64,000 nt of DNA from Paenibacillus chitinolyticus NBRC 15660. GTDB taxonomy: Bacteria; Bacillota; Bacilli; Paenibacillales; NBRC-103111. Position numbers and translations under genes: made by a program. The notes below the pieces were generated by a model. That model searched no databases, was not told the origin of the DNA, and saw only the letters and a program-made list of their open reading frames with translations. The stretch is taken from assembly GCF_000739915.1 (NCBI RefSeq), contig NZ_BBJT01000002.1, positions 372,001-436,000 of the forward strand. The letters are read 5' to 3'. This document shows positions 1 to 64,000 of this stretch, one piece after another. Position 1 is the stretch's first letter. The number at the start of each line of letters is the position of its first letter.

Positions 1-587
1 CCGACGGCTTTCTCCAGAGCCGTTTTCGCATCGTCGACCTTTTTCCGGTATTCCTTGAGAATAGATTCTGCCTTATCCGGCATTCCCAGCAGATCCGCCG
101 TAGTTTTAAGGATAGCGGATGCATCGTTCAGCATTTCGTCAGGCAGCCGGTAAGTCGGAGCGACTTTAGAATACATGTCATATCTGGCTTTGTCTGCCCC
201 TCCATCTACGATAATCAGATCGGGAGAGGCATCTAAAAGAGCCTCAATGCTTCCGGTCATATCAAACTTTGGCACATTCAGCTTCAAATATTCCTGAATC
301 CCCCAGTTAGGATGATACCACTGGACTACCGGAGTGACACCCAAAGCCGATACATAGTCTTCCATGTAGATGGCCGCCACCCTTTTCGGCTTGGCCGGAA
401 TTTCAACTTCACCGAAAGCGTCTTTGACGATACGTTTATCTCCCGTTGATTTCTCCCCTGCGGGGGTACTGTGTACGGCCGCTTCTTCCGCTCTCTCTCC
501 TTGTCCCCCGCAACCGGTTATACTTGCCGCTAAAACCAGTACACCCATCAGATTCCACACGGCCTTTTTCGAACTTTTCTCTCTCAT
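1..587 (-). CDS. Iron-siderophore ABC transporter substrate-binding lipoprotein (3' part beyond window)
   Basis: This extracytoplasmic binding protein of the FecB/FhuD type should capture a ferric siderophore and hand it to a membrane permease. About 195 residues are in the window and the C-terminal part lies off the left edge. The product opens with a charged N-terminus, a hydrophobic stretch and the lipobox I-T-G-C (Cys at about residue 26), so it is probably a membrane-anchored lipoprotein. After a low-complexity linker comes KRIVKDAFGEVEIPAKPKRV, the usual start of the periplasmic-binding fold, and then SIEALLDASPDLIIVDGG, a typical PBP-II segment. The ATG at 587 puts the signal peptide in register; longer readings in other frames do not. 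A Fur-box match lies directly upstream, which supports an iron role. The substrate cannot be told from the sequence. Confidence 0.85.
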   Translation of the reverse strand, partial: MREKSSKKAVWNLMGVLVLAASITGCGGQGERAEEAAVHSTPAGEKSTGDKRIVKDAFGEVEIPAKPKRVAAIYMEDYVSALGVTPVVQWYHPNWGIQEYLKLNVPKFDMTGSIEALLDASPDLIIVDGGADKARYDMYSKVAPTYRLPDEMLNDASAILKTTADLLGMPDKAESILKEYRKKVDDAKTALEKAV

Positions 588-609
588 CTATCCATTCGCC
601 CCTATCATT

Positions 610-628
610 GATTTTGATAATCATTCTC
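610..628. promoter_or_regulatory. Fur box upstream of the siderophore-binding lipoprotein
   Basis: The 19 bases match the classical Fur consensus GATAATGATAATCATTATC at 16 positions. The site lies 23 bases upstream of the lipoprotein start codon. A possible minus-strand promoter (TTGCGA at 667-672, TAGACT at 643-648, 18-base spacer) would place the site at or just after the transcription start. Iron-dependent repression is therefore expected. Confidence 0.8.
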
Positions 629-868
629 AATTATTTAGGATTAGTCTACCTCACTTTTGCGGATTTTCGCAATGCACATCGGGTATATTTTTTTATACAT
701 TCGTGAAAATGGATTATTTTCAACAAAGAACGGACATTTAATTGTACAGTATCATTTTTCGTTGAATTTTATTATTTACGAAATCCAAGGCACAAATTAA
801 CATAAATATGTATTTTTACTAATTTTGGAAAATGAAATTTTAAACTTACGGAAAGGAGGTCGTTTTAC

Positions 869-1510
869 ATGTCAAACATACGTGAAATACTCGCTCATAA
901 CCGGATTTTCGTGCAGAAAAAACAGGCTCTCCCCTTTCAGGCAACCCGATACCTGGAAACCAAAATAGTGATCCTCACCTGCATGGACACTCAGATTCCG
1001 GAGTTCCTGATCAAAGCGCTCGGAATTCGAAACGAAGATGCCACAGTCATTCAAAATGCCGGCGCAGTCGTGTCTCATCCGTCCGGAAGCATCCTGAGAA
1101 GCATCCTACTTGCCATTTGCAAACTGAAGGCTAAGGAAGTATACGTGATCGGTCATCACGAATGCGGGCTGGCGAATTTTAGAAGCGCCGAAGATAGCGA
1201 AAGCGTCCGGCAGTTCGTTGATTCAGATCCTTATATGCAGACGCTGACGGATGCCGGTATTGATCTGGACGGGTGGCTGACCGGAATTTCCAGTATAGAA
1301 GAGAGCATTGCAAACAGTGTTTCCATGGTACGGTCACATCCGCTGTTCCCGGAATCGGTTCTTGTACACGGACTGGTTATTCATCCGGTTACCGGACGGC
1401 TCGATGTAGTCGTTGAGGGAAAACACATTCAGCCGAAAGAAGGTGTGTCCGCGCTTCTGAATGCAGAAGCCGCTCCATTAGACGCCACACTGGATAGGGG
1501 GAATGAATAG
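869..1510 (+). CDS. Beta-class carbonic anhydrase-like protein (YtiB type)
   Basis: Beta carbonic anhydrases interconvert CO2 and bicarbonate with a zinc held by two Cys and one His. The 213-residue product resembles Bacillus YtiB. It keeps the zinc ligands Cys38 (in TCMDTQ), His96 and Cys99 (in GHHECG) and Asp40. The Arg of the conserved Asp-Arg dyad (C-x-D-x-R) is replaced by Gln42, so catalysis may be altered or lost, or the protein may have a related non-CA role. The start follows a strong AAAGGAGG site 8 bases upstream. A 13-bp hairpin follows the stop. It is transcribed divergently from the Fur-controlled lipoprotein. Confidence 0.8.
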   Translation: MSNIREILAHNRIFVQKKQALPFQATRYLETKIVILTCMDTQIPEFLIKALGIRNEDATVIQNAGAVVSHPSGSILRSILLAICKLKAKEVYVIGHHECGLANFRSAEDSESVRQFVDSDPYMQTLTDAGIDLDGWLTGISSIEESIANSVSMVRSHPLFPESVLVHGLVIHPVTGRLDVVVEGKHIQPKEGVSALLNAEAAPLDATLDRGNE

Positions 1511-1525
1511 CGCAGCAGAAAATGG

Positions 1526-1558
1526 AAAGGGTGCCCGCGGAAAATGCGGGCACCCTTT
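1526..1558. terminator. Bidirectional intrinsic terminator
   Basis: A perfect 13-bp stem (AAAGGGTGCCCGC and its complement) with a 7-base loop ends in TTTAT on the plus strand and has an A-run on its left side. It sits between the convergent carbonic-anhydrase-like gene and the dedA-family gene. Confidence 0.85.
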
Positions 1559-1636
1559 ATTGTCTTTCCGTTCCCTCCCGGAACGGATACGGTTTCTTTT
1601 GCCGGAATATCTTGGCGCAAAGGCTTGTCCTGTCCG

Positions 1637-2287
1637 TTACTTATCGGGATCGATCTCGAACGATTTCTTCTCCCTTTCGCTCTTTACGATCCGCCTGCGC
1701 ACGTAGAGGAAAACGATAAGCGCGCAGGTCAGAGCCAGTCCCGAATAAATTACGTTCGAATAGATGTCCATATAGCCCACAATCGTCTCCCAAGATGCGC
1801 CTACGGCAGCCCCGACATAGACAAGTACACTGTTCCAAATAAGCGAACCCGCCGTAGTGAGCAGCAGGAAAGGAACGAAACGCATTCCGGCACTTCCCGC
1901 CGGGATTGAAATCAGACTGCGGACCAGAGGCACGAGCCGTCCGAGAAACACGGCCCATACTCCGTACTTGTCGAACCAGGAGCCCGCTTTTCCGATGTCT
2001 TCCGGTTTCAGACGGAGAATCTTACCGTGCCGCGCAACTAAAGTTTGCAGGCGTTCCATCGACATCAGCTTTCCGACCCCGTACAGGCAGACGGCCCCCG
2101 CAACGGAACCTGCGGTTGCGGCCAGAATAACGCCGACTGCCGTCAATGCGGATGTGGTCGTCATGAAACCGCCCAAGGTCAGGATGACCTCCGAAGGAAT
2201 CGGAGGGAACAAATTTTCCAGTGCAATCAGCAGGAAGATGCCGAAATAGCCGAATGACTCCATCGTTTCCGTAATCCACTGCTCCAT
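1637..2287 (-). CDS. DedA-family (VTT domain) membrane protein
   Basis: DedA proteins are integral membrane proteins of the SNARE-associated/VTT family. Members have been linked to lipid scrambling or recycling and to envelope homeostasis. The product has about 216 residues with several hydrophobic segments, the N-terminal reentrant motif ENLFPPIPSEVILTLGGF, and the conserved FLGRLVPLVRSLISIPAG segment with its basic residues. The second ATG (2287) has a GGAGG 10 bases upstream; the ATG at 2293 has only 4 bases and is less likely. It is the last gene of a minus-strand group with the TerC-like and FlgB-like genes, only about 57 bases after the terC stop, so it is probably cotranscribed. The partner lipid or ion is unknown. 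Confidence 0.88.
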   Translation of the reverse strand: MEQWITETMESFGYFGIFLLIALENLFPPIPSEVILTLGGFMTTTSALTAVGVILAATAGSVAGAVCLYGVGKLMSMERLQTLVARHGKILRLKPEDIGKAGSWFDKYGVWAVFLGRLVPLVRSLISIPAGSAGMRFVPFLLLTTAGSLIWNSVLVYVGAAVGASWETIVGYMDIYSNVIYSGLALTCALIVFLYVRRRIVKSEREKKSFEIDPDK

Positions 2288-2344
2288 CCGCATCTCTCCT
2301 CCCCGTCTTTTGTTAAAATAACGGAATTCTGCCTCTCAGCTCTG

Positions 2345-3115
2345 TCAGACTGCCGTTTCCTTTTTTTCTTTCGACAGAAACCAGCCGCACAAGGCAATAA
2401 GCACCAGAACGGCATAAAACGTATATTTCCAGGCCGGCAGCTTCGCAAATCCTTCGGGCAGAACGGAAAGCGCCGGATGCGACAAGGTATACACAATCAG
2501 CTTGACCCCTACCCATCCCACAATGACAAACGCTGCAATTTCCAGGCCGGGTCTCCGGTTAAGAAGGTTCACGAAGTAGGAAGCGGCGAAACGCATAATA
2601 ATCAATCCGATGAGTCCGCCCGCAAAGACGATAAAGAATTGTCCGCCGTCCATCCCTCCGATTCTGGGCAGGCCGCTTTCCGGCAGGGCCACGGCCAAAG
2701 CGACAGCCGCGAGAATAGAGTCGACCGCAAAAGCGATGTCAGCCAGCTCGACCTTGAAAACCGTCGCCCAAAATGAAGAGCCCGCTTTGACCTCTTTCTC
2801 TTTTTTGATGCCTTTTTCGCCCTTCTTGACAAGAACTTTGCGGAAAATATGATTGAGTGCGATGAAGATCAGATAAACCGCGCCGATGGCTTGAACCTGC
2901 CAGACGTCAACGAGAAAAGAAATAATGAAAAGCGATAGAAAACGGAAGACGAAAGCGCCCGCCAATCCGTAGAAGAGCGCCCTTTTCCTTTCTTCATCGG
3001 GTAAATGTTTGACCATGATGGCGAGCACGAGGGCATTGTCCGCCGCGAGCAGTCCTTCCAGACCGACAAGCACGAGCAGCACCCAACCGTATTCGAGAAT
3101 TAGCGAAGCATCCAT
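2345..3115 (-). CDS. TerC-family integral membrane protein (YkoY-like metal exporter)
   Basis: TerC-family proteins such as Bacillus YkoY and MeeF are multi-pass proteins implicated in manganese export, including metallation of secreted enzymes. The 256-residue product has about seven hydrophobic segments and the family signatures GLEGLLAADNALVLAIMVKHLP near the N-terminus and DIAFAVDSILAAVALAVALP in the middle, with conserved acidic residues inside the membrane. The ATG at 3115 has an AGGAGG 7 bases upstream. A yybP-ykoY manganese riboswitch lies about 600 bases upstream on the same strand, the classical partner of this family, but an orphan flgB-like gene lies in between. An export role is inferred from family and riboswitch. 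Confidence 0.88.
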   Translation of the reverse strand: MDASLILEYGWVLLVLVGLEGLLAADNALVLAIMVKHLPDEERKRALFYGLAGAFVFRFLSLFIISFLVDVWQVQAIGAVYLIFIALNHIFRKVLVKKGEKGIKKEKEVKAGSSFWATVFKVELADIAFAVDSILAAVALAVALPESGLPRIGGMDGGQFFIVFAGGLIGLIIMRFAASYFVNLLNRRPGLEIAAFVIVGWVGVKLIVYTLSHPALSVLPEGFAKLPAWKYTFYAVLVLIALCGWFLSKEKKETAV

Positions 3116-3166
3116 ACGTTATCCTCCTGCAGTTTAGAGTTTGAGTTAAATCATTGCCCGGGCGGC

Positions 3167-3568
3167 TTATTTCAAATCTCTGAGCAGCCCGTTCATTTTC
3201 TTGTAATGTCCGCTTACACTTTCGGCGAAAACCGAGTAAGCCAGCTGATTTTTAGCCATCAAGGACATCTCGTAATCCATATCCACACTATTGCCATTGG
3301 TATTGAAAACATACGGACCGAGAACCGCGATTTTAATGAGGCCGGCTTCTCCTGAACCGGAAATCTTGAAATGCCGCTTGTGGGACGTAATCCCTTCTAA
3401 AGGCATCTTTCCTTCCGTCGCTTTCTCCAGCTCCTCCTCGAAAGAAACAAACCGACTCTTGTAAACGGGGGTATCCGAGTTTGCAAGATTGCCCAGGATC
3501 GCTTGATGCCTGGCCGCCGCAATGTCGAGCGCCTTCTCGTTCATCCGGGTCGTTGAAGAAACTAACAT
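3167..3568 (-). CDS. flgB: Orphan FlgB-like flagellar basal-body rod protein
   Basis: FlgB forms the proximal rod of the flagellar basal body, normally in an operon with flgC and fliE. The 133-residue product has the usual size and the N-terminal motif AAARHQAILGNLANSDTPVYKSRFVSFEEEL, which matches the FlgB/FlgC signature (N-L-A-N-x-D-T-P-x-Y). The C-terminal MDYEMSLMAKNQLAYSVF segment corresponds to the helical C-terminal half. The ATG at 3568 follows GAGGAGG by about 11 bases. No other flagellar gene is near. It sits between a manganese riboswitch and terC and ends 51 bases before terC, so it may be a second copy captured by this locus. Whether it still enters a flagellum cannot be told. 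Confidence 0.8.
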   Translation of the reverse strand: MLVSSTTRMNEKALDIAAARHQAILGNLANSDTPVYKSRFVSFEEELEKATEGKMPLEGITSHKRHFKISGSGEAGLIKIAVLGPYVFNTNGNSVDMDYEMSLMAKNQLAYSVFAESVSGHYKKMNGLLRDLK

Positions 3569-3604
3569 GAGTTGACATTCCTCCTCGTATTATCTTGATG
3601 CTGC

Positions 3605-3619
3605 GTTAATGAGATTAAC
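3605..3619. promoter_or_regulatory. Inverted repeat upstream of the FlgB-like gene
   Basis: GTTAAT-GAG-ATTAAC is a perfect 6-bp inverted repeat with a 3-base spacer. It lies 36 bases upstream of the flgB-like start. It could be an operator; no regulator is assigned. Confidence 0.3.
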
Positions 3620-3660
3620 TCGATAAACGGCGCCGCTTTTCCTCCCTCCCCCGAAATAGG

Positions 3661-3705
3661 GCCAAAATAAAAGCAGCCTTCACCGGTTGGCCGGCAAAGG
3701 CTGCT
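3661..3705 (-). terminator. Second terminator hairpin below the manganese riboswitch
   Basis: AGCAGCCTT (3672-3680) pairs with AAGGCTGCT (3697-3705), with an inner CCGG/CCGG pairing in the loop. Read on the minus strand it is followed by TTTTATTTT. It lies between the riboswitch's own terminator and the flgB-like gene and would stop transcription regardless of the riboswitch unless it is bypassed. Confidence 0.65.
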
Positions 3706-3712
3706 GTTTTGC

Positions 3713-3748
3713 TAAAAAATAAAAGACCAATGCCGTAAGGCAAAGGTC
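3713..3748 (-). terminator. Riboswitch-controlled terminator (expression platform)
   Basis: On the minus strand GACC-tt-TGCC-ttac-GGCA-tt-GGTC is followed by TTTTATTTTTT. The 5' arm overlaps the CCTTTG strand of riboswitch helix P1, so forming P1 and forming the terminator exclude each other. This predicts a switch that turns expression on when manganese is bound. Confidence 0.75.
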
Positions 3749-3843
3749 TCGCTAACAACGTGATCAATCTTACGTCGCATGCAAAGCCGGAGGCAATCAA
3801 GCCACGTAATGACGACTAAGCATGTACAAGCTACTCCCCTTTG
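3741..3843 (-). ncRNA. yybP-ykoY manganese riboswitch aptamer
   Basis: Read on the minus strand the element starts CAAAGGGGAGTAGC and ends GCGAGACCTTTG, which are the conserved strands of the yybP-ykoY (Mn2+) class. CAAAGG pairs with CCTTTG as helix P1. The inner part contains TAGTCGTCA and CCTCCGGCTTTGC, matching the class's conserved internal segments. The family senses Mn2+ and commonly controls TerC/YkoY, MntP or P-type ATPase genes. The TerC-family gene at 2345-3115 is the expected target, but flgB and a second terminator lie between. Confidence 0.85.
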
Positions 3844-3863
3844 AAGGGTATGAAATTAATTTC

Positions 3864-3892
3864 AAGTTAACAGATTCATTTGACCTTGTCAA
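3864..3892 (-). promoter_or_regulatory. Sigma-A type promoter for the manganese riboswitch transcript
   Basis: On the minus strand TTGACA (3887-3892) is separated by 17 bases from TAACTT (3864-3869). The spacing and -35 box are ideal for the housekeeping sigma factor. The predicted start lies about 15 bases before the aptamer. Confidence 0.7.
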
Positions 3893-4079
3893 TCTTTTTA
3901 TTAAAGAAAATGCGTCATATTTCGCCGAAAATTGCACGTTACGCAAAATCAGCCTAGCGATACCGCTGTTTTCTCGCTTTTTACGAATCTTTTAAACAAA
4001 TATCGGGCAATCGGACCTACAATAAGAAGATGCAGAGGCAGAATGGTTCCTACCTTAGTCCATCCCCTCGCTGCGGGAT

Positions 4080-4997
4080 CTAACTTCGCTCAACCAAATG
4101 GGACCGGGCACCCGCCAATTGCCGCAGGCTCTTGAGGTTAATCAGAAGAATGCCCGCGATAATGGTAACGCCTCCTGCCAGCGACAACAACGAGAGAGGC
4201 TCGCCGTAGAGAACCACCCCAAGACTTAGCGCGATCAGCGGAGAAATATAGAGCCAGGTGGACGGAAAGACGGGATTCGTCTTGGCTACAAGCCAGTAGA
4301 AGATCGTGTGTCCCGTCATCGACCCGAAGACGATCAGATACAGCAGCGAAAAAACGGCTTCGGGAACGAGCATGGCTTCCATATGTACTTGCTCGGTGAA
4401 TAGCGACAAAAGCAGAAGCATGAGTCCCCCGTACAGCATCTGCGCCGCATTTAATGCGATCGGAGACGTATCGGAAAATCTCCGGATAACCCGCCGGGAA
4501 TACACCGTACCCGCGGAATAAAAAACCTGTCCCAGCAGGACCGCGACGCATCCCGCTGCCCAGATCCCGCTGAATGCGACGGTCATACCGGGTACGAGCA
4601 GAATAACGACACCGGCAAATCCCACCAGACAGCCTGCCCAGGATGAAGCGGACATTTTCTGCCGGGTTATGCCTGTCTGCAGCAGCATAATCATAAGCGG
4701 AGCCGTTGCCGACAAAACGGCGGCGATGCCGGAGCTTACATATTGCTCCGCCCAATAGAGGCTTGCAAAAACACCGAAAGTGAGCCCGAGCCCGGTCAGC
4801 ATCATCTCTTTGCGGAGCAGCAGCGAGAGCCGCGCCTTTTTTTGTATGACCATGACAATAAACAGAATAGCCCCGGCAAGAAAAAACCGGACCCCGGCCG
4901 AGAAGAAGGGGGACACCCCCGCATCGATCCCCACTTTGATGGCCAAAAACGTTGTCCCGAAAATCAAACACATCAGGACATAGTTGAACGGGATCAT
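4080..4997 (-). CDS. EamA/DMT-family transporter
   Basis: Drug/metabolite transporter superfamily proteins have ten membrane segments in two EamA repeats and export metabolites or amino acids. The roughly 305-residue product begins MIPFNYVLMCLIFGTTFLAIKVGIDAG, the typical first EamA helix (W/F-G-x-x-F), and repeats a similar fold in its second half (VLLGQVFYSAGTVYSRRV, then SMTGHTIFYWLVA). I chose the ATG at 4997 because it lies 8 bases after AAGGAGG; the ATG six bases upstream is too close to it. It is divergent from a MocR-type regulator whose start is about 125 bases away, an arrangement in which the regulator often controls the transporter. The substrate is unknown. Confidence 0.87.
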   Translation of the reverse strand: MIPFNYVLMCLIFGTTFLAIKVGIDAGVSPFFSAGVRFFLAGAILFIVMVIQKKARLSLLLRKEMMLTGLGLTFGVFASLYWAEQYVSSGIAAVLSATAPLMIMLLQTGITRQKMSASSWAGCLVGFAGVVILLVPGMTVAFSGIWAAGCVAVLLGQVFYSAGTVYSRRVIRRFSDTSPIALNAAQMLYGGLMLLLLSLFTEQVHMEAMLVPEAVFSLLYLIVFGSMTGHTIFYWLVAKTNPVFPSTWLYISPLIALSLGVVLYGEPLSLLSLAGGVTIIAGILLINLKSLRQLAGARSHLVERS

Positions 4998-5121
4998 TTC
5001 CATTCCTCCTTTTCCCCTAGTATAAGCAGGAGCACACAGAACAGTTTTCAATGCGCAGAACAGATTGCGCCGATATCGGCTATACTAGAGGAAACCAACC
5101 TCAGGAAAAGAGCGATGTGTC

Positions 5122-6546
5122 GTGGAAAGAGAAAACCGTTCGAACGTTCATAACGATAAGCTTTTCGAACAAATTTACGATTACCTGCTGGAAAGAATCC
5201 GGCGCGGGGAATGGAAGGCGCATGACAAGCTTCCTTCAATCCGCTCGTTGGCGGCGGACTTGCGGGTGCATCGGCTGACTGTTTTTAAGGCATATCAGCT
5301 GCTGAAGCGCAATGGGGATGTGTACGTGAAGGATAAATCGGGCTACTACGTGCATCCCGGCAGCCAGTCGATGCTGGGTCCGCTAAACGATCCGATCGTT
5401 TCCGCCTATGTGCATGAAAGCCACCTCTCGGAAATCCATCAGGTGCAGGCGGACTATCAATTTTCCAAGGCGCTGCTCGATCCTAATCTGCTGCCGAATT
5501 TATATTTATCGGAGTATGTAAAAAAAGTGTTCGATCTGTATCCGAAAGTGCTGGGCACCTACTCTACCGTTCAAGGGGACCAGGAGCTGCGTGAAGCGCT
5601 TTGCGGCTATTTCACGAAAGGCTTTCATTTCTTCGTGTCTCCCGAGGAATTGTTGATCACATCCGGTTCCCAGGAGGCGATCGATCTGGTCGCCCGAGTC
5701 CTCGTAAGGCCGAGGGATGCCATCATGCTGGAACGGCCTACTTACAGTCCGGCCATAGACGTTTTCAGCCGCCAGGGTGCCGAAATTATCCCGGTTGATA
5801 TTTATCCGTCCGGCTACGATCTGGAGCAGGTGGAACGGATTATGCAAACCAGCAGGCCTCGCCTTTTTTACCTCAACCCCACTTTTCACAACCCGACGGG
5901 GTTCACGGTTCCGGCCGAGCAGCGCAAGAAATTGGTGGAGCTGGCGGAAACGTACAAGTGCCTACTGATCGAGGACGATCCGGGGCGTGACATTTATTTT
6001 GGCGATGAGCCTCCCCTGCCGCTCTTTTCCTTCGATACCGCCGGATACGTCATCTATCTCCGCAGTTTCAGCAAATACATCGCTCCCGGGCTCAGCATCG
6101 CCGCTGTCGCCTGCCGTCCGTCGTTCATGAACTACCTGATCCGGACCAAATCGTTATCCGACAGCGGGGCTCCCCTGCTGAATCAGAAGATTTTTCTGCA
6201 CTATTTCTTTTCCGAACGGATGCAGCAGCATTTGGCGAAACTGAGAATTGCTCTTGCCGTACGCAAGGACATCATGGAAGAGGAATTGTCCGGAACCGGA
6301 TGGCAATGGACTAGCCCTGCTGGAGGTTTTAACCTATGGGTGGAACTGCCGGCTTCGGTGCCGATGGACCGTCTGCTCAGCCGCTGCATGGAACAGTCCC
6401 TCACCTTCGTCCCCGGTACGATCTGCGATCCGCTGCGAGAGTCGACATCCCGGGTGCGCATGAGTTATTCCTATTTGAATGAAACAGAGCTTCGCGCGGG
6501 GTTAAGGCGGTTTAAAGAAGTGGTTTTTTCTTTGACGACCTTTTAA
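5122..6546 (+). CDS. MocR-family GntR/aminotransferase transcriptional regulator
   Basis: MocR regulators join a GntR winged helix-turn-helix to a fold-type-I aminotransferase domain that binds pyridoxal phosphate or an amine ligand. In this 474-residue product the DNA-binding part is at about 12-80 (LFEQIYDYLLERIRRGEW...KLPSIRSLAADLRVHRLTVFKAYQLL). The aminotransferase-like part starts near 110 and includes TSGSQEAIDLVARVL, YLNPTFHNPTGFTVP and the PLP-lysine segment YLRSFSKYIAPGLSIA. Translation probably starts at GTG 5122 after AGGAAAAG; the nearby ATG at 5115 is in another frame and soon stops. The divergent EamA gene is the likely target. The effector is not evident. Confidence 0.88.
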   Translation: MERENRSNVHNDKLFEQIYDYLLERIRRGEWKAHDKLPSIRSLAADLRVHRLTVFKAYQLLKRNGDVYVKDKSGYYVHPGSQSMLGPLNDPIVSAYVHESHLSEIHQVQADYQFSKALLDPNLLPNLYLSEYVKKVFDLYPKVLGTYSTVQGDQELREALCGYFTKGFHFFVSPEELLITSGSQEAIDLVARVLVRPRDAIMLERPTYSPAIDVFSRQGAEIIPVDIYPSGYDLEQVERIMQTSRPRLFYLNPTFHNPTGFTVPAEQRKKLVELAETYKCLLIEDDPGRDIYFGDEPPLPLFSFDTAGYVIYLRSFSKYIAPGLSIAAVACRPSFMNYLIRTKSLSDSGAPLLNQKIFLHYFFSERMQQHLAKLRIALAVRKDIMEEELSGTGWQWTSPAGGFNLWVELPASVPMDRLLSRCMEQSLTFVPGTICDPLRESTSRVRMSYSYLNETELRAGLRRFKEVVFSLTTF

Positions 6547-6852
6547 CTTATCTTCGAAACAGTGGATGTTATCCAATTTATTCTGGAATTCGTCTAGAAG
6601 AACATGCCTAGTTTCATTATCTAAGCAATAGGCGATGGACTATAACATCTTTTTCCAATAATTATAGTAATTACCATAAAAAAGCTGTATACTACTATGT
6701 AGAAGATATTTACACAGATCCATACCGGACGCAATTGAAAAAACGGTGTTAAGCGAACCCCACGTGGACGCAGGATATAAAACTTATATGGCTACTATAG
6801 ATTACTACGGTAATTAGTTTTTCGAAATAAGCAGTAAGGCGGTGGTAACGTT
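6547..6852. other. AT-rich intergenic stretch without a supported gene
   Basis: About 300 bases between the MocR gene and a small ORF. I see no open frame with a ribosome binding site, and no clear hairpin or promoter. A plus-strand frame ending near 6812 stays open for about 45 codons but has no ATG, so it may be decayed sequence. Confidence 0.4.
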
Positions 6853-7011
6853 ATGAAAACTCGTACCCAAAGAATAATGCTGACCACCCCTTTTACACTT
6901 GCAGTCCTTATGATTGCAATAAAAATAGATACCATTTTATATATTCTTGTGGGTACTTTTATTGTGGGTCCTGTTTGTGCTTGGGTCGGTAGAGGAACTA
7001 AAGAGGAATAG
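6853..7011 (+). CDS. Small predicted membrane protein (52 residues)
   Basis: The product starts MKTRTQRIMLTTPFTLAVLM and contains two hydrophobic stretches (about residues 9-24 and 27-44), ending in a charged tail WVGRGTKEE. That layout fits a small two-helix membrane protein. A GGCGGTGG-like purine run precedes the ATG and a terminator hairpin follows directly. I do not recognise a family. Local composition is AT-richer than neighbouring genes. It could be a real small gene or chance; the terminator placement is the best support. Confidence 0.4.
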   Translation: MKTRTQRIMLTTPFTLAVLMIAIKIDTILYILVGTFIVGPVCAWVGRGTKEE

Positions 7012-7042
7012 GTCAATACATCTTGTATTAGGTAACAAATAA

Positions 7043-7079
7043 AAGCCCTGTCCAATTGGATGGGGCTTGCTTGTTTATA
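7043..7079 (+). terminator. Intrinsic terminator after the small membrane ORF
   Basis: AAGCCC (7043-7048) pairs with GGGCTT (7063-7068), with an inner TCC/GGA pair. A T-rich tail follows (TGCTTGTTTATAT). Confidence 0.6.
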
Positions 7080-7227
7080 TATAGACTAGGTCTGTTCTAA
7101 AACACATCAGATTCCTTGATGAACGCGAAGCGATAGTGGAAAATGCGGGGGAATGCTGCGATTGTCGGATGCCGATTCAGGGACGGTGCCTGGCATGCGG
7201 GTGCCGCCCCGAATCGGTGTCTGGAGG

Positions 7228-8457
7228 TCAGAAAAGAACAGGCAGGCCGGTGAGCGAGCGCAGCTTTCCGTAGTTATAAACCAGCCGCTCCGGTTCAACC
7301 GCGAGCCGCAGGTCAGGCAGCCGCCGCAACAGCGTGCCGAAAGCGATCTGCCCTTCAAGGCGGGCAAGCGGAGCGCCGAGGCAGTGATGAATACCTTTGC
7401 CGAAGGCGAGATGTTCATTCTCTTCCCGGGTGATATCAAACGTATCCGCATCGGAAAATTTATGCGGGTCCACATTGGCGGCGGCAAGAGACAGCAGCAC
7501 AATCTCGCCTTGGCGGATGACTTTGCCGTGCATGGCGATGTCCTCTCCGGCGAATCGGCTCGCGATGACAATAGGCCCCTCCATGCGCAGCATCTCTTCT
7601 ACGGCACCCGGAAGAAGAGATGGAGTTTCCCGGAGCAGGCGCATTTGTCCCGGATGCCGAAGCAGCGCGAGCATGCCGTTGCCGATCAGGTTGACCGTCG
7701 TTTCATGTCCGGCGATGATAAGCAGCCAGATCGTCGAGAGAAGCTCGTTCTCGCTCAGCTTGTCGCCCTGCTCGTAAGCCTGGACAAGACCGCTCGTCAC
7801 ATCCGTGCCGGGATTGCGGCGTTTGTCGTCCAGCAGCGTCCGGATGTACCCGATGAACTCCTCCAGCGCCTCTTCCACCGCGGAACCTTGCCTTGGGTCC
7901 ACTGCGGCATGCAGGAGCTTCTGAGTCCAGCCCCGGAAAAGGTTTCGGTCGGCCGCCGGTATCCCCAGCATCTCCGAGATGACGGTAATGGGCAACGGAT
8001 AAGCGAAATCCGCGACAAGATCCATCCGGCCCCGCTCTTGGACGGTATCCAGAAGCTCGTCGGCGATCTGCTGGATGCGGGGACGCAGGCCCTCGATCAT
8101 CTGCGGCGTAAAAGCTTTCGAAGCGAGCCTGCGCAGCCGGGTATGATCGGGCGGGTCAGCCGATAGCATATTCGGCATATTCCTCAACCATTCAAACAGT
8201 TTGCCCACATACGTGCTTGCCTCCGCTGCTTCCGGCTCGTTCTGCGGCACGTATTTCCTCATATCCTTGACCAACCGAGGATCTTTCAGCATCGCGGCCA
8301 CATCATCGTGACGAAAAGCGATCCAGGCCCCTCCCATCCCGTAAAAATCATCCAAACGGATAAGAGACTCCTTCTGTGCGGCCAGCCGCTTATAGAACGA
8401 AATGATATCACGCATCGTTTCGGGCGAATTAAGATCGTCGCCAGTCATTTTTTCCAT
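7228..8457 (-). CDS. Cytochrome P450
   Basis: A soluble bacterial P450 monooxygenase of 409 residues, the usual length for the class. Signatures seen are the I-helix oxygen motif IIAGHETTVN (about 240-250), the K-helix ExxR as EEMLRMEG, and the heme-thiolate loop AFGKGIHHCLGAPLARLEG near residue 350, whose Cys ligates heme iron. It needs external ferredoxin/flavodoxin and reductase partners, none of which are nearby. The ATG follows GAAGGGAG by about 7 bases. It lies 79 bases downstream of a TetR-family regulator on the same strand, so the two are probably cotranscribed and the regulator may respond to a P450 substrate. It resembles CYP107-type enzymes; substrate unknown. Confidence 0.93.
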   Translation of the reverse strand: MEKMTGDDLNSPETMRDIISFYKRLAAQKESLIRLDDFYGMGGAWIAFRHDDVAAMLKDPRLVKDMRKYVPQNEPEAAEASTYVGKLFEWLRNMPNMLSADPPDHTRLRRLASKAFTPQMIEGLRPRIQQIADELLDTVQERGRMDLVADFAYPLPITVISEMLGIPAADRNLFRGWTQKLLHAAVDPRQGSAVEEALEEFIGYIRTLLDDKRRNPGTDVTSGLVQAYEQGDKLSENELLSTIWLLIIAGHETTVNLIGNGMLALLRHPGQMRLLRETPSLLPGAVEEMLRMEGPIVIASRFAGEDIAMHGKVIRQGEIVLLSLAAANVDPHKFSDADTFDITREENEHLAFGKGIHHCLGAPLARLEGQIAFGTLLRRLPDLRLAVEPERLVYNYGKLRSLTGLPVLF

Positions 8458-8536
8458 GGAATTACTCCCTTCTATAAAAAGCGAATAAGCGGAAAAACGG
8501 CAAACGTTTATGCGGAAAATATCGTGCTGCAGCCTT

Positions 8537-9157
8537 TTAAGTATGGTCCTGCGAGATTCCTTGACGGATCATTGCGCAGAACTCATTCATTTTCGTGAAC
8601 ATGTTTTCAATATATTCGTCATCGATGGCGCTAAGATCCGTGACCTCCGCGACGAACTTATTCTCGAAATGCTCCAGTGTAATCACAATCAGCTCAAATG
8701 CGTTCTTGCGGTCCACTCCGTTTCGAAGGGGCACTTTGTCAAATAACCGTTCCCACACCTCATACTTGGAAGCAAACACATGCCCGTATTTCTTGGCAAT
8801 GTCCTCTTTCAGCTCTTCCGGGGTGGAATAATAGACCTCGTAAATCAATTTGATTTCGTCCGGATGCTTGCGGAAATAATCGAGTTTTTTACGGCTGTAC
8901 GTATCAATCGCTTCAAAAAAATCCTCGTAGTCCGGAACGGTGTCCACCCGGAGTTCTTCCCTCGCCTTCTCGAAGCAGTGATCCAGCAAGCTGAGGTACA
9001 GCGTTTTTTTGCTTTTAAAATGGTGAAAAATCAGTGCCTTGGAAATTCCGGCCGCCTCCGCCAGCATTCCGGTCGAAGTGTCTTTGTACCCGTGGCGCGC
9101 GAAAACGGAAAGACAGGCTTCGAGAATCTCTTTTCTTGCGTAAAGTTGTATAGGCAA
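8537..9157 (-). CDS. TetR/AcrR-family transcriptional regulator
   Basis: The 206-residue product has an N-terminal TetR helix-turn-helix at about 8-55 (ILEACLSVFARHGYKDTSTGMLAEAAGISKALIFHHFKSKKTLY) followed by a helical ligand domain of unrelated sequence. Two palindromic sites lie 20-70 bases upstream of its start, so it probably represses itself and the P450 gene 79 bases downstream. The ligand is unknown. Confidence 0.9.
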   Translation of the reverse strand: MPIQLYARKEILEACLSVFARHGYKDTSTGMLAEAAGISKALIFHHFKSKKTLYLSLLDHCFEKAREELRVDTVPDYEDFFEAIDTYSRKKLDYFRKHPDEIKLIYEVYYSTPEELKEDIAKKYGHVFASKYEVWERLFDKVPLRNGVDRKNAFELIVITLEHFENKFVAEVTDLSAIDDEYIENMFTKMNEFCAMIRQGISQDHT

Positions 9158-9180
9158 CCGGTATCTTCCTTCCCTTATGC

Positions 9181-9227
9181 TAACCGATCGGTTAATAAAA
9201 GTGTATCGGATGCTGACCGGTTAGTCA
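9181..9227. promoter_or_regulatory. Putative TetR operators upstream of the TetR-P450 operon
   Basis: TAACCGATCGGTTA (9181-9194) is a perfect 14-bp palindrome. A second, imperfect site TGACCGGTTAGTCA (9214-9227) shares the core ACCG-CGGT geometry. Both lie just before the regulator gene, where autoregulatory TetR operators are commonly found. Confidence 0.6.
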
Positions 9228-9253
9228 ATATAGAGAACGAGGCGATCCAAACA

Positions 9254-9283
9254 AAAAAACGGCCACAGGAAGGGCCGTTTTTT
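9254..9283. terminator. Bidirectional terminator hairpin
   Basis: AAAAAACGGCC and GGCCGTTTTTT form an 11-bp stem with an 8-base loop. T-runs occur on either strand. It separates the TetR-P450 operon from the flavoprotein region. Confidence 0.7.
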
Positions 9284-9322
9284 GGGGCTTTAAGGTGATT
9301 GCCTGGAGGGAGCGAGGCTATC

Positions 9323-9371
9323 GGTTTGCGGTTTGCGGTTTGCGGTTTGCGGTTTGCGGTTTGCGGTTTGC
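9323..9371 (+). repeat. Seven tandem copies of the heptamer GGTTTGC
   Basis: Seven perfect copies of GGTTTGC run without interruption and are followed by a degenerate copy (GGATTGT). The array lies in the intergenic region downstream of the flavoprotein gene. Copy number is probably variable between strains. Confidence 0.9.
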
Positions 9372-9426
9372 GGATTGTCGCTTGCCGCCTGCTGCTCGCG
9401 CATCCGCGAATTTTCGGAAACCGCAG

Positions 9427-10341
9427 CTAGATCCGGCTTTCCCAGGTTTCCGCAAGCAGTTCGGAGTTTATCCCGACGGCGGCCAGGGAACCGAGAGAAG
9501 CGGCCGTAATCGCCTGGTACATTTCGGATGCGGCATCGCCGGCGGAGAAGACGCCCGGTACGTTCGTTTTACCGAATGGATCGGCCACGACCGAGCCCCC
9601 TTCCGTCATGCGGCAGCCGATCTCACGCGGCAGATCCGAACCGGCAGCGAGTTTGGGCGCGAAGAAAATCCCTTTGCACGGGATTGCGCTGCCGTCTTCA
9701 AGCACAACCTGCTCCACCATACCGCCGGTCGATTCAATGCGCGCGATGGGAGCATCGAAAACCGGTATATGACGCGCCTTGAGTTCCTCGCGCTGCTCTT
9801 CCGTCAGCTCGTCGGGACCGTTGGTGCAGATCGTCAGCCGCTTCGACCAGCCGGAAACCGTCCGGGCCGAATGCAAGGCGGCACCTCCCTTGACGATCAG
9901 AACAAGGGGCTGGTCCCTTAGTTCCCATCCGTCGCAATAAGGGCAGACAAACGCGCTTTTGCCGTAAACGTCCGCTAAACCGCTAATATCGAGCGGAAGA
10001 TCCTTTTTTCCTGCGGCGAAAAGAAGCTTTTTACTCGTGTAGACCGTTCCTTGCCCCGTGGTGATTTGAAAATTGCCGTCCGCCCCCGTGACCGTCACCG
10101 CTGAATCCGTAACGAAACGAACGGAAGGATACGCCGCAATCTGCTCCCTCGCAATACGCCGGAACTCCGCCGGGCTGATGCCGTCCCGGGTCAGAAAGCC
10201 GTGCGATTCGCGGGTAACCCGGTTGCGCGGACGCTCTTCGTCGATGATGACTACGCTTTTTCTTGCTCTGCCCAGTACGAGCGCCGCATTCAGCCCGGCA
10301 GGCCCCCCGCCGATAATGATGACATCGATTTGTTGTTCCAT
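9427..10341 (-). CDS. Thioredoxin-reductase-like FAD-dependent oxidoreductase with CPYC motif
   Basis: The 304-residue two-domain flavoprotein has the N-terminal FAD-binding motif VIIIGGGPAGLNAALVLGRA (residues 7-26), the redox-active motif CPYCDGWE near residue 135, and the C-terminal FAD segment GVFSAGDAAS. The NADPH-domain motif that would normally read GxGxxA is poor (VLIVKGGAALHSA). CPYC rather than the CAxC of TrxB recalls dithiol oxidases that use oxygen, such as the GliT-like group, so it may be an oxidase or a ferredoxin/thioredoxin reductase variant. It lies 50 bases downstream of an Rrf2-family regulator on the same strand. A putative Rrf2 operator overlaps the region just before its ribosome binding site. 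Confidence 0.85.
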   Translation of the reverse strand: MEQQIDVIIIGGGPAGLNAALVLGRARKSVVIIDEERPRNRVTRESHGFLTRDGISPAEFRRIAREQIAAYPSVRFVTDSAVTVTGADGNFQITTGQGTVYTSKKLLFAAGKKDLPLDISGLADVYGKSAFVCPYCDGWELRDQPLVLIVKGGAALHSARTVSGWSKRLTICTNGPDELTEEQREELKARHIPVFDAPIARIESTGGMVEQVVLEDGSAIPCKGIFFAPKLAAGSDLPREIGCRMTEGGSVVADPFGKTNVPGVFSAGDAASEMYQAITAASLGSLAAVGINSELLAETWESRI

Positions 10342-10354
10342 ATTATCACCCTCC

Positions 10355-10371
10355 TGGACCTTTAATGTCCA
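10355..10371. promoter_or_regulatory. Putative Rrf2-type operator before the flavoprotein gene
   Basis: TGGAC-N7-GTCCA is an inverted repeat that, on the minus strand, is preceded by TAATTA. The same arrangement (TAATTATGGAY-N7-RTCCA) occurs upstream of the Rrf2 gene at 10961-10977. The site abuts the flavoprotein's AGGAGG, so binding could block a local promoter or translation start. Confidence 0.5.
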
Positions 10372-10390
10372 TAATTAGTCTGCAAGAAGT

Positions 10391-10882
10391 TTATGGCTTC
10401 TTGTTAATTCCCTTGCCGTTTCCGGCGGACGCCGAATCGAGAACGGATTGGATCGTGTGCGACCTTAGATAGTCGTTCAAATGCCGTTCGGCGCCTATCA
10501 TCACTTTTTTGACCAGACACTCTCTGCTGCCCGTTCCGTCTGACGATTCAGGCTCCAAAACTTCCGATTCGAAAAACATCGGATGATGATCTTCGCTGAT
10601 TTTGAAACATTCGTACATATGCTGACGTCCTTCGATCACCTGAATCACGTCGAGAAAAGTGATTTGATCGGTCTCACGCGCCAGTTCGTAACCGCCGCTT
10701 GCCCCAGGAACGGCACGTACGATACCGTCCTGCCGAAGCTTGGACATAATTTTGGACAAATAGCTTTCCGACACGCCGAGCCAGGCCGATAATTCCTTAA
10801 TGCCTACATTGCGCCCGCGTTCCGTATGCGCCAGATGAATCAGTGCATGCAGAGCGTACCCTGTGCTTTTGGAAAATTGCAT
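10391..10882 (-). CDS. Rrf2-family transcriptional regulator
   Basis: The 163-residue product has the Rrf2 winged helix at its N-terminus (MQFSKSTGYALHALIHLAH, then IKELSAWLGVSESYLSKIMSKLRQDGIVRAVPGASGGYELAR). I start at ATG 10882, which aligns with family members and lies about 12 bases after AAGGAGGT; a longer frame adds 23 non-conserved residues. Only two Cys follow the DNA-binding domain (in YECFK and RECLV), fewer than the three used by Fe-S members, so thiol or other sensing is possible. Shared inverted repeats upstream of this gene and of the CPYC flavoprotein suggest that it controls both. Confidence 0.88.
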   Translation of the reverse strand: MQFSKSTGYALHALIHLAHTERGRNVGIKELSAWLGVSESYLSKIMSKLRQDGIVRAVPGASGGYELARETDQITFLDVIQVIEGRQHMYECFKISEDHHPMFFESEVLEPESSDGTGSRECLVKKVMIGAERHLNDYLRSHTIQSVLDSASAGNGKGINKKP

Positions 10883-10960
10883 AATTTGGCTTGTACCTCC
10901 TTCCGGTGCGAATTTAAAAATGAGTGAGAAGTTGTAAGGAACTTTAGTCAACTTTAATTA

Positions 10961-10977
10961 TGGATCTATAATATCCA
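10961..10977. promoter_or_regulatory. Putative Rrf2-type operator upstream of the Rrf2 gene
   Basis: TGGAT-N7-ATCCA, preceded by TAATTA, has the same half-sites and 7-base spacing as the site at 10355-10371. It lies about 80 bases upstream of the Rrf2 start codon, fitting autoregulation. Confidence 0.5.
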
Positions 10978-11115
10978 TATTATACAATGCCTCTCTGTTT
11001 GGCAAGCGGAAATACAGAATGAATCGCTGAGTACTCAATCGTTAACGCGCTAACTACCAAAAGTATAAACACTATGGTAAATTTAACCTGTAAGATTTAA
11101 GGGGGATTTCTTTCT

Positions 11116-11574
11116 ATGAGATTAAACAAAACGGCGTTTATTTTTGTTTGGTTAATCGGGGCCGCGATTCTCTTTTACGGGATCGGAAAACTGGAATTGT
11201 ATCTGAATGCCGAAAGTATCAAATCTGCCTATTCAATCATTCTCTTGTTCAGCGGCATCAAAATTATGTTGTATATGCTCACGGGTGTATACAGCGGCAC
11301 GCTGTTCCTGACCAGTCAACTGACTGTTCACCGGGCCTTGTTTCTTGCCGTATTTATTCTGTTTTTCATTTTGAGCTTCTATCCGCTTCTGATATTCGCC
11401 GTACCTATGCCAATGACGGATTCCCTTATTCTCCATTACCAAGAGTTTGCGTTCATAGCAGGTTTATGCTTATTTATGTCGCTCTATAAATTCAGGGGAA
11501 CCTCTGCTGTCCGCCCACAACCGGCAGGTGAACCCGCAAATGCAAATGACCGGACCGCAGGCTTCCGGGATTGA
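11116..11574 (+). CDS. Predicted four-helix membrane protein of unknown function
   Basis: The 152-residue product shows four hydrophobic segments at about 7-26, 39-58, 72-96 and 108-125, then a hydrophilic tail rich in Pro, Ala and Asn. I recognise no family motif. The ATG follows AAGGGGGA, and a terminator-like hairpin lies about 25 bases after the stop. It stands alone on the plus strand, divergent from the Rrf2 operon, so no function can be inferred from its neighbours. Confidence 0.7.
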   Translation: MRLNKTAFIFVWLIGAAILFYGIGKLELYLNAESIKSAYSIILLFSGIKIMLYMLTGVYSGTLFLTSQLTVHRALFLAVFILFFILSFYPLLIFAVPMPMTDSLILHYQEFAFIAGLCLFMSLYKFRGTSAVRPQPAGEPANANDRTAGFRD

Positions 11575-11600
11575 CGGCAGCAACTGACTTTAGACCATAA

Positions 11601-11633
11601 AAAAGCACGCTCCCTTGTAAGAGCGCGCCTTTT
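11601..11633. terminator. Terminator between convergent genes
   Basis: AAAAGCACGCTC pairs with GAGCGCGCCTTTT apart from one mismatch, with an 8-base loop. There is a T-run on the plus side and A-run on the left, so it can serve both convergent genes. Confidence 0.6.
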
Positions 11634-11681
11634 GGGGGCCGTAAACTCAGTACCTAGCCGGTTCGGTCCGCCGGTTCCCTT

Positions 11682-12560
11682 CTAGCTTTCCCCGGCAAGC
11701 TTGCGGATCAAGTCAGGCAGCCAGTCATCCAGACGACGGAACGTATAGCCCGCTGCTTCGGCTTTGGACGTGTCCATGTACCAGGATTCCGGCACGCCGA
11801 ACGGGGACATATGCTCTGCGTCCGTTTCGTCCTTAACGTGCGCCTGCTTGTTCAAGGCTTTCTCGATAAGGGAGACGATTTTACCTGGCGTAGTCTCTCC
11901 CTTGGAGCAGGCGTTGACGGGTCCTTCCAGCGCGGAAGTGCCGAGCCAGCCCAGGAAAGAAGCCGCCTCATCCGAGTCGATGAACGTCAGGAGCGCATCG
12001 CGGTTCGGGATCCCGAGCGGAAGTCCCTGCTTGATATGCTCGACATGAAAATGCAGCCTGCGCGTATAATCATCCGCACCCAGGACGATCGGGAACCGTA
12101 CGGCCGCTGCCGGAAAAGGCGCTTTGCGGAACAAGACGGCTTCAACGAGCCGTTTGCCCTCCGCATAGTCCGGCTGGTCCGGGTAAACGGACGGCAGCGG
12201 ATAGCCGTAAGGATCGAAATCGCTCTCTTTTTTGCGGGGACCTCCGAACGGGTAGACGCTTTTCGATGAGGTCACGATGTACCGGCCGGTGCGACCGGCA
12301 AACAACTGCACCGCTTGTTCCGAATCTTGAGGCGTGTAACAAATATTGTCGTAGACCACGTCGTAATCCGCAGACCCGATCACCTGACGCAGCGCAGCCG
12401 CATCCGTGCGGTCGGCATGAAGCCTTTTGACGTCCGGACCGAACGAATCGGCAGTATTGCCTCTCGTCAGGATGGTTACATCCGCCCCTCCGCAGAGCAA
12501 GTTCGCGGCCAGCTTTTTACCGAAAAAGCGTGTTCCGCCTAAAATAAGCACGTTTTGCAT
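11682..12560 (-). CDS. NAD(P)-dependent epimerase/dehydratase (extended SDR family)
   Basis: The 292-residue product opens with VLILGGTRFFGKKLAANLL, the Rossmann GGTxFxG motif of extended short-chain dehydrogenases. It has the catalytic YAEGKR (Y-x-x-x-K) at about residue 135, after TSSKSVYPFGG, which supplies the Ser/Thr position. I prefer ATG 12560, which lies 9 bases after AGGAGG; a TTG two codons upstream is too close. Members act on nucleotide sugars or related substrates, and this one's substrate is not evident. It is a single gene downstream of the AI-2E-family gene, separated from it by a terminator. Confidence 0.85.
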   Translation of the reverse strand: MQNVLILGGTRFFGKKLAANLLCGGADVTILTRGNTADSFGPDVKRLHADRTDAAALRQVIGSADYDVVYDNICYTPQDSEQAVQLFAGRTGRYIVTSSKSVYPFGGPRKKESDFDPYGYPLPSVYPDQPDYAEGKRLVEAVLFRKAPFPAAAVRFPIVLGADDYTRRLHFHVEHIKQGLPLGIPNRDALLTFIDSDEAASFLGWLGTSALEGPVNACSKGETTPGKIVSLIEKALNKQAHVKDETDAEHMSPFGVPESWYMDTSKAEAAGYTFRRLDDWLPDLIRKLAGES

Positions 12561-12617
12561 CGTCAATCCCCTCCTTTCGTAAATTTTACCATCTTCTTTC
12601 CCTAAATCTCAAAAAGA

Positions 12618-12641
12618 AAAGACTGCCTGTCGGCAGCCTTT
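12618..12641 (-). terminator. Intrinsic terminator after the AI-2E-family gene
   Basis: On the minus strand AAAGGCTGCC-gaca-GGCAGTCTTT forms a nearly perfect stem followed by TCTTTTT. It lies 19 bases beyond the AI-2E-family stop. Confidence 0.65.
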
Positions 12642-12659
12642 GTTCAAGCAAGCAAACCT

Positions 12660-13745
12660 CTATTCCACAAGCTCCTCCACTTTCTCCGCCAAAAACAGCG
12701 AATAAATGCGCACGATAATGATTTTCAGCACAATGTAAGCGGGAATCGCCAGAATGACGCCCAGGATCCCCGCAATATCCCCGGCAACCAGAAGCAGAAT
12801 GACGGTTGTCAGCGGATGGATATCCAGCCTTTTCCCGTAAATGTGAGGAGACAGCAGGTTTCCTTCGATTTGCTGGGCGATTACCGTCACTACGAGCACC
12901 CAGGCGACCATGGCGGGCGATACGGTAAAAGCGACGATAATCGTCGGGATAGCGCCGAGAATAGGCCCGATGTACGGAATGATATTCAAGATCGTAGCCG
13001 CAATGGCCAGCAGAAGCGAGTACGGAAGATCAATAATCAGAAACCCTATGTACAGCATAACGCCGAGCAAACTGGTAATGATGACGCGGCCCACGATAAA
13101 CCCGCTAAGCGCAGAGTCGATGTTAGCGAGCACCTCTTTACCGTCCCGGCGGTAGCGTTTTGGAACGACAGTCAGAATCGAGGACGGGATATGCTCGCTC
13201 TCTTTCAGCATGTAATACAGAATGATCGGAACCGTCGCAATAATGATCACGAAATTCGTCAAGATCGAAATCACGTTGGACACATAGTCGGAAGCCGCCG
13301 TAATCCCCCGGTTCAAATACTCCGAGAGCTTCGTCGACAGATCCGATTCGCTTCCCGCGAACATGGAGAACATCCGGTTCTGCTGCAGCCTGCCTATCTG
13401 TTGTTTAAAATTCTCGATCAGTCCCGGAACCCCGTTCACGAAGTTTTCCACCTGATGCTGAAGGGTCGGCCACACGCCGACAACAAATACGATGACAATC
13501 GCACTCAGCACAAAATACACCAGAAGAATGGACAAGACTTTGTTCATTTTCCGGGATGTTAAGAACTGGATCACGGGGCGGAGCAGATAATAGAAAAAGC
13601 CCGCCATCATAAACGGAACGATCAAAATATTGATCATCGTGATCAAGGGGTTGAACACAAAGCTGATTTTACTGAAAAGCAGAATAATCAGAAGCACGGA
13701 GATAATTCCCAGACATACGCGGAAAAAACGGCTCTGAAGGTACAT
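12660..13745 (-). CDS. AI-2E family (PerM/YueF-like) membrane transporter
   Basis: The family contains eight-helix membrane proteins variously linked to autoinducer-2 export or Na+/H+ transport. The 361-residue product has hydrophobic segments at about 9-60 and 140-340 and the family's conserved regions VNGVPGLIENFKQQI, the long segment around ALSGFIVGRVIITSLLGVMLYIGFLIIDLPYSLLLA, and IPYIGPILGAIP. ATG 13745 (MYLQSRF) follows GGGGGAGAGG; the ten residues of the longer frame are not conserved-looking. It is a single gene. Its substrate cannot be told. Confidence 0.88.
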   Translation of the reverse strand: MYLQSRFFRVCLGIISVLLIILLFSKISFVFNPLITMINILIVPFMMAGFFYYLLRPVIQFLTSRKMNKVLSILLVYFVLSAIVIVFVVGVWPTLQHQVENFVNGVPGLIENFKQQIGRLQQNRMFSMFAGSESDLSTKLSEYLNRGITAASDYVSNVISILTNFVIIIATVPIILYYMLKESEHIPSSILTVVPKRYRRDGKEVLANIDSALSGFIVGRVIITSLLGVMLYIGFLIIDLPYSLLLAIAATILNIIPYIGPILGAIPTIIVAFTVSPAMVAWVLVVTVIAQQIEGNLLSPHIYGKRLDIHPLTTVILLLVAGDIAGILGVILAIPAYIVLKIIIVRIYSLFLAEKVEELVE

Positions 13746-13938
13746 GTTCCTCTCCCCCTTTCCTTTTGACGGCAAGCGCCGAATTACGTTATGCCATACA
13801 TTACCCGGATCGGAGGAAACTCAATAAAAGAAAAAACACAGACCGGGACTCGGAATTTTGCCGCCTCGTCAGGCCTGTGATAAAGTGAATTTGCACAGGA
13901 AAGACCTATTTTTTTCTTGCGGGAGGACATTCGATTTT

Positions 13939-14847
13939 ATGGATTTGAAAAAACTGCATTATTTTATCGCAGTGGCGGAGGAGCTTCACTTCAACCGGGC
14001 CGCGAAAAAACTGAATATGACTCAGCCTCCGTTAAGTCAGCAAATCCAAGTCTTGGAGGAGGAACTCGGGGTTAAGCTGTTCGAGCGCACCAAGAGACAG
14101 GTTCGGCTGACTCCTGCAGGAACAGTGTTTTTAGAAGAGTCCAGAAACCTTGTCGCTCAACTGGAACAGTCCATCAAAAAAACACGGCTCGCCGGACAAG
14201 GAAAAATCGGGAATCTGTCCATCGCATTCGTGGATTCGGCTGTCGGCGGAACCATGGTCGATGTTTTAAAAGCGTTTCGCGAACGGTTTCCGGATGTTCA
14301 GCTTACGCTGACGGAAATGACAACCACCGGGCAGCTGCAAGCTCTGCACGAAGCCAAAATCGATGTCGGCTTCCTGCGTTCGGCTGACCCTTCCCCGCAT
14401 GTAACCTCGAGGCTTTACACAAATGAATCCCTGCTTGCCGCATTGCCCGTCACGCACCGGTTAGCTAAACAAGAGTTCTTGTCCGTGCATTCTCTGGCAG
14501 ATGAACCTTTTATTTTATTCCCGCGCGATAAAGGAGCTTCTTTTCATGATCTGATTCTTTATTTTTGCGGGAAGCATGGGTTTCAGCCCCGCATTGTCCA
14601 GGAGGCGGTTCAAATGTATACGATCGTTAATCTGGTAGCTGCCGGGATCGGGATTTCAATTGTTCCCTCTTCGGTATCCGCTTTTCGGCGAGAGGATGTC
14701 GTCTTCCGCTCCTTCAGTGAAGTAGCGCCGTCCGTTCCTCTTTATGCTTCTTGGAAAACGGACAGAAACGAAACGGTGCTGATGAATTTTCTGGACGTCC
14801 TGGAAGAAAAGACAGCCGGCGAGGTTTCCCGGATTTCCCATTGTTAA
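13939..14847 (+). CDS. LysR-family transcriptional regulator
   Basis: The 302-residue product starts MDLKKLHYFIAVAEELHFNR and continues AAKKLNMTQPPLSQQIQVLEEELGVKLFERTKRQVRLT, the canonical LysR winged helix. An effector-binding domain starts near residue 92. ATG 13939 follows GGGAGG by 11 bases. Its stop codon shares the TTAA with the stop of the convergent aldo/keto reductase gene. LysR genes usually act on a divergent neighbour, here the AI-2E-family gene about 190 bases away, but no site was identified. Confidence 0.9.
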   Translation: MDLKKLHYFIAVAEELHFNRAAKKLNMTQPPLSQQIQVLEEELGVKLFERTKRQVRLTPAGTVFLEESRNLVAQLEQSIKKTRLAGQGKIGNLSIAFVDSAVGGTMVDVLKAFRERFPDVQLTLTEMTTTGQLQALHEAKIDVGFLRSADPSPHVTSRLYTNESLLAALPVTHRLAKQEFLSVHSLADEPFILFPRDKGASFHDLILYFCGKHGFQPRIVQEAVQMYTIVNLVAAGIGISIVPSSVSAFRREDVVFRSFSEVAPSVPLYASWKTDRNETVLMNFLDVLEEKTAGEVSRISHC

Positions 14848-15833
14848 CCGGTTTTGCTCGGATCAAATTCCGCAATGCCGCTCAGAATAAGATCGATTTG
14901 CCTCATGACCTCCGCGTCAAGCCGGACTCCCGCCGCCTTTACATTTTCTTGTACCTGCTCGGGCCTTGAGGCGCCGATAATAGCCGACGATACTTGCGGG
15001 TTTTGCAAAACCCAGGCCAGCGCGAGCTGCGGCATGGTCAAACCGGATTCTTCCGCCAGCGGACGGATCCGCCCGACGGCCTGGAGGACTTCGTTATTCA
15101 GCCACTGTCCAGCCAAACGATCGAAAAACGGGGCACCCGCTTCCGCCGAAGCGCGGGAACCTTCCGGCACCGGCTCGCCAGGTGCATATTTACCCGAAAG
15201 AATCCCCTGAGCCATCGGCGACCACACCACCTGTCCGATGCCTTCACGCTCGCAAGCCGGGATCACTTCGCCTTCAATCACACGCCACAGCATGGAATAT
15301 TGGGGTTGACTCGCCGCGAAAGGAACGTGAAGTTCTCTTGCCAGAGCCGCACCTCGTTTGATCTGTTCCGCGGTCCACTCGCTGACTCCGATATATAGAA
15401 CTTTCCCCTGACGGACGAGGTCCGAAAACGCTATAAAGGTTTCTTCGAGCGATACGTCCGAATCGAAACGGTGCGCGTAATACACATCGATATAATCCGT
15501 CTGCAATCTGCGCAAAGAAGCGTCGCACCCTTCCATGATATGTTTGCGGGACAATCCTCTATCGTTGGGACCGCTGCCCGTGGGATGGAAGACCTTCGTG
15601 CAGAGCTCTATGCTGTCACGCCGTATCCCCTTGAGAGACGTTCCCAGAACGGTTTCCGCTCTCGTCTCCGAATAAACATCCGCCGTGTCGAAAGTCGTGA
15701 TCCCGGCATCCAGTGCGGCATTCACACAGGCCTGCGCCGTGCGGTCATCCACTTGGGCCCCGTGTGTGATCCAATTCCCAAGAGCCATTTCACTCACCGA
15801 CAAGCCGCTTTTGCCCAGTTTTCTGTATTTCAT
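14844..15833 (-). CDS. Aldo/keto reductase (Kv-beta-like subfamily)
   Basis: The 329-residue NADPH-dependent oxidoreductase reduces aldehydes or ketones. It starts MKYRKLGKSGLSVSEMALG. The catalytic tetrad is visible: Asp and Tyr in FDTADVYS, Lys in CTKVF and His in YYAHRFD. The C-terminal AIIGASRPEQVQENVKA is the usual cofactor-binding end. ATG 15833 follows GGGAGG closely; the upstream 15-residue extension is AT-rich and unlike the family. It ends in a 4-base overlap with the convergent LysR gene. The natural substrate is unknown. Confidence 0.92.
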   Translation of the reverse strand: MKYRKLGKSGLSVSEMALGNWITHGAQVDDRTAQACVNAALDAGITTFDTADVYSETRAETVLGTSLKGIRRDSIELCTKVFHPTGSGPNDRGLSRKHIMEGCDASLRRLQTDYIDVYYAHRFDSDVSLEETFIAFSDLVRQGKVLYIGVSEWTAEQIKRGAALARELHVPFAASQPQYSMLWRVIEGEVIPACEREGIGQVVWSPMAQGILSGKYAPGEPVPEGSRASAEAGAPFFDRLAGQWLNNEVLQAVGRIRPLAEESGLTMPQLALAWVLQNPQVSSAIIGASRPEQVQENVKAAGVRLDAEVMRQIDLILSGIAEFDPSKTG

Positions 15834-15943
15834 TTTCTTTCCTCCCTCCCGTTTGAACCCGATTATAACAAGCTCCATTTGATCTTAAAAATATATAATA
15901 ACCGATGGTTTAATATGTTTTTCCTATTTGTTTGGAGTCCCTA

Positions 15944-15979
15944 ATAAAAAGACTGACCGCCCGGTTCCGGTGCGATCAG
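15944..15979 (-). terminator. Intrinsic terminator after the TetR gene at 16097
   Basis: On the minus strand CTGATCGC pairs with GCGGTCAG (one wobble pair), followed by TCTTTTTATT. It lies roughly 120 bases after the regulator's stop. Confidence 0.6.
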
Positions 15980-16096
15980 CCTCTTGCGCATACCGGTGCA
16001 AGTTACCTGCGTCTGCGCGTTATTCGTTCCGCTGCAAATCGCGCAAATCGCGCCATTTGATCAGCTTAATATTCTCTTTTGCAAGAATGAGGAAGG

Positions 16097-16813
16097 CTAC
16101 GACTGGTCTTGAAGCTTCGCCGCAAAGCCGTTTATCAGCACGCCTAGTCCGAATTCGAACTCCTCCGCCCAATTCGTGTTCGTCGTATGAGAGGCAAGCC
16201 GAATCAAATGAGGAAACCGCTCTTCGGGAAGCTGCCTGAAAAAACGGCTGTACTGTTCACCAAGTTCCTCCGGCGTTGTCTGAACCCCACCGGCAAAAGC
16301 GTAAATTCTCGCTTCTTCGGCGGCGAATCCGAGCACGTAGTTTTTGACTATCGAAGCGATCCAAGGGATCTGATCGTCCTTAAATCCCGCCGTAACAAAT
16401 AACCCGTACAGTTTCTCCATCTGCGTTAATCGTTCGTATCCTCCGCCAAGGCCGGAATTGAACAACTCCACCGCATCCCGGTGCGAAAGCAGAACGTGCT
16501 TGAATTGCTCCGCCCACGATATCAACTGCTTATTCCAAGGAAGCGACGAGTCCGGCCAAGCCATAGTCTCGCATATTTGATCCAGCAGCAGCTGCATCAG
16601 CTGTTCTTTATCTTTGACGTGATAATAAAGAGAGGCGGTTTTAACCTGAAGCTTATCCGCGATTTTTCGCATGCTCAGCTCTTTCAGGCCGCTTTCATTC
16701 AGAAGCTGAAGCGCCGTTTGGACAATCCGGTTCCGGTCCAGCGGAGTATGAAGATTTTCATCCTCATTACGCCCGGTTGGCGGATGAACCGAAACGGTCC
16801 GTTTTCTTGCCAT
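16097..16813 (-). CDS. TetR-family regulator (TetR C-terminal type)
   Basis: The 238-residue product has its helix-turn-helix at about 26-70 (RIVQTALQLLNESGLKELSMRKIADKLQVKTASLYYHVKDKEQLM). The LYYHVKDKEQL form is typical of regulators closest to TetR itself, and the helical C-terminal domain is of matching length. ATG 16813 follows AAAGGAGGG by 5 bases. Two tetO-like palindromes lie about 50-80 bases upstream, overlapping a plus-strand promoter for the VOC-family gene, so both divergent genes are probably repressed by this protein. Confidence 0.9.
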   Translation of the reverse strand: MARKRTVSVHPPTGRNEDENLHTPLDRNRIVQTALQLLNESGLKELSMRKIADKLQVKTASLYYHVKDKEQLMQLLLDQICETMAWPDSSLPWNKQLISWAEQFKHVLLSHRDAVELFNSGLGGGYERLTQMEKLYGLFVTAGFKDDQIPWIASIVKNYVLGFAAEEARIYAFAGGVQTTPEELGEQYSRFFRQLPEERFPHLIRLASHTTNTNWAEEFEFGLGVLINGFAAKLQDQS

Positions 16814-16833
16814 AAAGCTCCCTCCTTTTTTAC

Positions 16834-16862
16834 TTGACAAGTATAACATAGTCCTATATTCT
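16834..16862 (+). promoter_or_regulatory. Sigma-A promoter towards the VOC-family gene
   Basis: TTGACA (16834-16839), 17-base spacer, TATTCT (16857-16862). The first TetR-like operator overlaps the -10 box, a placement suited to repression. Confidence 0.6.
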
Positions 16863-16893
16863 AACACCATTAGATTATTCTAATGCCATTAGA
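16860..16893. promoter_or_regulatory. Pair of tetO-like operators
   Basis: TCTAACACCATTAGA (16860-16874) and the perfect palindrome TCTAATGCCATTAGA (16879-16893) have the same 15-base form and centres 19 bases apart. They lie between the TetR gene and the divergent VOC gene. The layout matches the classical two-operator tet arrangement. Confidence 0.65.
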
Positions 16894-17008
16894 TAATAGT
16901 CGTTTTTGTTAAACCCGTTCTGTAACGGCTTCGGCATTCACCCCGTAAGCCGCACGTTAAATTACGTACCGAAGCCTGGATTAAATGAACCCAAAAGGAG
17001 AGAAAATC

Positions 17009-17377
17009 ATGAAACTTAACCATTTGAATCTGTGTGTAAACGACTTGACGGAAGCCCGGCTTTTTTTCGAACAAATCTTTGACTTTCAGCTGCTCGGACA
17101 GAAAGGGGACGCCATTGCCGCCATGAGCGACGGTGAAGGATTCAGCCTCGTTCTCAGCAGTTTTTCTAAACCCGGCGCACAGCGTCCCGCCTACCCCAAA
17201 GACTTTCATCTCGGTTTTTACAGGGATACGCCGGAGGAAGTGGACGCTTTTTACAACCGGCTCCTCAGCTTCGGCATTCCGGTGGAACAAGGCCCCAGAA
17301 AGATCCGGAACGGCTACACCCTGTATTTTACCGCTCTGGACGGAATACTTTTCGAGGTTACGAGTTTTGCCGGTTAG
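17009..17377 (+). CDS. VOC-family (glyoxalase/bleomycin resistance fold) protein
   Basis: The 122-residue product has the paired beta-alpha-beta-beta-beta modules of the vicinal-oxygen-chelate superfamily: MKLNHLNLCVNDLTEARLFFEQIFDF at the start and FHLGFYRDTPEEVDAFYNRLLSFGI, then DGILFEVTSF at the end. Candidate metal ligands are His5, His at about 73 and Glu at about 117. ATG 17009 follows AAAAGGAGAG by about 7 bases. Members include glyoxalases, dioxygenases and antibiotic-binding proteins. Control by the divergent TetR protein suggests a response to a small molecule, but the substrate is not known. Confidence 0.85.
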   Translation: MKLNHLNLCVNDLTEARLFFEQIFDFQLLGQKGDAIAAMSDGEGFSLVLSSFSKPGAQRPAYPKDFHLGFYRDTPEEVDAFYNRLLSFGIPVEQGPRKIRNGYTLYFTALDGILFEVTSFAG

Positions 17378-17436
17378 TCTTAAAAGCTCCTCGGTTTCTT
17401 CTTTTGGGCGGAGTCTATCTTAAACAGGCGGTTCCG

Positions 17437-18618
17437 TCAGAATACGATACTTATGATCGTCGCCGACAGAAAGCTCACGAGAGCCGCTCCGTATAATAGC
17501 TTAAGCCCAAACCCCGCCACTACGTTGCCCTGCTTCTCGTTCAGCCCTTTAACGGCGCCGACGATCGTGCCGATCGATCCGAAGTTAGCGAACGAAATCA
17601 GGAATACGGACACGATAGCCCGGGTACGTTCACTGAAATCGTTTTGAATTTTCACAAAATCAAGCATAGCCACAAACTCGTTCGCCACTATTTTGGTCGC
17701 CATGACACTTCCCGCTTTTACGGCCTCGTGCCAAGGAACACCCATGAGGAAGGCGAACGGAGCGAGAACGTACCCGAGTATGTTTTGGAATGAAATTCCG
17801 AATACACTGCTGAAAATGCCGTTAATCATGGCGATGAGCGCAACAAACCCGACCAGCATGGCGCCGACGATTACGACAACTTTGAAGCCGTCCATAATAT
17901 ACTCGCCAAGCATTTCAAAAAACGTCTGTTTCGACTCGTCCCGGGCTTCCAAAATATCTTCTTCCGGCTTCACCTCGTACGGATTGATGATCGAGGCGAT
18001 AATAAACCCGCCCAGAAGATTCAGCACCAATGCGGCCACCACATATTCCGGCTTCAACATCGTCATATAGGAACCGACAATCGACATGGATACCGTCGAC
18101 ATCGCTGACGCGCACAACGTATAGAGACGGTTTCTCGGGAGCAGCCCGATCTGTTTTTTGATCGAGATAAAGACTTCGTTCTGTCCCAGAATCGCGGAAG
18201 CGACCGCATTGTAAGATTCCAGTTTACCCATTCCGTTCACTTTACTTAAGGCAAGCCCGATATATTTGATAATAAAAGGCAAGATCCTGTAATACTGCAA
18301 GATTCCGATCAGAACGGACATGAATACGATAGGCATCAAGACGTGAAAGAAAAACGAGTGAATCCCTTCATTTACGACTCCGCCGAATACAAAATCCGTT
18401 CCTACGTTGGCAAAGCCGAGCAGCTTGGCAAACCCGTCCGCGAATCCTTTTACCAGAAATTCTCCAACGCCCGTTTTAAGCAAAATCAATCCTAAAATGA
18501 TTTGCAGGGCAATCATCACGAGGACCGGCCGGTACTTGATTTTTTTCTTGTCCGAACTGACAAGCCACGCGAGCGACAAAATGACGATAAGGCCGATCAG
18601 AGCCAGTACGTATTTCAT
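17437..18618 (-). CDS. nupC: NupC-type concentrative nucleoside transporter (CNT family)
   Basis: CNT proteins import nucleosides with protons or sodium. The 393-residue product has the N-terminal domain ([28 protein letters not shown]), the nucleoside-recognition gate region, the conserved [21 protein letters not shown] and the C-terminal core [10 protein letters not shown]...[23 protein letters not shown]. Its start overlaps the stop of the upstream deoD gene by 4 bases (ATGA), so they are translationally coupled. Uptake followed by phosphorolysis makes a nucleoside-salvage pair. Confidence 0.93.
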
Positions 18619-19328
18619 ACGGTATCCTCAATAATCGTTTGCAAGGCGACTTCGGCCATCTGATTGAAGGATTGCTCGCTGTCTTTGTGCGCGGAACGTT
18701 CGTTTGTAAGAAGCTGACTGCCTACCGTCAAAATACTCAGCGCCTTCACTCCGTATTTGGCGGCAAGCGTATAAAGCGCGGTGCTTTCCATCTCGACGGC
18801 GAGAACGCCGAACTCCATAAACGTATGCAGCCTGTCGAGGGTATGGCGGTAAAATTCATCGGAATTGTAAACATTCCCGGCAAATACGTTGGCGCCGCTC
18901 CGCTTGGCTCCTTGATATGCCTGCATCAGCATGCCGAAATCGGCCGTGGGGGCGTAACTGCAGCCATGGAACATTTTGTCCGTCATGTTGCTGTCCGTGG
19001 AGACCGCTTGCGCCAGCACAAGATCGCGGATCTTAAGATTCGGCTGCATTGCGCCGCAGGTACCGATCCGGATCAGTTTCTTTGCTCCGTAATCCCGGAT
19101 TAACTCCGTCACGTAAATGCTCATCGAAGGATTCCCCATGCCTGTACCTTGAACCGAAACGGGAACTCCTTTATATAACCCGGTATAGCCGTACATCCCT
19201 CGCACTTCGTTATGGCAGCGAACCTCATCCAGAAAATGCTCGGCCACGAATTTAGCGCGCATCGGATCTCCCGGCAGCAGGACGCGTTCGGCGATTTCTC
19301 CGGGTTTGGCTTCCAAGTGGATACTCAT
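18615..19328 (-). CDS. deoD: Purine nucleoside phosphorylase DeoD
   Basis: The enzyme splits purine (deoxy)nucleosides with phosphate into base and (deoxy)ribose-1-phosphate. The 237-residue product matches the hexameric DeoD class, with the start [27 protein letters not shown], the phosphate-site segment RIGTCGAMQ and the sugar-binding [15 protein letters not shown] 19328 follows AGGAGG; the frame-extended start at 19370 has no such site. It is coupled to nupC. A PRD-type regulator gene lies upstream on the same strand and a cre-like site is in the gap, suggesting catabolite control. Confidence 0.95.
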
Positions 19329-19364
19329 GTTGTGTTTCCTCCTCGATTGTCGTGAATCGGCGGT

Positions 19365-19380
19365 ACGCAACCGCTTTCAA
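19365..19380 (-). promoter_or_regulatory. Candidate CcpA cre site upstream of deoD-nupC
   Basis: On the minus strand TTGAAAGCGGTTGCGT fits the cre consensus WTGNAANCGNWNNCAW at every fixed position except one (G for A near the end). It lies about 37 bases upstream of the deoD start. Carbon catabolite repression of nucleoside use is well known in Bacillota. Confidence 0.4.
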
Positions 19381-19457
19381 CCACAGCATAAAAGAAATCG
19401 AGGCGGGAAACTAGACACATATAAGCCGTTGAATACGGAACAATCGGGACCACGCGG

Positions 19458-20897
19458 TTATTCGAGCAGCTCTTTGCGAATGTTCTCCAGGTCTCTTTTC
19501 GTCGGTATGGCGGAAATAATCACGGCCGGTACGGTTTTCAGCGCAACGGGCATCGTGCTTATAATAAAATCAATCTCCCGCTCACGGACGGTTTCATCGC
19601 TTAGTTCATGCAAGATGGAAGTTTCGATCGTCAACTCGTCACCGATCTCTCTTTTAATCCGGTTGGCCACATAATGACGGACGGAAAACTCTTCACCGAT
19701 AATGAGAAAAGCCTTCTTGCTTTTATACCGGACATTGGAGCTGACGATAAAACCGAGCTTGACGAGATGGTACGAGCTGACCGATACCGCGGGGTGTTCA
19801 CGGCTCCACCGGTTTATGCACTCCGTTACCCCTTCGTAAATAAGAGGCTCTTCCCGGCGCATGTAGGCGATCAGGCGGCTTTTCGATACCGCCATCAGTT
19901 CGGGAACGGCATTATCGATCATCAGCTTCTCGAAAAACTCGCACATTTCCATTACGAACCGGTGGCCGGCAGCTAACGAAGGGAAGGTTTCCCTGAGCAA
20001 CGGTAAAAGGTTGTTGAGCATCCGGTATTTGGGCTCCTCGTTCCGATGGAGAGCCTCCTCCTGCACCAGGGCCATTTCCCTTTCGTTCCGGTAGTGATAT
20101 TGACTCAGGCTGCATAACGACTGCAGAAAATAAATTTCTTCCCCGGCAATGTCCAGGCCGTATTCTTGTCCAAGCTTTCCGGCTAAACGGCGGACGGATT
20201 CATAGAAAGCGCCGTTCTCCCAGTCGTAAAGCTTCCCGTTTACCGAAACGGAATGTCCCTGCCGGATTCTCTCCAGCGTAACGGCGATCAGGAAAATCAG
20301 GCTTCGTTTGGAATTCAGAAAATAAACGATTCCTTGTTCCTCTTCGAGGTCCGTTATCCATTCCTGGATCTGCCCAAAATCAATCTCTGCAAACGGCCAG
20401 CCTGTATACGGGTGTGAATCGGAAAATAATTTCCAGTAAAAATACCGGATGTGTATTTCATTTCCTTTAAGCGCCGGAGAAGAATACGCGAGCCGCAGGC
20501 AGGACGGCTTCAGATCTTCCCGATTCAGTTGAATAATGAATTTTTTAAACGACGAAGCGCTCATATAAAGAAACTCCGCAAGCTCCTCGGCGGAAGCCTG
20601 GCCGCCGTAGACGAACAACCTGTGCATGAGGCGGTAATAAGAGGTCTGCCTAAATTGCTCCACAAGGATTTCCCGGATAGTCGGACCGTGACGTTCGCGG
20701 CGGAAGAAGATGCCCTTGCCTCTGGAGACTTCGATACTCATTGTGCCCGGCAAAAGCGCCGTTATCTCCTCCACCAATTTCCGGACCGACTTGTCCGATA
20801 TGCCAAGCTCCCTTTCAGCCTCCCCGAAAGTAAACCACCGTTCCTCGGAATCCAGCAGCTCGATCAGCGCCTTCATCAGCTTAAAATCTTTGTTCAT
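19458..20897 (-). CDS. PRD-containing, Mga/AtxA-like transcriptional regulator
   Basis: The 479-residue product has two N-terminal helix-turn-helix units (FTFGEAERELGISDKSVRKLVEEI at about 22-45, and SAEELAEFLYMSASSFKKFIIQLNRE at about 99-124), a long helical middle that resembles PTS regulation domains, and a C-terminal EIIB-like Rossmann part starting near residue 395 (KKAFLIIGEEFSVRHYVANRIKRE). This layout is found in Mga, AtxA and MtlR-type regulators. PRD histidines are not obvious to me. The ATG follows GGAAGGTGATGAA. No PTS genes are near; the nearest possible target is deoD-nupC, 130 bases downstream on the same strand. Confidence 0.75.
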   Translation of the reverse strand: MNKDFKLMKALIELLDSEERWFTFGEAERELGISDKSVRKLVEEITALLPGTMSIEVSRGKGIFFRRERHGPTIREILVEQFRQTSYYRLMHRLFVYGGQASAEELAEFLYMSASSFKKFIIQLNREDLKPSCLRLAYSSPALKGNEIHIRYFYWKLFSDSHPYTGWPFAEIDFGQIQEWITDLEEEQGIVYFLNSKRSLIFLIAVTLERIRQGHSVSVNGKLYDWENGAFYESVRRLAGKLGQEYGLDIAGEEIYFLQSLCSLSQYHYRNEREMALVQEEALHRNEEPKYRMLNNLLPLLRETFPSLAAGHRFVMEMCEFFEKLMIDNAVPELMAVSKSRLIAYMRREEPLIYEGVTECINRWSREHPAVSVSSYHLVKLGFIVSSNVRYKSKKAFLIIGEEFSVRHYVANRIKREIGDELTIETSILHELSDETVREREIDFIISTMPVALKTVPAVIISAIPTKRDLENIRKELLE

Positions 20898-21035
20898 TTC
20901 ATCACCTTCCAGATCCGGTATCGCCCGACTTTCGTACCCTCATTATACCGGTATGGAGCGGATTATCCATGCTTCCAGTCCGAATCGGCGTATACACGAC
21001 AATACCTCTCTTCTACAAGTTGTTCCCTTCCGTAC

Positions 21036-21073
21036 GCAAAATAACCGCAGTCCGGTTAACCGGACTGCGGTTA
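21036..21073 (-). terminator. Terminator at the end of the NRPS/ABC operon
   Basis: A perfect 32-bp palindrome (21042-21073; half TAACCGCAGTCCGGTT) can fold into a long stem. On the minus strand it runs into TTATTTTG. It lies about 57 bases after the last ABC transporter stop and probably ends the whole synthetase operon. Confidence 0.75.
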
Positions 21074-21129
21074 GGATGTTCTGCCCTGCGCGGGCATGAA
21101 GACACAACTTTCTGACCGATCCAGGTCTA

Positions 21130-22863
21130 TCAGCCGTACAATCTAGCGTAATAGCCGCCCTGTTCCAGCAGATCCCGGTGCGTTCCCCGCTCCACAACCG
21201 TTCCCTGGTTCATCACGGTAATGGAATCCGCCTTCTCCACGGTGCTCAGGCGGTGGGCGATCAGGATCGTCGTCCGCCCCTTCATCAATTCGTTCAGAGC
21301 CTGCTGCACCCAATGCTCCGACTCGTTATCGAGTGCGGACGTCGCTTCGTCCAGGAGCAGAATCGGGGCATTTTTCAGGATGGCTCTGGCAATCGCGATA
21401 CGCTGTCTTTGTCCGCCGGACAAAGACGCTCCCCGCTCCCCTGCCTGGGTTCCATACCCGCCTGGCAGTTCCTCGATAAAATGATGGGCATACGCGGCCT
21501 TGGCCGCTTCGATCACATCGTCCGTTGTCGCCTGCGGGTTGCCGTAACGGATGTTCTCTTCGATCGTTCCGCTAAACAGAAACGGCTCCTGCGGGACATA
21601 AGCGATCTGCCCGCGAATTTCGTCCAGTGTATAGCTGCCGAAGAGTTTGCCTCCAAGCAAAATTTCCCCGCTGTCCACGGGATAAAAGCCGAGCAGCAGC
21701 TTGATCAGCGTGCTTTTGCCGCTCCCGCTCGCGCCCACGATAGCCGCGACTTGTCCCGGATATACCTTCATGGACATCCGGTACAGCACTTTTTTGTCCG
21801 CCTGATAGGAAAATTCGACGTCCCGGAACTCCACCATCGCCTCCGAGGACCTCTTAGGATCGGGCAAGCCCAGCCTTTCCGGCTCTTCTTCCTCCGATAA
21901 AATTTCCTCAATCCGGTGTGCGCCGGCTAACGAATTTTGCGCCATAGACAGCACCGTCCCGAAATTCATAATCGCATGAGTCAGGTTAATCTGGAGAACG
22001 GCAAGCGCCGCAACGCTCCCCATCCCGATCAGCCCGAAAGCGTACAGCAGACTCCCGATGACGATAATTCCGCAGAACGTGACATAGCTGACAAAATGGT
22101 TCACGGCAGCCTGCAGCCCGTTCTTCTTTGCGGTCTGCTCGGCAAGCCGGGTGACGTCTTCGTTCAGGCTCCGGTACTGGGAATAAACCGGCCGGATATG
22201 AAACAATTTCACGAGCTGAATGCCTCCGATAAAGTCTTTAAACTTTTCGGTCATCCGTGCTAAAGTTTGCAGCGACTTCTCGGAAAGGACACGGATTTGC
22301 CGGGCAAACCGGGCACTGATCGAGAAAGAAAGGAGCAGAACGAGCAGCGATACGGAGGCGAATCTCCAGTCGATCAGCACCATCGAAATAATGGAGCCGA
22401 CACTGAACACCACTTGCAGCAGCAGCATGAAATAAATGCTGGAAAAGGTGAGTTCTACCGCGGCCACATCGTTATTTACCCGCGACATCAAGTCTCCGTG
22501 GTGCGTCTGTTCCAGATATTTCGGCCGGAGCCGGCAAAACTTCCTGTACAGACGCTCCCGCACGTCTACGATCGTAAATTCGACGCTCCGCTGGTACAAA
22601 TACGTAAACCAGGGAGAAATCACATTTTCCAAGAATAAGGCTCCCGCCAGGATATAAAACGCCCGGTACATCAGCGCCGAATCCCGGTAATCGGCAAAGT
22701 TGACCAGATTCTGCACAACCAGACTGAAAGAAACGAGAAACAGCGTCTGGTTGACCGCCGTAATACCGAGACCCGTGTAGTACTGAATTTTGCGTCTGCG
22801 GTTCATGAATCTCATTAAATACCCGAGTTCTTTCACCTGTGAGACTAACCCGCCGCCTTTCAT
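21130..22863 (-). CDS. ABC transporter, fused permease/ATPase (second exporter subunit)
   Basis: The 577-residue half-transporter has six membrane segments in about residues 20-310 (ABC type-1 fold). Its nucleotide-binding domain shows Walker A VGASGSGKST (about 373), Q-loop YVPQEPF, signature LSGGQRQRIA, Walker B ILLLDEATSALD and the switch His in LIAHRLST. Its start overlaps the stop of the upstream ABC gene by 4 bases, with AGGAGG 10 bases before the ATG. Together they should form a heterodimeric exporter, as PmxC/PmxD-type proteins do in polymyxin clusters. It probably exports the lipopeptide and protects the producer; this is inferred from position. Confidence 0.92.
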   Translation of the reverse strand: MKGGGLVSQVKELGYLMRFMNRRRKIQYYTGLGITAVNQTLFLVSFSLVVQNLVNFADYRDSALMYRAFYILAGALFLENVISPWFTYLYQRSVEFTIVDVRERLYRKFCRLRPKYLEQTHHGDLMSRVNNDVAAVELTFSSIYFMLLLQVVFSVGSIISMVLIDWRFASVSLLVLLLSFSISARFARQIRVLSEKSLQTLARMTEKFKDFIGGIQLVKLFHIRPVYSQYRSLNEDVTRLAEQTAKKNGLQAAVNHFVSYVTFCGIIVIGSLLYAFGLIGMGSVAALAVLQINLTHAIMNFGTVLSMAQNSLAGAHRIEEILSEEEEPERLGLPDPKRSSEAMVEFRDVEFSYQADKKVLYRMSMKVYPGQVAAIVGASGSGKSTLIKLLLGFYPVDSGEILLGGKLFGSYTLDEIRGQIAYVPQEPFLFSGTIEENIRYGNPQATTDDVIEAAKAAYAHHFIEELPGGYGTQAGERGASLSGGQRQRIAIARAILKNAPILLLDEATSALDNESEHWVQQALNELMKGRTTILIAHRLSTVEKADSITVMNQGTVVERGTHRDLLEQGGYYARLYG

Positions 22864-24644
22864 GTGTAGACCACCTCCTTGCTTTCCGCAAGTCCGGCAA
22901 ACTCCTGGAGGTACGATTGAGCGTACAGTCCTTTCTTCTCCAAAAGCTGCGCATGAGTCCCGGCTTCAACAAGCCTTCCCTGCTCCAGAACCCAAATTTC
23001 ATCCGCATTCTGAACGGTAGACAGCCGGTGTGCGATAACGATTGTCGTTCTTTCGCTCATCAGAACTTGCAGGGCTTCCTGCACAGCGCCCTCGGATTCC
23101 GGATCCAACGCGGATGTAGGCTCATCGAGCAGCAGAATGGGAGCATTCTTGAGAAGCGCCCGGGCAATGGCGATCCGCTGACGCTGGCCCCCCGAAAGAA
23201 AGCCCCCCCGTTCCCCGACATACGTCTGATACCCTTCGGGCAGACTCATGATAAAAGCGTGCGCTTGCGCCGATTTTGCAGCCGCGATCACTTCGTCCAT
23301 GGACGCGTCTTGCCGGCCGTACGCGATATTGTCGGCCACGGTGCCGCTAAACAAGTACGACTCCTGGGTCACCACGGAGAAGTGGGAGCGCAGCTGCTCC
23401 GGATTGCTGCCTTTTACCTGCTGACCGAATACAGAGATGTTTCCCTGCCCGTCCTCCAGCGGATAAAAGCCGCACAGCAGCTTGAAAACCGTGCTCTTGC
23501 CTCCGCCGCTTGCGCCAACCAGGGCGATCGTCTTTCCTTCCGGCACCGTAAAACTCAAGTTTTGAAGAATGGGAGATCCGGTTTCATAAGAAAAGGAGAC
23601 GTCCCGGAACTCGACCGGCGGCGAGGCGGTTTTTGTAATCGCGTGCCCCTCCTGATTTTCAGCAGGCTGTTCCAAAATATCGGAAACCCGCTTTAAAGCG
23701 CCGGACATCTCGAACGTATGCGTGATCAACTCAGGAATATGATCCAGCGGCTCCAAACACAGATTCAGCAAATAAAGAAACGCGATCAATTCTCCGGTCC
23801 CGAGCTCCCCTTTGGAAATCAGATAACTTCCATAGCTCACGGCAAAAATGATCGGACTGAGCATCAGCGTGGACAGGAGGGGGTTGACCCACGATTCCCT
23901 TTTTTTCACGGCCAGTTTCTTCTGGGCCGTCAGCAGCAGAAGCGACTGATAAGAACGGAACAGCATACCCGACAGCAAGTAACTCTTCACCACCGGCATT
24001 CCGCCAAGCGTGTCCTGCAGGTTCATATTCATCCGTCCCATGTTCGCCTGGGCTTCTTCCGTCAGCTGCTGAAGCTGCTTGCCGATCCAGTGAGACACAA
24101 GCAGCGAAACGGGAAAAAGCAGCAGACTGTACATCATCAGCTCCCATTGAATCCAGATCAGATACGTGAAACAGCCTACGAACAGCAGCGGATGATAAAA
24201 CCACTGGGCCAAATCCCGGCTCATAAATTGATGAATAAGCTGAAGATCGCTGCTGATACGGGACAGGATATCGCCGGAATGCTGTTTTTCCACATAATGA
24301 ATAGGCAATTTGCCGATATGGTTCATCACATGATTGCGGATATCTCTCACGGCGAAAGCGCTGCTCTTCTCAACTCCGTAGATCATCAAGTATTTCGCGG
24401 GCACTCCGATCAGGATAACCAAAAAAACGGTCCATACGATTTCGATGACAACCGGCCCCGCTCCGTTCTCGGCCTGGGATGTCAGCTGTTCGATCAAACT
24501 GCCCGTCCACACTTCGATAATGGCTGCCGCAATGGCGGATACGGTCCCTGCGATCATCCAGCCTCTGTGACGGCTTACAAAAGTTAATAACCAGCGGAAT
24601 GCTTTCCATGCAGCGTATACGCGTTTGCTTTTTGGTGCCGCCAT
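22860..24644 (-). CDS. ABC transporter, fused permease/ATPase (first exporter subunit)
   Basis: The 594-residue half-transporter has a membrane domain (about 20-320) and an ATPase domain with Walker A VGASGGGKST, signature LSGGQRQRIA, Walker B ILLLDEPTSALD and switch His in VIAHRLST. The second Walker-B acidic residue is Glu in LLDEPT, so this site looks catalytically competent. I start at ATG 24644 (MAAPKSKRV), which follows GGGAAGGGGG; earlier ATGs in frame overlap the preceding synthetase gene. It begins 32 bases after the stop of the terminal NRPS gene, so it belongs to the same transcript. Confidence 0.92.
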   Translation of the reverse strand: MAAPKSKRVYAAWKAFRWLLTFVSRHRGWMIAGTVSAIAAAIIEVWTGSLIEQLTSQAENGAGPVVIEIVWTVFLVILIGVPAKYLMIYGVEKSSAFAVRDIRNHVMNHIGKLPIHYVEKQHSGDILSRISSDLQLIHQFMSRDLAQWFYHPLLFVGCFTYLIWIQWELMMYSLLLFPVSLLVSHWIGKQLQQLTEEAQANMGRMNMNLQDTLGGMPVVKSYLLSGMLFRSYQSLLLLTAQKKLAVKKRESWVNPLLSTLMLSPIIFAVSYGSYLISKGELGTGELIAFLYLLNLCLEPLDHIPELITHTFEMSGALKRVSDILEQPAENQEGHAITKTASPPVEFRDVSFSYETGSPILQNLSFTVPEGKTIALVGASGGGKSTVFKLLCGFYPLEDGQGNISVFGQQVKGSNPEQLRSHFSVVTQESYLFSGTVADNIAYGRQDASMDEVIAAAKSAQAHAFIMSLPEGYQTYVGERGGFLSGGQRQRIAIARALLKNAPILLLDEPTSALDPESEGAVQEALQVLMSERTTIVIAHRLSTVQNADEIWVLEQGRLVEAGTHAQLLEKKGLYAQSYLQEFAGLAESKEVVYT

Positions 24645-24675
24645 TGGATCCCCCTTCCCGGCGATGGACTGTAGG

Positions 24676-27600
24676 TCAGCTTCCATGCAGCACCTTCGAC
24701 GATGCTCCGTTTCGCTGTGCGACTTCCTCCAGAATCCGGAGGATGACCCCAGCCGTCCCGTCCAGACATTCCGGCTCAAGCAGCTTCTCGTGCGCGCCAG
24801 CAAGCTTGTACTCCGTGTAGGTATCCTGAGCCGCTCCGCGCCATGTCGGCAAACCTTGCTCCAACCGGAAAGCGTCGCTGTCTTCGGCGATCAGCTCGTG
24901 GATACGCCCTTCGACCGTACCGCTGTTAAGAAGCTGCGCTTCATACGTCAAAGTGGCGCGCACCTTGATGCTGACACGCTCGCGGATAACGGGATTCGCC
25001 ATCATTTCTTTTTCCGTATCCGACAAATCCTCCAGTATTTCCTGCCATTCGCTTTCAGTCGTCTCTGCGGGCGTCAAAGTCTCCTTAATCCAGGAGTCCA
25101 CCATGATCAGGTCCGAGACGCGATAGCCTCTCTTCTCCATTCTTTGAGCGACTTCGAACATCAAATTCCCGCCGAAACAATAGCCGAGCAGCACGTAAGG
25201 AGCTTCCTCTTGAATGCTTACGATTTCATCGATATAGTCATCCAGCATCTCTTCGTAGCTTTTCGCCTCTTCCTTAAAATCGGTCCCGTACAAGACGAAA
25301 CGGTCGTCCAATAGGTTCGCAAGTTCCCGGTACCCGATGCCGAATCCGCTTCCCGGAGGAAAGCAGAATACATTCAAAGCGCCGTTTTTATTCAGCTTGA
25401 TAAACGATTGGCCCTTCTCCAAGCCCGTTTCTCCGCTCCCGAACGCCATCGCTTCCACGGTCAGATTCTTGAACTGCTGGTTCAGCGGCACTTCGATTCC
25501 GGTTTCGTCGTAGACCGCCTGAATCAAACGCATGAGGCTCAGAGAGCTTCCTCCGAGTTCGAAGAAATTGTCTTTCACGCCGACCCTCCGGAGACCGAGC
25601 ACGTCCTTCCAGATTTGGGCGATCTTCACTTCCATCAGCGTGCGGGGCGCGATATACTCTTCCGCCTGCTCCACACTCTCTTCCGGGGCGGGCAGCGCCT
25701 TCCGGTCGATTTTGCCGTTCGGCGTCAGCGGCATCCGGAGCAGCTGCACGAAGTGCGCCGGGATCATGTAACCCGGCAGCTCTTTAGCCAGCGCTTCCTT
25801 CAGTGCGGCGGCCGTCAGCTTCGATTGCGCCACGAAGTAAGCGCACAACTGCTGACCGTCCGCCTCCTCCCGGGCGATGACGATCGCTTCTTGTACGGAC
25901 GACACTTTCAGAAGCTGCTCCTCGATTTCGCCCGTCTCGATGCGGTAGCCGCGGACTTTCACCTGATGGTCGATCCGGCCCCTGTACTCGATGTTCCCGT
26001 CCGGCAGCCACCTAGCCAGGTCTCCGGTCCGGTACATCCGCTCGCCCGGCGAAAAGGGGTTGTCCACGAACTTCTCGGCCGTCAGCTCGGGACGGTTCAA
26101 ATATCCTCTCGCCAAGCCGACGCCCGCGATGCACAACTCTCCCTCTACACCTACAGGAACCGGCTGCCGATAATCGTTCAGAATATAAATCCGGTGATTC
26201 TGAATCGGCCGGCCGATCGGGACCGATTTTAGTCCGATATCGCCTGTGCAGGCAGTCCAAACCGAGGTAACGATCGAAGCTTCCGTCGGTCCGTATGCGT
26301 TGAAATAACGCACTTTGTCTTTCCACTGCTGGACGAATTCAGCCGATACCGCCGAGCCCCCGGTAATCAGCTTTTGAAGGTCGGGCATATGATCCGGGTT
26401 TAAATAGGCCGCATACGTCGGCGGCAGGATGGCGGCCGTAATTCCGTTTTCGTGCATGTAACGCTGGAACGACCGGTTATCCAGAATGGTCTCGGCTGTG
26501 GGGATGTAGAGTGCGGCCCCGAAAAACAGCGCCTTGAACACTTCCCAGCACGACGCGTCGAACGACAGGCTCGCGAACTGGACGACTCTGTCCGTTTCGG
26601 TGATGCCCAGCGTGTCCCGGAACATGTTCTTCAGACTGACCAGGCCGTGGTGTTCCAGCATCACGCCCTTCGGTTTCCCCGTCGTGCCGGACGTATAGAT
26701 CACGTAAGCCAGGTGCTCCGGTCCATTAACCGGCTCCAGATTCGTTCCGTCGCCGCTGTAGGAACTCTCGTCGTCAAGCGTCAATACGGTTCCTTCGAAC
26801 GGAACACGATCCAGCAGCCGCCGCTGAGTCAGCAGCAGCTTCGCACCCGAATCTTCCAGCAGGTAGCGGATGCGCTCCTCGGGATATTCGGGGTCGATCG
26901 GCACATACGCGCCGCCCGCTTTCAGCACCGCCAAAATGCCGACCGCTATTTCCAGCGAGCGTCCGGCCATCAAGCCGACAAGCTGATCCGGCTGCACACC
27001 GGCCGCACGCAGCGTACGCGCCAGCCGGTTCGCCCGCTCGTTCAGCTCCCGATAGGTGAGACGTTCCTGCTCGTAAACCACGGCTGTCGCATCCGGAACG
27101 CGGGCAGCCTGCTCTTCGATCAGCCCATGAATCGTTTGCTCCCGTTCATAGTGCGTTTCCGTGTGATTAAAATCAACAAGAAGCTGCTGCTTTTCGTTAG
27201 GCGAGAGCATATCCGCGTCGCCGAATTCAAGATCCGGCTGAACTAAAAGGATGGACATAAGCTGCACGAGATGTCCCGCGGCTTTTTCAATAAAATCGCG
27301 GTTATAGCGCCCGCTGTTAAAACTCACGTTCATCCCGATAGAGTTTTCATTCGATTCGAATTGAAAAACGGTATCTGCAGCGGCCTTTCCTTGAATATCC
27401 GCTTTATGGATTTTTTTGTAGGTAACAATCGTATTTAGAACAGGGGTCCCTTCGGGAGTAGTTTCGATATTCAGGGAACCCGTCATTTTCCGGAACGGAA
27501 GATGCTGATTTTCCAGCGCTTCGCCTATCGCCAGCTTAACTTGACCAAGCAGGGATTTGAACGTGCTTTGACGGTTTATGTACGTTTTAATCAGGAGAAA

Positions 27601-27924
27601 ATCGTGGATCGACGGTTCGTCTCCGGGTCCCGTTGCGGCCGGAATCCCGACGAGCACGTTGTCCCGCCTTGCGTAATTGTGGAGCAGGCAGTTTACTCCC
27701 GCCAGCACGATCATAAAAACAGCCAAATCCGAACCGTTGGCAAGCCGGAGGATTCTTTCGGACAGCATGGGCGGCAGCGTGAGGCTGACAACGTCCGGTT
27801 TCTCTTCGGAATTCGGTTGGCCCACAGCCTTGGAGGGTGGATTGTAAGGAAGAAAAGTCAAGCTGTCATCGGGATTGAACTTTTCTTTCCAATACATTTC
27901 TTCCTTTTCAAACAACGATTTCAT
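24676..27924 (-). CDS. octC: Terminal nonribosomal peptide synthetase: half C - A8 - T - thioesterase
   Basis: This 1082-residue enzyme adds residue 8 and releases the peptide. Domains: an N-terminal C-lobe-only condensation segment (about 1-235, no HHxxxDG), A8 (about 250-760, YTSGTTGKPKGV near 411), carrier domain with FFELGGSSLSL near 788, and thioesterase (about 840-1075). The A8 code reads D-A-W-I-I-G-A-I-V, identical to A4 and suited to Leu or Phe. The thioesterase motif is GYCFGG: Cys916 replaces the usual Ser, with likely partners Asp943 and His1045. ATG follows GGGGAGG by 5 bases, 106 bases after the octB stop. The octapeptin-type assignment rests on module order and codes; the symbol is by analogy. 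Confidence 0.88.
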   Translation of the reverse strand: MKSLFEKEEMYWKEKFNPDDSLTFLPYNPPSKAVGQPNSEEKPDVVSLTLPPMLSERILRLANGSDLAVFMIVLAGVNCLLHNYARRDNVLVGIPAATGPGDEPSIHDFLLIKTYINRQSTFKSLLGQVKLAIGEALENQHLPFRKMTGSLNIETTPEGTPVLNTIVTYKKIHKADIQGKAAADTVFQFESNENSIGMNVSFNSGRYNRDFIEKAAGHLVQLMSILLVQPDLEFGDADMLSPNEKQQLLVDFNHTETHYEREQTIHGLIEEQAARVPDATAVVYEQERLTYRELNERANRLARTLRAAGVQPDQLVGLMAGRSLEIAVGILAVLKAGGAYVPIDPEYPEERIRYLLEDSGAKLLLTQRRLLDRVPFEGTVLTLDDESSYSGDGTNLEPVNGPEHLAYVIYTSGTTGKPKGVMLEHHGLVSLKNMFRDTLGITETDRVVQFASLSFDASCWEVFKALFFGAALYIPTAETILDNRSFQRYMHENGITAAILPPTYAAYLNPDHMPDLQKLITGGSAVSAEFVQQWKDKVRYFNAYGPTEASIVTSVWTACTGDIGLKSVPIGRPIQNHRIYILNDYRQPVPVGVEGELCIAGVGLARGYLNRPELTAEKFVDNPFSPGERMYRTGDLARWLPDGNIEYRGRIDHQVKVRGYRIETGEIEEQLLKVSSVQEAIVIAREEADGQQLCAYFVAQSKLTAAALKEALAKELPGYMIPAHFVQLLRMPLTPNGKIDRKALPAPEESVEQAEEYIAPRTLMEVKIAQIWKDVLGLRRVGVKDNFFELGGSSLSLMRLIQAVYDETGIEVPLNQQFKNLTVEAMAFGSGETGLEKGQSFIKLNKNGALNVFCFPPGSGFGIGYRELANLLDDRFVLYGTDFKEEAKSYEEMLDDYIDEIVSIQEEAPYVLLGYCFGGNLMFEVAQRMEKRGYRVSDLIMVDSWIKETLTPAETTESEWQEILEDLSDTEKEMMANPVIRERVSIKVRATLTYEAQLLNSGTVEGRIHELIAEDSDAFRLEQGLPTWRGAAQDTYTEYKLAGAHEKLLEPECLDGTAGVILRILEEVAQRNGASSKVLHGS
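25177..25179 (-). other. Cysteine codon at the thioesterase nucleophile position
   Basis: The minus-strand codon TGT encodes Cys916 within LLGYCFGGN, where type-I thioesterases normally have G-x-S-x-G. The surrounding frame is intact on both sides. Confidence 0.9.
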
Positions 27925-27967
27925 GCGTACCTCCCCTAAAATGATATCGGCTCATACCCGGAGTGCA

Positions 27968-27986
27968 TGCCCTCTTTCTTCGGGCA
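27968..27986. other. Small hairpin in the gap between octB and octC
   Basis: TGCCC pairs with GGGCA across a 9-base loop. No T-run follows on the minus strand, so it is not a terminator. It may be an RNA-processing or stability element, or chance. Confidence 0.25.
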
Positions 27987-28030
27987 CACACTCTTCAGAT
28001 ATGAACAACTAGTACCTGGCAGGGCTTCGT

Positions 28031-31000
28031 TTAAAAAGCGAATTCAATCGCTTCGACCGAACTCTTCGTGCCGCTCGAAGGCTTCAGGCATTGGATCTCG
28101 CTTAACCGCTTTTCGGGATTTTCGCAAATCTGGGACAAGATGTGCAAGTAATCCTGGACCATTGTCCGGATTCTCGCTTCTTTGAACAATTTCGTCCCGT
28201 AAAAGAACCCTCCACTGAGCGTGCCGCTATCTTCCGACATGAACAAGGTGAGGTCGAATTTCGCTTCTTCCAGATCGTCCAGCTCATAAGGCTTGAGACG
28301 AAGAGTTCCGAGCGAAGCTTCGTGTTCCTCGATATTCTGCATATCGAACACCGTATCAAACAGCGGATTGCGACCGGCATCCCGCTTCACATTCAAGCGC
28401 TCCACGAGTTCTTCGAACGGATAATCCTGATGCTCGAAAGCTCCCAGCGCGGATTCCTTCACTTCCTCTAGGAAGGAAAGGAAGGTTTTGTCGCCGGCAG
28501 GCCGGTTGCGGATCGCCAGCGTGTTGACGAACATACCGATAACCGGCTCCAGATCGGCATCCGTTCTGCCTGCAACAGGCGTTCCGACAATCACATCTTC
28601 TTGCCCGCTGTATTTGGACAGCAGTACGTTGTAGGCGGATAAAAGAATCATGAACATGGTACTTCCGGACCGGGCCGCCAGAACACCCAGCTCGGCGGTG
28701 AGATCCGCACCGACTTCAAATTCCAGATGAGCGCCCTCATAACTACGTACCGGCAGCCGATCATAATCGGCCGGCAGCTCCACGTCGGGCAGATCGCCGG
28801 CCAACGCTTCCAGCCAGTACGACTCCTGCTGCCGTGTACGTTCCTTGTACGTTTCGCTCTGCTGCCATGCCGCGTAATCCTTGTATTGAATGCGCAGCGG
28901 AGGAAGCTCTTCTCCCGCATATAGCCGGGAAAATTCGTCCACCAATATCGACATGGAAACACCGTCGGAGACCATATGGTGCATATCGAACATGAGAATG
29001 TGCAGCTCCGGCTCCAGCTCAATCAAGCCTGCGCGAAGCAGCGGCGGTGTCCGCAAGTCAAACGCACGGACGAAGCTGCGGGCGATTTGCGCCGCGTCTT
29101 CTTTTGCGGATTTGCTCGTTTCGACTGCAAATTCCACTTGAGCGTGTACCCGTTGAACCGGTTCGCCGTGAACCATTTCAAATCCGGTGCGCAGCGTCTC
29201 ATGCCTCGCGATCAATGTCCGGAAAGCTTCCTGTATCCGGTCGATATCCACCGGCCCTTCCAGCTGCAGCATTTCCGGCATGTTGTAAAGCTGATCCGCC
29301 CCTTCGAGCGTATGCTGGATAAACAGCCGTTTTTGCGCCGACGAGAGCGGATAATATTCCCGCTCTTCGGCAAGAGGAATAGAGACATGCTCCTGCCGTT
29401 CCATCCGCGCGATCGCCGCTGCCATTTCCTCAACCGTCGAATGACGGAAAACGTCTCTTAACGGCAGATCGACGTTCAGTTCCTTGTGCACTTTGCCGAC
29501 AAGCGTCGTCGCCCGCAGGGAATGTCCGCCGAGGTCGAAGAAGTTATCGCGGATGCCGATTTCCTTCTGTAGACCGAGTACGTCCTGCCAAATGGCGGTC
29601 AGCTTCTCTTCCAGCGGCGTGCGTGGCGCGATATATTCCGCGCCGCCGTCCACGCCCGCTTCCGGCGCCGGCAGCGCCTTGCGGTCCACTTTCCCGTTCG
29701 GCGTCAGCGGAATCCGATCCAGCCGGATGAAATACGACGGGATCATGTAGCCCGGCAATTCCTGCGCCAGCGCGCTTCGCAGACTGCTCACGGCAAGCTC
29801 GCCGTCAGCCGTGAAGTATGCGCACAGCGCTTTTTGGCCGCCGCCGTCTTCGCGTACGAGGACGACCGCTTCGCGGATACCGTCCGCCTGGAGAAGCTGC
29901 GACTCGACCTCACCGGTTTCGATCCGGTAACCCCGGATTTTCGCCTGGTGGTCGATCCGCCCGATAAAGTCCACGTTCCCCTCTGCTGTCCACCGGGCCA
30001 AGTCGCCCGTACGATACAGACGCTCACCCGTGACGAACGGGCTGTCCACGAATTTCTCTTCCGTCAGATCCGGACGGTTCAAGTAGCCCCGTGCCACGCC
30101 CGGGCCACCGATGCACAGCTCGCCCAGTACGCCGACCGGCACCGGGTTCAGGTGCGCGTCCACGATGTAGAACCTCGCGTTCAGCCACGCTTTGCCGATC
30201 GGCACACTGCCTGTATCCGGCAGCTTCGCCAGCGGCTCGTCGTAGAAACTCGAATCAATCGCCGCTTCCGTGACGCCGTAGCTGTTGATGATCCGGAACT
30301 GCGAGCCGAAGCGTTCCTGCAGCACGCGGTAATCGCCTACGCTGCAGCTGTCGGAGCTGGTGATGAGCAGCTCCATCGAACTCATATCCAGCTCATGCTG
30401 CGCCACATGTTCCATGAACGGCACGATGAGCGCCGGCGTTGATTCGAACACGGTGATCTGTTGTTCGTGGATCCAGCCGTGTAGGCGGGCCGGGTCGATC
30501 CGGTCATCTTTCGGCACGATAACCATGGTGCCGCCGTTGTACAGCGTCCGCGCGATATCTCCGACGAACACATCGAAGGAGAAGCTCGCGAGCTGGAGCA
30601 AGCGGACCGGGAACCGGTCCAACCGGTATTCCCGGCGGTAGGCGGCCGCCGTGTTCACAAGGCTGCCGTGCTCGATCATGACGCCTTTGGGCCGTCCCGT
30701 CGTGCCGGACGTGTAGATCACGTAGGCGAGATCGTGCGGCTGGGTTTCATAAGGAATGCCGTCCGATTCGCTGTCAGCCGTGCTGCTCAACGCAGCGCCG
30801 TCTCCTTGACCCGCCGACACCCGAGCACTCTCTACACTCTCATTCGCATTCCCCACAGCTTTGCTTCCGACAGCAGCATTCTCTCCGTCCCCGCTGTACG
30901 ACCTCTCGTCGTCCAGGCAAAGGATCGTGCGAAGCGCCGTCTCTTCCGCTTCCAGCCAAGCTTCGGCGTCCTCTCTGAGAGACGTCTCCGTCAGCAGCAC

Positions 31001-34000
31001 CGTCGCTCCGCTGTCTTCGAGCATAAACCGGATGCGGTCGGCCGGATAATCCGGGTCAAGCGGCACATACGCGCCTCCCGCTTTCCATACGGCGATGACG
31101 CCGACGAGCAGCTCCACCGAACGATCGGCCAAAATGCCGACAATCGACTCTCTGCCGACGCCGTCCGCGCGCAGTCTTGCCGCCAGCCGGTTCGCCTTTT
31201 CATTAAGCTCCCGGTAGGAAAGCTGCTTGTCTGTGTAGACAACGGCCGCTGCATCGGGAGTAGAGACCGCCTGTTCCTCGAACAGCCGGTGGAACGTCTG
31301 CACCTGCGGAAGCTCAGACATGGCCGGATTGAACGCTTCGAACAGCTGCTCTTTTTCGGAAAGAGTGAGCAGTTCCAGCTCGGCAATTTTTGCCTCCGGC
31401 TTCTCGGCGATAGCACCGAGCAGCTGCTCGAAATGCTGCGCCATCATTTCCACCGTTTCTTTCCTGTATAAAGCGGTCGAATATTCAAAGCTGTAATCCA
31501 AACCGCCGCTGTCTTCCATTACATCCAGGCTCAAATCGAATTTCGCCATAGTGCTTTCGCTCGGATACGAGGTCAGCCGGAGACCTTCAAGTTCAAAATC
31601 TTTGTTATCCGTATTTTGCAGCGTAAACATGGTATCGAAAATCGGATTGCGGCTTAGATCCCTGGCAACTTGCACCTTTTCCACGAGCTCCTCGAACGGA
31701 TAGTTCTGGTGCTCATACGCGCCGAGAGTCGTTTCTTTGACCTCCTGCAAGTAGGAGAGGAACGTTTTCTCTGCGGCCGGATAGCTGCGGATCGCCAGCG
31801 TATTAATGAACATTCCGATCAGCGGCTCCACATCACCATGGTTCCGGCCCGCAATCGGTGTGCCGACAATAAGGTCTTCTTGTCCGGTATATTTATGCAG
31901 CATGACCGTATAGGCCGCAAACAGAACCATGTAAAGCGTGGTTCCGGTTTCCGCCGCAAGCTGCTTCAGAGCATCGCTTTTCTGAGCCTCGAGGAAATAT
32001 TCGAGCGTCCGCCCTTCATAGCTCTGGACGGCGGGACGGGCATAATCCGTCGGCAGTTCCAGCACCGGCAGTTCTCCCCCGAAAACGTCAAGCCAGTAAG
32101 CTTCCTGGCGTTTTAGCTGCTCTTTCTGCGTTTCGGACTGCTGCCAGACAGCGTAGTCCTTATACTGAATGCGCAGCGGTTCCAGCGATTCTCCGCTGTA
32201 TAAGCGGACGAACTCTTCTACCAGCACGTCCATCGAAACTCCGTCGGACACGATATGATGCATATCGAACAGCAAAATATGCCGTTCAACCGCTAGTTCG
32301 ACCAAGCCTACGCGCAGCAAAGGAGGTTTAGCCAAATCGAACGGTCGTACAAAATTCTGCACCGTTTCTGCCGCTTCTTCCTCGGCCGCCGAAAAATGTT
32401 CCACGGAGAAGTCCACGTCCGCATACACCCGCTGCACCGCTTCCCCGTTCACCATTTCAAAGCCCGTGCGCAGCGTCTCGTGGCGCCGGGTCAGACTGCG
32501 GAATGCTTCCTCGAATCGGTTCTGATCCAATGCCCCTTCGAGCAGCAGCGCTCCCGGCATGTTATAGCTCAGCTCCGCTCCCTCAAGCTGGTTGAGGATG
32601 TACAGCCGCTTCTGCGCCGATGATTGCGGATAATGGTCACGCTCTTCGGCAAGCGGAATGGAGACATGCTCCTGCCGTTCCATATTGGCGATTGCCGCCG
32701 CCATTTCTTCAACCGTCGAATGACGGAAAACGTCTCTTAACGGCAGATCGACGTTCAGTTCCTTATGCACTTTGCCGACAAGCGTGGTCGCCCGCAGGGA
32801 ATGTCCGCCCAGGTCGAAGAAGTTATCGCGGATGCCGATTTCCTTCTGTAGACCGAGCACGTCCTGCCAAATGGCGGCCAGCTTCGCTTCCAGCGGCGTG
32901 CGTGGCGCGATATATTCCGCGCCGCCGTCTACACCCGCTTCCGGCGCCGGCAGCGCCTTGCGGTCCACTTTCCCGTTCGGCGTCAGCGGAATCCGCTCCA
33001 GCCGGATGAAATACGACGGGATCATGTAGCCCGGCAGTTCTTGCGCCAGTGCGCTGCGCAGACTGTTCACGGCAAGCTCGCCATCGGCCGTGAAGTACGC
33101 GCACAGCGCTTTCTGTCCGCTGCCGTCTTCGCGTACGAGGACGACCGCTTCACGGACGCCGTCCGCCTGGAGCAGTTGCGACTCGACCTCGCCGGTTTCG
33201 ATCCGGTAGCCCCGGATTTTCGCCTGGTGGTCGATCCGACCGATAAAGTCCACGTTGCCGTCCGCCGTCCAACGGGCCAAGTCCCCTGTACGATACAGAC
33301 GCTCGCCCGCGACAAACGGGCTGTCCACGAACTTCTCTTCCGTCAGATCCGGACGGTTTAAGTAGCCCCGTGCCACGCCTGGCCCCCCGATGCACAGCTC
33401 GCCCAGGACGCCGACCGGCACCGGGTTCAAATGCGCGTCCACGATGTAGAACCTCGCGTTCAGCCACGCTTTGCCGATTGGCACGCTGCCCGTCTCTGGC
33501 AGCTTCGCCAGCGGCTCGTCGTAGAAGCTCGAATCAATCGCCGCTTCGGTGACGCCGTAGCTGTTGATGATCCGGAACTGCGAGCCGAAACGCTCCTGCA
33601 GCACACGGTAATCACCCACGCTGCAGCTGTCGGAGCTGGTGATGAGCAGCTCCATCGAGCTCATATCCAGCGCGTTCTGCGCCACATGTTCCATGAATGG
33701 CACGATCAGCGCCGGTGTCGATTCGAACACGGTGATCTGTTGTTCCTGGATCCAGCCGTGCAGGCGGGCCGGGTCGATCCGGTCGTCTTTCGGCACGATA
33801 ACCATGGTGCCGCCGTTGTACAGCGTCCGCGCGATATCTCCGACGAACACGTCGAAGGAGAAGCTCGCAAGCTGGAGCAAGCGGACCGGGAACCGGTCCA
33901 GCCGGTATTCCTGGCGGTAGGCGGCTGCCGTGTTCACAAGGCTGCCGTGCTCGATCATGACGCCTTTGGGCCGTCCCGTCGTGCCCGACGTGTAGATCAC

Positions 34001-37000
34001 GTAGGCGAGATCGTGCGGCTGGGTTTCGGCCGGGACACCGTCCGGTGTGCCTGAATCGGACAAGCTGCCGGACGCTGCACTGTCAGCCGAATCTCCGTTT
34101 ACGCTGCCTTCCAGAACGACTCCGACAGCCGCATTCTCTCCGTCTCCGCTGTACGACTTTTCGTCGTCCAGGCAAAGGATCGTGCGCAGCGACGTCTCTT
34201 CCGCTTCCAGCCAAGCCTCGCTGCTCTCTCTCAGAGACGTCTGCGTCAGCAGCACCGTCGCCCCGCTGTCTTCGAGCATAAAGCGGATGCGGTCGGCCGG
34301 ATAATCCGGGTCAAGCGGCACATACGCGCCTCCCGCTTTCCATACGGCGATGACGCCGACGAGCAGCTCTACCGAACGCTCGGCCAAAATGCCGACGATC
34401 GACTCTCTGCCGACGCCGCCTTCCCGCAGCGTTGCCGCCAGCCGGTTCGCCTTTTCGTTCAGCTCCCGGTAGGTCAACTGCTTGTCTTCGTAGACAACGG
34501 CCGCCGCATCGGGAGTCGAGACCGCCTGTTCCTCGAACAGCCGGTGGAACGTCTGCACCTGCGGAAGCTCGGACATGGCCGGATTGAACGCTTCGAACAG
34601 CTGCTCTTTTTCGAAAAGAGTGAGCAGTTCCAGCTCGGCAATTTTTGCCTCCGGCTTCTCCGCTATGGCACCGAGCAGCTGCTCGAAATGCTGCGCCATC
34701 CGTTCTACCGTTTCTTTTTTATACAAGGAAGTCGCATACTCCAAGCTGCACTCTAGACCGCCGCTTTCTTCCACGACATCTAAGCTGAGGTCGAACTTCG
34801 CCATGCCGTACTCGCTCGGATAAGAAGTGAGCTTGAGCCCTTCCAGCTCAAATTCCTTGTTTTCCAGGTTTTGCAGAGAGAACATCGTATCGAAAATCGG
34901 ATTACGGCTCAAGTCACGGGCCGTCTGTACCTTTTCGACCAGCTCCTCGAACGGGTAAGTCTGATGCTCGTATGCGCCCAGAGTCGTTTCTTTGACCTCC
35001 TGCAAGTACGACAAGAACGTTTTGCCGGCGGCCGGGTAATTACGGATTGCCAGTGTATTGACGAACATTCCGATCAGCGGCTGCACGTCCCCGTGGGTTC
35101 TTCCGGCAATCGAAGTTCCTACGACCAGATCTTCCTGAGCCGTATATTTATGCAAAAGCACCGTATAAGCGGCAAGCAGCACCATATAAAGCGTCGAGCC
35201 GCTTTCTGCCGCAAGTCGTTTTAAAGCTTCGCTCTTCTGTGCGTCGACAAAAAATTCAAGTGTCTGTCCTTCGTAGCTCTGTACGGCGGGCCGGGCAAAA
35301 TCCGTCGGCAGCTCCAGTACGGGCAGCTCTCCCCGGAAAACATCGAGCCAGTAAGCTTCCTGCCGCTTCAACTGTTCTTTCTGCCCCTCCGATTGCTGCC
35401 ATACCGCGTAATCCTTGTATTGAATGTGCAGAGGTTCCAGTTCTTCGCCGCTGTACAGCCGGACAAACTCCTCCACCAGCACATCCATCGAAACGCCGTC
35501 GGACACGATATGATGCATATCGAACATCAGAATATGCCGGTCTTCCGCCAGCTCAATTAAGCCAACCCGGAGTAAAGGCGGCGCCGCCAAGTCGAACGGC
35601 CGGATGAACTTCTGCACGGCTTCGACCGCCTCTTCTTCGCTTGCCCGGATATGCTCCACCGAAAAGTCCGCGTCGCTGTCTATCCGCTGCACCGCTTCCC
35701 CGTTTATGATCCCGAAACCGGTGCGAAGCGTCTCATGACGGGCGATCAGTCCGCGGAACGCTTCTTCGAATCGATGCCGGTCCAGCGCTCCTTCCAGCAG
35801 CAAAGCTCCCGGCATGTTGTAACTTTGATCCGCCCCTTCCAGCTGTTGAAGGATGAACAGCCTTTTTTGCGCGGAAGATAACGGGTAATAATCGCTTTCC
35901 TCTGCCTTGGGGATCGAAGAGAACGAAAGCTGCGCCAGATTTGCAATCGCTTGAGCCATCTCTTCTACGGTCGAATAAACAAAAACATCCTTCAGCGGGA
36001 AATCTACGTGAAGCTCTTTGCGTAACCGGCTGACAAGCGTTGTCGCACGCAGAGAATGTCCTCCGAGTTCGAAGAAATTGTCCTTCACGCCAACCTTCTC
36101 GAGTCCCAATACGCTCTGCCAGATTGCGGCCAGGTCCGTTTCCAGCGGAGTCCGTGGTGCCGTATGCTCCGTCCCCTCCTGCAAACTAAGTTCCGGCGCC
36201 GGGAGCGCTCTGCGGTCCACCTTGCCGTTAGTCGTTAACGGCATTTCCTCCAGCTGGACGAAGTAAGAAGGAATCATATACCCCGGAAGCTCCCGGGATA
36301 AGGCGCTTCTTAATCGGCTTGCCTGCAGCTCGCCGTCCGCCGTGAAATAGGCGCAAAGCTGTTTGTCTCCGCTGGCCGTTTCACGGGCGATTACAGTTGC
36401 TTTCCGGATGGATTCCACCTTCAGCAGCTGTGCCTCTATCTCGCCAAGCTCGATCCGGAAGCCGCGGATTTTCACTTGATCGTCCATCCGGCCCACATAT
36501 TCGATCGTTCCGTCCGGCAGCCATCTCGCCACGTCCCCGGTCCGGTACATGCGTTCTCCCGGAACGAAAGGATTGTCCACGAATTTCTCCGCCGTCAATT
36601 CAGGCCGGTTCAGGTAGCCCCGGACCAAGCCTTCGCCGGCCACGCAAAGTTCCCCGGCTACACCGATCGGCTGCAGATTGTTGCGGGCATCCACGATATA
36701 GGCCGTCGTATTGCTGATCGGACGACCGATCGGAACATTCACGGCGTCCTCGGCCACTTCGTTCACTACATAGTACGTGGCGTACACCGTGCTCTCCGAA
36801 GGGCCATACAAATGAATGATTTTGCCCGGACCCAGATGATCGACCGCTTTACGGACATGACCGACCGAAACACGCTCTCCGCCGAACAGAATGGCCCGCA
36901 TATGCCGCAAACAATCCACATTTACATCCACGAGCACGTTGAAAAAAGCGGTCGTAATGAGCGAAACCGTGATCCGCTGCCTTTCGATCAACTCGGCCAG

Positions 37001-40000
37001 CTGCCCGATTTCGAGCATGATCTCTCTCGGAATGAGAACGAGGCCCGCCCCGTTGACCAAAGCGCCGAAAATATCGGAAATCGACCCGTCAAAAGAATAA
37101 CTGGACAACTGAAGAACCCGGTCCTGCTCCGTAATCTCGACGTAGTTCGTATTTCGTGCGATCCGGATAATGTTCCGGTGCGATACCAGGTTTCCTTTCG
37201 GATTCCCGGTCGTCCCCGAGGTATAGATCACACAGGCCAAATCGGCCGATTCGTTGATTCGTTCCAATTCCGACCCATCGGGGTGGTAAGACCCTTCGTC
37301 ATCCAGTACGATCACGACTCTTTGGACGGGAATCCGTTCCTGCAGATGACGCTGCGTCAGCATAACCCGGGCGCCCGAGTCTTCGATGAGGTACCGGATA
37401 CGTTCTTCCGGGTATTCCGGATCGATCGGTACATAAGCGCCGCCGGCTTTCAGCACGGCCATAATGCCGACGATCATTTCGATGGAACGTTCGACAACAA
37501 TGCCTACGAGACAGTCCCGGCCGACTCCTTCGCCCCGGAGCATACGTGCCAGGCGGTTCGCCCGCTCATTCAGCTCGCGGTACGTAAGTTCCTTTTGCTC
37601 AAATACGACCGCCACTGCATCCGGTATCCTCTCCGCATGTTCCTCAAACAGCTGATGAAGGGTTTTGTCCCGCGGGAATTCCGTCGTTGTGTCGTTGAAC
37701 GCTTCAATAATTTGCGACTTTTCAGCCGCCGTCGCGAGCTCCAAATCGCCCACTTTGACCCGGGGATCGTTCACGACTTGTTCGAGCACAAGCAGAAGTT
37801 GTCCCCGCAAACGCTCGATGTCCGCTTTCGCAAACACGCCCGCATTGTAATCGAAGCGTATTTCAATGGCTTCTCCCGGCACGACCGTCATGTTAAAATC
37901 GTAATTCGTCTGTTCCGCCATCTCGACATCCGCGATAGCCAGACCGCCCGTTTGGCTGCCGCCCGCCTGCTGCATCTGCTCGTCCATCGGATAGTTCTCG
38001 AATGCGATAATATGGTGGATAAGATCCTGCTTCTGGGCGCTTCGGGCCTGGATCTCATACAGCGGATAATAATCGTAGCGGCCGGATTCCAGCGCCTGCT
38101 CCTGCACCTTGGCCATGACCTCGGCAAAAGACGTATCCGGCTCGCTCGTCACCCGCACCGGTACCGTATTGATGAAAAGACCGATCATCTCTTCGATTCC
38201 CGGAATCTCAGCCGGTCTTCCCGAGACGACGCTGCCAAACACCGCATCGCCCGTCCCGTTAATCTTTTGCAAAACGACGCCCCATGCCGATTGCAGCAAG
38301 GTGTTTAACGTGGCCTGCTGCTGCTTGGCCACCCGCTCCATCCGTTCGCTCAAGCTTTTGCCCAGCTCGCAAACGACATGCTCCGGAAGAAACGGTCCGC
38401 TTTTCGCATCGGTCTTTTTGGGAAGCTCCGTCTGTCCGTCATACCCTTCCAGATAGCCGGACCAGTAGCGGGAAGCACTTTCCTCATCCTGTTTCTCCAG
38501 CCACTCGATGTATTGACTGTAGTCCGTTGAAGCGGTGCGTTCCGGCTTCTCATTCCGGACAAAGGCCGAGTAAGTTTCGAACAACTCCTGCGTAAGCTGC
38601 GGCAGGCACCAGCCGTCCATCAAAATATGCTGGAAGCTGAGCAGCACGTGATAGCGGTGTTCATCCGTCCGGAGAACCGTGACACGCACAAGCGCATCCC
38701 GCTCCAGATCGAAGCCCCGCAGCCTGTCTTCTTCCGCTTTCTTATCGGTATAGGCTGTGCGTCCCGCAGAATCCAGCTGCAGCAAATCTTCATATTCAAA
38801 CCCGACGGGCTTGTCCCGGTACACGATTTGCATAGGTTCCGCGCCCGCTCCGCTGTAAAAATTAGTCCGCAGCACGACATGCCGCGCAGCCAATTCGGCC
38901 CAGCTTTTGGAGAAAACATCGACATCCAGCTCGCCCAGCAGCGTAAAACGCGCTTGCTCGAAGTAGGCGCCTGTCTGCGGGTCCATCGCGCTGTGGAACC
39001 ACATCCCCTTCTGCATAGGCGTGAGGGTATAGATATTCTCGATCTCGCCGATAGGCGCCGTGTCTTCGGCAATCCGCTCCATGTCCGTAACGGTCAGACC
39101 TTTAAACTGTACGTCGCTAGGCGTCAGCTCCGTCTTCTCTTTAGCCGCGCAGTGGGCGATGATTTCACGGAGGCTCTGCTCCAGCAGCGAAACCAGTCTC
39201 TCTATTGTCGCTTTGTGGAACTGTTTCCGGCTGTAGCTCAGGTCAAGCGACAGCGAACCGTTCAGCACCATGCCGTTAATGTCCAGCACGAAGCTGCGCG
39301 CCTGCCGGTCGCTTGCCGGGCTTCCGCCCGGATACGGCGATAGACCCATCTCGTTATTTTGCAGATCGTCGTCGAACTGGCCCAAATAGTTAAAGTTAAT
39401 TTCCGGTTCGGCGCCCCACACCAAGCCGTCCGTCTTCTCCGAAAGGTACCGGCATACTCCGTATCCGATCCCTTTGTTCGGAATCCGGCGAAGACTTTCT
39501 TTTACCGCTTTGATTTGATGCGACAAGTCTTTGCCGCTCTCCGGCTCCAGCACAACGGGGAACTTGCTCGTAAACCAGCCTATCGTACGCGTAATGTCGA
39601 TATCCGTTCCGATGAATTCACGCCCGTGGCCTTCCAGATTTACAAGGACCCGGTCATGTCCGCTCCATTTCTGTACGGCGGCTCCCAGAGCGGCAATCAG
39701 GATATCGTTCATTTCCGTGTTATAGGCCCGGTGTACCCGTTTCAGCAGCAGCTCCGTTTCGTCGGGAGTCAATACGGCAAAGAGCGATTCGCTGTCCCGC
39801 TGCTGTGAGTCCACCTCATCCATATCTTTCGGCAAAGGAGGCACAGATGTACGTTCCACGCCCTGCCAATAGGCCTTCTCCATATCCATATCCGGGCTTT
39901 GCGCGTAGGCCGCAAGCTGCCCCGACCAGCCAAGGTAGGAATCGGTTTTCGCGGGAAAACGGATGTCTTGTCCCCGGCCTGCCTGCTCGTACCCGAGCGC

Positions 40001-42958
40001 GATATCTTCCATCAAGATCCGCCACGATACACCGTCCACGACGGCATGATGAACCGCGATAAGCAGATGATCGCCGTCCGCGCAGCGGAACAGGCCCGCT
40101 TTTAGGAGCGGCCCGTCTTCCAATCCGATTCCGCTCTGAATTTCATTCGCCTTCGCTTCGACCGCGGCTCCCGGATTTGCAGCCTTCCTGAAATCGGTGA
40201 TTTCCAGGCTGTACATCTCACCTTCCCCGATTCCGCGGTTCCAGGCCGTATAGCCGTGCTCCGTTTTGCGGAACGCCATCCGCAGCGCATCGTGATGCTC
40301 CGTTAACTTCTGCAGCACTTTGCGGATCGCCGTCTCATCGAAACCGTCTTTGCGGTGCAGCAGAACGGATTGGTTAAAGTGATGCGCATCCGCAAATTCA
40401 CGCTCGAAAAACCATTGCTGAATGGGAGTCAATACGGCGGCACCGGTCACTTCTCCCTGATCGACCGTCCGGGCGACAGGCTTCACGTGCAGGCTGAGCT
40501 GCGCGATCGTCGGATATTTGAACAAGTCGCGAATCTCCAGCTTGTAGCCGGCCTGGTGCAGCCGGGAGGAAACCTGAATCGACTTGATGGAATCACCGCC
40601 GAGCTCGAAGAAATGATCCGTGACTCCGACCCTTTCGGTATTCAGCACAGCCTTCCAAACGTCGGCAAGAGCTTGCTCCGCTTCGTTTCGTGGCGCAACA
40701 TACTCGCCTCCACCGAGCGCGTTTCCTTGAGGGGCAGGCAGCGCCTTCCGGTCGATTTTCCCGTTCGGCGTCAGCGGCATCCTCGGCAGCTGTACGAAAT
40801 GCGCGGGAATCATATAACCCGGCAAGTTTTGCGACAGCGCTGCTCTAAGATCACTGACAGTCAGCGATTGGTCTCCCACTACGTAAGCGCACAATTGCAG
40901 TCCGCTCTCTTCTTCGCGGGCGATGACGATCGTTTCCTGTACGGACGGAATTTTCAGGAGCTGTTCTTCAATTTCGCCGGTTTCGATCCGGTAGCCGCGG
41001 ATCTTCACCTGGTGGTCGATCCGGCCCATATATTCGATGTTCCCGTCAGGAAGCCAGCGGGCGGAATCCCCGGTCCGGTACATCCGCTCGCCGGAAGCAA
41101 AAGGATTTTCGACGAACTTCTCCTCCGTCAGCTCGGGGCGGTTCAAATATCCCCTCGCCAGACCGACGCCTGCAATGCACAGTTCACCCGCTACTCCTTC
41201 AGGCACAGGCTGTCCGTGCTTGTCCACGATATAAATCTTGTGATTATGAATGGGTCGGCCGATGGGAACCGACTTCAAGCCGGTATCAGTCGGTCCAGCG
41301 GCCCAGACCGTAGTGACGATCGAAGCTTCCGTCGGACCGTATGCGTTGAAATACCGCACCTTGTCTTTCCATTGCTGCACGAATTCGGCCGATACGGCCG
41401 AGCCCCCGGTAATGAGCTTTTGCAGCCCCGTCATATGATCCGGGTTTAAATAAGCGGCGTACGTAGGCGGCAGGATCGCGGCCGTGATGCCGTTCTCGTC
41501 CATGTAGCGCTCGAAAAGCTGGTAATCAAGAATAGTGTCGGACGTCGGAATGTAGAGGGCGGCTCCGAAAAACAGTGCCTTGTACACTTCCCAACACGAC
41601 GCGTCGAACGACAAACTGGCGAACTGCACGACTCTGTCCGATCCGGTGATGCCGAGCGTGTCCCGGAACATGTTCTTCAAACTGACCAGCCCGTGGTGCT
41701 CCACCATTACGCCCTTAGGCTTGCCCGTCGTTCCGGACGTGTAGATGACGTAGGCCAGATGGTCCGGCCCGTTAACCGGCTCCGGATTGGTGCCGTCTGC
41801 GCTGTAAGAGCTCTCATCGTCGAGCGCCAATACAGTTCCCGCATAGGGGACGCGGTCCAGCAGCCGCCGCTGCGTCAGCAGCAGCTTTGCGCCCGAATCT
41901 TCCAGCAGGTAGCGGATGCGCTCCTCGGGATATTCGGGATCGATCGGCACATACGCGCCGCCGGCTTTCAGCACCGCTAAGATGCCGACGACCGTTTCCA
42001 GCGATCGCCCGGCCATCAGGCCGACAAGCTGATCCGGCTGCACACCCTTCGCACGCAGCGTATGCGCCAGCCGGTTCGCCCGCTCGTTCAGCTCCCGGTA
42101 AGTGAGACGTTCCTGTTCGAAAACCACCGCTGTCGCATCCGGAACCCGTACAGCCTGGTCCTCGATCAGGCCGTGAATCGTTTTTTCCGATTCATAGTCC
42201 GTTTCCGTCTCGTTAAAAGCGTGAATAAGCCGGCGCTCTTCCTCCGGAGACAGCATAGCCGCTCCCGCCGCTTCCTGATCAAGGTTATTTAAACCGCCCG
42301 CCAGCAGACGATCCAGATGATCGACCACCCCGGTCATGAAGCCCTGGTGATATAAATTTTCGTTGTACCCAATTTGTAGATGAATCGAACCGTCCTCCAG
42401 ACGGAATTGGAACAGGCAGTCGCAGACGACGTTCCCGCCGACATCCGTGCCGTGCAGCTCATTCAGAGAAACGAGCGTATTGACGACCGGCACGCCGTCC
42501 GTGTACTGAAGATCCAGCTTCTCCGTCATTTTGAGAAACGGAATCTGCTGATGCCGGATAGCCTCGGGAAGAGAAACCTTCAATTCGTTCAACACCGATT
42601 TGAAGGTGGACTCGCCGCCAATCCTATTTTTCAGAATTACCGTATGGTTAATGGGCCGCCGCGTCTCCTGCGGTTTCTTCACAACCGGCATGCCGACAAG
42701 AACAGCGGAATCACCCGTATATTTGTATAGCAGGACTTGAACTCCCGCCAGCAAAATCATATAGGCGGCCAGAGGCGCGCCTTTGCTCATTTGAATGACC
42801 CGCTGCGCCGCCGCATCGGACAAAGTTCCGGAAACGGACTGAACGCTTGGAGCCGCGTGGCTCGGAGCCTTACTGTACGGCAGCAGGGTAAGCGAATCAT
42901 CTTCACCTGAAAATTTTTCGTTCCAAAAAAGGATTTCTTTTTCAAAAGCCACCTTCAT
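28031..42958 (-). CDS. octB: Four-module nonribosomal peptide synthetase (modules 4-7) with C-terminal C domain
   Basis: A 4975-residue enzyme. Order and approximate positions: half C (1-245), A4 (260-760), T (GGDSIKS near 786), E (840-1300, HHAVVDGVSW near 971), D-L type C (1310-1740, QHILMDGW near 1443), A5 (YTSGTTGNPKG near 1914), T (2299), C (2358 on, HHIVSDG), A6 (2989), T (3381), C (3448 on), A7 (4086), T (4474), final C (4538-4950) and a short tail ending EAIEFAF. Codes: A4 D-A-W-I-I-G-A-I-V; A5 D-G-S-L-L-G-L-V-Y (aliphatic); A6 and A7 D-V-G-E-I-S-S-I-D (Dab). E in module 4 predicts a D residue there. It receives the tripeptide from octA and hands a heptapeptide to octC. Symbol by analogy with octapeptin synthetase. 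Confidence 0.9.
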   Translation of the reverse strand: MKVAFEKEILFWNEKFSGEDDSLTLLPYSKAPSHAAPSVQSVSGTLSDAAAQRVIQMSKGAPLAAYMILLAGVQVLLYKYTGDSAVLVGMPVVKKPQETRRPINHTVILKNRIGGESTFKSVLNELKVSLPEAIRHQQIPFLKMTEKLDLQYTDGVPVVNTLVSLNELHGTDVGGNVVCDCLFQFRLEDGSIHLQIGYNENLYHQGFMTGVVDHLDRLLAGGLNNLDQEAAGAAMLSPEEERRLIHAFNETETDYESEKTIHGLIEDQAVRVPDATAVVFEQERLTYRELNERANRLAHTLRAKGVQPDQLVGLMAGRSLETVVGILAVLKAGGAYVPIDPEYPEERIRYLLEDSGAKLLLTQRRLLDRVPYAGTVLALDDESSYSADGTNPEPVNGPDHLAYVIYTSGTTGKPKGVMVEHHGLVSLKNMFRDTLGITGSDRVVQFASLSFDASCWEVYKALFFGAALYIPTSDTILDYQLFERYMDENGITAAILPPTYAAYLNPDHMTGLQKLITGGSAVSAEFVQQWKDKVRYFNAYGPTEASIVTTVWAAGPTDTGLKSVPIGRPIHNHKIYIVDKHGQPVPEGVAGELCIAGVGLARGYLNRPELTEEKFVENPFASGERMYRTGDSARWLPDGNIEYMGRIDHQVKIRGYRIETGEIEEQLLKIPSVQETIVIAREEESGLQLCAYVVGDQSLTVSDLRAALSQNLPGYMIPAHFVQLPRMPLTPNGKIDRKALPAPQGNALGGGEYVAPRNEAEQALADVWKAVLNTERVGVTDHFFELGGDSIKSIQVSSRLHQAGYKLEIRDLFKYPTIAQLSLHVKPVARTVDQGEVTGAAVLTPIQQWFFEREFADAHHFNQSVLLHRKDGFDETAIRKVLQKLTEHHDALRMAFRKTEHGYTAWNRGIGEGEMYSLEITDFRKAANPGAAVEAKANEIQSGIGLEDGPLLKAGLFRCADGDHLLIAVHHAVVDGVSWRILMEDIALGYEQAGRGQDIRFPAKTDSYLGWSGQLAAYAQSPDMDMEKAYWQGVERTSVPPLPKDMDEVDSQQRDSESLFAVLTPDETELLLKRVHRAYNTEMNDILIAALGAAVQKWSGHDRVLVNLEGHGREFIGTDIDITRTIGWFTSKFPVVLEPESGKDLSHQIKAVKESLRRIPNKGIGYGVCRYLSEKTDGLVWGAEPEINFNYLGQFDDDLQNNEMGLSPYPGGSPASDRQARSFVLDINGMVLNGSLSLDLSYSRKQFHKATIERLVSLLEQSLREIIAHCAAKEKTELTPSDVQFKGLTVTDMERIAEDTAPIGEIENIYTLTPMQKGMWFHSAMDPQTGAYFEQARFTLLGELDVDVFSKSWAELAARHVVLRTNFYSGAGAEPMQIVYRDKPVGFEYEDLLQLDSAGRTAYTDKKAEEDRLRGFDLERDALVRVTVLRTDEHRYHVLLSFQHILMDGWCLPQLTQELFETYSAFVRNEKPERTASTDYSQYIEWLEKQDEESASRYWSGYLEGYDGQTELPKKTDAKSGPFLPEHVVCELGKSLSERMERVAKQQQATLNTLLQSAWGVVLQKINGTGDAVFGSVVSGRPAEIPGIEEMIGLFINTVPVRVTSEPDTSFAEVMAKVQEQALESGRYDYYPLYEIQARSAQKQDLIHHIIAFENYPMDEQMQQAGGSQTGGLAIADVEMAEQTNYDFNMTVVPGEAIEIRFDYNAGVFAKADIERLRGQLLLVLEQVVNDPRVKVGDLELATAAEKSQIIEAFNDTTTEFPRDKTLHQLFEEHAERIPDAVAVVFEQKELTYRELNERANRLARMLRGEGVGRDCLVGIVVERSIEMIVGIMAVLKAGGAYVPIDPEYPEERIRYLIEDSGARVMLTQRHLQERIPVQRVVIVLDDEGSYHPDGSELERINESADLACVIYTSGTTGNPKGNLVSHRNIIRIARNTNYVEITEQDRVLQLSSYSFDGSISDIFGALVNGAGLVLIPREIMLEIGQLAELIERQRITVSLITTAFFNVLVDVNVDCLRHMRAILFGGERVSVGHVRKAVDHLGPGKIIHLYGPSESTVYATYYVVNEVAEDAVNVPIGRPISNTTAYIVDARNNLQPIGVAGELCVAGEGLVRGYLNRPELTAEKFVDNPFVPGERMYRTGDVARWLPDGTIEYVGRMDDQVKIRGFRIELGEIEAQLLKVESIRKATVIARETASGDKQLCAYFTADGELQASRLRSALSRELPGYMIPSYFVQLEEMPLTTNGKVDRRALPAPELSLQEGTEHTAPRTPLETDLAAIWQSVLGLEKVGVKDNFFELGGHSLRATTLVSRLRKELHVDFPLKDVFVYSTVEEMAQAIANLAQLSFSSIPKAEESDYYPLSSAQKRLFILQQLEGADQSYNMPGALLLEGALDRHRFEEAFRGLIARHETLRTGFGIINGEAVQRIDSDADFSVEHIRASEEEAVEAVQKFIRPFDLAAPPLLRVGLIELAEDRHILMFDMHHIVSDGVSMDVLVEEFVRLYSGEELEPLHIQYKDYAVWQQSEGQKEQLKRQEAYWLDVFRGELPVLELPTDFARPAVQSYEGQTLEFFVDAQKSEALKRLAAESGSTLYMVLLAAYTVLLHKYTAQEDLVVGTSIAGRTHGDVQPLIGMFVNTLAIRNYPAAGKTFLSYLQEVKETTLGAYEHQTYPFEELVEKVQTARDLSRNPIFDTMFSLQNLENKEFELEGLKLTSYPSEYGMAKFDLSLDVVEESGGLECSLEYATSLYKKETVERMAQHFEQLLGAIAEKPEAKIAELELLTLFEKEQLFEAFNPAMSELPQVQTFHRLFEEQAVSTPDAAAVVYEDKQLTYRELNEKANRLAATLREGGVGRESIVGILAERSVELLVGVIAVWKAGGAYVPLDPDYPADRIRFMLEDSGATVLLTQTSLRESSEAWLEAEETSLRTILCLDDEKSYSGDGENAAVGVVLEGSVNGDSADSAASGSLSDSGTPDGVPAETQPHDLAYVIYTSGTTGRPKGVMIEHGSLVNTAAAYRQEYRLDRFPVRLLQLASFSFDVFVGDIARTLYNGGTMVIVPKDDRIDPARLHGWIQEQQITVFESTPALIVPFMEHVAQNALDMSSMELLITSSDSCSVGDYRVLQERFGSQFRIINSYGVTEAAIDSSFYDEPLAKLPETGSVPIGKAWLNARFYIVDAHLNPVPVGVLGELCIGGPGVARGYLNRPDLTEEKFVDSPFVAGERLYRTGDLARWTADGNVDFIGRIDHQAKIRGYRIETGEVESQLLQADGVREAVVLVREDGSGQKALCAYFTADGELAVNSLRSALAQELPGYMIPSYFIRLERIPLTPNGKVDRKALPAPEAGVDGGAEYIAPRTPLEAKLAAIWQDVLGLQKEIGIRDNFFDLGGHSLRATTLVGKVHKELNVDLPLRDVFRHSTVEEMAAAIANMERQEHVSIPLAEERDHYPQSSAQKRLYILNQLEGAELSYNMPGALLLEGALDQNRFEEAFRSLTRRHETLRTGFEMVNGEAVQRVYADVDFSVEHFSAAEEEAAETVQNFVRPFDLAKPPLLRVGLVELAVERHILLFDMHHIVSDGVSMDVLVEEFVRLYSGESLEPLRIQYKDYAVWQQSETQKEQLKRQEAYWLDVFGGELPVLELPTDYARPAVQSYEGRTLEYFLEAQKSDALKQLAAETGTTLYMVLFAAYTVMLHKYTGQEDLIVGTPIAGRNHGDVEPLIGMFINTLAIRSYPAAEKTFLSYLQEVKETTLGAYEHQNYPFEELVEKVQVARDLSRNPIFDTMFTLQNTDNKDFELEGLRLTSYPSESTMAKFDLSLDVMEDSGGLDYSFEYSTALYRKETVEMMAQHFEQLLGAIAEKPEAKIAELELLTLSEKEQLFEAFNPAMSELPQVQTFHRLFEEQAVSTPDAAAVVYTDKQLSYRELNEKANRLAARLRADGVGRESIVGILADRSVELLVGVIAVWKAGGAYVPLDPDYPADRIRFMLEDSGATVLLTETSLREDAEAWLEAEETALRTILCLDDERSYSGDGENAAVGSKAVGNANESVESARVSAGQGDGAALSSTADSESDGIPYETQPHDLAYVIYTSGTTGRPKGVMIEHGSLVNTAAAYRREYRLDRFPVRLLQLASFSFDVFVGDIARTLYNGGTMVIVPKDDRIDPARLHGWIHEQQITVFESTPALIVPFMEHVAQHELDMSSMELLITSSDSCSVGDYRVLQERFGSQFRIINSYGVTEAAIDSSFYDEPLAKLPDTGSVPIGKAWLNARFYIVDAHLNPVPVGVLGELCIGGPGVARGYLNRPDLTEEKFVDSPFVTGERLYRTGDLARWTAEGNVDFIGRIDHQAKIRGYRIETGEVESQLLQADGIREAVVLVREDGGGQKALCAYFTADGELAVSSLRSALAQELPGYMIPSYFIRLDRIPLTPNGKVDRKALPAPEAGVDGGAEYIAPRTPLEEKLTAIWQDVLGLQKEIGIRDNFFDLGGHSLRATTLVGKVHKELNVDLPLRDVFRHSTVEEMAAAIARMERQEHVSIPLAEEREYYPLSSAQKRLFIQHTLEGADQLYNMPEMLQLEGPVDIDRIQEAFRTLIARHETLRTGFEMVHGEPVQRVHAQVEFAVETSKSAKEDAAQIARSFVRAFDLRTPPLLRAGLIELEPELHILMFDMHHMVSDGVSMSILVDEFSRLYAGEELPPLRIQYKDYAAWQQSETYKERTRQQESYWLEALAGDLPDVELPADYDRLPVRSYEGAHLEFEVGADLTAELGVLAARSGSTMFMILLSAYNVLLSKYSGQEDVIVGTPVAGRTDADLEPVIGMFVNTLAIRNRPAGDKTFLSFLEEVKESALGAFEHQDYPFEELVERLNVKRDAGRNPLFDTVFDMQNIEEHEASLGTLRLKPYELDDLEEAKFDLTLFMSEDSGTLSGGFFYGTKLFKEARIRTMVQDYLHILSQICENPEKRLSEIQCLKPSSGTKSSVEAIEFAF
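29435..31351 (-). repeat. Duplicated Dab module copy 4 (A7-T)
   Basis: Covers A7 and its carrier domain and is nearly identical to the copies at 32714, 44442 and 47698. It differs mainly in the insert before the YTSGTTG motif, which here reads differently (about 30765-30880, rich in Ala, Ser, Gly and Glu) and ends SDGIPYETQPHDLAY. Confidence 0.8.
32714..34606 (-). repeat. Duplicated Dab module copy 3 (A6-T)
   Basis: Covers A6 and its carrier domain. The insert before YTSGTTG (about 34030-34130) contains LEGSVNGDSADSAASGSLSD and is almost the same as in the A3 copy of the other synthetase, which argues for recent duplication or conversion between genes. Confidence 0.8.
38630..38632 (-). other. 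Gln in place of the first His of a condensation motif
   Basis: In the D-L type C domain of module 5 the motif reads QHILMDGW: the minus-strand codon CAG gives Gln1443 where the sister domain in octA has His. The second, catalytic His and the Asp are kept, so activity is probably retained. Confidence 0.85.
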
Positions 42959-42978
42959 CGTTCCCCTCTCTTTTCGTT

Positions 42979-43033
42979 AAAAAAAGCGATCCGGCGGATT
43001 GCATACGGAATGCGCCGTACGCACATCCGCCGG
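42979..43033 (-). terminator. Terminator-like hairpin between octA and octB
   Basis: On the minus strand a stem of about 18 bp (CCGGCGGAT-G-TGCGTACGG against CCGTATGCAATCCGCCGG, one bulge, one G-T pair) is followed after GATCGC-type sequence by seven T. The 5-base gap between stem and T-run may make it inefficient. It lies inside the operon, between the octA stop at 43042 and the octB start at 42958, so partial termination would lower expression of octB and later genes. Confidence 0.6.
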
Positions 43034-43041
43034 GTAAAGCT

Positions 43042-46000
43042 TTAGAAAACAATATCAATAGCTTCCAACAAGTCCTCTTCCTGCTCCGAAGAACCGTTTA
43101 AGGAAAGATCTTTCAGCAGGACATGAGGCTGCTCGCAAATTTTGGAGAGGATGGTCAGAAAGTCTTCGGCGAAATTGTCGATCATGTTCCGGGTAAACAG
43201 TTTAGTCGCATATTCAAAATGACCGCTCATGCCTTCTTCCTCATGCGTAACTTCCAGGGTCAGATCAAATTTGGCGACCGTCTGGGCCTCGATATAAGGT
43301 TCGACGGTTAACTCTCCGAAACGGCTGATCCGGTCTTCTCTGGTTTCCATCACAAACACCGTGTCAAATATCGGATGCCGGCTCAAGTCCCTTGCCGCCT
43401 GTACTTTTTCCACAAGCTCCTCGAACGGATAATCCTGGTTTTCATAGGCTCCCAGCATCGTTTCTTTGATTTCCTCCAGGTAAGAAAGGAACATTTTCTC
43501 GTCGGCCGGGTAATTCCGGATCGCCAGCGTGTTCACGAACATCCCGATCAATGGTTCCGTATCCGCATGAGTTCTGCCTGAGACCGGCGTACCCACAATG
43601 ATGTCTTCTTGCCCGGAATACTTATGCAGCAGAATCGTGTAGGCGGCGAGGAAAACCATATACAAGGTTGCGCCGTTCTCGTCCGCGATTTGCCGCAAGG
43701 CTTCGCTTTGCTGCTTATCTATGGCAAAATCCAGCACATCTCCCTCGTAGCTGCGCACCGCCGGTCTCGCGAAATCGGTCGCCAGTTCAAGCCGCGGCAG
43801 TTCTCCGTCCAGTACGTCCAGCCAGTACGCTTCCTGTTTTTTCAGACGTTCGCTCTGCGCTTCGGACTGCTGCCAGGAAGCGAAGTCCTTGTATTGAATC
43901 CGCAGCGGCTGGAGGCTTTCACCCGTATACAAACGGAGAAGATCGTCGATTAAAATGCCGGTCGACACGCCGTCGGATACAAGATGATGGATGTCGAACA
44001 TCAGAATATGCCGGTTCCGCTCCAGTCCGATCAGACCGACCCGCAGCAGCGGCGGTTGTTCCAGATCAAAGACGCGGACAAACTGTGCGGCAATTTCCCG
44101 GGCTCCTTCTTCGTCCGACTGCCGGTACTCCAGGGCGAAATTCACTTCCGGGTAAATAACCTGCGCCGGTTCGCCGTCCACCATCTCAAATACGGTACGT
44201 AAAATCTCATGACGACCGATCAGCCCGCGAAGCGCAGCTTCGAAGCGGCCGCGGTCCAGTTCCCCTTTGAGGACCATAAGGCCCGACATATTGTAGCTCA
44301 GCTCCGCGCCTTCCATCTGATGCTGGATGTACAGCCTTTTCTGTACGGAAGACAGCGGGTAATGAGCGCGTTTCTCGAGTACAGGGATGGCGGTATGTTC
44401 CCGGTGTTCCAATCCCGCTATGGTTTGAGCCATTTCTTCAATCGTCGAATGACGGAAAACGTCTCTTAACGGCAGATCGACGTTCAGTTCCTTGTGCACT
44501 TTGCCGACAAGCGTCGTCGCCCGCAGGGAATGTCCGCCCAGGTCAAAGAAGTTATCGCGGATCCCGATTTCCTTCTGAAGACCGAGCACGTCCTGCCAAA
44601 TGACAGCCAGCTTCGCTTCCAGCGGCGTGCGTGGCGCGATATATTCCGCACCTCCGTCTACGCCCGCTTCCGGCGCAGGCAGCGCCTTCCGGTCCACTTT
44701 CCCGTTCGGCGTCAGCGGAATCCGCTCCAGCCGGATGAAATACGACGGGATCATGTAGCCCGGCAATTCCTGCGCCAGCGCGCTTCGCAGACTGCTCACG
44801 GCATGCTCTCCGTCCGCCGTGAAGTACGCGCACAGCGCTTTCTGTCCGCCGCCGTCTTCGCGTACGAGGACGACCGCTTCGCGGACTCCGTCCGCCTGGA
44901 GAAGCTGCGACTCGACCTCACCGGTTTCGATCCGGTAACCCCGGATTTTCGCCTGGTGGTCGATCCGCCCGATAAAGTCCACGTTGCCTTCCGCCGTCCA
45001 ACGGGCCAAGTCGCCCGTGCGGTATAGACGTTCACCCGTGACGAACGGGCTGTCCACGAATTTCTCTTCCGTCAGATCCGGACGGTTCAAGTAGCCCCGT
45101 GCCACGCCCGGGCCACCGATACACAGCTCGCCCAGAACGCCCACCGGGACCGGGTTCAGGTGTGCGTCCACGATGTAGAACCTCGCGTTCAGCCACGCTT
45201 TGCCGATTGGCACGCTGCCCGTATCCGGCAGCTTCGCCAGAGGTTCGTCATAGAAGCTCGAATCAATCGCCGCTTCCGTGACGCCGTAGCTGTTGATGAT
45301 CCGGAACTGCGAGCCGAAGCGCTCCTGCAGCACACGGTAATCGCCCACGCTGCAGCTGTCGGAGCTGGTGATAAGCAGCTCCATCGAGCTCATATCCAGC
45401 GCGTTCTGCGCCACATGTTCCATGAACGGCACGATGAGCGCCGGGGTCGATTCGAACACCGTGATCTGTTGTTCGTGGATCCAGCCGTGCAGGCGGGCCG
45501 GGTCGATCCGGTCGTCTTTCGGCACGATAACCATGGTGCCGCCGTTGTACAGCGTCCGCGCGATATCTCCGACGAACACGTCGAAGGAGAAACTCGCGAG
45601 CTGGAGCAAGCGGACCGGGAACCGGTCGAGCCGGTATTCCCGGCGGTAGGCGGCCGCCGTGTTCACAAGGCTGCCGTGCTCGATCATGACGCCTTTGGGC
45701 CGTCCCGTCGTGCCCGACGTGTAGATCACGTAGGCGAGATCGTGCGGCTGGGTTTCGGACGGGACACCGTCCAGAGTGCCTGAATCGGACAAGCTGCCGG
45801 ACGCTGCACTGTCAGCCGAATCTCCGTTTGCGCTGCCTTCCAAGACGACTCCGACAGCCGCATTCTCTCCGTCTCCGCTGTACGACTTCTCGTCGTCCAG
45901 GCAAAGAATCGTGCGCAGCGCCGTCTCTTCCGCTTCCAGCCAAGCCTCGCTGCTCTCTCTCAAAGACATCTGCGTCAGCAGCACCGTCGCCCCGCTGTCT

Positions 46001-49000
46001 TCGAGCATAAACCGGATGCGGTCGGCCGGATAATCCGGGTCAAGTGGCACATACGCGCCACCCGCTTTCCATACGGCGATCACGCCGACGAGCAGCTCCA
46101 CCGACCGCTCGGCCAAAATGCCGACGATCAACTCTCTGCCGACTCCGCCCTCCCGCAGCGTTGCCGCCAGCCGGTTCGCCTTTTCGTTAAGCTCCCGGTA
46201 GGACAGCTGCTTGTCTTCGTAGACAACGGCCGTCGCATCGGGAGTCGAGATCGCCTGTGCCTCGAACAGCCGGTGGAACGTCTGTACCTCCGGAAGCTCG
46301 GACATGGCCGGATTGAACGCTTCGAGCAGCTGCTCCTTTTCGGAAGGCGTCACCAGTTCAAGATCGGCGATTTTGACTTCGGGGCTCTTCACAATGGCAT
46401 TCAAAAGCTGCTCATAATGCTTGGCCATTCGTTCTATCGTTTCTTTTTTATACAAAGAGGTTGCATACTCGAATAAGTAATCCAGGCCGCCGGAGGTTTC
46501 CGTCACATCCAGACTAAGGTCAAACTTGGATACGATTTCTTCGCTCGCATAAGGAGCCAGTCGGAGGCCGGGCAGCTGAAGCTCCTTGTTTTCCGTGTTT
46601 TGCAGCGTGAACATCGTGTCGAAAATCGGATTGCGGCTTAGATCCCGGGCAACCTGCACCTTGTCCACCAGTTCCTCGAACGGGTAGTTTTGATGCTCGT
46701 ATGCGCCCAGAGTCGTTTCCTTGACCTCCTGCAGGTAGGAGAGGAACGTTTTGTCCGCGGCCGGGTAATTGCGGATAGCCAGCGTATTGACAAACATTCC
46801 GATGAGCGGCTGCACATCTCCGTGTGTCCTTCCGGCAATCGGCGTTCCTACGATCAAGTCTTCCTGGGCTGTATATTTATGCAGCATGACTGTATAGGCC
46901 GCAAACAGAACCATGTATAAGGTTGTGCCCGTTTCCGCCGCCAGCCGCTTTAACCCTTCGCTCTTCTGCGCATCCATGAAAAATTGGAGCGTCCGTCCTT
47001 CGTAGCTCTGCAGGGCAGGCCGGGCATAATCCGTCGGCAGCTCCAGCACCGGCAGTTCTCCCCGGAAGACATTAAGCCAGTAAGCTTCCTGACGCGTCAG
47101 CTGCTCTTTCTGCCCTTCGGACTGCTGCCAGACGGCGTAGTCCTTGTATTGAATGCGCAGAGGCTCCAGCGCTTCTCCGCTGTATAGGCGGACGAACTCT
47201 TCCACCAGCACGTCCATCGAAACTCCGTCGGACACGATATGATGCATGTCGAACATCAAGATGTGCCGTTCAACGGCCAGTTCGACCAAGCCTACGCGCA
47301 GCAAAGGAGGTTTGGCCAAATCGAACGGTCGTACAAAATTCCGCACCGTTTCTGCCGCTTCTTCCTCGCTTGCCACGACATGTTCCACGGAAAAGTCCAC
47401 ATCCGGGTACACCCGCTGCACCGCTTCCCCGTTCGCCATTTCGAAGCCCGTGCGCAGTGTTTCATGGCGCCGGATCAGACCTCGGGATGCTTCCTCGAAC
47501 CGGTTCCGGTCCAGCGCACCTTCGAGTATCAGCGTACCCGGCATGTTGTAGCTCAGCTCTGCACCCTCAAGCTGATTGAGAATATACAAACGTTTCTGAG
47601 CGGACGAAAGCGGATAGAACTCTCTCTTTTCCACAGCAGGAATGGAAACATGCTCCTGCCGTTCCATGTTGGCGATAGCCTCTGCCATATCTTCAACCGT
47701 CGAATGACGGAAAACGTCTCTTAACGGCAGATCGACGTTCAGTTCCTTGTGCACTTTGCCGACAAGCGTCGTCGCCCGCAGGGAATGTCCGCCCAGGTCG
47801 AAGAAGTTATCGCGGATGCCGATTTCCTTCTGAAGACCGAGTACGTCCTGCCAGATGGCGGCCAGCTTCGCTTCCAGCGGCGTGCGTGGCGCGATATATT
47901 CCGCGCCGCCGTCTACGCCCGCTTCCGGCGCCGGCAGTGCCTTGCGGTCCACTTTCCCGTTCGGCGTCAGCGGAATCCGCTCCAGCCGGATGAAATACGA
48001 CGGGATCATGTAGCCCGGCAATTCCTGCGCCAGCGCGCTTCGCAGACTGCTTACGGCAAGCTCGCCGTCGGCCGTAAAGTACGCGCACAGCGCTTTCTGT
48101 CCGCTGCCGTCTTCGCGTACGAGGACGACCGCTTCACGAACGCCGTCCGCCTGGAGAAGCTGCGACTCGACCTCGCCGGTTTCGATCCGGTAGCCCCGGA
48201 TTTTCGCCTGGTGGTCGATCCGCCCGATAAAGTCCACGTTCCCCTCTGCCGTCCACCGGGCCAAGTCGCCTGTACGGTACAGACGCTCGCCCGTGACGAA
48301 CGTGCTGTCCACGAACTTCTCTTCCGTCAGATCCGGACGGTTTAAGTAGCCCCGTGCCACGCCCGGACCGCCGATGCACAGCTCGCCCAGGACACCGACC
48401 GGCACCGGGTTCAGGTGCGCGTCCACGATGTAGAACCTCGCGTTCAGCCACGCTTTGCCGATCGGCACGCTGCCCGTCTCCGGGAGCTTCGCCAGCGGTT
48501 CGTCGTAGAAGCTCGAATCAATCGCCGCTTCTGTGACGCCGTAGCTGTTGATGATCCGGAACTGCGAGCCGAAGCGCTCCTGCAGTACGCGGTAGTCCCC
48601 AACGCTGCAGCTGTCGGAGCTGGTGATGAGCAGCTCCATCGAGCTCATATCCAGCTCGTGCTGCGCCACATGTTCCATAAACGGCACGATGAGCGCCGGG
48701 GTCGATTCGAACACGGTAATCTGCTTGTCTTGGATCCAGCCGTGCAGGCGGGCCGGGTCGATCCGGTCGTCTTTCGGCACGATGACCATGGTGCCGCCGT
48801 TGTACAGCGTCCGCGCGATATCTCCGACGAACACGTCGAAGGAGAAGCTCGCGAGCTGGAGCAAGCGGACCGGGAACCGGTCCAGCCGGTATTCCCGGCG
48901 GTAGGCGGCCGCCGTGTTCACAAGGCTGCGGTGCTCGATCATGACACCTTTGGGCCGTCCCGTCGTGCCGGACGTGTAGATCACGTAGGCGAGATCGTAC

Positions 49001-52000
49001 GGCTGGGTTTCGGACGGGACACCGTCCGGTGTGCCTGAGGCTGCGCTGTCAGCCGAATCCCCTTTTACGCTGCCTTCCAAGACGACTCCGACAGCCGCAT
49101 TCTCTCCGTCTCCGCTGTACGACTTTTCGTCGTCCAGGCAAAGAATCGTGCGCAGCGCCGTCTCTTCCGCTTCCAGCCAAGCCTCGCTGCTCTCTCTCAG
49201 AGACGTCTGCGTCAGCAGCACCGTCGCTCCGCTGTCTTCGAGCATAAACCGGATGCGGTCGGCCGGATAATCCGGGTCAAGCGGCACATATGCGCCTCCC
49301 GCTTTCCATACGGCGATGACACCGACGAGCAGCTCTACCGACCGCTCGGCCAAAATGCCGACGATCGACTCTCTGCCGACGCCACCTTCCCGCAGCGTTG
49401 CCGCCAGCCGGTTCGCCTTTTCGTTCAGCTCCCGGTAGGACAACTGCTTGTCTTCGTAAACAACGGCCGTCGCATCGGGAGTCGAGACCGCCTGTGCCTC
49501 GAACAGCCGGTGGAACTTCTGCACCTGCGGAAGCTCGGACATGGCCGGATTGAACGCTTCGAACAGCTGCTCTTTTTCCGAAAGCGTAAGCAGCTCCAAC
49601 TGTTCGACGGGGATGTTCGGATCGGCCGCAGCCTGCTCGACCGCCCGGGTGAAATGCCCGTGAATCCCACGGATGTCTTCCTCGCTGAACGTATCCGCAT
49701 TATAGGTGAACCGGATCACAGTCCGCTCGCCCGGAATAACCGTTATATCGAAATCGTAGTTCGTTTGCTCCGGGGCCTGAATGTTGGAAATGGCCAAAGC
49801 TCCGTTTCCTCCGATAAGCTGTTCGATCCGTTCCTCCATCGGATAGTTTTCGAATACCATGATATGGCTGATAAGATCGCGTTTTTGTTCGCTAAGCGCC
49901 TGGATTTTGTAAAGCGGGAACGTATCGTACGCGCCGGAAGCAAGCGCCTGCTCCTGGGTTTTTCGCAACACATCCGCCACGGATTCTCCCGCTTCGCTCC
50001 GGACCCGGACCGGAATCGTATTGATAAACAGGCCGATCATGCTTTCCACACCGGCGATATCCGCCGGACGGCCTGAAACGACGCAGCCGAACACGACATC
50101 CCGGCTGTTGTTATACACCTGCAGAACGAGACCCCAGAGCGTTTGGACGAACGTACTTAGCGTTACCTGATTTTGCCTGGACACGCGCTCGATCCGTTCG
50201 CTCAGTTCCCGGCTGAATTCGAATTCCAGTTCGACCGCGTTGAAACGTTCCCCTTTACGCTGCGCTTTTTCCTGAGGAAGCTTCGTGTGCTGGTCGTAAC
50301 CGTTCAAGTAACCGCTCCAATAGTCGGCTGCCGCATTCCGATCCTGTTTCTCCAGCCATTCGATATAACGGGCGAACGGGGTAACGGGAGGAAGTTCCGG
50401 TTTTCTTTTTTCCAGGAACGCGAAATAGCTTTCAAACACTTCCTTGATCATGAAGGACATGCACCAGCCGTCCATCAGGATATGATGGTGGCTCCAGATC
50501 ACATGCCAGGTTTGTTCATCGGTCCGCACAAGGGTCACCCGCATAAGCGAGTCATGCGCCAAATCAAATTTCCGGGCTTTGTCCGCCTCTGCCAGTTCTG
50601 CGAGTGCTTGCTCCCTCTCCGCCTCGTCAAGTCCGCTTACATCTTCGTAGTAAACTTCGCCTTTCCGCTGACGAAACACGATCTGAACCGGCTCATCTTT
50701 CCATCCGCTTATAAAATTGGTCCGAAGCGCTTCATGCCGTTGAATCAGCACGTCCAGCCCTTTCGCAAAAGCCTCAGCGTCGAGGCTGCCCTGCAGATCA
50801 AACGTCACCTGCTCGAAATAGGCTTCCGAATCCGCGTCCAGCAGGCTGTGGAACAGCATGCCCTTTTGCATCGGAGTCAGCGTATACACATTTTCCAGCT
50901 CGCCGATTGCGGCGGTGTGTGCCGTCAGCTGCTCCAGCTCTTCCACGGACAGCTCAGGCAGCAGGACATCGCTCGGCGTGAGCTCCGGCAGATCCTTGGA
51001 CAAGCAGTGCGCAATTACGGCCCGCAAGCTTGTTTCCAACAGACTCCCCAGCCGTTCAATCGTTTCCCGGCGGTACTGCGTCGTTCCGTAGCGGATCGTA
51101 AGCTCGAGCGAGCCCTCCGTGACCATACCGTTCATGTCGAGCGCAAAATCCATCATCGCGTTTTCACTGATATCGTTCCCAGTTGAGAACGGAGAAGGTT
51201 CCAGGCCGCTGCTCTCATAATCCTGATCGAACTGTCCCAGATAGTTGAAACTGATTTCCGGATCGGAATCGAAAAGGTCGCCTTCCCGTCCTTCCGACAA
51301 ATACCTCAGAATGCCATAGCCGATTCCCTTGTTAGGGATGCGCCGGAGTCCTTCCTTCGTCTGCTTGATCTGCTGCGAAAGCGTCTGATCCCGGCCGCTC
51401 TCCAGCAAGACCGGAAACTGGCTGGTGAACCACCCGACGGTGCGCGTGATATCCACTTCCGGCAGAATATCTTCCCGGCCGTGGCCTTCCAGATTCACCA
51501 GCACCCGGTTCTGCCCGGTCCAGGCTTGAACGGCCATACCGAGCGCGGTAAGGAGGAGATCGTTCATCTCGGTATTGTAAGCACGGTGCGCCTGTTTCAA
51601 AAGCTGCTCCGTCTCGCCTTCCGTCCATCTTACGGTGACGACATCGCTGTCTTTGAGCGTTGACTTCGCCTGCCCCAAATCTTTGGGCAGCAGTGTCTGC
51701 TCAAGCTGCCCGATCTGCCTCCAGTAAGCCCGCTCGGATTCTAGCGCCTCACTGTCCGCATAGCGGGACAACTGCCCGGCCCATGTTTGGAACGAATCCG
51801 TTTTATGCGGAAGCGAAATCGCTTGTCCGCCGAGAGCCTGTTCGTAGCCGGCCGCAAAATCTTCGAACAAGATGCGCCAGGATACACCGTCCACAACAAG
51901 ATGGTGGATGGCCATGAGCAAATGGTCGCCATCCGGGCAGCGGAACAAGCCCAGCTTCACCAAAGGCCCGTTTTCAAGGTCGATGCTCCCCTGAATTTCG

Positions 52001-55000
52001 CTCGCCTTTGCCTCAACGGCTGCCTTGCAGTTTCCGAGGCCCGTGAAATCAGCCACTTCCAGGCTGAACAATTCTTCCTCCGTCCCCCGGTTCCATGCTT
52101 CATATCCGGCTTCGGTTTTTCGGTAAACCGTACGCAGCGCGTCATGGTGCTCGACCAGCTTAGCGATCGTTTTCCTCAGAGCCGTTTCCTCGAAACCCTC
52201 CCTGCGGTACTGCATGAAAGCCTGATTGCTGTGGTGCGGGTCGGCCGGATTTTGCCCGAAAAACCAGCGCTGAATCGGCGTCAGCGTCACGGCTCCCGTT
52301 ACTTCTTCCTGGCTGGCGGTTTTACCGGCCGTTTGAAGCTGCGGACTGAGGGACGCTATCGTCGGATAGTGGAAAAGATCACGCATAACCAGCTTGTAAC
52401 CGGCCTGAAGGAGCCTTGAAGAAACTTGCAGTGCTTTAATCGAATCGCCGCCAAGTCCGAAGAAATTGTCCGACAGACCGACTCTGTCTACGCCCAGCAC
52501 GGACTGCCAGACGGCGGCAAGCGCCTGCTCCGCCGGAGTTCGGGGAGCGATGTATTTCACCTCGGCCTGTACGCTTCCTTCCGGCTCGGGCAGCGCCTTG
52601 CGGTCCACCTTGCCGTTCGGCGTAAGAGGCAGCCGGTCCAGACGCATCACGCGAGCCGGTACCATATGCGAAGGGAGCGTCTGCTCCAGGTACGCGTGCA
52701 ATTCTCTGGTATCGATTTCAGATTCCGATACAACGTAGCCGCACAAATACTTCTGGCCCCGCTCGTCGGTACGGTCGGTCACGACCGCTTGGCGGATGCC
52801 GTCAAAACGCAGCATCGCCGTCTCGATTTCGCCGAGCTCGATCCGGTATCCCCGGATCTTCACCTGGTAGTCGATCCGCCCGATGAAATCCACGTTGCCG
52901 TCTTCCATCCAGCGAGCCAGATCGCCCGTGCGGTACAGGCGCTCTCCGGCAGCGAACGGGCTGTCCGCAAACTTCTCTTCCGTCAGCTCCGGACGGTTCA
53001 TGTATCCCCGGGCGACGCCCGGCCCGCCGATGCACAACTCGCCCAGAATTCCTACGGGAACGGGGTTCAACTGAGCGTCCACGATATAAAATTTCGCATT
53101 CAACCAGGCTTTGCCGATCGGCACGTTTCCGGCTTCCGGCAGCTTGTAGAGCGGTTCGTCGTAGAAGCTCGAATCAATTGCCGCCTCCGTCACGCCGTAG
53201 CTGTTGATGATCCGGAACTGAGAGCCGAACCGTTCCTGCAGCAGCCGGTAATCTTCCACACTGCAGCTATCGGAGCTGGTGATGAGCAGCTCCATCGAGC
53301 TCATATCGAGCTTCTGCTGCGCCACATGCTCCATAAACGGGATGATCAGCGCAGGCGTCGATTCGAACACGGTAATCTGACGGCTCTGTATCCAGCCGTG
53401 CAGGCGTGTCGGATCGATCCGGTCGTCTTTCGGGCAGATGACCATGGTGCCGCCGTTGTACAGCGTCCGGGCGATATCTCCGACGAACACGTCGAAGGAA
53501 AAGCTCGCCAGCTGCAGCAGGCGTACGGGGAACTGATCGAGCCGGTATTCCTTGCGATAGGCGGCTGCCGTATTCACCAGACTCCGGTGCTCGATCATTA
53601 CGCCTTTCGGCCGTCCCGTCGTGCCGGATGTGTAGATCACGTAGGCAAGGTCGTCCGGCCGGCTCTCCGCCGGCGCGTTCTCTCTTTCTTCGCTGTACGA
53701 CTTCTCGTCGTCCAGGCATAGAATCGTGCGAAGCGCTCCGCCTTCTCCCTGCCACGTTCCCGCTCTGTCCCTCAGTCCGCTTTGCGTCAGCAGTACAGCC
53801 GCACCGCTGTCTTCGAGCATGTAGCGGATGCGATCGGACGGATAATCCGGGTCCAGCGGAACGTACGCGCCACCGGCTTTCCATACCGCCATGACGCCGA
53901 CGAGCAGATCGACCGATCGGTCGGCCAGAATGCCCACGACCGATTCTCGGCCGATCCCGGCTCCCCGCAGCGAACCCGCCAGGCGGTTGGCCCGCTCGTT
54001 GAGTTCCCCATATGTTAGCTCATTGTTCTCGTACACCACTGCCGTCGCACTCGGGTTTAACACCGTCTGTTCCTCGAACAACTGGTGGAACGTTTGGACA
54101 GGCGGAAGTTCGGACGCCGGCGGATTGAATTCCGTCAAAATCTTATTCTTCTCCCCGTCGCTCAGCATGGACAGCTCACGCACGGTCTGCAAAGGATTAA
54201 GGACGATCTGGTCAATAATAGTAAACAACTGCTCCGAGATTCGCAGAATTTCGCTCTCATCGAACAACTGAACCCGGTAATCGATATTCAAATCAATTTC
54301 TTTGTCGTCGAGCATATCTACAACGTGTACGGCAAAATCGCCCACTTCGTGCCCGGAATGACTGCTTTTCCGAATAACGCTGAGGCCGTCGTAATAAGTC
54401 CAGTTCACGGGCAAATATTCGATGTCCACCCGGAACAATTCGGGAACGTCCCACTGCTTGTTCCGCTCTCTTAAGTCTTGAATAAGCTGATTGTACGGGT
54501 ATTTCTGGTGGCGGAGATTCGCTTTCTGTTCTTTGGAAACATGCTGTAAAAACGCCAATACATGCTGATCCGGCTCGAGCAGCATTCGAGTCGCAACCGT
54601 ACTCACGAACATCCCTAACGTCTCTTTTTCCTGCTTCGACGTCCGGTTCGCATAGATGGTACCGACTGTAATATCTTCATTTCCCGTTACTTTATGGAGC
54701 AATATGTATAGAGCCGCCAAAAACACCGTAAAGGTACTGATATTGTGCTCTTCGCTGAAACGCTGCAGCTGCTCGTAGCGCTTGCCCGCGAAGGGCACAC
54801 TCACCCTGTCGGCCTCCGTGCTCACGGAGTAAGGCGAACTCGGTTTCATTCGTGTTATTTCCGAGAAGGATTCGAACTTGTCCAGCCAGTAGGCTCTGTC
54901 CTTCTGGTAGCGATCCGAACGCTCGTATTCTTGTTCGGCGTAGATGTAATCGAGATAAGTCCCTTTGGCTTTAGCGTCCGGTTCTTGGCCGTCGATTAAT

Positions 55001-55479
55001 TTTGTATAGTTTTCCATAATCGTGGTGCAAATAAGATGAGATGCGATACCGTCCGCTATGCTGTGATGTATTTTTAAGTTAAACCAATGTTCTTCGTTAT
55101 TTAGATTAAACAGGCAGAATTGATACAGTTGTTCGTCAAATATGGATAACGGCGTATGATTAAACCGTTCCAGCCACTCTTTCGCTTCGGCTTCGCTGCC
55201 CATTTCCAGATAATCGCAGCGCGGTTCAATGTCCGATTCATTCGCAAACCACTGGACGGGTTCGCCGGCATCGGAAGACGAAATCCGGATTCTGAACGCA
55301 TCATGGTCCCGGACCAGCTTGTAGATCGCTTGCATCAAAGCGTCGGTATTCACGGGTCCGCGAATAAACAAAGTACCCACGATGATTCCGACCGATGTAT
55401 TCGGATACATCATTTCCATACTCCATATTCTTCGCTGCGCTTGAGTTAAAGCAAACCGTTTGTTCGTATTTTCTCTCAC
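43042..55479 (-). CDS. octA: Three-module nonribosomal peptide synthetase with starter C domain (modules 1-3)
   Basis: A 4145-residue enzyme that starts the lipopeptide. Order and approximate positions: starter C (1-440, KIHHSIADG near 140), A1 (480-980), T (GGDSIKA near 1010), E (1060-1500, HHLVVDGVSW near 1196), D-L type C (1530-1960, HHHILMDGW near 1665), A2 (1990-2530), T (2560), C (2620 on, HHIVSDG near 2746), A3 (3050-3610), T (3641), final C (3700-4120, HHLVSDG near 3831), and a tail ending LEAIDIVF. All three A domains show code D-V-G-E-I-S-S-I-D (2,4-diaminobutyrate). A C domain at the very start points to N-acylation by a fatty acyl donor. Translation starts at GTG, 7 bases after AGGAGAG; an ATG two bases upstream is out of frame. 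Symbol by analogy. Confidence 0.9.
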   Translation of the reverse strand: MRENTNKRFALTQAQRRIWSMEMMYPNTSVGIIVGTLFIRGPVNTDALMQAIYKLVRDHDAFRIRISSSDAGEPVQWFANESDIEPRCDYLEMGSEAEAKEWLERFNHTPLSIFDEQLYQFCLFNLNNEEHWFNLKIHHSIADGIASHLICTTIMENYTKLIDGQEPDAKAKGTYLDYIYAEQEYERSDRYQKDRAYWLDKFESFSEITRMKPSSPYSVSTEADRVSVPFAGKRYEQLQRFSEEHNISTFTVFLAALYILLHKVTGNEDITVGTIYANRTSKQEKETLGMFVSTVATRMLLEPDQHVLAFLQHVSKEQKANLRHQKYPYNQLIQDLRERNKQWDVPELFRVDIEYLPVNWTYYDGLSVIRKSSHSGHEVGDFAVHVVDMLDDKEIDLNIDYRVQLFDESEILRISEQLFTIIDQIVLNPLQTVRELSMLSDGEKNKILTEFNPPASELPPVQTFHQLFEEQTVLNPSATAVVYENNELTYGELNERANRLAGSLRGAGIGRESVVGILADRSVDLLVGVMAVWKAGGAYVPLDPDYPSDRIRYMLEDSGAAVLLTQSGLRDRAGTWQGEGGALRTILCLDDEKSYSEERENAPAESRPDDLAYVIYTSGTTGRPKGVMIEHRSLVNTAAAYRKEYRLDQFPVRLLQLASFSFDVFVGDIARTLYNGGTMVICPKDDRIDPTRLHGWIQSRQITVFESTPALIIPFMEHVAQQKLDMSSMELLITSSDSCSVEDYRLLQERFGSQFRIINSYGVTEAAIDSSFYDEPLYKLPEAGNVPIGKAWLNAKFYIVDAQLNPVPVGILGELCIGGPGVARGYMNRPELTEEKFADSPFAAGERLYRTGDLARWMEDGNVDFIGRIDYQVKIRGYRIELGEIETAMLRFDGIRQAVVTDRTDERGQKYLCGYVVSESEIDTRELHAYLEQTLPSHMVPARVMRLDRLPLTPNGKVDRKALPEPEGSVQAEVKYIAPRTPAEQALAAVWQSVLGVDRVGLSDNFFGLGGDSIKALQVSSRLLQAGYKLVMRDLFHYPTIASLSPQLQTAGKTASQEEVTGAVTLTPIQRWFFGQNPADPHHSNQAFMQYRREGFEETALRKTIAKLVEHHDALRTVYRKTEAGYEAWNRGTEEELFSLEVADFTGLGNCKAAVEAKASEIQGSIDLENGPLVKLGLFRCPDGDHLLMAIHHLVVDGVSWRILFEDFAAGYEQALGGQAISLPHKTDSFQTWAGQLSRYADSEALESERAYWRQIGQLEQTLLPKDLGQAKSTLKDSDVVTVRWTEGETEQLLKQAHRAYNTEMNDLLLTALGMAVQAWTGQNRVLVNLEGHGREDILPEVDITRTVGWFTSQFPVLLESGRDQTLSQQIKQTKEGLRRIPNKGIGYGILRYLSEGREGDLFDSDPEISFNYLGQFDQDYESSGLEPSPFSTGNDISENAMMDFALDMNGMVTEGSLELTIRYGTTQYRRETIERLGSLLETSLRAVIAHCLSKDLPELTPSDVLLPELSVEELEQLTAHTAAIGELENVYTLTPMQKGMLFHSLLDADSEAYFEQVTFDLQGSLDAEAFAKGLDVLIQRHEALRTNFISGWKDEPVQIVFRQRKGEVYYEDVSGLDEAEREQALAELAEADKARKFDLAHDSLMRVTLVRTDEQTWHVIWSHHHILMDGWCMSFMIKEVFESYFAFLEKRKPELPPVTPFARYIEWLEKQDRNAAADYWSGYLNGYDQHTKLPQEKAQRKGERFNAVELEFEFSRELSERIERVSRQNQVTLSTFVQTLWGLVLQVYNNSRDVVFGCVVSGRPADIAGVESMIGLFINTIPVRVRSEAGESVADVLRKTQEQALASGAYDTFPLYKIQALSEQKRDLISHIMVFENYPMEERIEQLIGGNGALAISNIQAPEQTNYDFDITVIPGERTVIRFTYNADTFSEEDIRGIHGHFTRAVEQAAADPNIPVEQLELLTLSEKEQLFEAFNPAMSELPQVQKFHRLFEAQAVSTPDATAVVYEDKQLSYRELNEKANRLAATLREGGVGRESIVGILAERSVELLVGVIAVWKAGGAYVPLDPDYPADRIRFMLEDSGATVLLTQTSLRESSEAWLEAEETALRTILCLDDEKSYSGDGENAAVGVVLEGSVKGDSADSAASGTPDGVPSETQPYDLAYVIYTSGTTGRPKGVMIEHRSLVNTAAAYRREYRLDRFPVRLLQLASFSFDVFVGDIARTLYNGGTMVIVPKDDRIDPARLHGWIQDKQITVFESTPALIVPFMEHVAQHELDMSSMELLITSSDSCSVGDYRVLQERFGSQFRIINSYGVTEAAIDSSFYDEPLAKLPETGSVPIGKAWLNARFYIVDAHLNPVPVGVLGELCIGGPGVARGYLNRPDLTEEKFVDSTFVTGERLYRTGDLARWTAEGNVDFIGRIDHQAKIRGYRIETGEVESQLLQADGVREAVVLVREDGSGQKALCAYFTADGELAVSSLRSALAQELPGYMIPSYFIRLERIPLTPNGKVDRKALPAPEAGVDGGAEYIAPRTPLEAKLAAIWQDVLGLQKEIGIRDNFFDLGGHSLRATTLVGKVHKELNVDLPLRDVFRHSTVEDMAEAIANMERQEHVSIPAVEKREFYPLSSAQKRLYILNQLEGAELSYNMPGTLILEGALDRNRFEEASRGLIRRHETLRTGFEMANGEAVQRVYPDVDFSVEHVVASEEEAAETVRNFVRPFDLAKPPLLRVGLVELAVERHILMFDMHHIVSDGVSMDVLVEEFVRLYSGEALEPLRIQYKDYAVWQQSEGQKEQLTRQEAYWLNVFRGELPVLELPTDYARPALQSYEGRTLQFFMDAQKSEGLKRLAAETGTTLYMVLFAAYTVMLHKYTAQEDLIVGTPIAGRTHGDVQPLIGMFVNTLAIRNYPAADKTFLSYLQEVKETTLGAYEHQNYPFEELVDKVQVARDLSRNPIFDTMFTLQNTENKELQLPGLRLAPYASEEIVSKFDLSLDVTETSGGLDYLFEYATSLYKKETIERMAKHYEQLLNAIVKSPEVKIADLELVTPSEKEQLLEAFNPAMSELPEVQTFHRLFEAQAISTPDATAVVYEDKQLSYRELNEKANRLAATLREGGVGRELIVGILAERSVELLVGVIAVWKAGGAYVPLDPDYPADRIRFMLEDSGATVLLTQMSLRESSEAWLEAEETALRTILCLDDEKSYSGDGENAAVGVVLEGSANGDSADSAASGSLSDSGTLDGVPSETQPHDLAYVIYTSGTTGRPKGVMIEHGSLVNTAAAYRREYRLDRFPVRLLQLASFSFDVFVGDIARTLYNGGTMVIVPKDDRIDPARLHGWIHEQQITVFESTPALIVPFMEHVAQNALDMSSMELLITSSDSCSVGDYRVLQERFGSQFRIINSYGVTEAAIDSSFYDEPLAKLPDTGSVPIGKAWLNARFYIVDAHLNPVPVGVLGELCIGGPGVARGYLNRPDLTEEKFVDSPFVTGERLYRTGDLARWTAEGNVDFIGRIDHQAKIRGYRIETGEVESQLLQADGVREAVVLVREDGGGQKALCAYFTADGEHAVSSLRSALAQELPGYMIPSYFIRLERIPLTPNGKVDRKALPAPEAGVDGGAEYIAPRTPLEAKLAVIWQDVLGLQKEIGIRDNFFDLGGHSLRATTLVGKVHKELNVDLPLRDVFRHSTIEEMAQTIAGLEHREHTAIPVLEKRAHYPLSSVQKRLYIQHQMEGAELSYNMSGLMVLKGELDRGRFEAALRGLIGRHEILRTVFEMVDGEPAQVIYPEVNFALEYRQSDEEGAREIAAQFVRVFDLEQPPLLRVGLIGLERNRHILMFDIHHLVSDGVSTGILIDDLLRLYTGESLQPLRIQYKDFASWQQSEAQSERLKKQEAYWLDVLDGELPRLELATDFARPAVRSYEGDVLDFAIDKQQSEALRQIADENGATLYMVFLAAYTILLHKYSGQEDIIVGTPVSGRTHADTEPLIGMFVNTLAIRNYPADEKMFLSYLEEIKETMLGAYENQDYPFEELVEKVQAARDLSRHPIFDTVFVMETREDRISRFGELTVEPYIEAQTVAKFDLTLEVTHEEEGMSGHFEYATKLFTRNMIDNFAEDFLTILSKICEQPHVLLKDLSLNGSSEQEEDLLEAIDIVF
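44442..46331 (-). repeat. Duplicated Dab module copy 2 (A3-T)
   Basis: Covers A3 and its carrier domain in octA. The insert before YTSGTTG contains LEGSANGDSADSAASGSLSD, only one residue from the A6 copy in octB. One carried-over difference is MSLRESSE for TSLRESSE. Confidence 0.8.
47698..49570 (-). repeat. Duplicated Dab module copy 1 (A2-T)
   Basis: Covers A2 and its carrier domain in octA. The insert (LEGSVKGDSADSAASGTPDG) is a shortened form of that in A3 and A6, lacking SLSDS. A1 (about 52500-54050) is clearly more diverged and has no such insert. Confidence 0.8.
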
Positions 55480-55511
55480 ATCGACACTCTCCTGGTATAG
55501 AGATTTCTTTT

Positions 55512-55527
55512 CAGGTATGCAAACCTG
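55512..55527. promoter_or_regulatory. Near-perfect 16-bp palindrome in the octA leader
   Basis: CAGGTATGCAAACCTG matches its own complement at 14 of 16 positions. It lies 33 bases upstream of the octA start codon and could be an operator. Confidence 0.35.
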
Positions 55528-55641
55528 TTATCTAAATTCCACACTCCAAACTTTCAAAAAAAATTTGAACAAAAAGTGAAGGGGTTCTTTCTGCAGGCTC
55601 GTCTAATTCATTGTTCGGTCGGGTAAAATATATTCCAAAAC

Positions 55642-55669
55642 TTGACATATGATGTCGGATAGAGATAAT
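55642..55669 (+). promoter_or_regulatory. Sigma-A-like promoter pointing away from octA
   Basis: TTGACA (55642-55647), 16-base spacer, GATAAT (55664-55669). The inverted repeat GACAT-ATG-ATGTC (55644-55656) overlaps the -35 box. No ORF with a start follows for over 600 bases; the nearest plus-strand gene begins at 56314. Confidence 0.5.
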
Positions 55670-55675
55670 GAGTAA

Positions 55676-55780
55676 AGGTGTCCTCCCTTCGCGGTAGTTT
55701 TGCAAATGGGTGAATTTATCCCGTCTACCGGGTTTTGCAACAAGAGATTCTTGCGTTAGAAACTAAACTATTTTTGCTTT
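55676..55780 (+). ncRNA. Possible structured small RNA or leader of unknown class
   Basis: Downstream of the promoter at 55642, GGTAG (from 55692) can pair with CTACC (to about 55729) around an inner GGG/CCC hairpin. GTTTTGCAA occurs twice, 34 bases apart. A CAAGA-gat-TCTTG hairpin follows, then a T-rich stretch. I do not recognise a riboswitch class. It could be a leader of the gene at 56314, an independent RNA, or chance. Confidence 0.25.
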
Positions 55781-55955
55781 CAAGCTTTGTAGGAGTCCCA
55801 TTTGCTTCCTCTTCTTATAAAATTACATAATTCACCATCAATTACCAATTATAACTGATGTCCTCTCGGTAATCATGGTATTTTTGAACTATTTTGTATT
55901 AATTTAATAATAAGGTCTATTTTTATCCATTTTTACAAAATATCAACACTTAATG

Positions 55956-55991
55956 TGACATATGTCATTGCCGACAAGTATACATTTGTCG
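55956..55991. promoter_or_regulatory. Adjacent palindromes in the NRPS control region
   Basis: TGACATATGTCA (55956-55967) is a perfect 12-bp palindrome. It is followed by CGACAA-N8-TTGTCG (55972-55991). The 9-mer TGACATATG also occurs at the promoter near 55643, suggesting a common binding protein. Confidence 0.4.
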
Positions 55992-56313
55992 ATTAATCCC
56001 GCTTTTCCGCCCCCTCTCTACAGTCCACACCTCTATATCTTTCCAAAAGCAATGACGAACGCGGCTCATCGAGCACCCTTCCTATCCCTTTTTTATGTGG
56101 ATTAATTCACCTACTCTGCGAATATAAATAACAGGCGACTCCCTCAAAAACACAAATCTTAGGCTTACAAATGCCCCGGCGCCCGCAATTATTCTTTTTA
56201 AATAAAACGGTATTTACAAAAATCGTCCTTTCCGTTTACGATGAGCTAATAAACGTTTTTTATTCTAAATAATGGGAAACTATTCAAGATGAGAATAAAG
56301 GAGAGATAATTGG

Positions 56314-57177
56314 ATGTTTAAACGTTTGCTCCGCACCACCGCGCTTGTCTTGACCGTCGGTTCGACTCTGTTGACCGGAACGGTGATCCAGTCCGCACCT
56401 GCTCAGGCCGCAAGTAACATGGTGCCCGATTACGAGGTAAAGATTTTGATGAGCCCGTCGACCGTTCTGGGCTCGGATAACAAGCTCAAAAGCGACGTGC
56501 TGGATACGTTCGCCATGCCGTCCAGCGTTACCAAAATGAATGTGGCTTTCCTGGACACGAACGCCAAAAATATTTACAACGGCGGCTGGAGCCCCCGCAT
56601 TCGCAAAACCGAAGGCGAGAGCAAATTCGAGCTGAGCTACAAAAAACGGTACCCGATCGTAAACAACGATATCAACGCCGCGCTTACGAAAGCGAACCAG
56701 GACGGATTCGACTCCAGCGACACGAACTACGAAGCGCAAGTCGAGTGGGGCTACCAGAACAAAACCTTGAGCATCACGCGAAGCAAAAATGCCAGCAAAT
56801 CCGGTTACAGCGGCATGGATCTTCCGTCTGTCAGCGATGCCCGCAGCCTTCTGATCAGCAATGCGCCGGGCAAGTTCGACAACTGGCTCAGCAACGGCTG
56901 GGGCACGAGCCTGCTCGGAAGCTCCCGCTACTACGGGCCGGTGCTTGCCAAACGCTCGATCGGCACTTGGAACGGCTTGAAGCTGTACATCGAAGTATGG
57001 CCGATCCGGAACTCTGCCGGAACCGGCACCGACTACATAGTCGAAGCTTCGTTCAAGACGACGAGCGAATCAACCGCGTCCGCGAAGCACGATGAACTGA
57101 TCGCACTACTGCAGAGCAAGGGCTGGTTCCTCGCGCAGGATTCGCTCAAGACTCAGTTGATTATGGATCGCTATTGA
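56314..57177 (+). CDS. Secreted CYTH-domain-like protein
   Basis: The 287-residue product has a clear signal peptide with basic N-terminus, hydrophobic core and a cleavage site after APAQA (about residue 33). The mature part shows the CYTH pattern: DYEVKI for the N-terminal ExExK strand, MNVAFLDTNAKNIYNGGWSPRIRKTEG for the DT and R-x-R elements, FELSYKKRY, YEAQVEWG, and LKLYIEVWPI for the later acidic strand. CYTH enzymes hydrolyse tripolyphosphate or act as adenylyl cyclases and are normally cytoplasmic, so export is unusual. The ATG follows AAAGGAGAG. It is divergent from the NRPS operon across an AT-rich region. The function is not established. Confidence 0.75.
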   Translation: MFKRLLRTTALVLTVGSTLLTGTVIQSAPAQAASNMVPDYEVKILMSPSTVLGSDNKLKSDVLDTFAMPSSVTKMNVAFLDTNAKNIYNGGWSPRIRKTEGESKFELSYKKRYPIVNNDINAALTKANQDGFDSSDTNYEAQVEWGYQNKTLSITRSKNASKSGYSGMDLPSVSDARSLLISNAPGKFDNWLSNGWGTSLLGSSRYYGPVLAKRSIGTWNGLKLYIEVWPIRNSAGTGTDYIVEASFKTTSESTASAKHDELIALLQSKGWFLAQDSLKTQLIMDRY

Positions 57178-57194
57178 CACCGGGGTAAAAAAAT

Positions 57195-57227
57195 AACAGG
57201 TGCAGGCTATAAAAGCCTGCACCTGTT
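57195..57227. terminator. Terminator between convergent transcripts
   Basis: AACAGGTGCAGGCT pairs perfectly with AGCCTGCACCTGTT (14 bp, 5-base loop). The minus-strand side continues TATTTTTTT, so it mainly ends the SnoaL-like operon; the plus side serves the CYTH-like gene less well. Confidence 0.75.
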
Positions 57228-57424
57228 TGCGTTCGTACACCGCATATACACAGTCCAATGTACGCTTTCCAAATGAACCTTGAGCTGCTTTGCATGACGC
57301 GGTTTCACGGTTCGCATTATGCCGCCGTATGACCACCGCCGTCGCCGTGGATCAAAACCGCTCTCTACGGAGACAACCCTCAGCTTTCGCTGAAAGCACG
57401 ATGAGCCCTCCCGGATACCGTTTT

Positions 57425-57811
57425 TTAACTGTAATCTTCGATTACGAGCAACTTGCCGTCTTCAATTGTAAATACCGACTTTCCTTTAAGAGCGAACTTT
57501 TCCCCTGCTTTAGGACCGTGGGGCAGATCGGCAGCAAGAGTTCCCTCGTAATCAATCTCAACTTCGACCCGGTCGCCTTTCACCGTATAATCCGTAATAG
57601 TCTGACAGCGCAGGGAGAACAGCTTTTTGGATTGCCCGGCTAATTCGCGAAAAGCGTCTTTTCCTTCCGTCTCCGCATTCACGACGCCGTTAGAGATGTT
57701 GCGGAACACAATCTTCTCTTGCATAAGCAGAAGCATGCCTTCGATATCGAAAGCGTTGTAGGCCTCCACGTACTTTTCAACCAAGCTTATCGCCGCACGG
57801 TTCTCCATCAT
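57425..57811 (-). CDS. SnoaL/NTF2-like fold protein
   Basis: The 128-residue product (AAISLVEKYVEAYNAFDIEGMLLLMQEKIVFRNISNG at the start) has the cone-shaped NTF2-like fold pattern: N-terminal helices, then strands ending SVFTIEDGKLLVIEDYS. Such proteins are polyketide cyclases, isomerases or ligand binders. Two adjacent ATGs (57811 and 57808) follow GAGGAG; the second has better spacing. It lies 18 bases after the TetR gene in an apparent three-gene operon with a hydrolase. Function unknown. Confidence 0.75.
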   Translation of the reverse strand: MMENRAAISLVEKYVEAYNAFDIEGMLLLMQEKIVFRNISNGVVNAETEGKDAFRELAGQSKKLFSLRCQTITDYTVKGDRVEVEIDYEGTLAADLPHGPKAGEKFALKGKSVFTIEDGKLLVIEDYS

Positions 57812-57829
57812 GACGCTCCTCTCGAATAA

Positions 57830-58420
57830 CTATTCGGTAACACAAAAATCACGAAACAACTGCTCTTTCACCTGCCGGACGGGATAATGCTCGGGATAGG
57901 TCGAGATCATCAGGGAAATCCCGTGGATGGCGGAAGAAAAATGAAGCGATCTAATTTCGGGATCGGGAACTCCGAGTTTACGGAACATCTCACACTGGAG
58001 CTGAAACTGCCGGGCCATCTCCTCATTAAGCATCTGGCTGTACCGGGACAGCAGCAGATCTTCTTCGGGCTGCGTTTGCAGATGCAAATAAAACCGGTAA
58101 ATTTTCGGGTGGTGTAGCACATTGTCGATGGCGCCGTCGATGATATGTTTCAACTGCTCGGACGGAGTACCCAAAGCGGCCGCTTTTTGCATAACGTCTT
58201 CGATTTCTTCTATCCGGCTTTGTACCATGTCGCCGAGAAGTTCTTCTTTTCCTTTATAATAATTGTACAAAAGCCCTTTGGAAACCCCCGCCCTCTTCGC
58301 TATATCGGCAATAGAAGCGTTATAGTAGCCCTTCTCTATAAAAACTTGCATGGCCGAAGTCCGGATGTTTTCTTGGGCAAGCTGGCGGACGCGGTCGTTT
58401 TCTTCCTTGGAACGCGGCAT
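57830..58420 (-). CDS. TetR-family transcriptional regulator
   Basis: The 196-residue product has the helix-turn-helix at about 20-62 (RTSAMQVFIEKGYYNASIADIAKRAGVSKGLLYNYYKGKEELL) and a helical C-terminal domain. Its ATG overlaps the stop of the hydrolase gene by one base (TGATG), so the two are coupled. A 20-base imperfect palindrome at the promoter of this operon is its probable operator. Confidence 0.9.
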   Translation of the reverse strand: MPRSKEENDRVRQLAQENIRTSAMQVFIEKGYYNASIADIAKRAGVSKGLLYNYYKGKEELLGDMVQSRIEEIEDVMQKAAALGTPSEQLKHIIDGAIDNVLHHPKIYRFYLHLQTQPEEDLLLSRYSQMLNEEMARQFQLQCEMFRKLGVPDPEIRSLHFSSAIHGISLMISTYPEHYPVRQVKEQLFRDFCVTE

Positions 58421-59178
58421 CAGACAAGTTCCTTCAGGAACTGTTCGATATAACCGGCCGTTTCAGCGGGATGAGTCAATGTCAGCATATGGTCGGCACC
58501 TTCTATCCGGATGAATTTACACGAAGGCACACGCTTATATTCCTCCGCAACGCGTTCCATATCCCCCCATTCCACCGTTCCTTGCAGAAACAAAGTCGGC
58601 GCGCTAATCTCTTCCAAACGCTCCATCGCGGGAGGCTGAGGCCAGTTCACTTCGAAGCTCTTCCATTCCGTAAAAACTTTGCGCATATAGTCGGTATGCA
58701 TTTCAATCAGAAAATCCCGCTGCGGACTCGACATGACGACCCGGTAATTAGGCCCGGCCAAAGAAGTATCGATCATTTTGTCGAGATCGGGGGCGAGTGA
58801 GTTTACTTGGGCTATCCATTCCGTAAATTCCTTCGAGTAGGGAAAACCGCTAAGCGACGGGGAGAGCAGGATAAGCCGACTCACCATCGAAGGATAAGTC
58901 AAAGCGAAATCCGCTGCCGCCTGTCCGCCCATGGAATGACCGACCAGGACAGCCTGCTCGATATTCAAGTGATGGAGCAGGCGCTTCAGATCTTCGACCA
59001 GATTGGCCGGAGCGGTCGGAGCCGGGGATTTCCCGGTTCCCCGACCGTCGAATGTGATCACCTGAAACGACTGCGCCAAAATCGGAGCGATGAACTTCCA
59101 TTCACGAGAGTCTACACCGGGACTGTGGATAAATACGAGCGGAGTACCTTCCCCTTTTACCTCATAAAACAGATCCAT
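58420..59178 (-). CDS. Alpha/beta hydrolase
   Basis: The 252-residue product has the alpha/beta-hydrolase fold: oxyanion region FIHSPGVDSREW, FDGRGTGKS after the third strand, nucleophile elbow VGHSMGG (Ser near 92), and the C-terminal Asp in FLQGTVEWGD and His in EGADHMLTL. I prefer ATG 59178, 9 bases after AAAGGAG; a GTG two codons earlier is too close. It leads an operon with a TetR regulator and a SnoaL-like protein. It may be an esterase, lactonase or C-C hydrolase; substrate unknown. Confidence 0.88.
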   Translation of the reverse strand: MDLFYEVKGEGTPLVFIHSPGVDSREWKFIAPILAQSFQVITFDGRGTGKSPAPTAPANLVEDLKRLLHHLNIEQAVLVGHSMGGQAAADFALTYPSMVSRLILLSPSLSGFPYSKEFTEWIAQVNSLAPDLDKMIDTSLAGPNYRVVMSSPQRDFLIEMHTDYMRKVFTEWKSFEVNWPQPPAMERLEEISAPTLFLQGTVEWGDMERVAEEYKRVPSCKFIRIEGADHMLTLTHPAETAGYIEQFLKELV

Positions 59179-59222
59179 GTACACGAACTCCTTTCAGCAT
59201 GAAAAATATTCCTTTCAGGTTT

Positions 59223-59251
59223 ATTTTATTATTGAATGAACGTACAGTCAA
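59223..59251 (-). promoter_or_regulatory. Promoter and TetR operator of the hydrolase operon
   Basis: On the minus strand TTGACT (59246-59251), 17-base spacer, TAAAAT (59223-59228). The imperfect palindrome TTGAATGAACGTACAGTCAA (59232-59251) fills the spacer and -35 box, a placement that would allow repression by the operon's own TetR protein. Confidence 0.6.
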
Positions 59252-59284
59252 TATAAAATTTAACCTTATTTGCACAACAGAAAT

Positions 59285-59320
59285 AAAAAACCAGCCGTCC
59301 TTATCGGTAGGAACGACTGG
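59285..59320 (-). terminator. Intrinsic terminator after the GNAT gene
   Basis: On the minus strand CCAGTCGTTCCT pairs with AGGACGGCTGG (one bulge, one wobble), followed by TTTTTTATTT. Confidence 0.7.
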
Positions 59321-59333
59321 CTTTTAAACCGAA

Positions 59334-59786
59334 TTAGTCCAGCGAAAGCTTCATCCCCTCATGGCTGGCCGTAAAACCCAGCTTGCCGTAAAAGCGGTGG
59401 GCGTCTCCACGCGTTTTGTCCGTCGTGAGCTGGACGAGCCCACACCCGTGCATCTTGGCGATTTCAATGGCATGCTCGAGCAGGGCTTTTCCGATTCCGT
59501 GCCCTCTGTAACGGCTGTCCACGCGGACGCCTTCCACCTGCGCTCGTGTCATCCCCATGCGAGCAAGACCGGGAATCAGCGTCAGCTGCAAACAGCCGAC
59601 CACCTCCCCGCCTATCTCCGCCACAAGGATGGAATTGCCCGTCTGCCCGGTGATAGCGGAAAATGCCTCCTCGTATGCCGGAGGCAGCGGTTTCTCATAC
59701 CGCTCACGGTGGGATCCAAGCTCGTCATCGGCGAGCAGGCGCACGATCTCTTCCAAATCGCCGCGCTGCGCAGTTCTAATTTCCAT
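59334..59786 (-). CDS. GNAT-family N-acetyltransferase
   Basis: The 150-residue product has the GNAT fold: EIRTAQRGDLEEIVRLL at the start, strand 4 EIGGEVVGCLQLTLIP, the acetyl-CoA motif A VRVDSRYRGHGIGKALLEHAI (R-G-x-G-I-G), and the motif B region HRFYGKLGFTASHEGMKLSL. It should acetylate a small-molecule amine or protein; the substrate is unknown. The ATG follows GGGGAGG. It is a single gene with its own terminator. Resistance-related functions are possible given the neighbours but not shown. Confidence 0.92.
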   Translation of the reverse strand: MEIRTAQRGDLEEIVRLLADDELGSHRERYEKPLPPAYEEAFSAITGQTGNSILVAEIGGEVVGCLQLTLIPGLARMGMTRAQVEGVRVDSRYRGHGIGKALLEHAIEIAKMHGCGLVQLTTDKTRGDAHRFYGKLGFTASHEGMKLSLD

Positions 59787-59988
59787 CGGTATTCCTCCCC
59801 TGCATTTCGTTTAGCTGAACCATTTTAAGACCGTTCAGAAGTACGCTCCACACCTTGTGAAAATCTTCAGCGATTTTGTCCGGGTACCCTTCTTGCACAT
59901 GACTTGCACATGAGCCGGATGATGAAAAGTTCCCGTACACAAGCTCTTCCACTTGCCCCGCATCGAAAAAAAGCGCAGTTCTCTTGGC

Positions 59989-62238
59989 TCAAACCCTTGT
60001 ATCCCGCAAAAAAGGGCCGGTCACAGAACCGTCCGCTTCCGCCAATTCCAGCGGGGTTCCCTCGAATATAACTTCTCCCCCGTTCTTTCCCGCTTCGGGC
60101 CCGAGCTCGATGATCCAGTCGGCCTGTTTAATGACATCGCCGTTATGCTCGATCACAATGACTGTATTTCCCTTATCGACCAGACGATTCATCATCGCCA
60201 GAAGTTTGCTCACGTCCGCCATATGAAGCCCGGTCGTCGGTTCGTCCAGAATGTAAATCCTGCCCTGCCTGTGCAGCTTGCTCGCAAGCTTGATACGCTG
60301 ACACTCCCCGCCGGATAACGTGCTGAGCGGCTGTCCCAACGCCAGGTAACCCAATCCTACATCGCGGATCGCCTGCAGGGGACGTACAATCTCTTCCTCC
60401 TCGAAGAAATGCAATGCCTCATGCGCCGTCATTTTTAACACTTCGTAGATCGATTTACCTTTATACGTATAACCGAGCACGTCTTCCTTAAACCGTTTGC
60501 CGCCGCACCTTTCGCAAAGCGTTTTGACCGGTTCCAGAAATGCCATGTCCGTTTCCAGAAAGCCGAGTCCTCCGCAGTCCGGGCACGCCCCCTTCGAGTT
60601 AAAGCTGAACAGTGAATCGCTGACCCCGTTCGTCCTGGCGAACAAATGCCGGATCTCATCCATGATTCCCGTGTAAGTGGCCGGTGTAGAGCGGATATTC
60701 CCGCTGACCGGAGACTGATCGATCACAACCGCTTCCGGATTCTCTGCCGCAAATACATCGTGAATGAGCGTGCTCTTGCCGGAACCGGCCATTCCGGTAA
60801 CGACCGTGAGGACGCCGGACGGAATACGGACGGTAATATTTTTCAAGTTATGAAGAGAAGCGTTCTCAATCGTCAGCCAGCCGGAAGGCTTGCGCGGGTG
60901 CGGATTAAAAGGGATCTCCCTCTTCATGTTTTTGCCCGTCAGGGTGTCCGCTTCATAAAGGCCCTCTAGATTGCCTTCGTAAACGATGCGCCCTCCTTCC
61001 GCACCGGCTTCGGGCCCCATATCGACAATGTAATCCCCGATCCGGATCACATCCCGGTCATGCTCCACGACAAGGATCGTATTGCCCTTGTCCCTTAGTT
61101 TGCACAGGAGCCCGTTCAACCGCTCGACATCGCGCGGATGCAGGCCGGTGCTCGGTTCGTCGAAAATATAAAGCATATCCGTCAAGCTGCTGTTCAGGTG
61201 ACGGACCATTTTGATCCGCTGGGATTCGCCGCCGGAAAGAGTTTTCGTCTCCCGGTCCAAGCGGAGATACCCGAGTCCCACGTCGAGCAAATGCTGAAGC
61301 GGCGGGATCATCCCGGACAAAATCGGTGCGGCCGTTTTGTCCCCGAGCAGGCTTTTCAGGAACGGGAGTAAATCTTCGATCTCTTGAGCTGCCGCCTCGG
61401 CGATATTTTGCCCGTTGATTTTGCAGCCCAGCGCCGCTTCGTTTAAACGCGTTCCCCCACACAGCTCGCACGGAGAGAACGTGATGTACCGCTTCACGTT
61501 ATCCGGCAAGCTGGGTCCGTCCTTTTTGAAATAGAGCCGGATAAACCGGTCCACGACACCTTCGAATCGTTTGGAGGGCATTCCGCCGTCGGAAGGCAGC
61601 TGCAGGTTCTCCGATTTGCCGTATAAAAGCCTCTGCCACTCCACATCTGTGTAATCCCGAAGCTTTTTGTCCGGATCAAACAGACCGGTGAGCAGATGGT
61701 GCTTGGCATACCAGGTTCCGGCCGTGAAGGTCGAGAACCGCACCGCTCCTTCATTCAGCGACTTCGAGCGGTCGAAAAGCTTGCGGATATCCGGAACGGC
61801 TCTGGTGCCCATCCCCTGGCATCCGGGACACATCCCTGCGGGATCGTTGAACGAGAACGCGTTCGAATAGCCGATGAAGGGCGTTCCTACGCGTGAGAAC
61901 AAAAGCCGGAGCAGCGCGTTGATATCCGTTGCCGTTCCGACGGTCGAGCGCGAGTTGCCGCCCAGTCTTTTCTGATCAATCACGATAGCGGTAGACAGAT
62001 TCTCGATGCTGTCCACCTCCGGTTGACCGGTTTTCGGCAGGCGGTTTCGGATGAAGGTCGAGAACATTTCGTTCAGCTGGCGCTGAGCCTCGGCACTGAT
62101 CGTATCGAAGACGACGGATGATTTGCCCGATCCCGACACGCCGGTAAACACCGTTATTTTTCTCTTCGGTATACGAAGATGAATATCCTTCAGATTATTT
62201 TCCCGTGCCCCTCTCAGCACGATATATTCCGGTCTCAT
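59989..62238 (-). CDS. UvrA-like ABC ATPase, short (DrrC-type) form
   Basis: The 749-residue product has two ABC ATPase halves: Walker A TGVSGSGKSS (about 30), signature LSGGESQRIKMVRHL, then Walker A TGMAGSGKST (about 480), signature LSGGECQRIKLASKL and Walker B YILDEPTTGLH. Four CxxC pairs (CPGC, CELC, CPDC, CERC) fit UvrA-type zinc modules. It is about 200 residues shorter than UvrA, as in DrrC-like paralogues linked to resistance to DNA-binding drugs. ATG 62238 follows AGAGGAGAAG; the upstream 16 residues are lysine-rich and unlike the family. Role in resistance or repair is inferred. Confidence 0.88.
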   Translation of the reverse strand: MRPEYIVLRGARENNLKDIHLRIPKRKITVFTGVSGSGKSSVVFDTISAEAQRQLNEMFSTFIRNRLPKTGQPEVDSIENLSTAIVIDQKRLGGNSRSTVGTATDINALLRLLFSRVGTPFIGYSNAFSFNDPAGMCPGCQGMGTRAVPDIRKLFDRSKSLNEGAVRFSTFTAGTWYAKHHLLTGLFDPDKKLRDYTDVEWQRLLYGKSENLQLPSDGGMPSKRFEGVVDRFIRLYFKKDGPSLPDNVKRYITFSPCELCGGTRLNEAALGCKINGQNIAEAAAQEIEDLLPFLKSLLGDKTAAPILSGMIPPLQHLLDVGLGYLRLDRETKTLSGGESQRIKMVRHLNSSLTDMLYIFDEPSTGLHPRDVERLNGLLCKLRDKGNTILVVEHDRDVIRIGDYIVDMGPEAGAEGGRIVYEGNLEGLYEADTLTGKNMKREIPFNPHPRKPSGWLTIENASLHNLKNITVRIPSGVLTVVTGMAGSGKSTLIHDVFAAENPEAVVIDQSPVSGNIRSTPATYTGIMDEIRHLFARTNGVSDSLFSFNSKGACPDCGGLGFLETDMAFLEPVKTLCERCGGKRFKEDVLGYTYKGKSIYEVLKMTAHEALHFFEEEEIVRPLQAIRDVGLGYLALGQPLSTLSGGECQRIKLASKLHRQGRIYILDEPTTGLHMADVSKLLAMMNRLVDKGNTVIVIEHNGDVIKQADWIIELGPEAGKNGGEVIFEGTPLELAEADGSVTGPFLRDTRV

Positions 62239-62298
62239 TTTTGCTTCTCCTCTCTTTTCGGCTTGTGCTGTCCGTTTTGCTTCCACCGTAACAAAAAG

Positions 62299-62322
62299 AC
62301 CCTGACAGCTATGTGTCAGGGT
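62299..62322. terminator. Intrinsic terminator before the UvrA-like gene
   Basis: ACCCTGACA pairs with TGTCAGGGT across a 6-base loop, followed by TCTTTATT on the plus strand and by TTTTTGT on the minus strand. It ends the aadK-like transcript. Confidence 0.7.
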
Positions 62323-62347
62323 TCTTTATTATTTTCAAGATAGTTAA

Positions 62348-63214
62348 CTAGATATCCCTCGCATCGGGAGCAAGGAGCTGGACTCGGCGCAAATAGGGTT
62401 TGATCTTCTCCGCTTCTTCCGCGGGATATGTGTACCCGAATTCGGCCGCCACTTGTAGGGCAACAGGCTCAAAAAGCTCTCCCGTCACGTACAAAGCGTT
62501 CCAAACCTGCTCATAATCGCCGGTTTCATAGGTCGACAAAAGCTTGTTCCAAGATTCTTCATCCAGGTACCGCTTTAAAAATTTGCTGTTCTTCCCGATA
62601 CTGAGCGAGAAGCCGGTATCCATCCCGACCTTCCATTCCAGCATTTTGAGCAGCATCGCCCTAACCAGGTTCACATGATCAATCGCATACAAAATTTCCT
62701 GTCTCCACAGTCCTTTGGCGACATAGGTAGACACCCACCAGAATTCGTTGCAGCAATCGGCGAAACGTTGGGCGTCGGGCCGCTGCACCCAATAGTCTTC
62801 ATCGGTCGGAGGCGGTAAAGCCGGCAGATCGTTGTCCTTGTCAAGCAGGATCACCGTCAGCTTGTCTTCCCGGCAGTACATCTCTTTCTCCTCTAGAGGA
62901 ATAAGCGTCAGGTCTATGCGATTCCCGTCTGTAAATAACATGAGATAGGCAAAACGGTTTCCCGGCTCGTTAGGAAACAGGGCCATATCATCCGGCGTCT
63001 GCATAATCATCCGTTCCCCGAACACATTTACCCAATCCAGGTCGTTTCTAAAAGATTCCACATCCGTAACGAGATAGACGATATCGTAGTCTCTGAAAAT
63101 GTCTTTGGAAACATTCGGATTCGTCCTCGAGCCGTTCAAACCGACCGCTCTTACGCGGCTGTCGTTCTCCGCCACTTTTATTATCAGATCAAACATTTCT
63201 TGTTCCGAACGCAT
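62348..63214 (-). CDS. aadK: Aminoglycoside 6-adenylyltransferase (AadK-like)
   Basis: ANT(6) enzymes inactivate streptomycin by adenylylation. The 288-residue product has the nucleotidyltransferase motif GLNGSRTNPNVSKDIFRDYDIVYLVTD (G-S-R, then D-Y-D) near the N-terminus. It then has the family blocks MQTPDDMALFPNEPGNRFAYLMLFTDGNRIDLTLIP, DNDLPALPPPTDEDYWVQRPDAQRFADCCNEFWWVSTYVAKGLWR and FSLSIGKNSKFLKRYLD. Length is typical of chromosomal AadK. ATG follows AGGAGG by about 8 bases. It is probably an intrinsic chromosomal gene. Function is confident at family level. Confidence 0.92.
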   Translation of the reverse strand: MRSEQEMFDLIIKVAENDSRVRAVGLNGSRTNPNVSKDIFRDYDIVYLVTDVESFRNDLDWVNVFGERMIMQTPDDMALFPNEPGNRFAYLMLFTDGNRIDLTLIPLEEKEMYCREDKLTVILLDKDNDLPALPPPTDEDYWVQRPDAQRFADCCNEFWWVSTYVAKGLWRQEILYAIDHVNLVRAMLLKMLEWKVGMDTGFSLSIGKNSKFLKRYLDEESWNKLLSTYETGDYEQVWNALYVTGELFEPVALQVAAEFGYTYPAEEAEKIKPYLRRVQLLAPDARDI

Positions 63215-63297
63215 GGATCGGCACCTCCTGAGTTTTCATGTTCACATTTTGGCACGAAAACGTTCCAAGGAGGTCCCCGGATATCCGGTAAATGGAG

Positions 63298-63624
63298 TTA
63301 TATAAAATGTTCCGCAAATGTCATCCGTTTATCCTCCCGGTTAAAATTGTAAGCCAGGGCTGCCAAAAAGCCCGGTTCAGCGGCATATGCAGGTGACGGA
63401 TTTCTTGCTTTGGTCAGATCGAGTCCAATGCGGTTTCGCACAGCCGAGACGCGATGCTGCGCTTCGTCGAATTTCCGGCGATAATTATTGAAACCGGACG
63501 TTTTTACCTTCCAATAAATTTTACCATATTCGTGAGACGGACGGAAATTTTCTGATTTTGAGATAAGAGTGGACGCTGTACAAGAGCCCCATTTTACGGG
63601 GCGGGAGTCAGTAGTTCGAGCCAA
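63298..63624 (-). other. Weak open frame, possibly decayed sequence
   Basis: The frame can encode about 108 residues (with ARNPSPAYAAEPGFLAALAY near the end) but begins at a TTG without a ribosome binding site, has no recognised domain, and ends in an unremarkable sequence. The stretch between the aadK-like gene and the next terminator (63215-63650) therefore holds no supported gene. It could be a gene remnant. Confidence 0.2.
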
Positions 63625-63649
63625 CTAATGGTCATAAAGAGAAATACGA

Positions 63650-63695
63650 GCGAATAAAAAGAACCCGCTACCCTTATAAAACGGCAGCGGGTTCT
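63650..63695 (-). terminator. Terminator of the flavoprotein gene at the right edge
   Basis: AGAACCCGCT (63660-63669) pairs with AGCGGGTTCT (63686-63695). Read on the minus strand the stem is followed by TTTTTATTC. Confidence 0.75.
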
Positions 63696-63748
63696 AGGTT
63701 TGATCAAGCTTTGATTAACGGAGAAATTTTCCCGTAAGCTCTCAACGT

Positions 63749-64000
63749 TTATGCGACTCCGTATTTATCGGGAGTCCGAGCATCGGCACGTTCGGCGCCG
63801 GGTTCCATACGTTCCGGCTCTGTTACGGCTTTCTCCGTTTCATTCAGCCGTTGCATAGCGGCCAGGCCTGCCGTATTAAGCAGATTCCACGGTTTGTTAT
63901 AGTGCGGCTGGAAGAAGAAATCCACAAAAGCAAGCTCCTGCACGGTCATCCGGTTCTGGATGCAAACCGACAGCGTATTGACAGCCGGGGTCATATCCGC
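63749..64000 (-). CDS. CoA-disulfide reductase/NADH oxidase-like flavoprotein, C-terminal end only
   Basis: About 84 C-terminal residues are visible; the frame is open to the right edge. The segment ADMTPAVNTLSVCIQNRM and then TVQELAFVDFFFQPHYNKPW, followed by NLLNTAGLAAMQ, matches the dimerisation-domain end of pyridine nucleotide-disulfide reductases of the CoADR/Npr/NOX group. The last about 35 residues, rich in Glu, Pro and Ala, extend beyond the usual family end. The active-site Cys and nucleotide-binding parts lie outside the window. An ATG inside the visible part is probably not the start. Confidence 0.7.
   Translation of the reverse strand, partial: ADMTPAVNTLSVCIQNRMTVQELAFVDFFFQPHYNKPWNLLNTAGLAAMQRLNETEKAVTEPERMEPGAERADARTPDKYGVA

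Follow-up and report, generated by a model that had tools for sequence, protein, structure and literature searches.

The window analysed here, a 64,000-nt stretch of Paenibacillus chitinolyticus NBRC 15660 DNA, in all probability (roughly nine chances in ten, judging from its genes) encodes an assembly line for a lipopeptide of the octapeptin family. Module number and order, adenylation codes, E domains, the class of C domain following each E domain, the terminal thioesterase (TE) and a related cluster in P. tianmuensis all agree with this assignment, which a sequence-only reading of the window had proposed. The cluster is another octapeptin-family cluster, and such clusters already form a recognised class: octapeptins figure with three NRPS and eight modules in the excerpted text of a Paenibacillus genome survey (PMC11106739), and octapeptin C4 is a named reference cluster for antiSMASH comparison in the excerpt of PMC12698334. 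The title of Velkov 2018 describes octapeptins as active on highly drug-resistant Gram-negative bacteria. To this class we add a mosaic A domain in module 4 (A4), a serine at pocket position 239 of the A domain of module 5 (A5), and the prediction that an aromatic residue, if the product carries one, sits at position 5.

The three synthetases are encoded by uninterrupted open reading frames, all on the minus strand: P1 (43042..55479, 4145 aa), P2 (28031..42958, 4975 aa) and P3 (24676..27924, 1082 aa), with gaps of 83 nt between P1 and P2 and 106 nt between P2 and P3. Pfam searches over P1, P2 and P3 find 3+4+1 A domains, 3+4+1 carrier (T) domains and one TE, which ends P3. The layouts are Cs-A1(Dab)-T-E-C-A2(Dab)-T-C-A3(Dab)-T-C4 for P1 (modules 1-3, Cs being the starter C domain), half C-A4-T-E-C5-A5-T-C-A6(Dab)-T-C-A7(Dab)-T-C8 for P2 (modules 4-7) and half C-A8-T-TE for P3 (module 8 and release). 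Eight modules on three NRPS proteins is the octapeptin arrangement, as are the Dab-rich order and the D residues at positions 1 and 4 considered below. Two ABC exporter genes, T1 (22860..24803, minus strand) and T2 (21130..22863, minus strand), follow P3 and overlap each other by 4 nt; the listed TTG start of T1 gives a 128-nt overlap with P3, and the true start probably lies further in.

Pairwise identities sort the ten full condensation-family domains into the starter C domain of P1 (54136..55455, minus strand), two E domains in module 1 (50992..52296, minus strand) and module 4 (39104..40441, minus strand), the pair C2 and C5, and five others. The two E domains share 58% identity, and neither exceeds 23% identity with any other condensation-family domain. 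C2 and C5, each directly after an E domain, share 53% identity and contain LTPMQKGM, a start that we take to mark the D-accepting class, and C3, C4, C6, C7 and C8 group together at 55-85% identity. With E domains at modules 1 and 4 alone and a distinct C class after each, D residues are expected at positions 1 and 4 only. The sequence-only reading had described eight A domains on three proteins, E domains in modules 1 and 4 only, a C domain at the start of the line, a terminal TE and two exporters downstream, and each of these descriptions holds.

To read the codes, A domains were cut out by a core motif and the nine code positions taken from an alignment in which the GrsA positions were set through anchors, the alignment itself containing no GrsA sequence. 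A1, A2, A3, A6 and A7 carry DVGEISSID, A4 (40484..42133) and A8 (25438..27087) carry DAWIIGAIV, and A5 (35966..37615) carries DGSLLGLVY (minus strand, limits approximate for all three); recomputed in this way, the eight codes of the sequence-only reading were recovered letter for letter. DVGEISSID is presumably a Dab code, which would make Dab the substrate of modules 1, 2, 3, 6 and 7. Dab-type codes, with the substrate read from the code, thus stand at exactly the positions where octapeptin requires them and, together with E domains at 1 and 4, bear out the earlier claim that order and stereochemistry fit module by module. As a plain string the A5 code is absent from the papers searched, a search that codes tabled letter by letter would escape.

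If expressed, the line would work as follows. The starter C domain, whose presence fits N-acylation, would acylate Dab1 with a fatty acid, E1 would convert Dab1 to the D form, and P1 would add Dab2 and Dab3. The full C domains serving modules 4 and 8 are the C-termini of P1 and P2; that of P1 would hand the chain to A4-T4 of P2, where E4 would turn residue 4 to D and P2 would add residue 5, Dab6 and Dab7, and that of P2 would hand the chain to P3 for addition of residue 8. The TE, whose presence fits ring closure, would release the peptide and, by analogy with octapeptin, close its carboxyl onto the side-chain amine of Dab2; T1/T2 would export the product. The predicted peptide is acyl-D-Dab-Dab-Dab-D-Leu-X5-Dab-Dab-Leu. 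In octapeptins the ring is formed between the carboxyl of residue 8 and the side-chain amine of Dab2. The excerpt of PMC12473245 describes the octapeptin ring form in different terms.

Clusters of the same kind are found in related strains. In a scan of named genomes with P3, from which 73 loci were kept, eight Paenibacillus genomes (L001-L008) match the entire protein, with best segments 67-92% identical to it: HGH0039, UNC499MF, P. tianmuensis CGMCC 1.8946, A3, P. lutrae, P. oleatilyticus, P. tyrfis YSS-72.2.G2 and FJAT-26967. With the first 999 residues of P1 as query, each of the ten genomes searched gave matches, these eight included (73-96% in the best pieces), and T1 is matched in all five genomes examined of the window's genus, its own included, one of the matches having an internal stop. 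Since genes and gene order recur in relatives, chance is no concern for the cluster as a whole. When 15 window genes were compared, both flanks proved partly common to HGH0039 and UNC499MF; in the stretches from P. tianmuensis, P. oleatilyticus, P. tyrfis, A3, P. lutrae and FJAT-26967, which have flanks of a few kb, only T1 and T2 were matched, and the cluster is for this reason taken to end at T2.

The closest relatives are HGH0039 (L001, L078-L080) and UNC499MF (L002, L087), whose A4, A5 and A8 codes equal those of the window; most matched pieces are 88-97% identical, and no difference was seen in the modules read from these assemblies, which are gapped in repeats. The P. tianmuensis type strain (L003, L076, L077) has all three NRPS and both exporters in an unchanged order, with identities of 76% for P1 (two frames), 76% and 73% for P2 (two frames), 71% for P3 and 78% for T1/T2, its P1 and P2 being interrupted by assembly gaps. 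Its A8 code is that of the window and its Dab-type codes are one letter off (DVGEISAID). Reading of the modules was incomplete in some genomes, because gaps or contig breaks fall in the repeats of the P. tianmuensis, HGH0039, FJAT-26967, P. lutrae, UNC499MF, P. tyrfis and A3 assemblies: all eight A domains were read in the window and P. tianmuensis only, and HGH0039 gave four. The apparently shorter line of FJAT-26967 is taken as an assembly collapse, since its A4 and A5 sit on another scaffold (L018).

The overall logic of the line is also that of other Dab-rich lipopeptides, and we therefore weighed a product of polymyxin, pelgipeptin or polypeptin type. Polymyxin-type loci, as which we name L016, L020 and L134 from their codes, share with the window half C starts, a Cys-type TE and homologous exporters, and L016 has, in the matching C domain, the QHxxxDG motif of the window's C5. 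In L134 the two proteins encoded after the TE gene share 72% and 78% identity with T1 and T2, and the corresponding values for the pelgipeptin-like control L010 are 74% and 72%. Given such similar values the exporters single out no one family, and we dropped them as a mark of polymyxin kinship. P3 discriminates better: its identity is 67-92% with the octapeptin-type L001-L008 but 55% with L134 and 50% with L010. Polymyxin lines have ten modules and incorporate Thr residues; the window has eight modules carrying only Dab-type, DAWIIGAIV and DGSLLGLVY codes, with no Thr-type code among them. A Dab-rich lipopeptide outside the octapeptin family is thereby rendered highly improbable.

The TE (24679..25419, minus strand) has a Cys in its nucleophile motif, GYCFGG. 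Among 36 aligned TE rows, this motif occurs in 13 (nine octapeptin-type genomes including the window, some loci overlapping), GYCIGG in one (L012) and a Ser nucleophile in the remaining 22; GYCFGG is also present in four polymyxin-type TEs (L089-L092). By its title, a paper cited by PMC11735501 reports the characterisation of a polymyxin TE, which the title terms unique.

Two features of P2 and P3 could at first sight indicate a cryptic or defective cluster that yields no product. C5 (37709..39040, minus strand) has QHILMDG instead of HHxxxDG, and the N-termini of P2 (42175..42958, minus strand) and P3 (27141..27924, minus strand) consist of about 250 residues corresponding to the C-terminal lobe of a C domain, from which the HHxxxDG active site is missing. 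Both features recur elsewhere. The QH form of C5 is found in six of the eight relatives (HGH0039, UNC499MF, P. oleatilyticus, P. tianmuensis, FJAT-26967 and P. lutrae) as well as in L016, and for that reason is not read as a defect; the C5 domains of P. tyrfis YSS (L014) and A3 (L021) have HH. Half C domains stand at both protein borders in all eight relatives; polymyxin-type loci have them at protein starts too, as does the Bacillus spizizenii locus L050, so we rejected the idea that they mark broken genes. As the window's reading frames are moreover open, a defective cluster is very unlikely, and we retain the reading of a probably functional octapeptin-type line.

The two half C domains, which the sequence-only reading had not mentioned any more than the full C domains closing P1 and P2, share 39% identity with one another and 12-24% with the full domains, and an alignment of twelve half C domains from octapeptin- and polymyxin-type loci contains 51 invariant columns. 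The proteins preceding them end in similar tails, EAIDIVF in P1 and EAIEFAF in P2; a pattern search retrieved comparable tails (e.g. EAIDFVF, DSIEFAF) in seven of the eight relatives and no EAIDIVF-like tail in P. lutrae. From these regularities, each half C domain and the full C domain closing the preceding protein look like a docking device. A truncated and probably inactive C domain at an NRPS N-terminus is described for ThdA in the excerpted text of PMC7253712.

For the A domain of module 4 we compared seven A8 domains with four Phe-type A4 domains (P. lutrae, FJAT-26967, P. tianmuensis and P. oleatilyticus) and found 34 residues fixed differently between the two sets. In the window's A4 each of the first 13 diagnostic residues, a run that stops shortly after code position 331, is A8-like, and of the last 21, 19 are A4-like and two are neither. 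The HGH0039 A4 shows the same split, that of UNC499MF differs only by one A8-like residue in the second part, and P. tyrfis YSS A4 is split likewise; A3 groups with the P. tyrfis YSS A4 in the tree. The probability of such an order of residues arising by chance is below 1e-8, if sites are independent. Trees of the two parts differ accordingly in topology: in that of the C-part all nine A4 stand apart from all nine A8 (100/100), beside the polymyxin-type A6 (91/84), and in that of the N-part the A4 of the window's clade are joined with the A8 of the same genomes (99/96), this group being sister to polymyxin-type A6 (96/96). By these patterns A4 is a mosaic, its linker through to its binding pocket sharing history with A8 and the rest being of A4 type. 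The shared tract (41300..42200, minus strand) extends from the C-A linker past the pocket to just beyond code position 331, its downstream limit falling somewhere between alignment columns 306 and 454. We dropped a one-way account in which A8 overwrote A4, since in the trees A4 lies beside polymyxin-type A6, which makes copying from A4 to A8 at least as likely.

Because A4 and A8 share one pocket, a single kind of residue, Leu, is very likely incorporated at both position 4 and position 8. The choice between Leu and Phe at these positions, which the sequence-only reading had left open, is thus narrowed by a single Leu-type pocket, and Leu at both positions is highly probable. Leu is the residue known at position 8 of octapeptins. 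In the excerpted table of PMC12206863, Leu at position 8 is given in sequence order for octapeptin D alone.

The less certain residue is residue 5, for which the sequence-only reading had given Leu, and the reason is the Ser at pocket position 239 of A5 (codon 37076..37078, minus strand, calculated from the residue index). An A5 search of 104 genomes of the family returned 37 matches in 21 genomes, and position 239 is Phe in 25, Ser in three, Trp in one and Ala in one of the 30 A5-like domains read. Ser occurs there only in the window's clade (window, G002 and G004); G002 and G004 are probably HGH0039 and UNC499MF, so that Ser239 represents three genomes and not five. Of the 27 residues fixed in the clade's A5 alone, one belongs to the nine-position pocket, a count that does not demonstrate any enrichment of such changes there.

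We read Ser239 as opening the A5 pocket for an aromatic residue, and on this ground lean towards an aromatic residue 5. The codes of neighbouring modules can be set beside the known compounds: according to the excerpt of PMC12473245, octapeptin A lacks Phe, B has Phe5 and C has Phe4. The A4-A5 pair could be read in nine octapeptin-type genomes. Four (P. tianmuensis, P. oleatilyticus, P. lutrae and FJAT-26967) combine a Phe-type A4 with A5 DGFL(L/V)GAVY, three (window, HGH0039 and UNC499MF) a Leu-type A4 with DGSLLGLVY, and two a Leu-type A4 with a Phe-like A5 (P. tyrfis YSS, DAFTIGAIC; A3, DAWTMGAIC). These patterns fit the known groups, with Phe at position 4, at position 5 or absent, and the A4/A5 codes of the window agree with the octapeptin B (or A) pattern and not with that of octapeptin C. 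The P. tianmuensis type strain differs from the window in exactly these two domains, with A4 DAWTIAAIC (Phe-type) and A5 DGFLLGAVY (Leu-type) in place of DAWIIGAIV and DGSLLGLVY, and reads as D-Phe4-Leu5, the C pattern. Battacin, a compound reported from P. tianmuensis, is named octapeptin B5 in a paper title, a mismatch with the C pattern of the type strain; it is this strain's cluster that the window matches, and the strain is not established as the battacin producer.

For X5 itself Phe is the most likely residue, which would give the octapeptin B pattern. That A5 takes Leu despite Ser239, giving D-Leu4-Leu5-Leu8 as in octapeptin A, is less likely, though a serious contender. In all but one of its nine letters the A5 code agrees with DGFLLGLVY, which the corresponding domain carries in six polymyxin-type loci (L013, L016, L017, L020, L045 and L049), and in polymyxins that residue is commonly Leu. 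A Leu-type domain is also followed by a Leu-type domain in the polymyxin-type L020 and in L046, a locus not assigned to a class. A rule by which every Leu-type A4 is accompanied by an aromatic-type A5 is accordingly not supported outside the nine octapeptin-type genomes (L020, L046 and, with DAWIIGAIC, L126), and a Leu-type A4 need not imply an aromatic A5. Leu at position 5 is disfavoured, however, by the substitution itself: the eight A5 relatives compared all have Phe at position 239, and an aromatic-to-Ser change there, W239S, shifts the preference of GrsA towards Tyr, according to an excerpted report. L014 and L021 moreover pair a Leu-type A4 with a Phe-like A5 code. The GrsA precedent would also suit Tyr, or another large residue, at position 5, and with it an octapeptin not listed in the tables consulted. 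We consider this unlikely, since the remainder of the A5 pocket is not GrsA-like and the excerpted composition table of PMC12206863 holds no Tyr octapeptin. Phe at position 5 remains our preferred reading.

A possible history of the clade, which we put forward tentatively, is that recombination between A4 and A8 left one Leu-type pocket and that the Phe-to-Ser change at position 239 of A5 moved the aromatic residue from position 4 to position 5, the product being octapeptin B or an undescribed Tyr5 octapeptin. A second lineage (P. tyrfis YSS-72.2.G2 and A3) would have followed a like course by way of a different A5. This set of nine related clusters, with its clean mosaic boundary inside A4 and its single pocket substitution in A5, offers a natural and testable example of residue choice changing within an assembly line, and names candidate strains for a B-type compound.

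The host genome comprises 6.43 Mb in 32 contigs, the window being positions 372001-436000 of contig C31. Of eleven matches to TIGR00709 (Dab aminotransferase-type) one lies above the cut-off, at 230180-231424 of contig C30, away from the cluster and about 7 kb from another NRPS region, and the phosphopantetheinyl transferase family PF01648 has three matches. Further large NRPS regions lie at C30:193284-223231 and C30:286490-312878; the former, the one about 7 kb from the Dab aminotransferase-type gene, has an aminotransferase-family match within a 4254-aa frame. Scans of the whole window with Rfam (gathering threshold) and for tRNA genes gave no match.

Beside the cluster, window positions 59334-62286 hold a small ORF and a gene for a 765-aa ABC/UvrA-like protein (59989-62286), which are unmatched in the stretches compared and whose neighbours adjoin each other in HGH0039 and UNC499MF; the segment looks like an insertion in the window's strain. 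A streptomycin adenylyltransferase family gene (PF04439) at 62348-63214 is near the cluster in HGH0039 and UNC499MF too. Just downstream of the exporters, the protein encoded at 19458-20897 has Mga-type DNA-binding domains; among the stretches compared it is matched only in HGH0039 and UNC499MF, and it is a possible candidate regulator.
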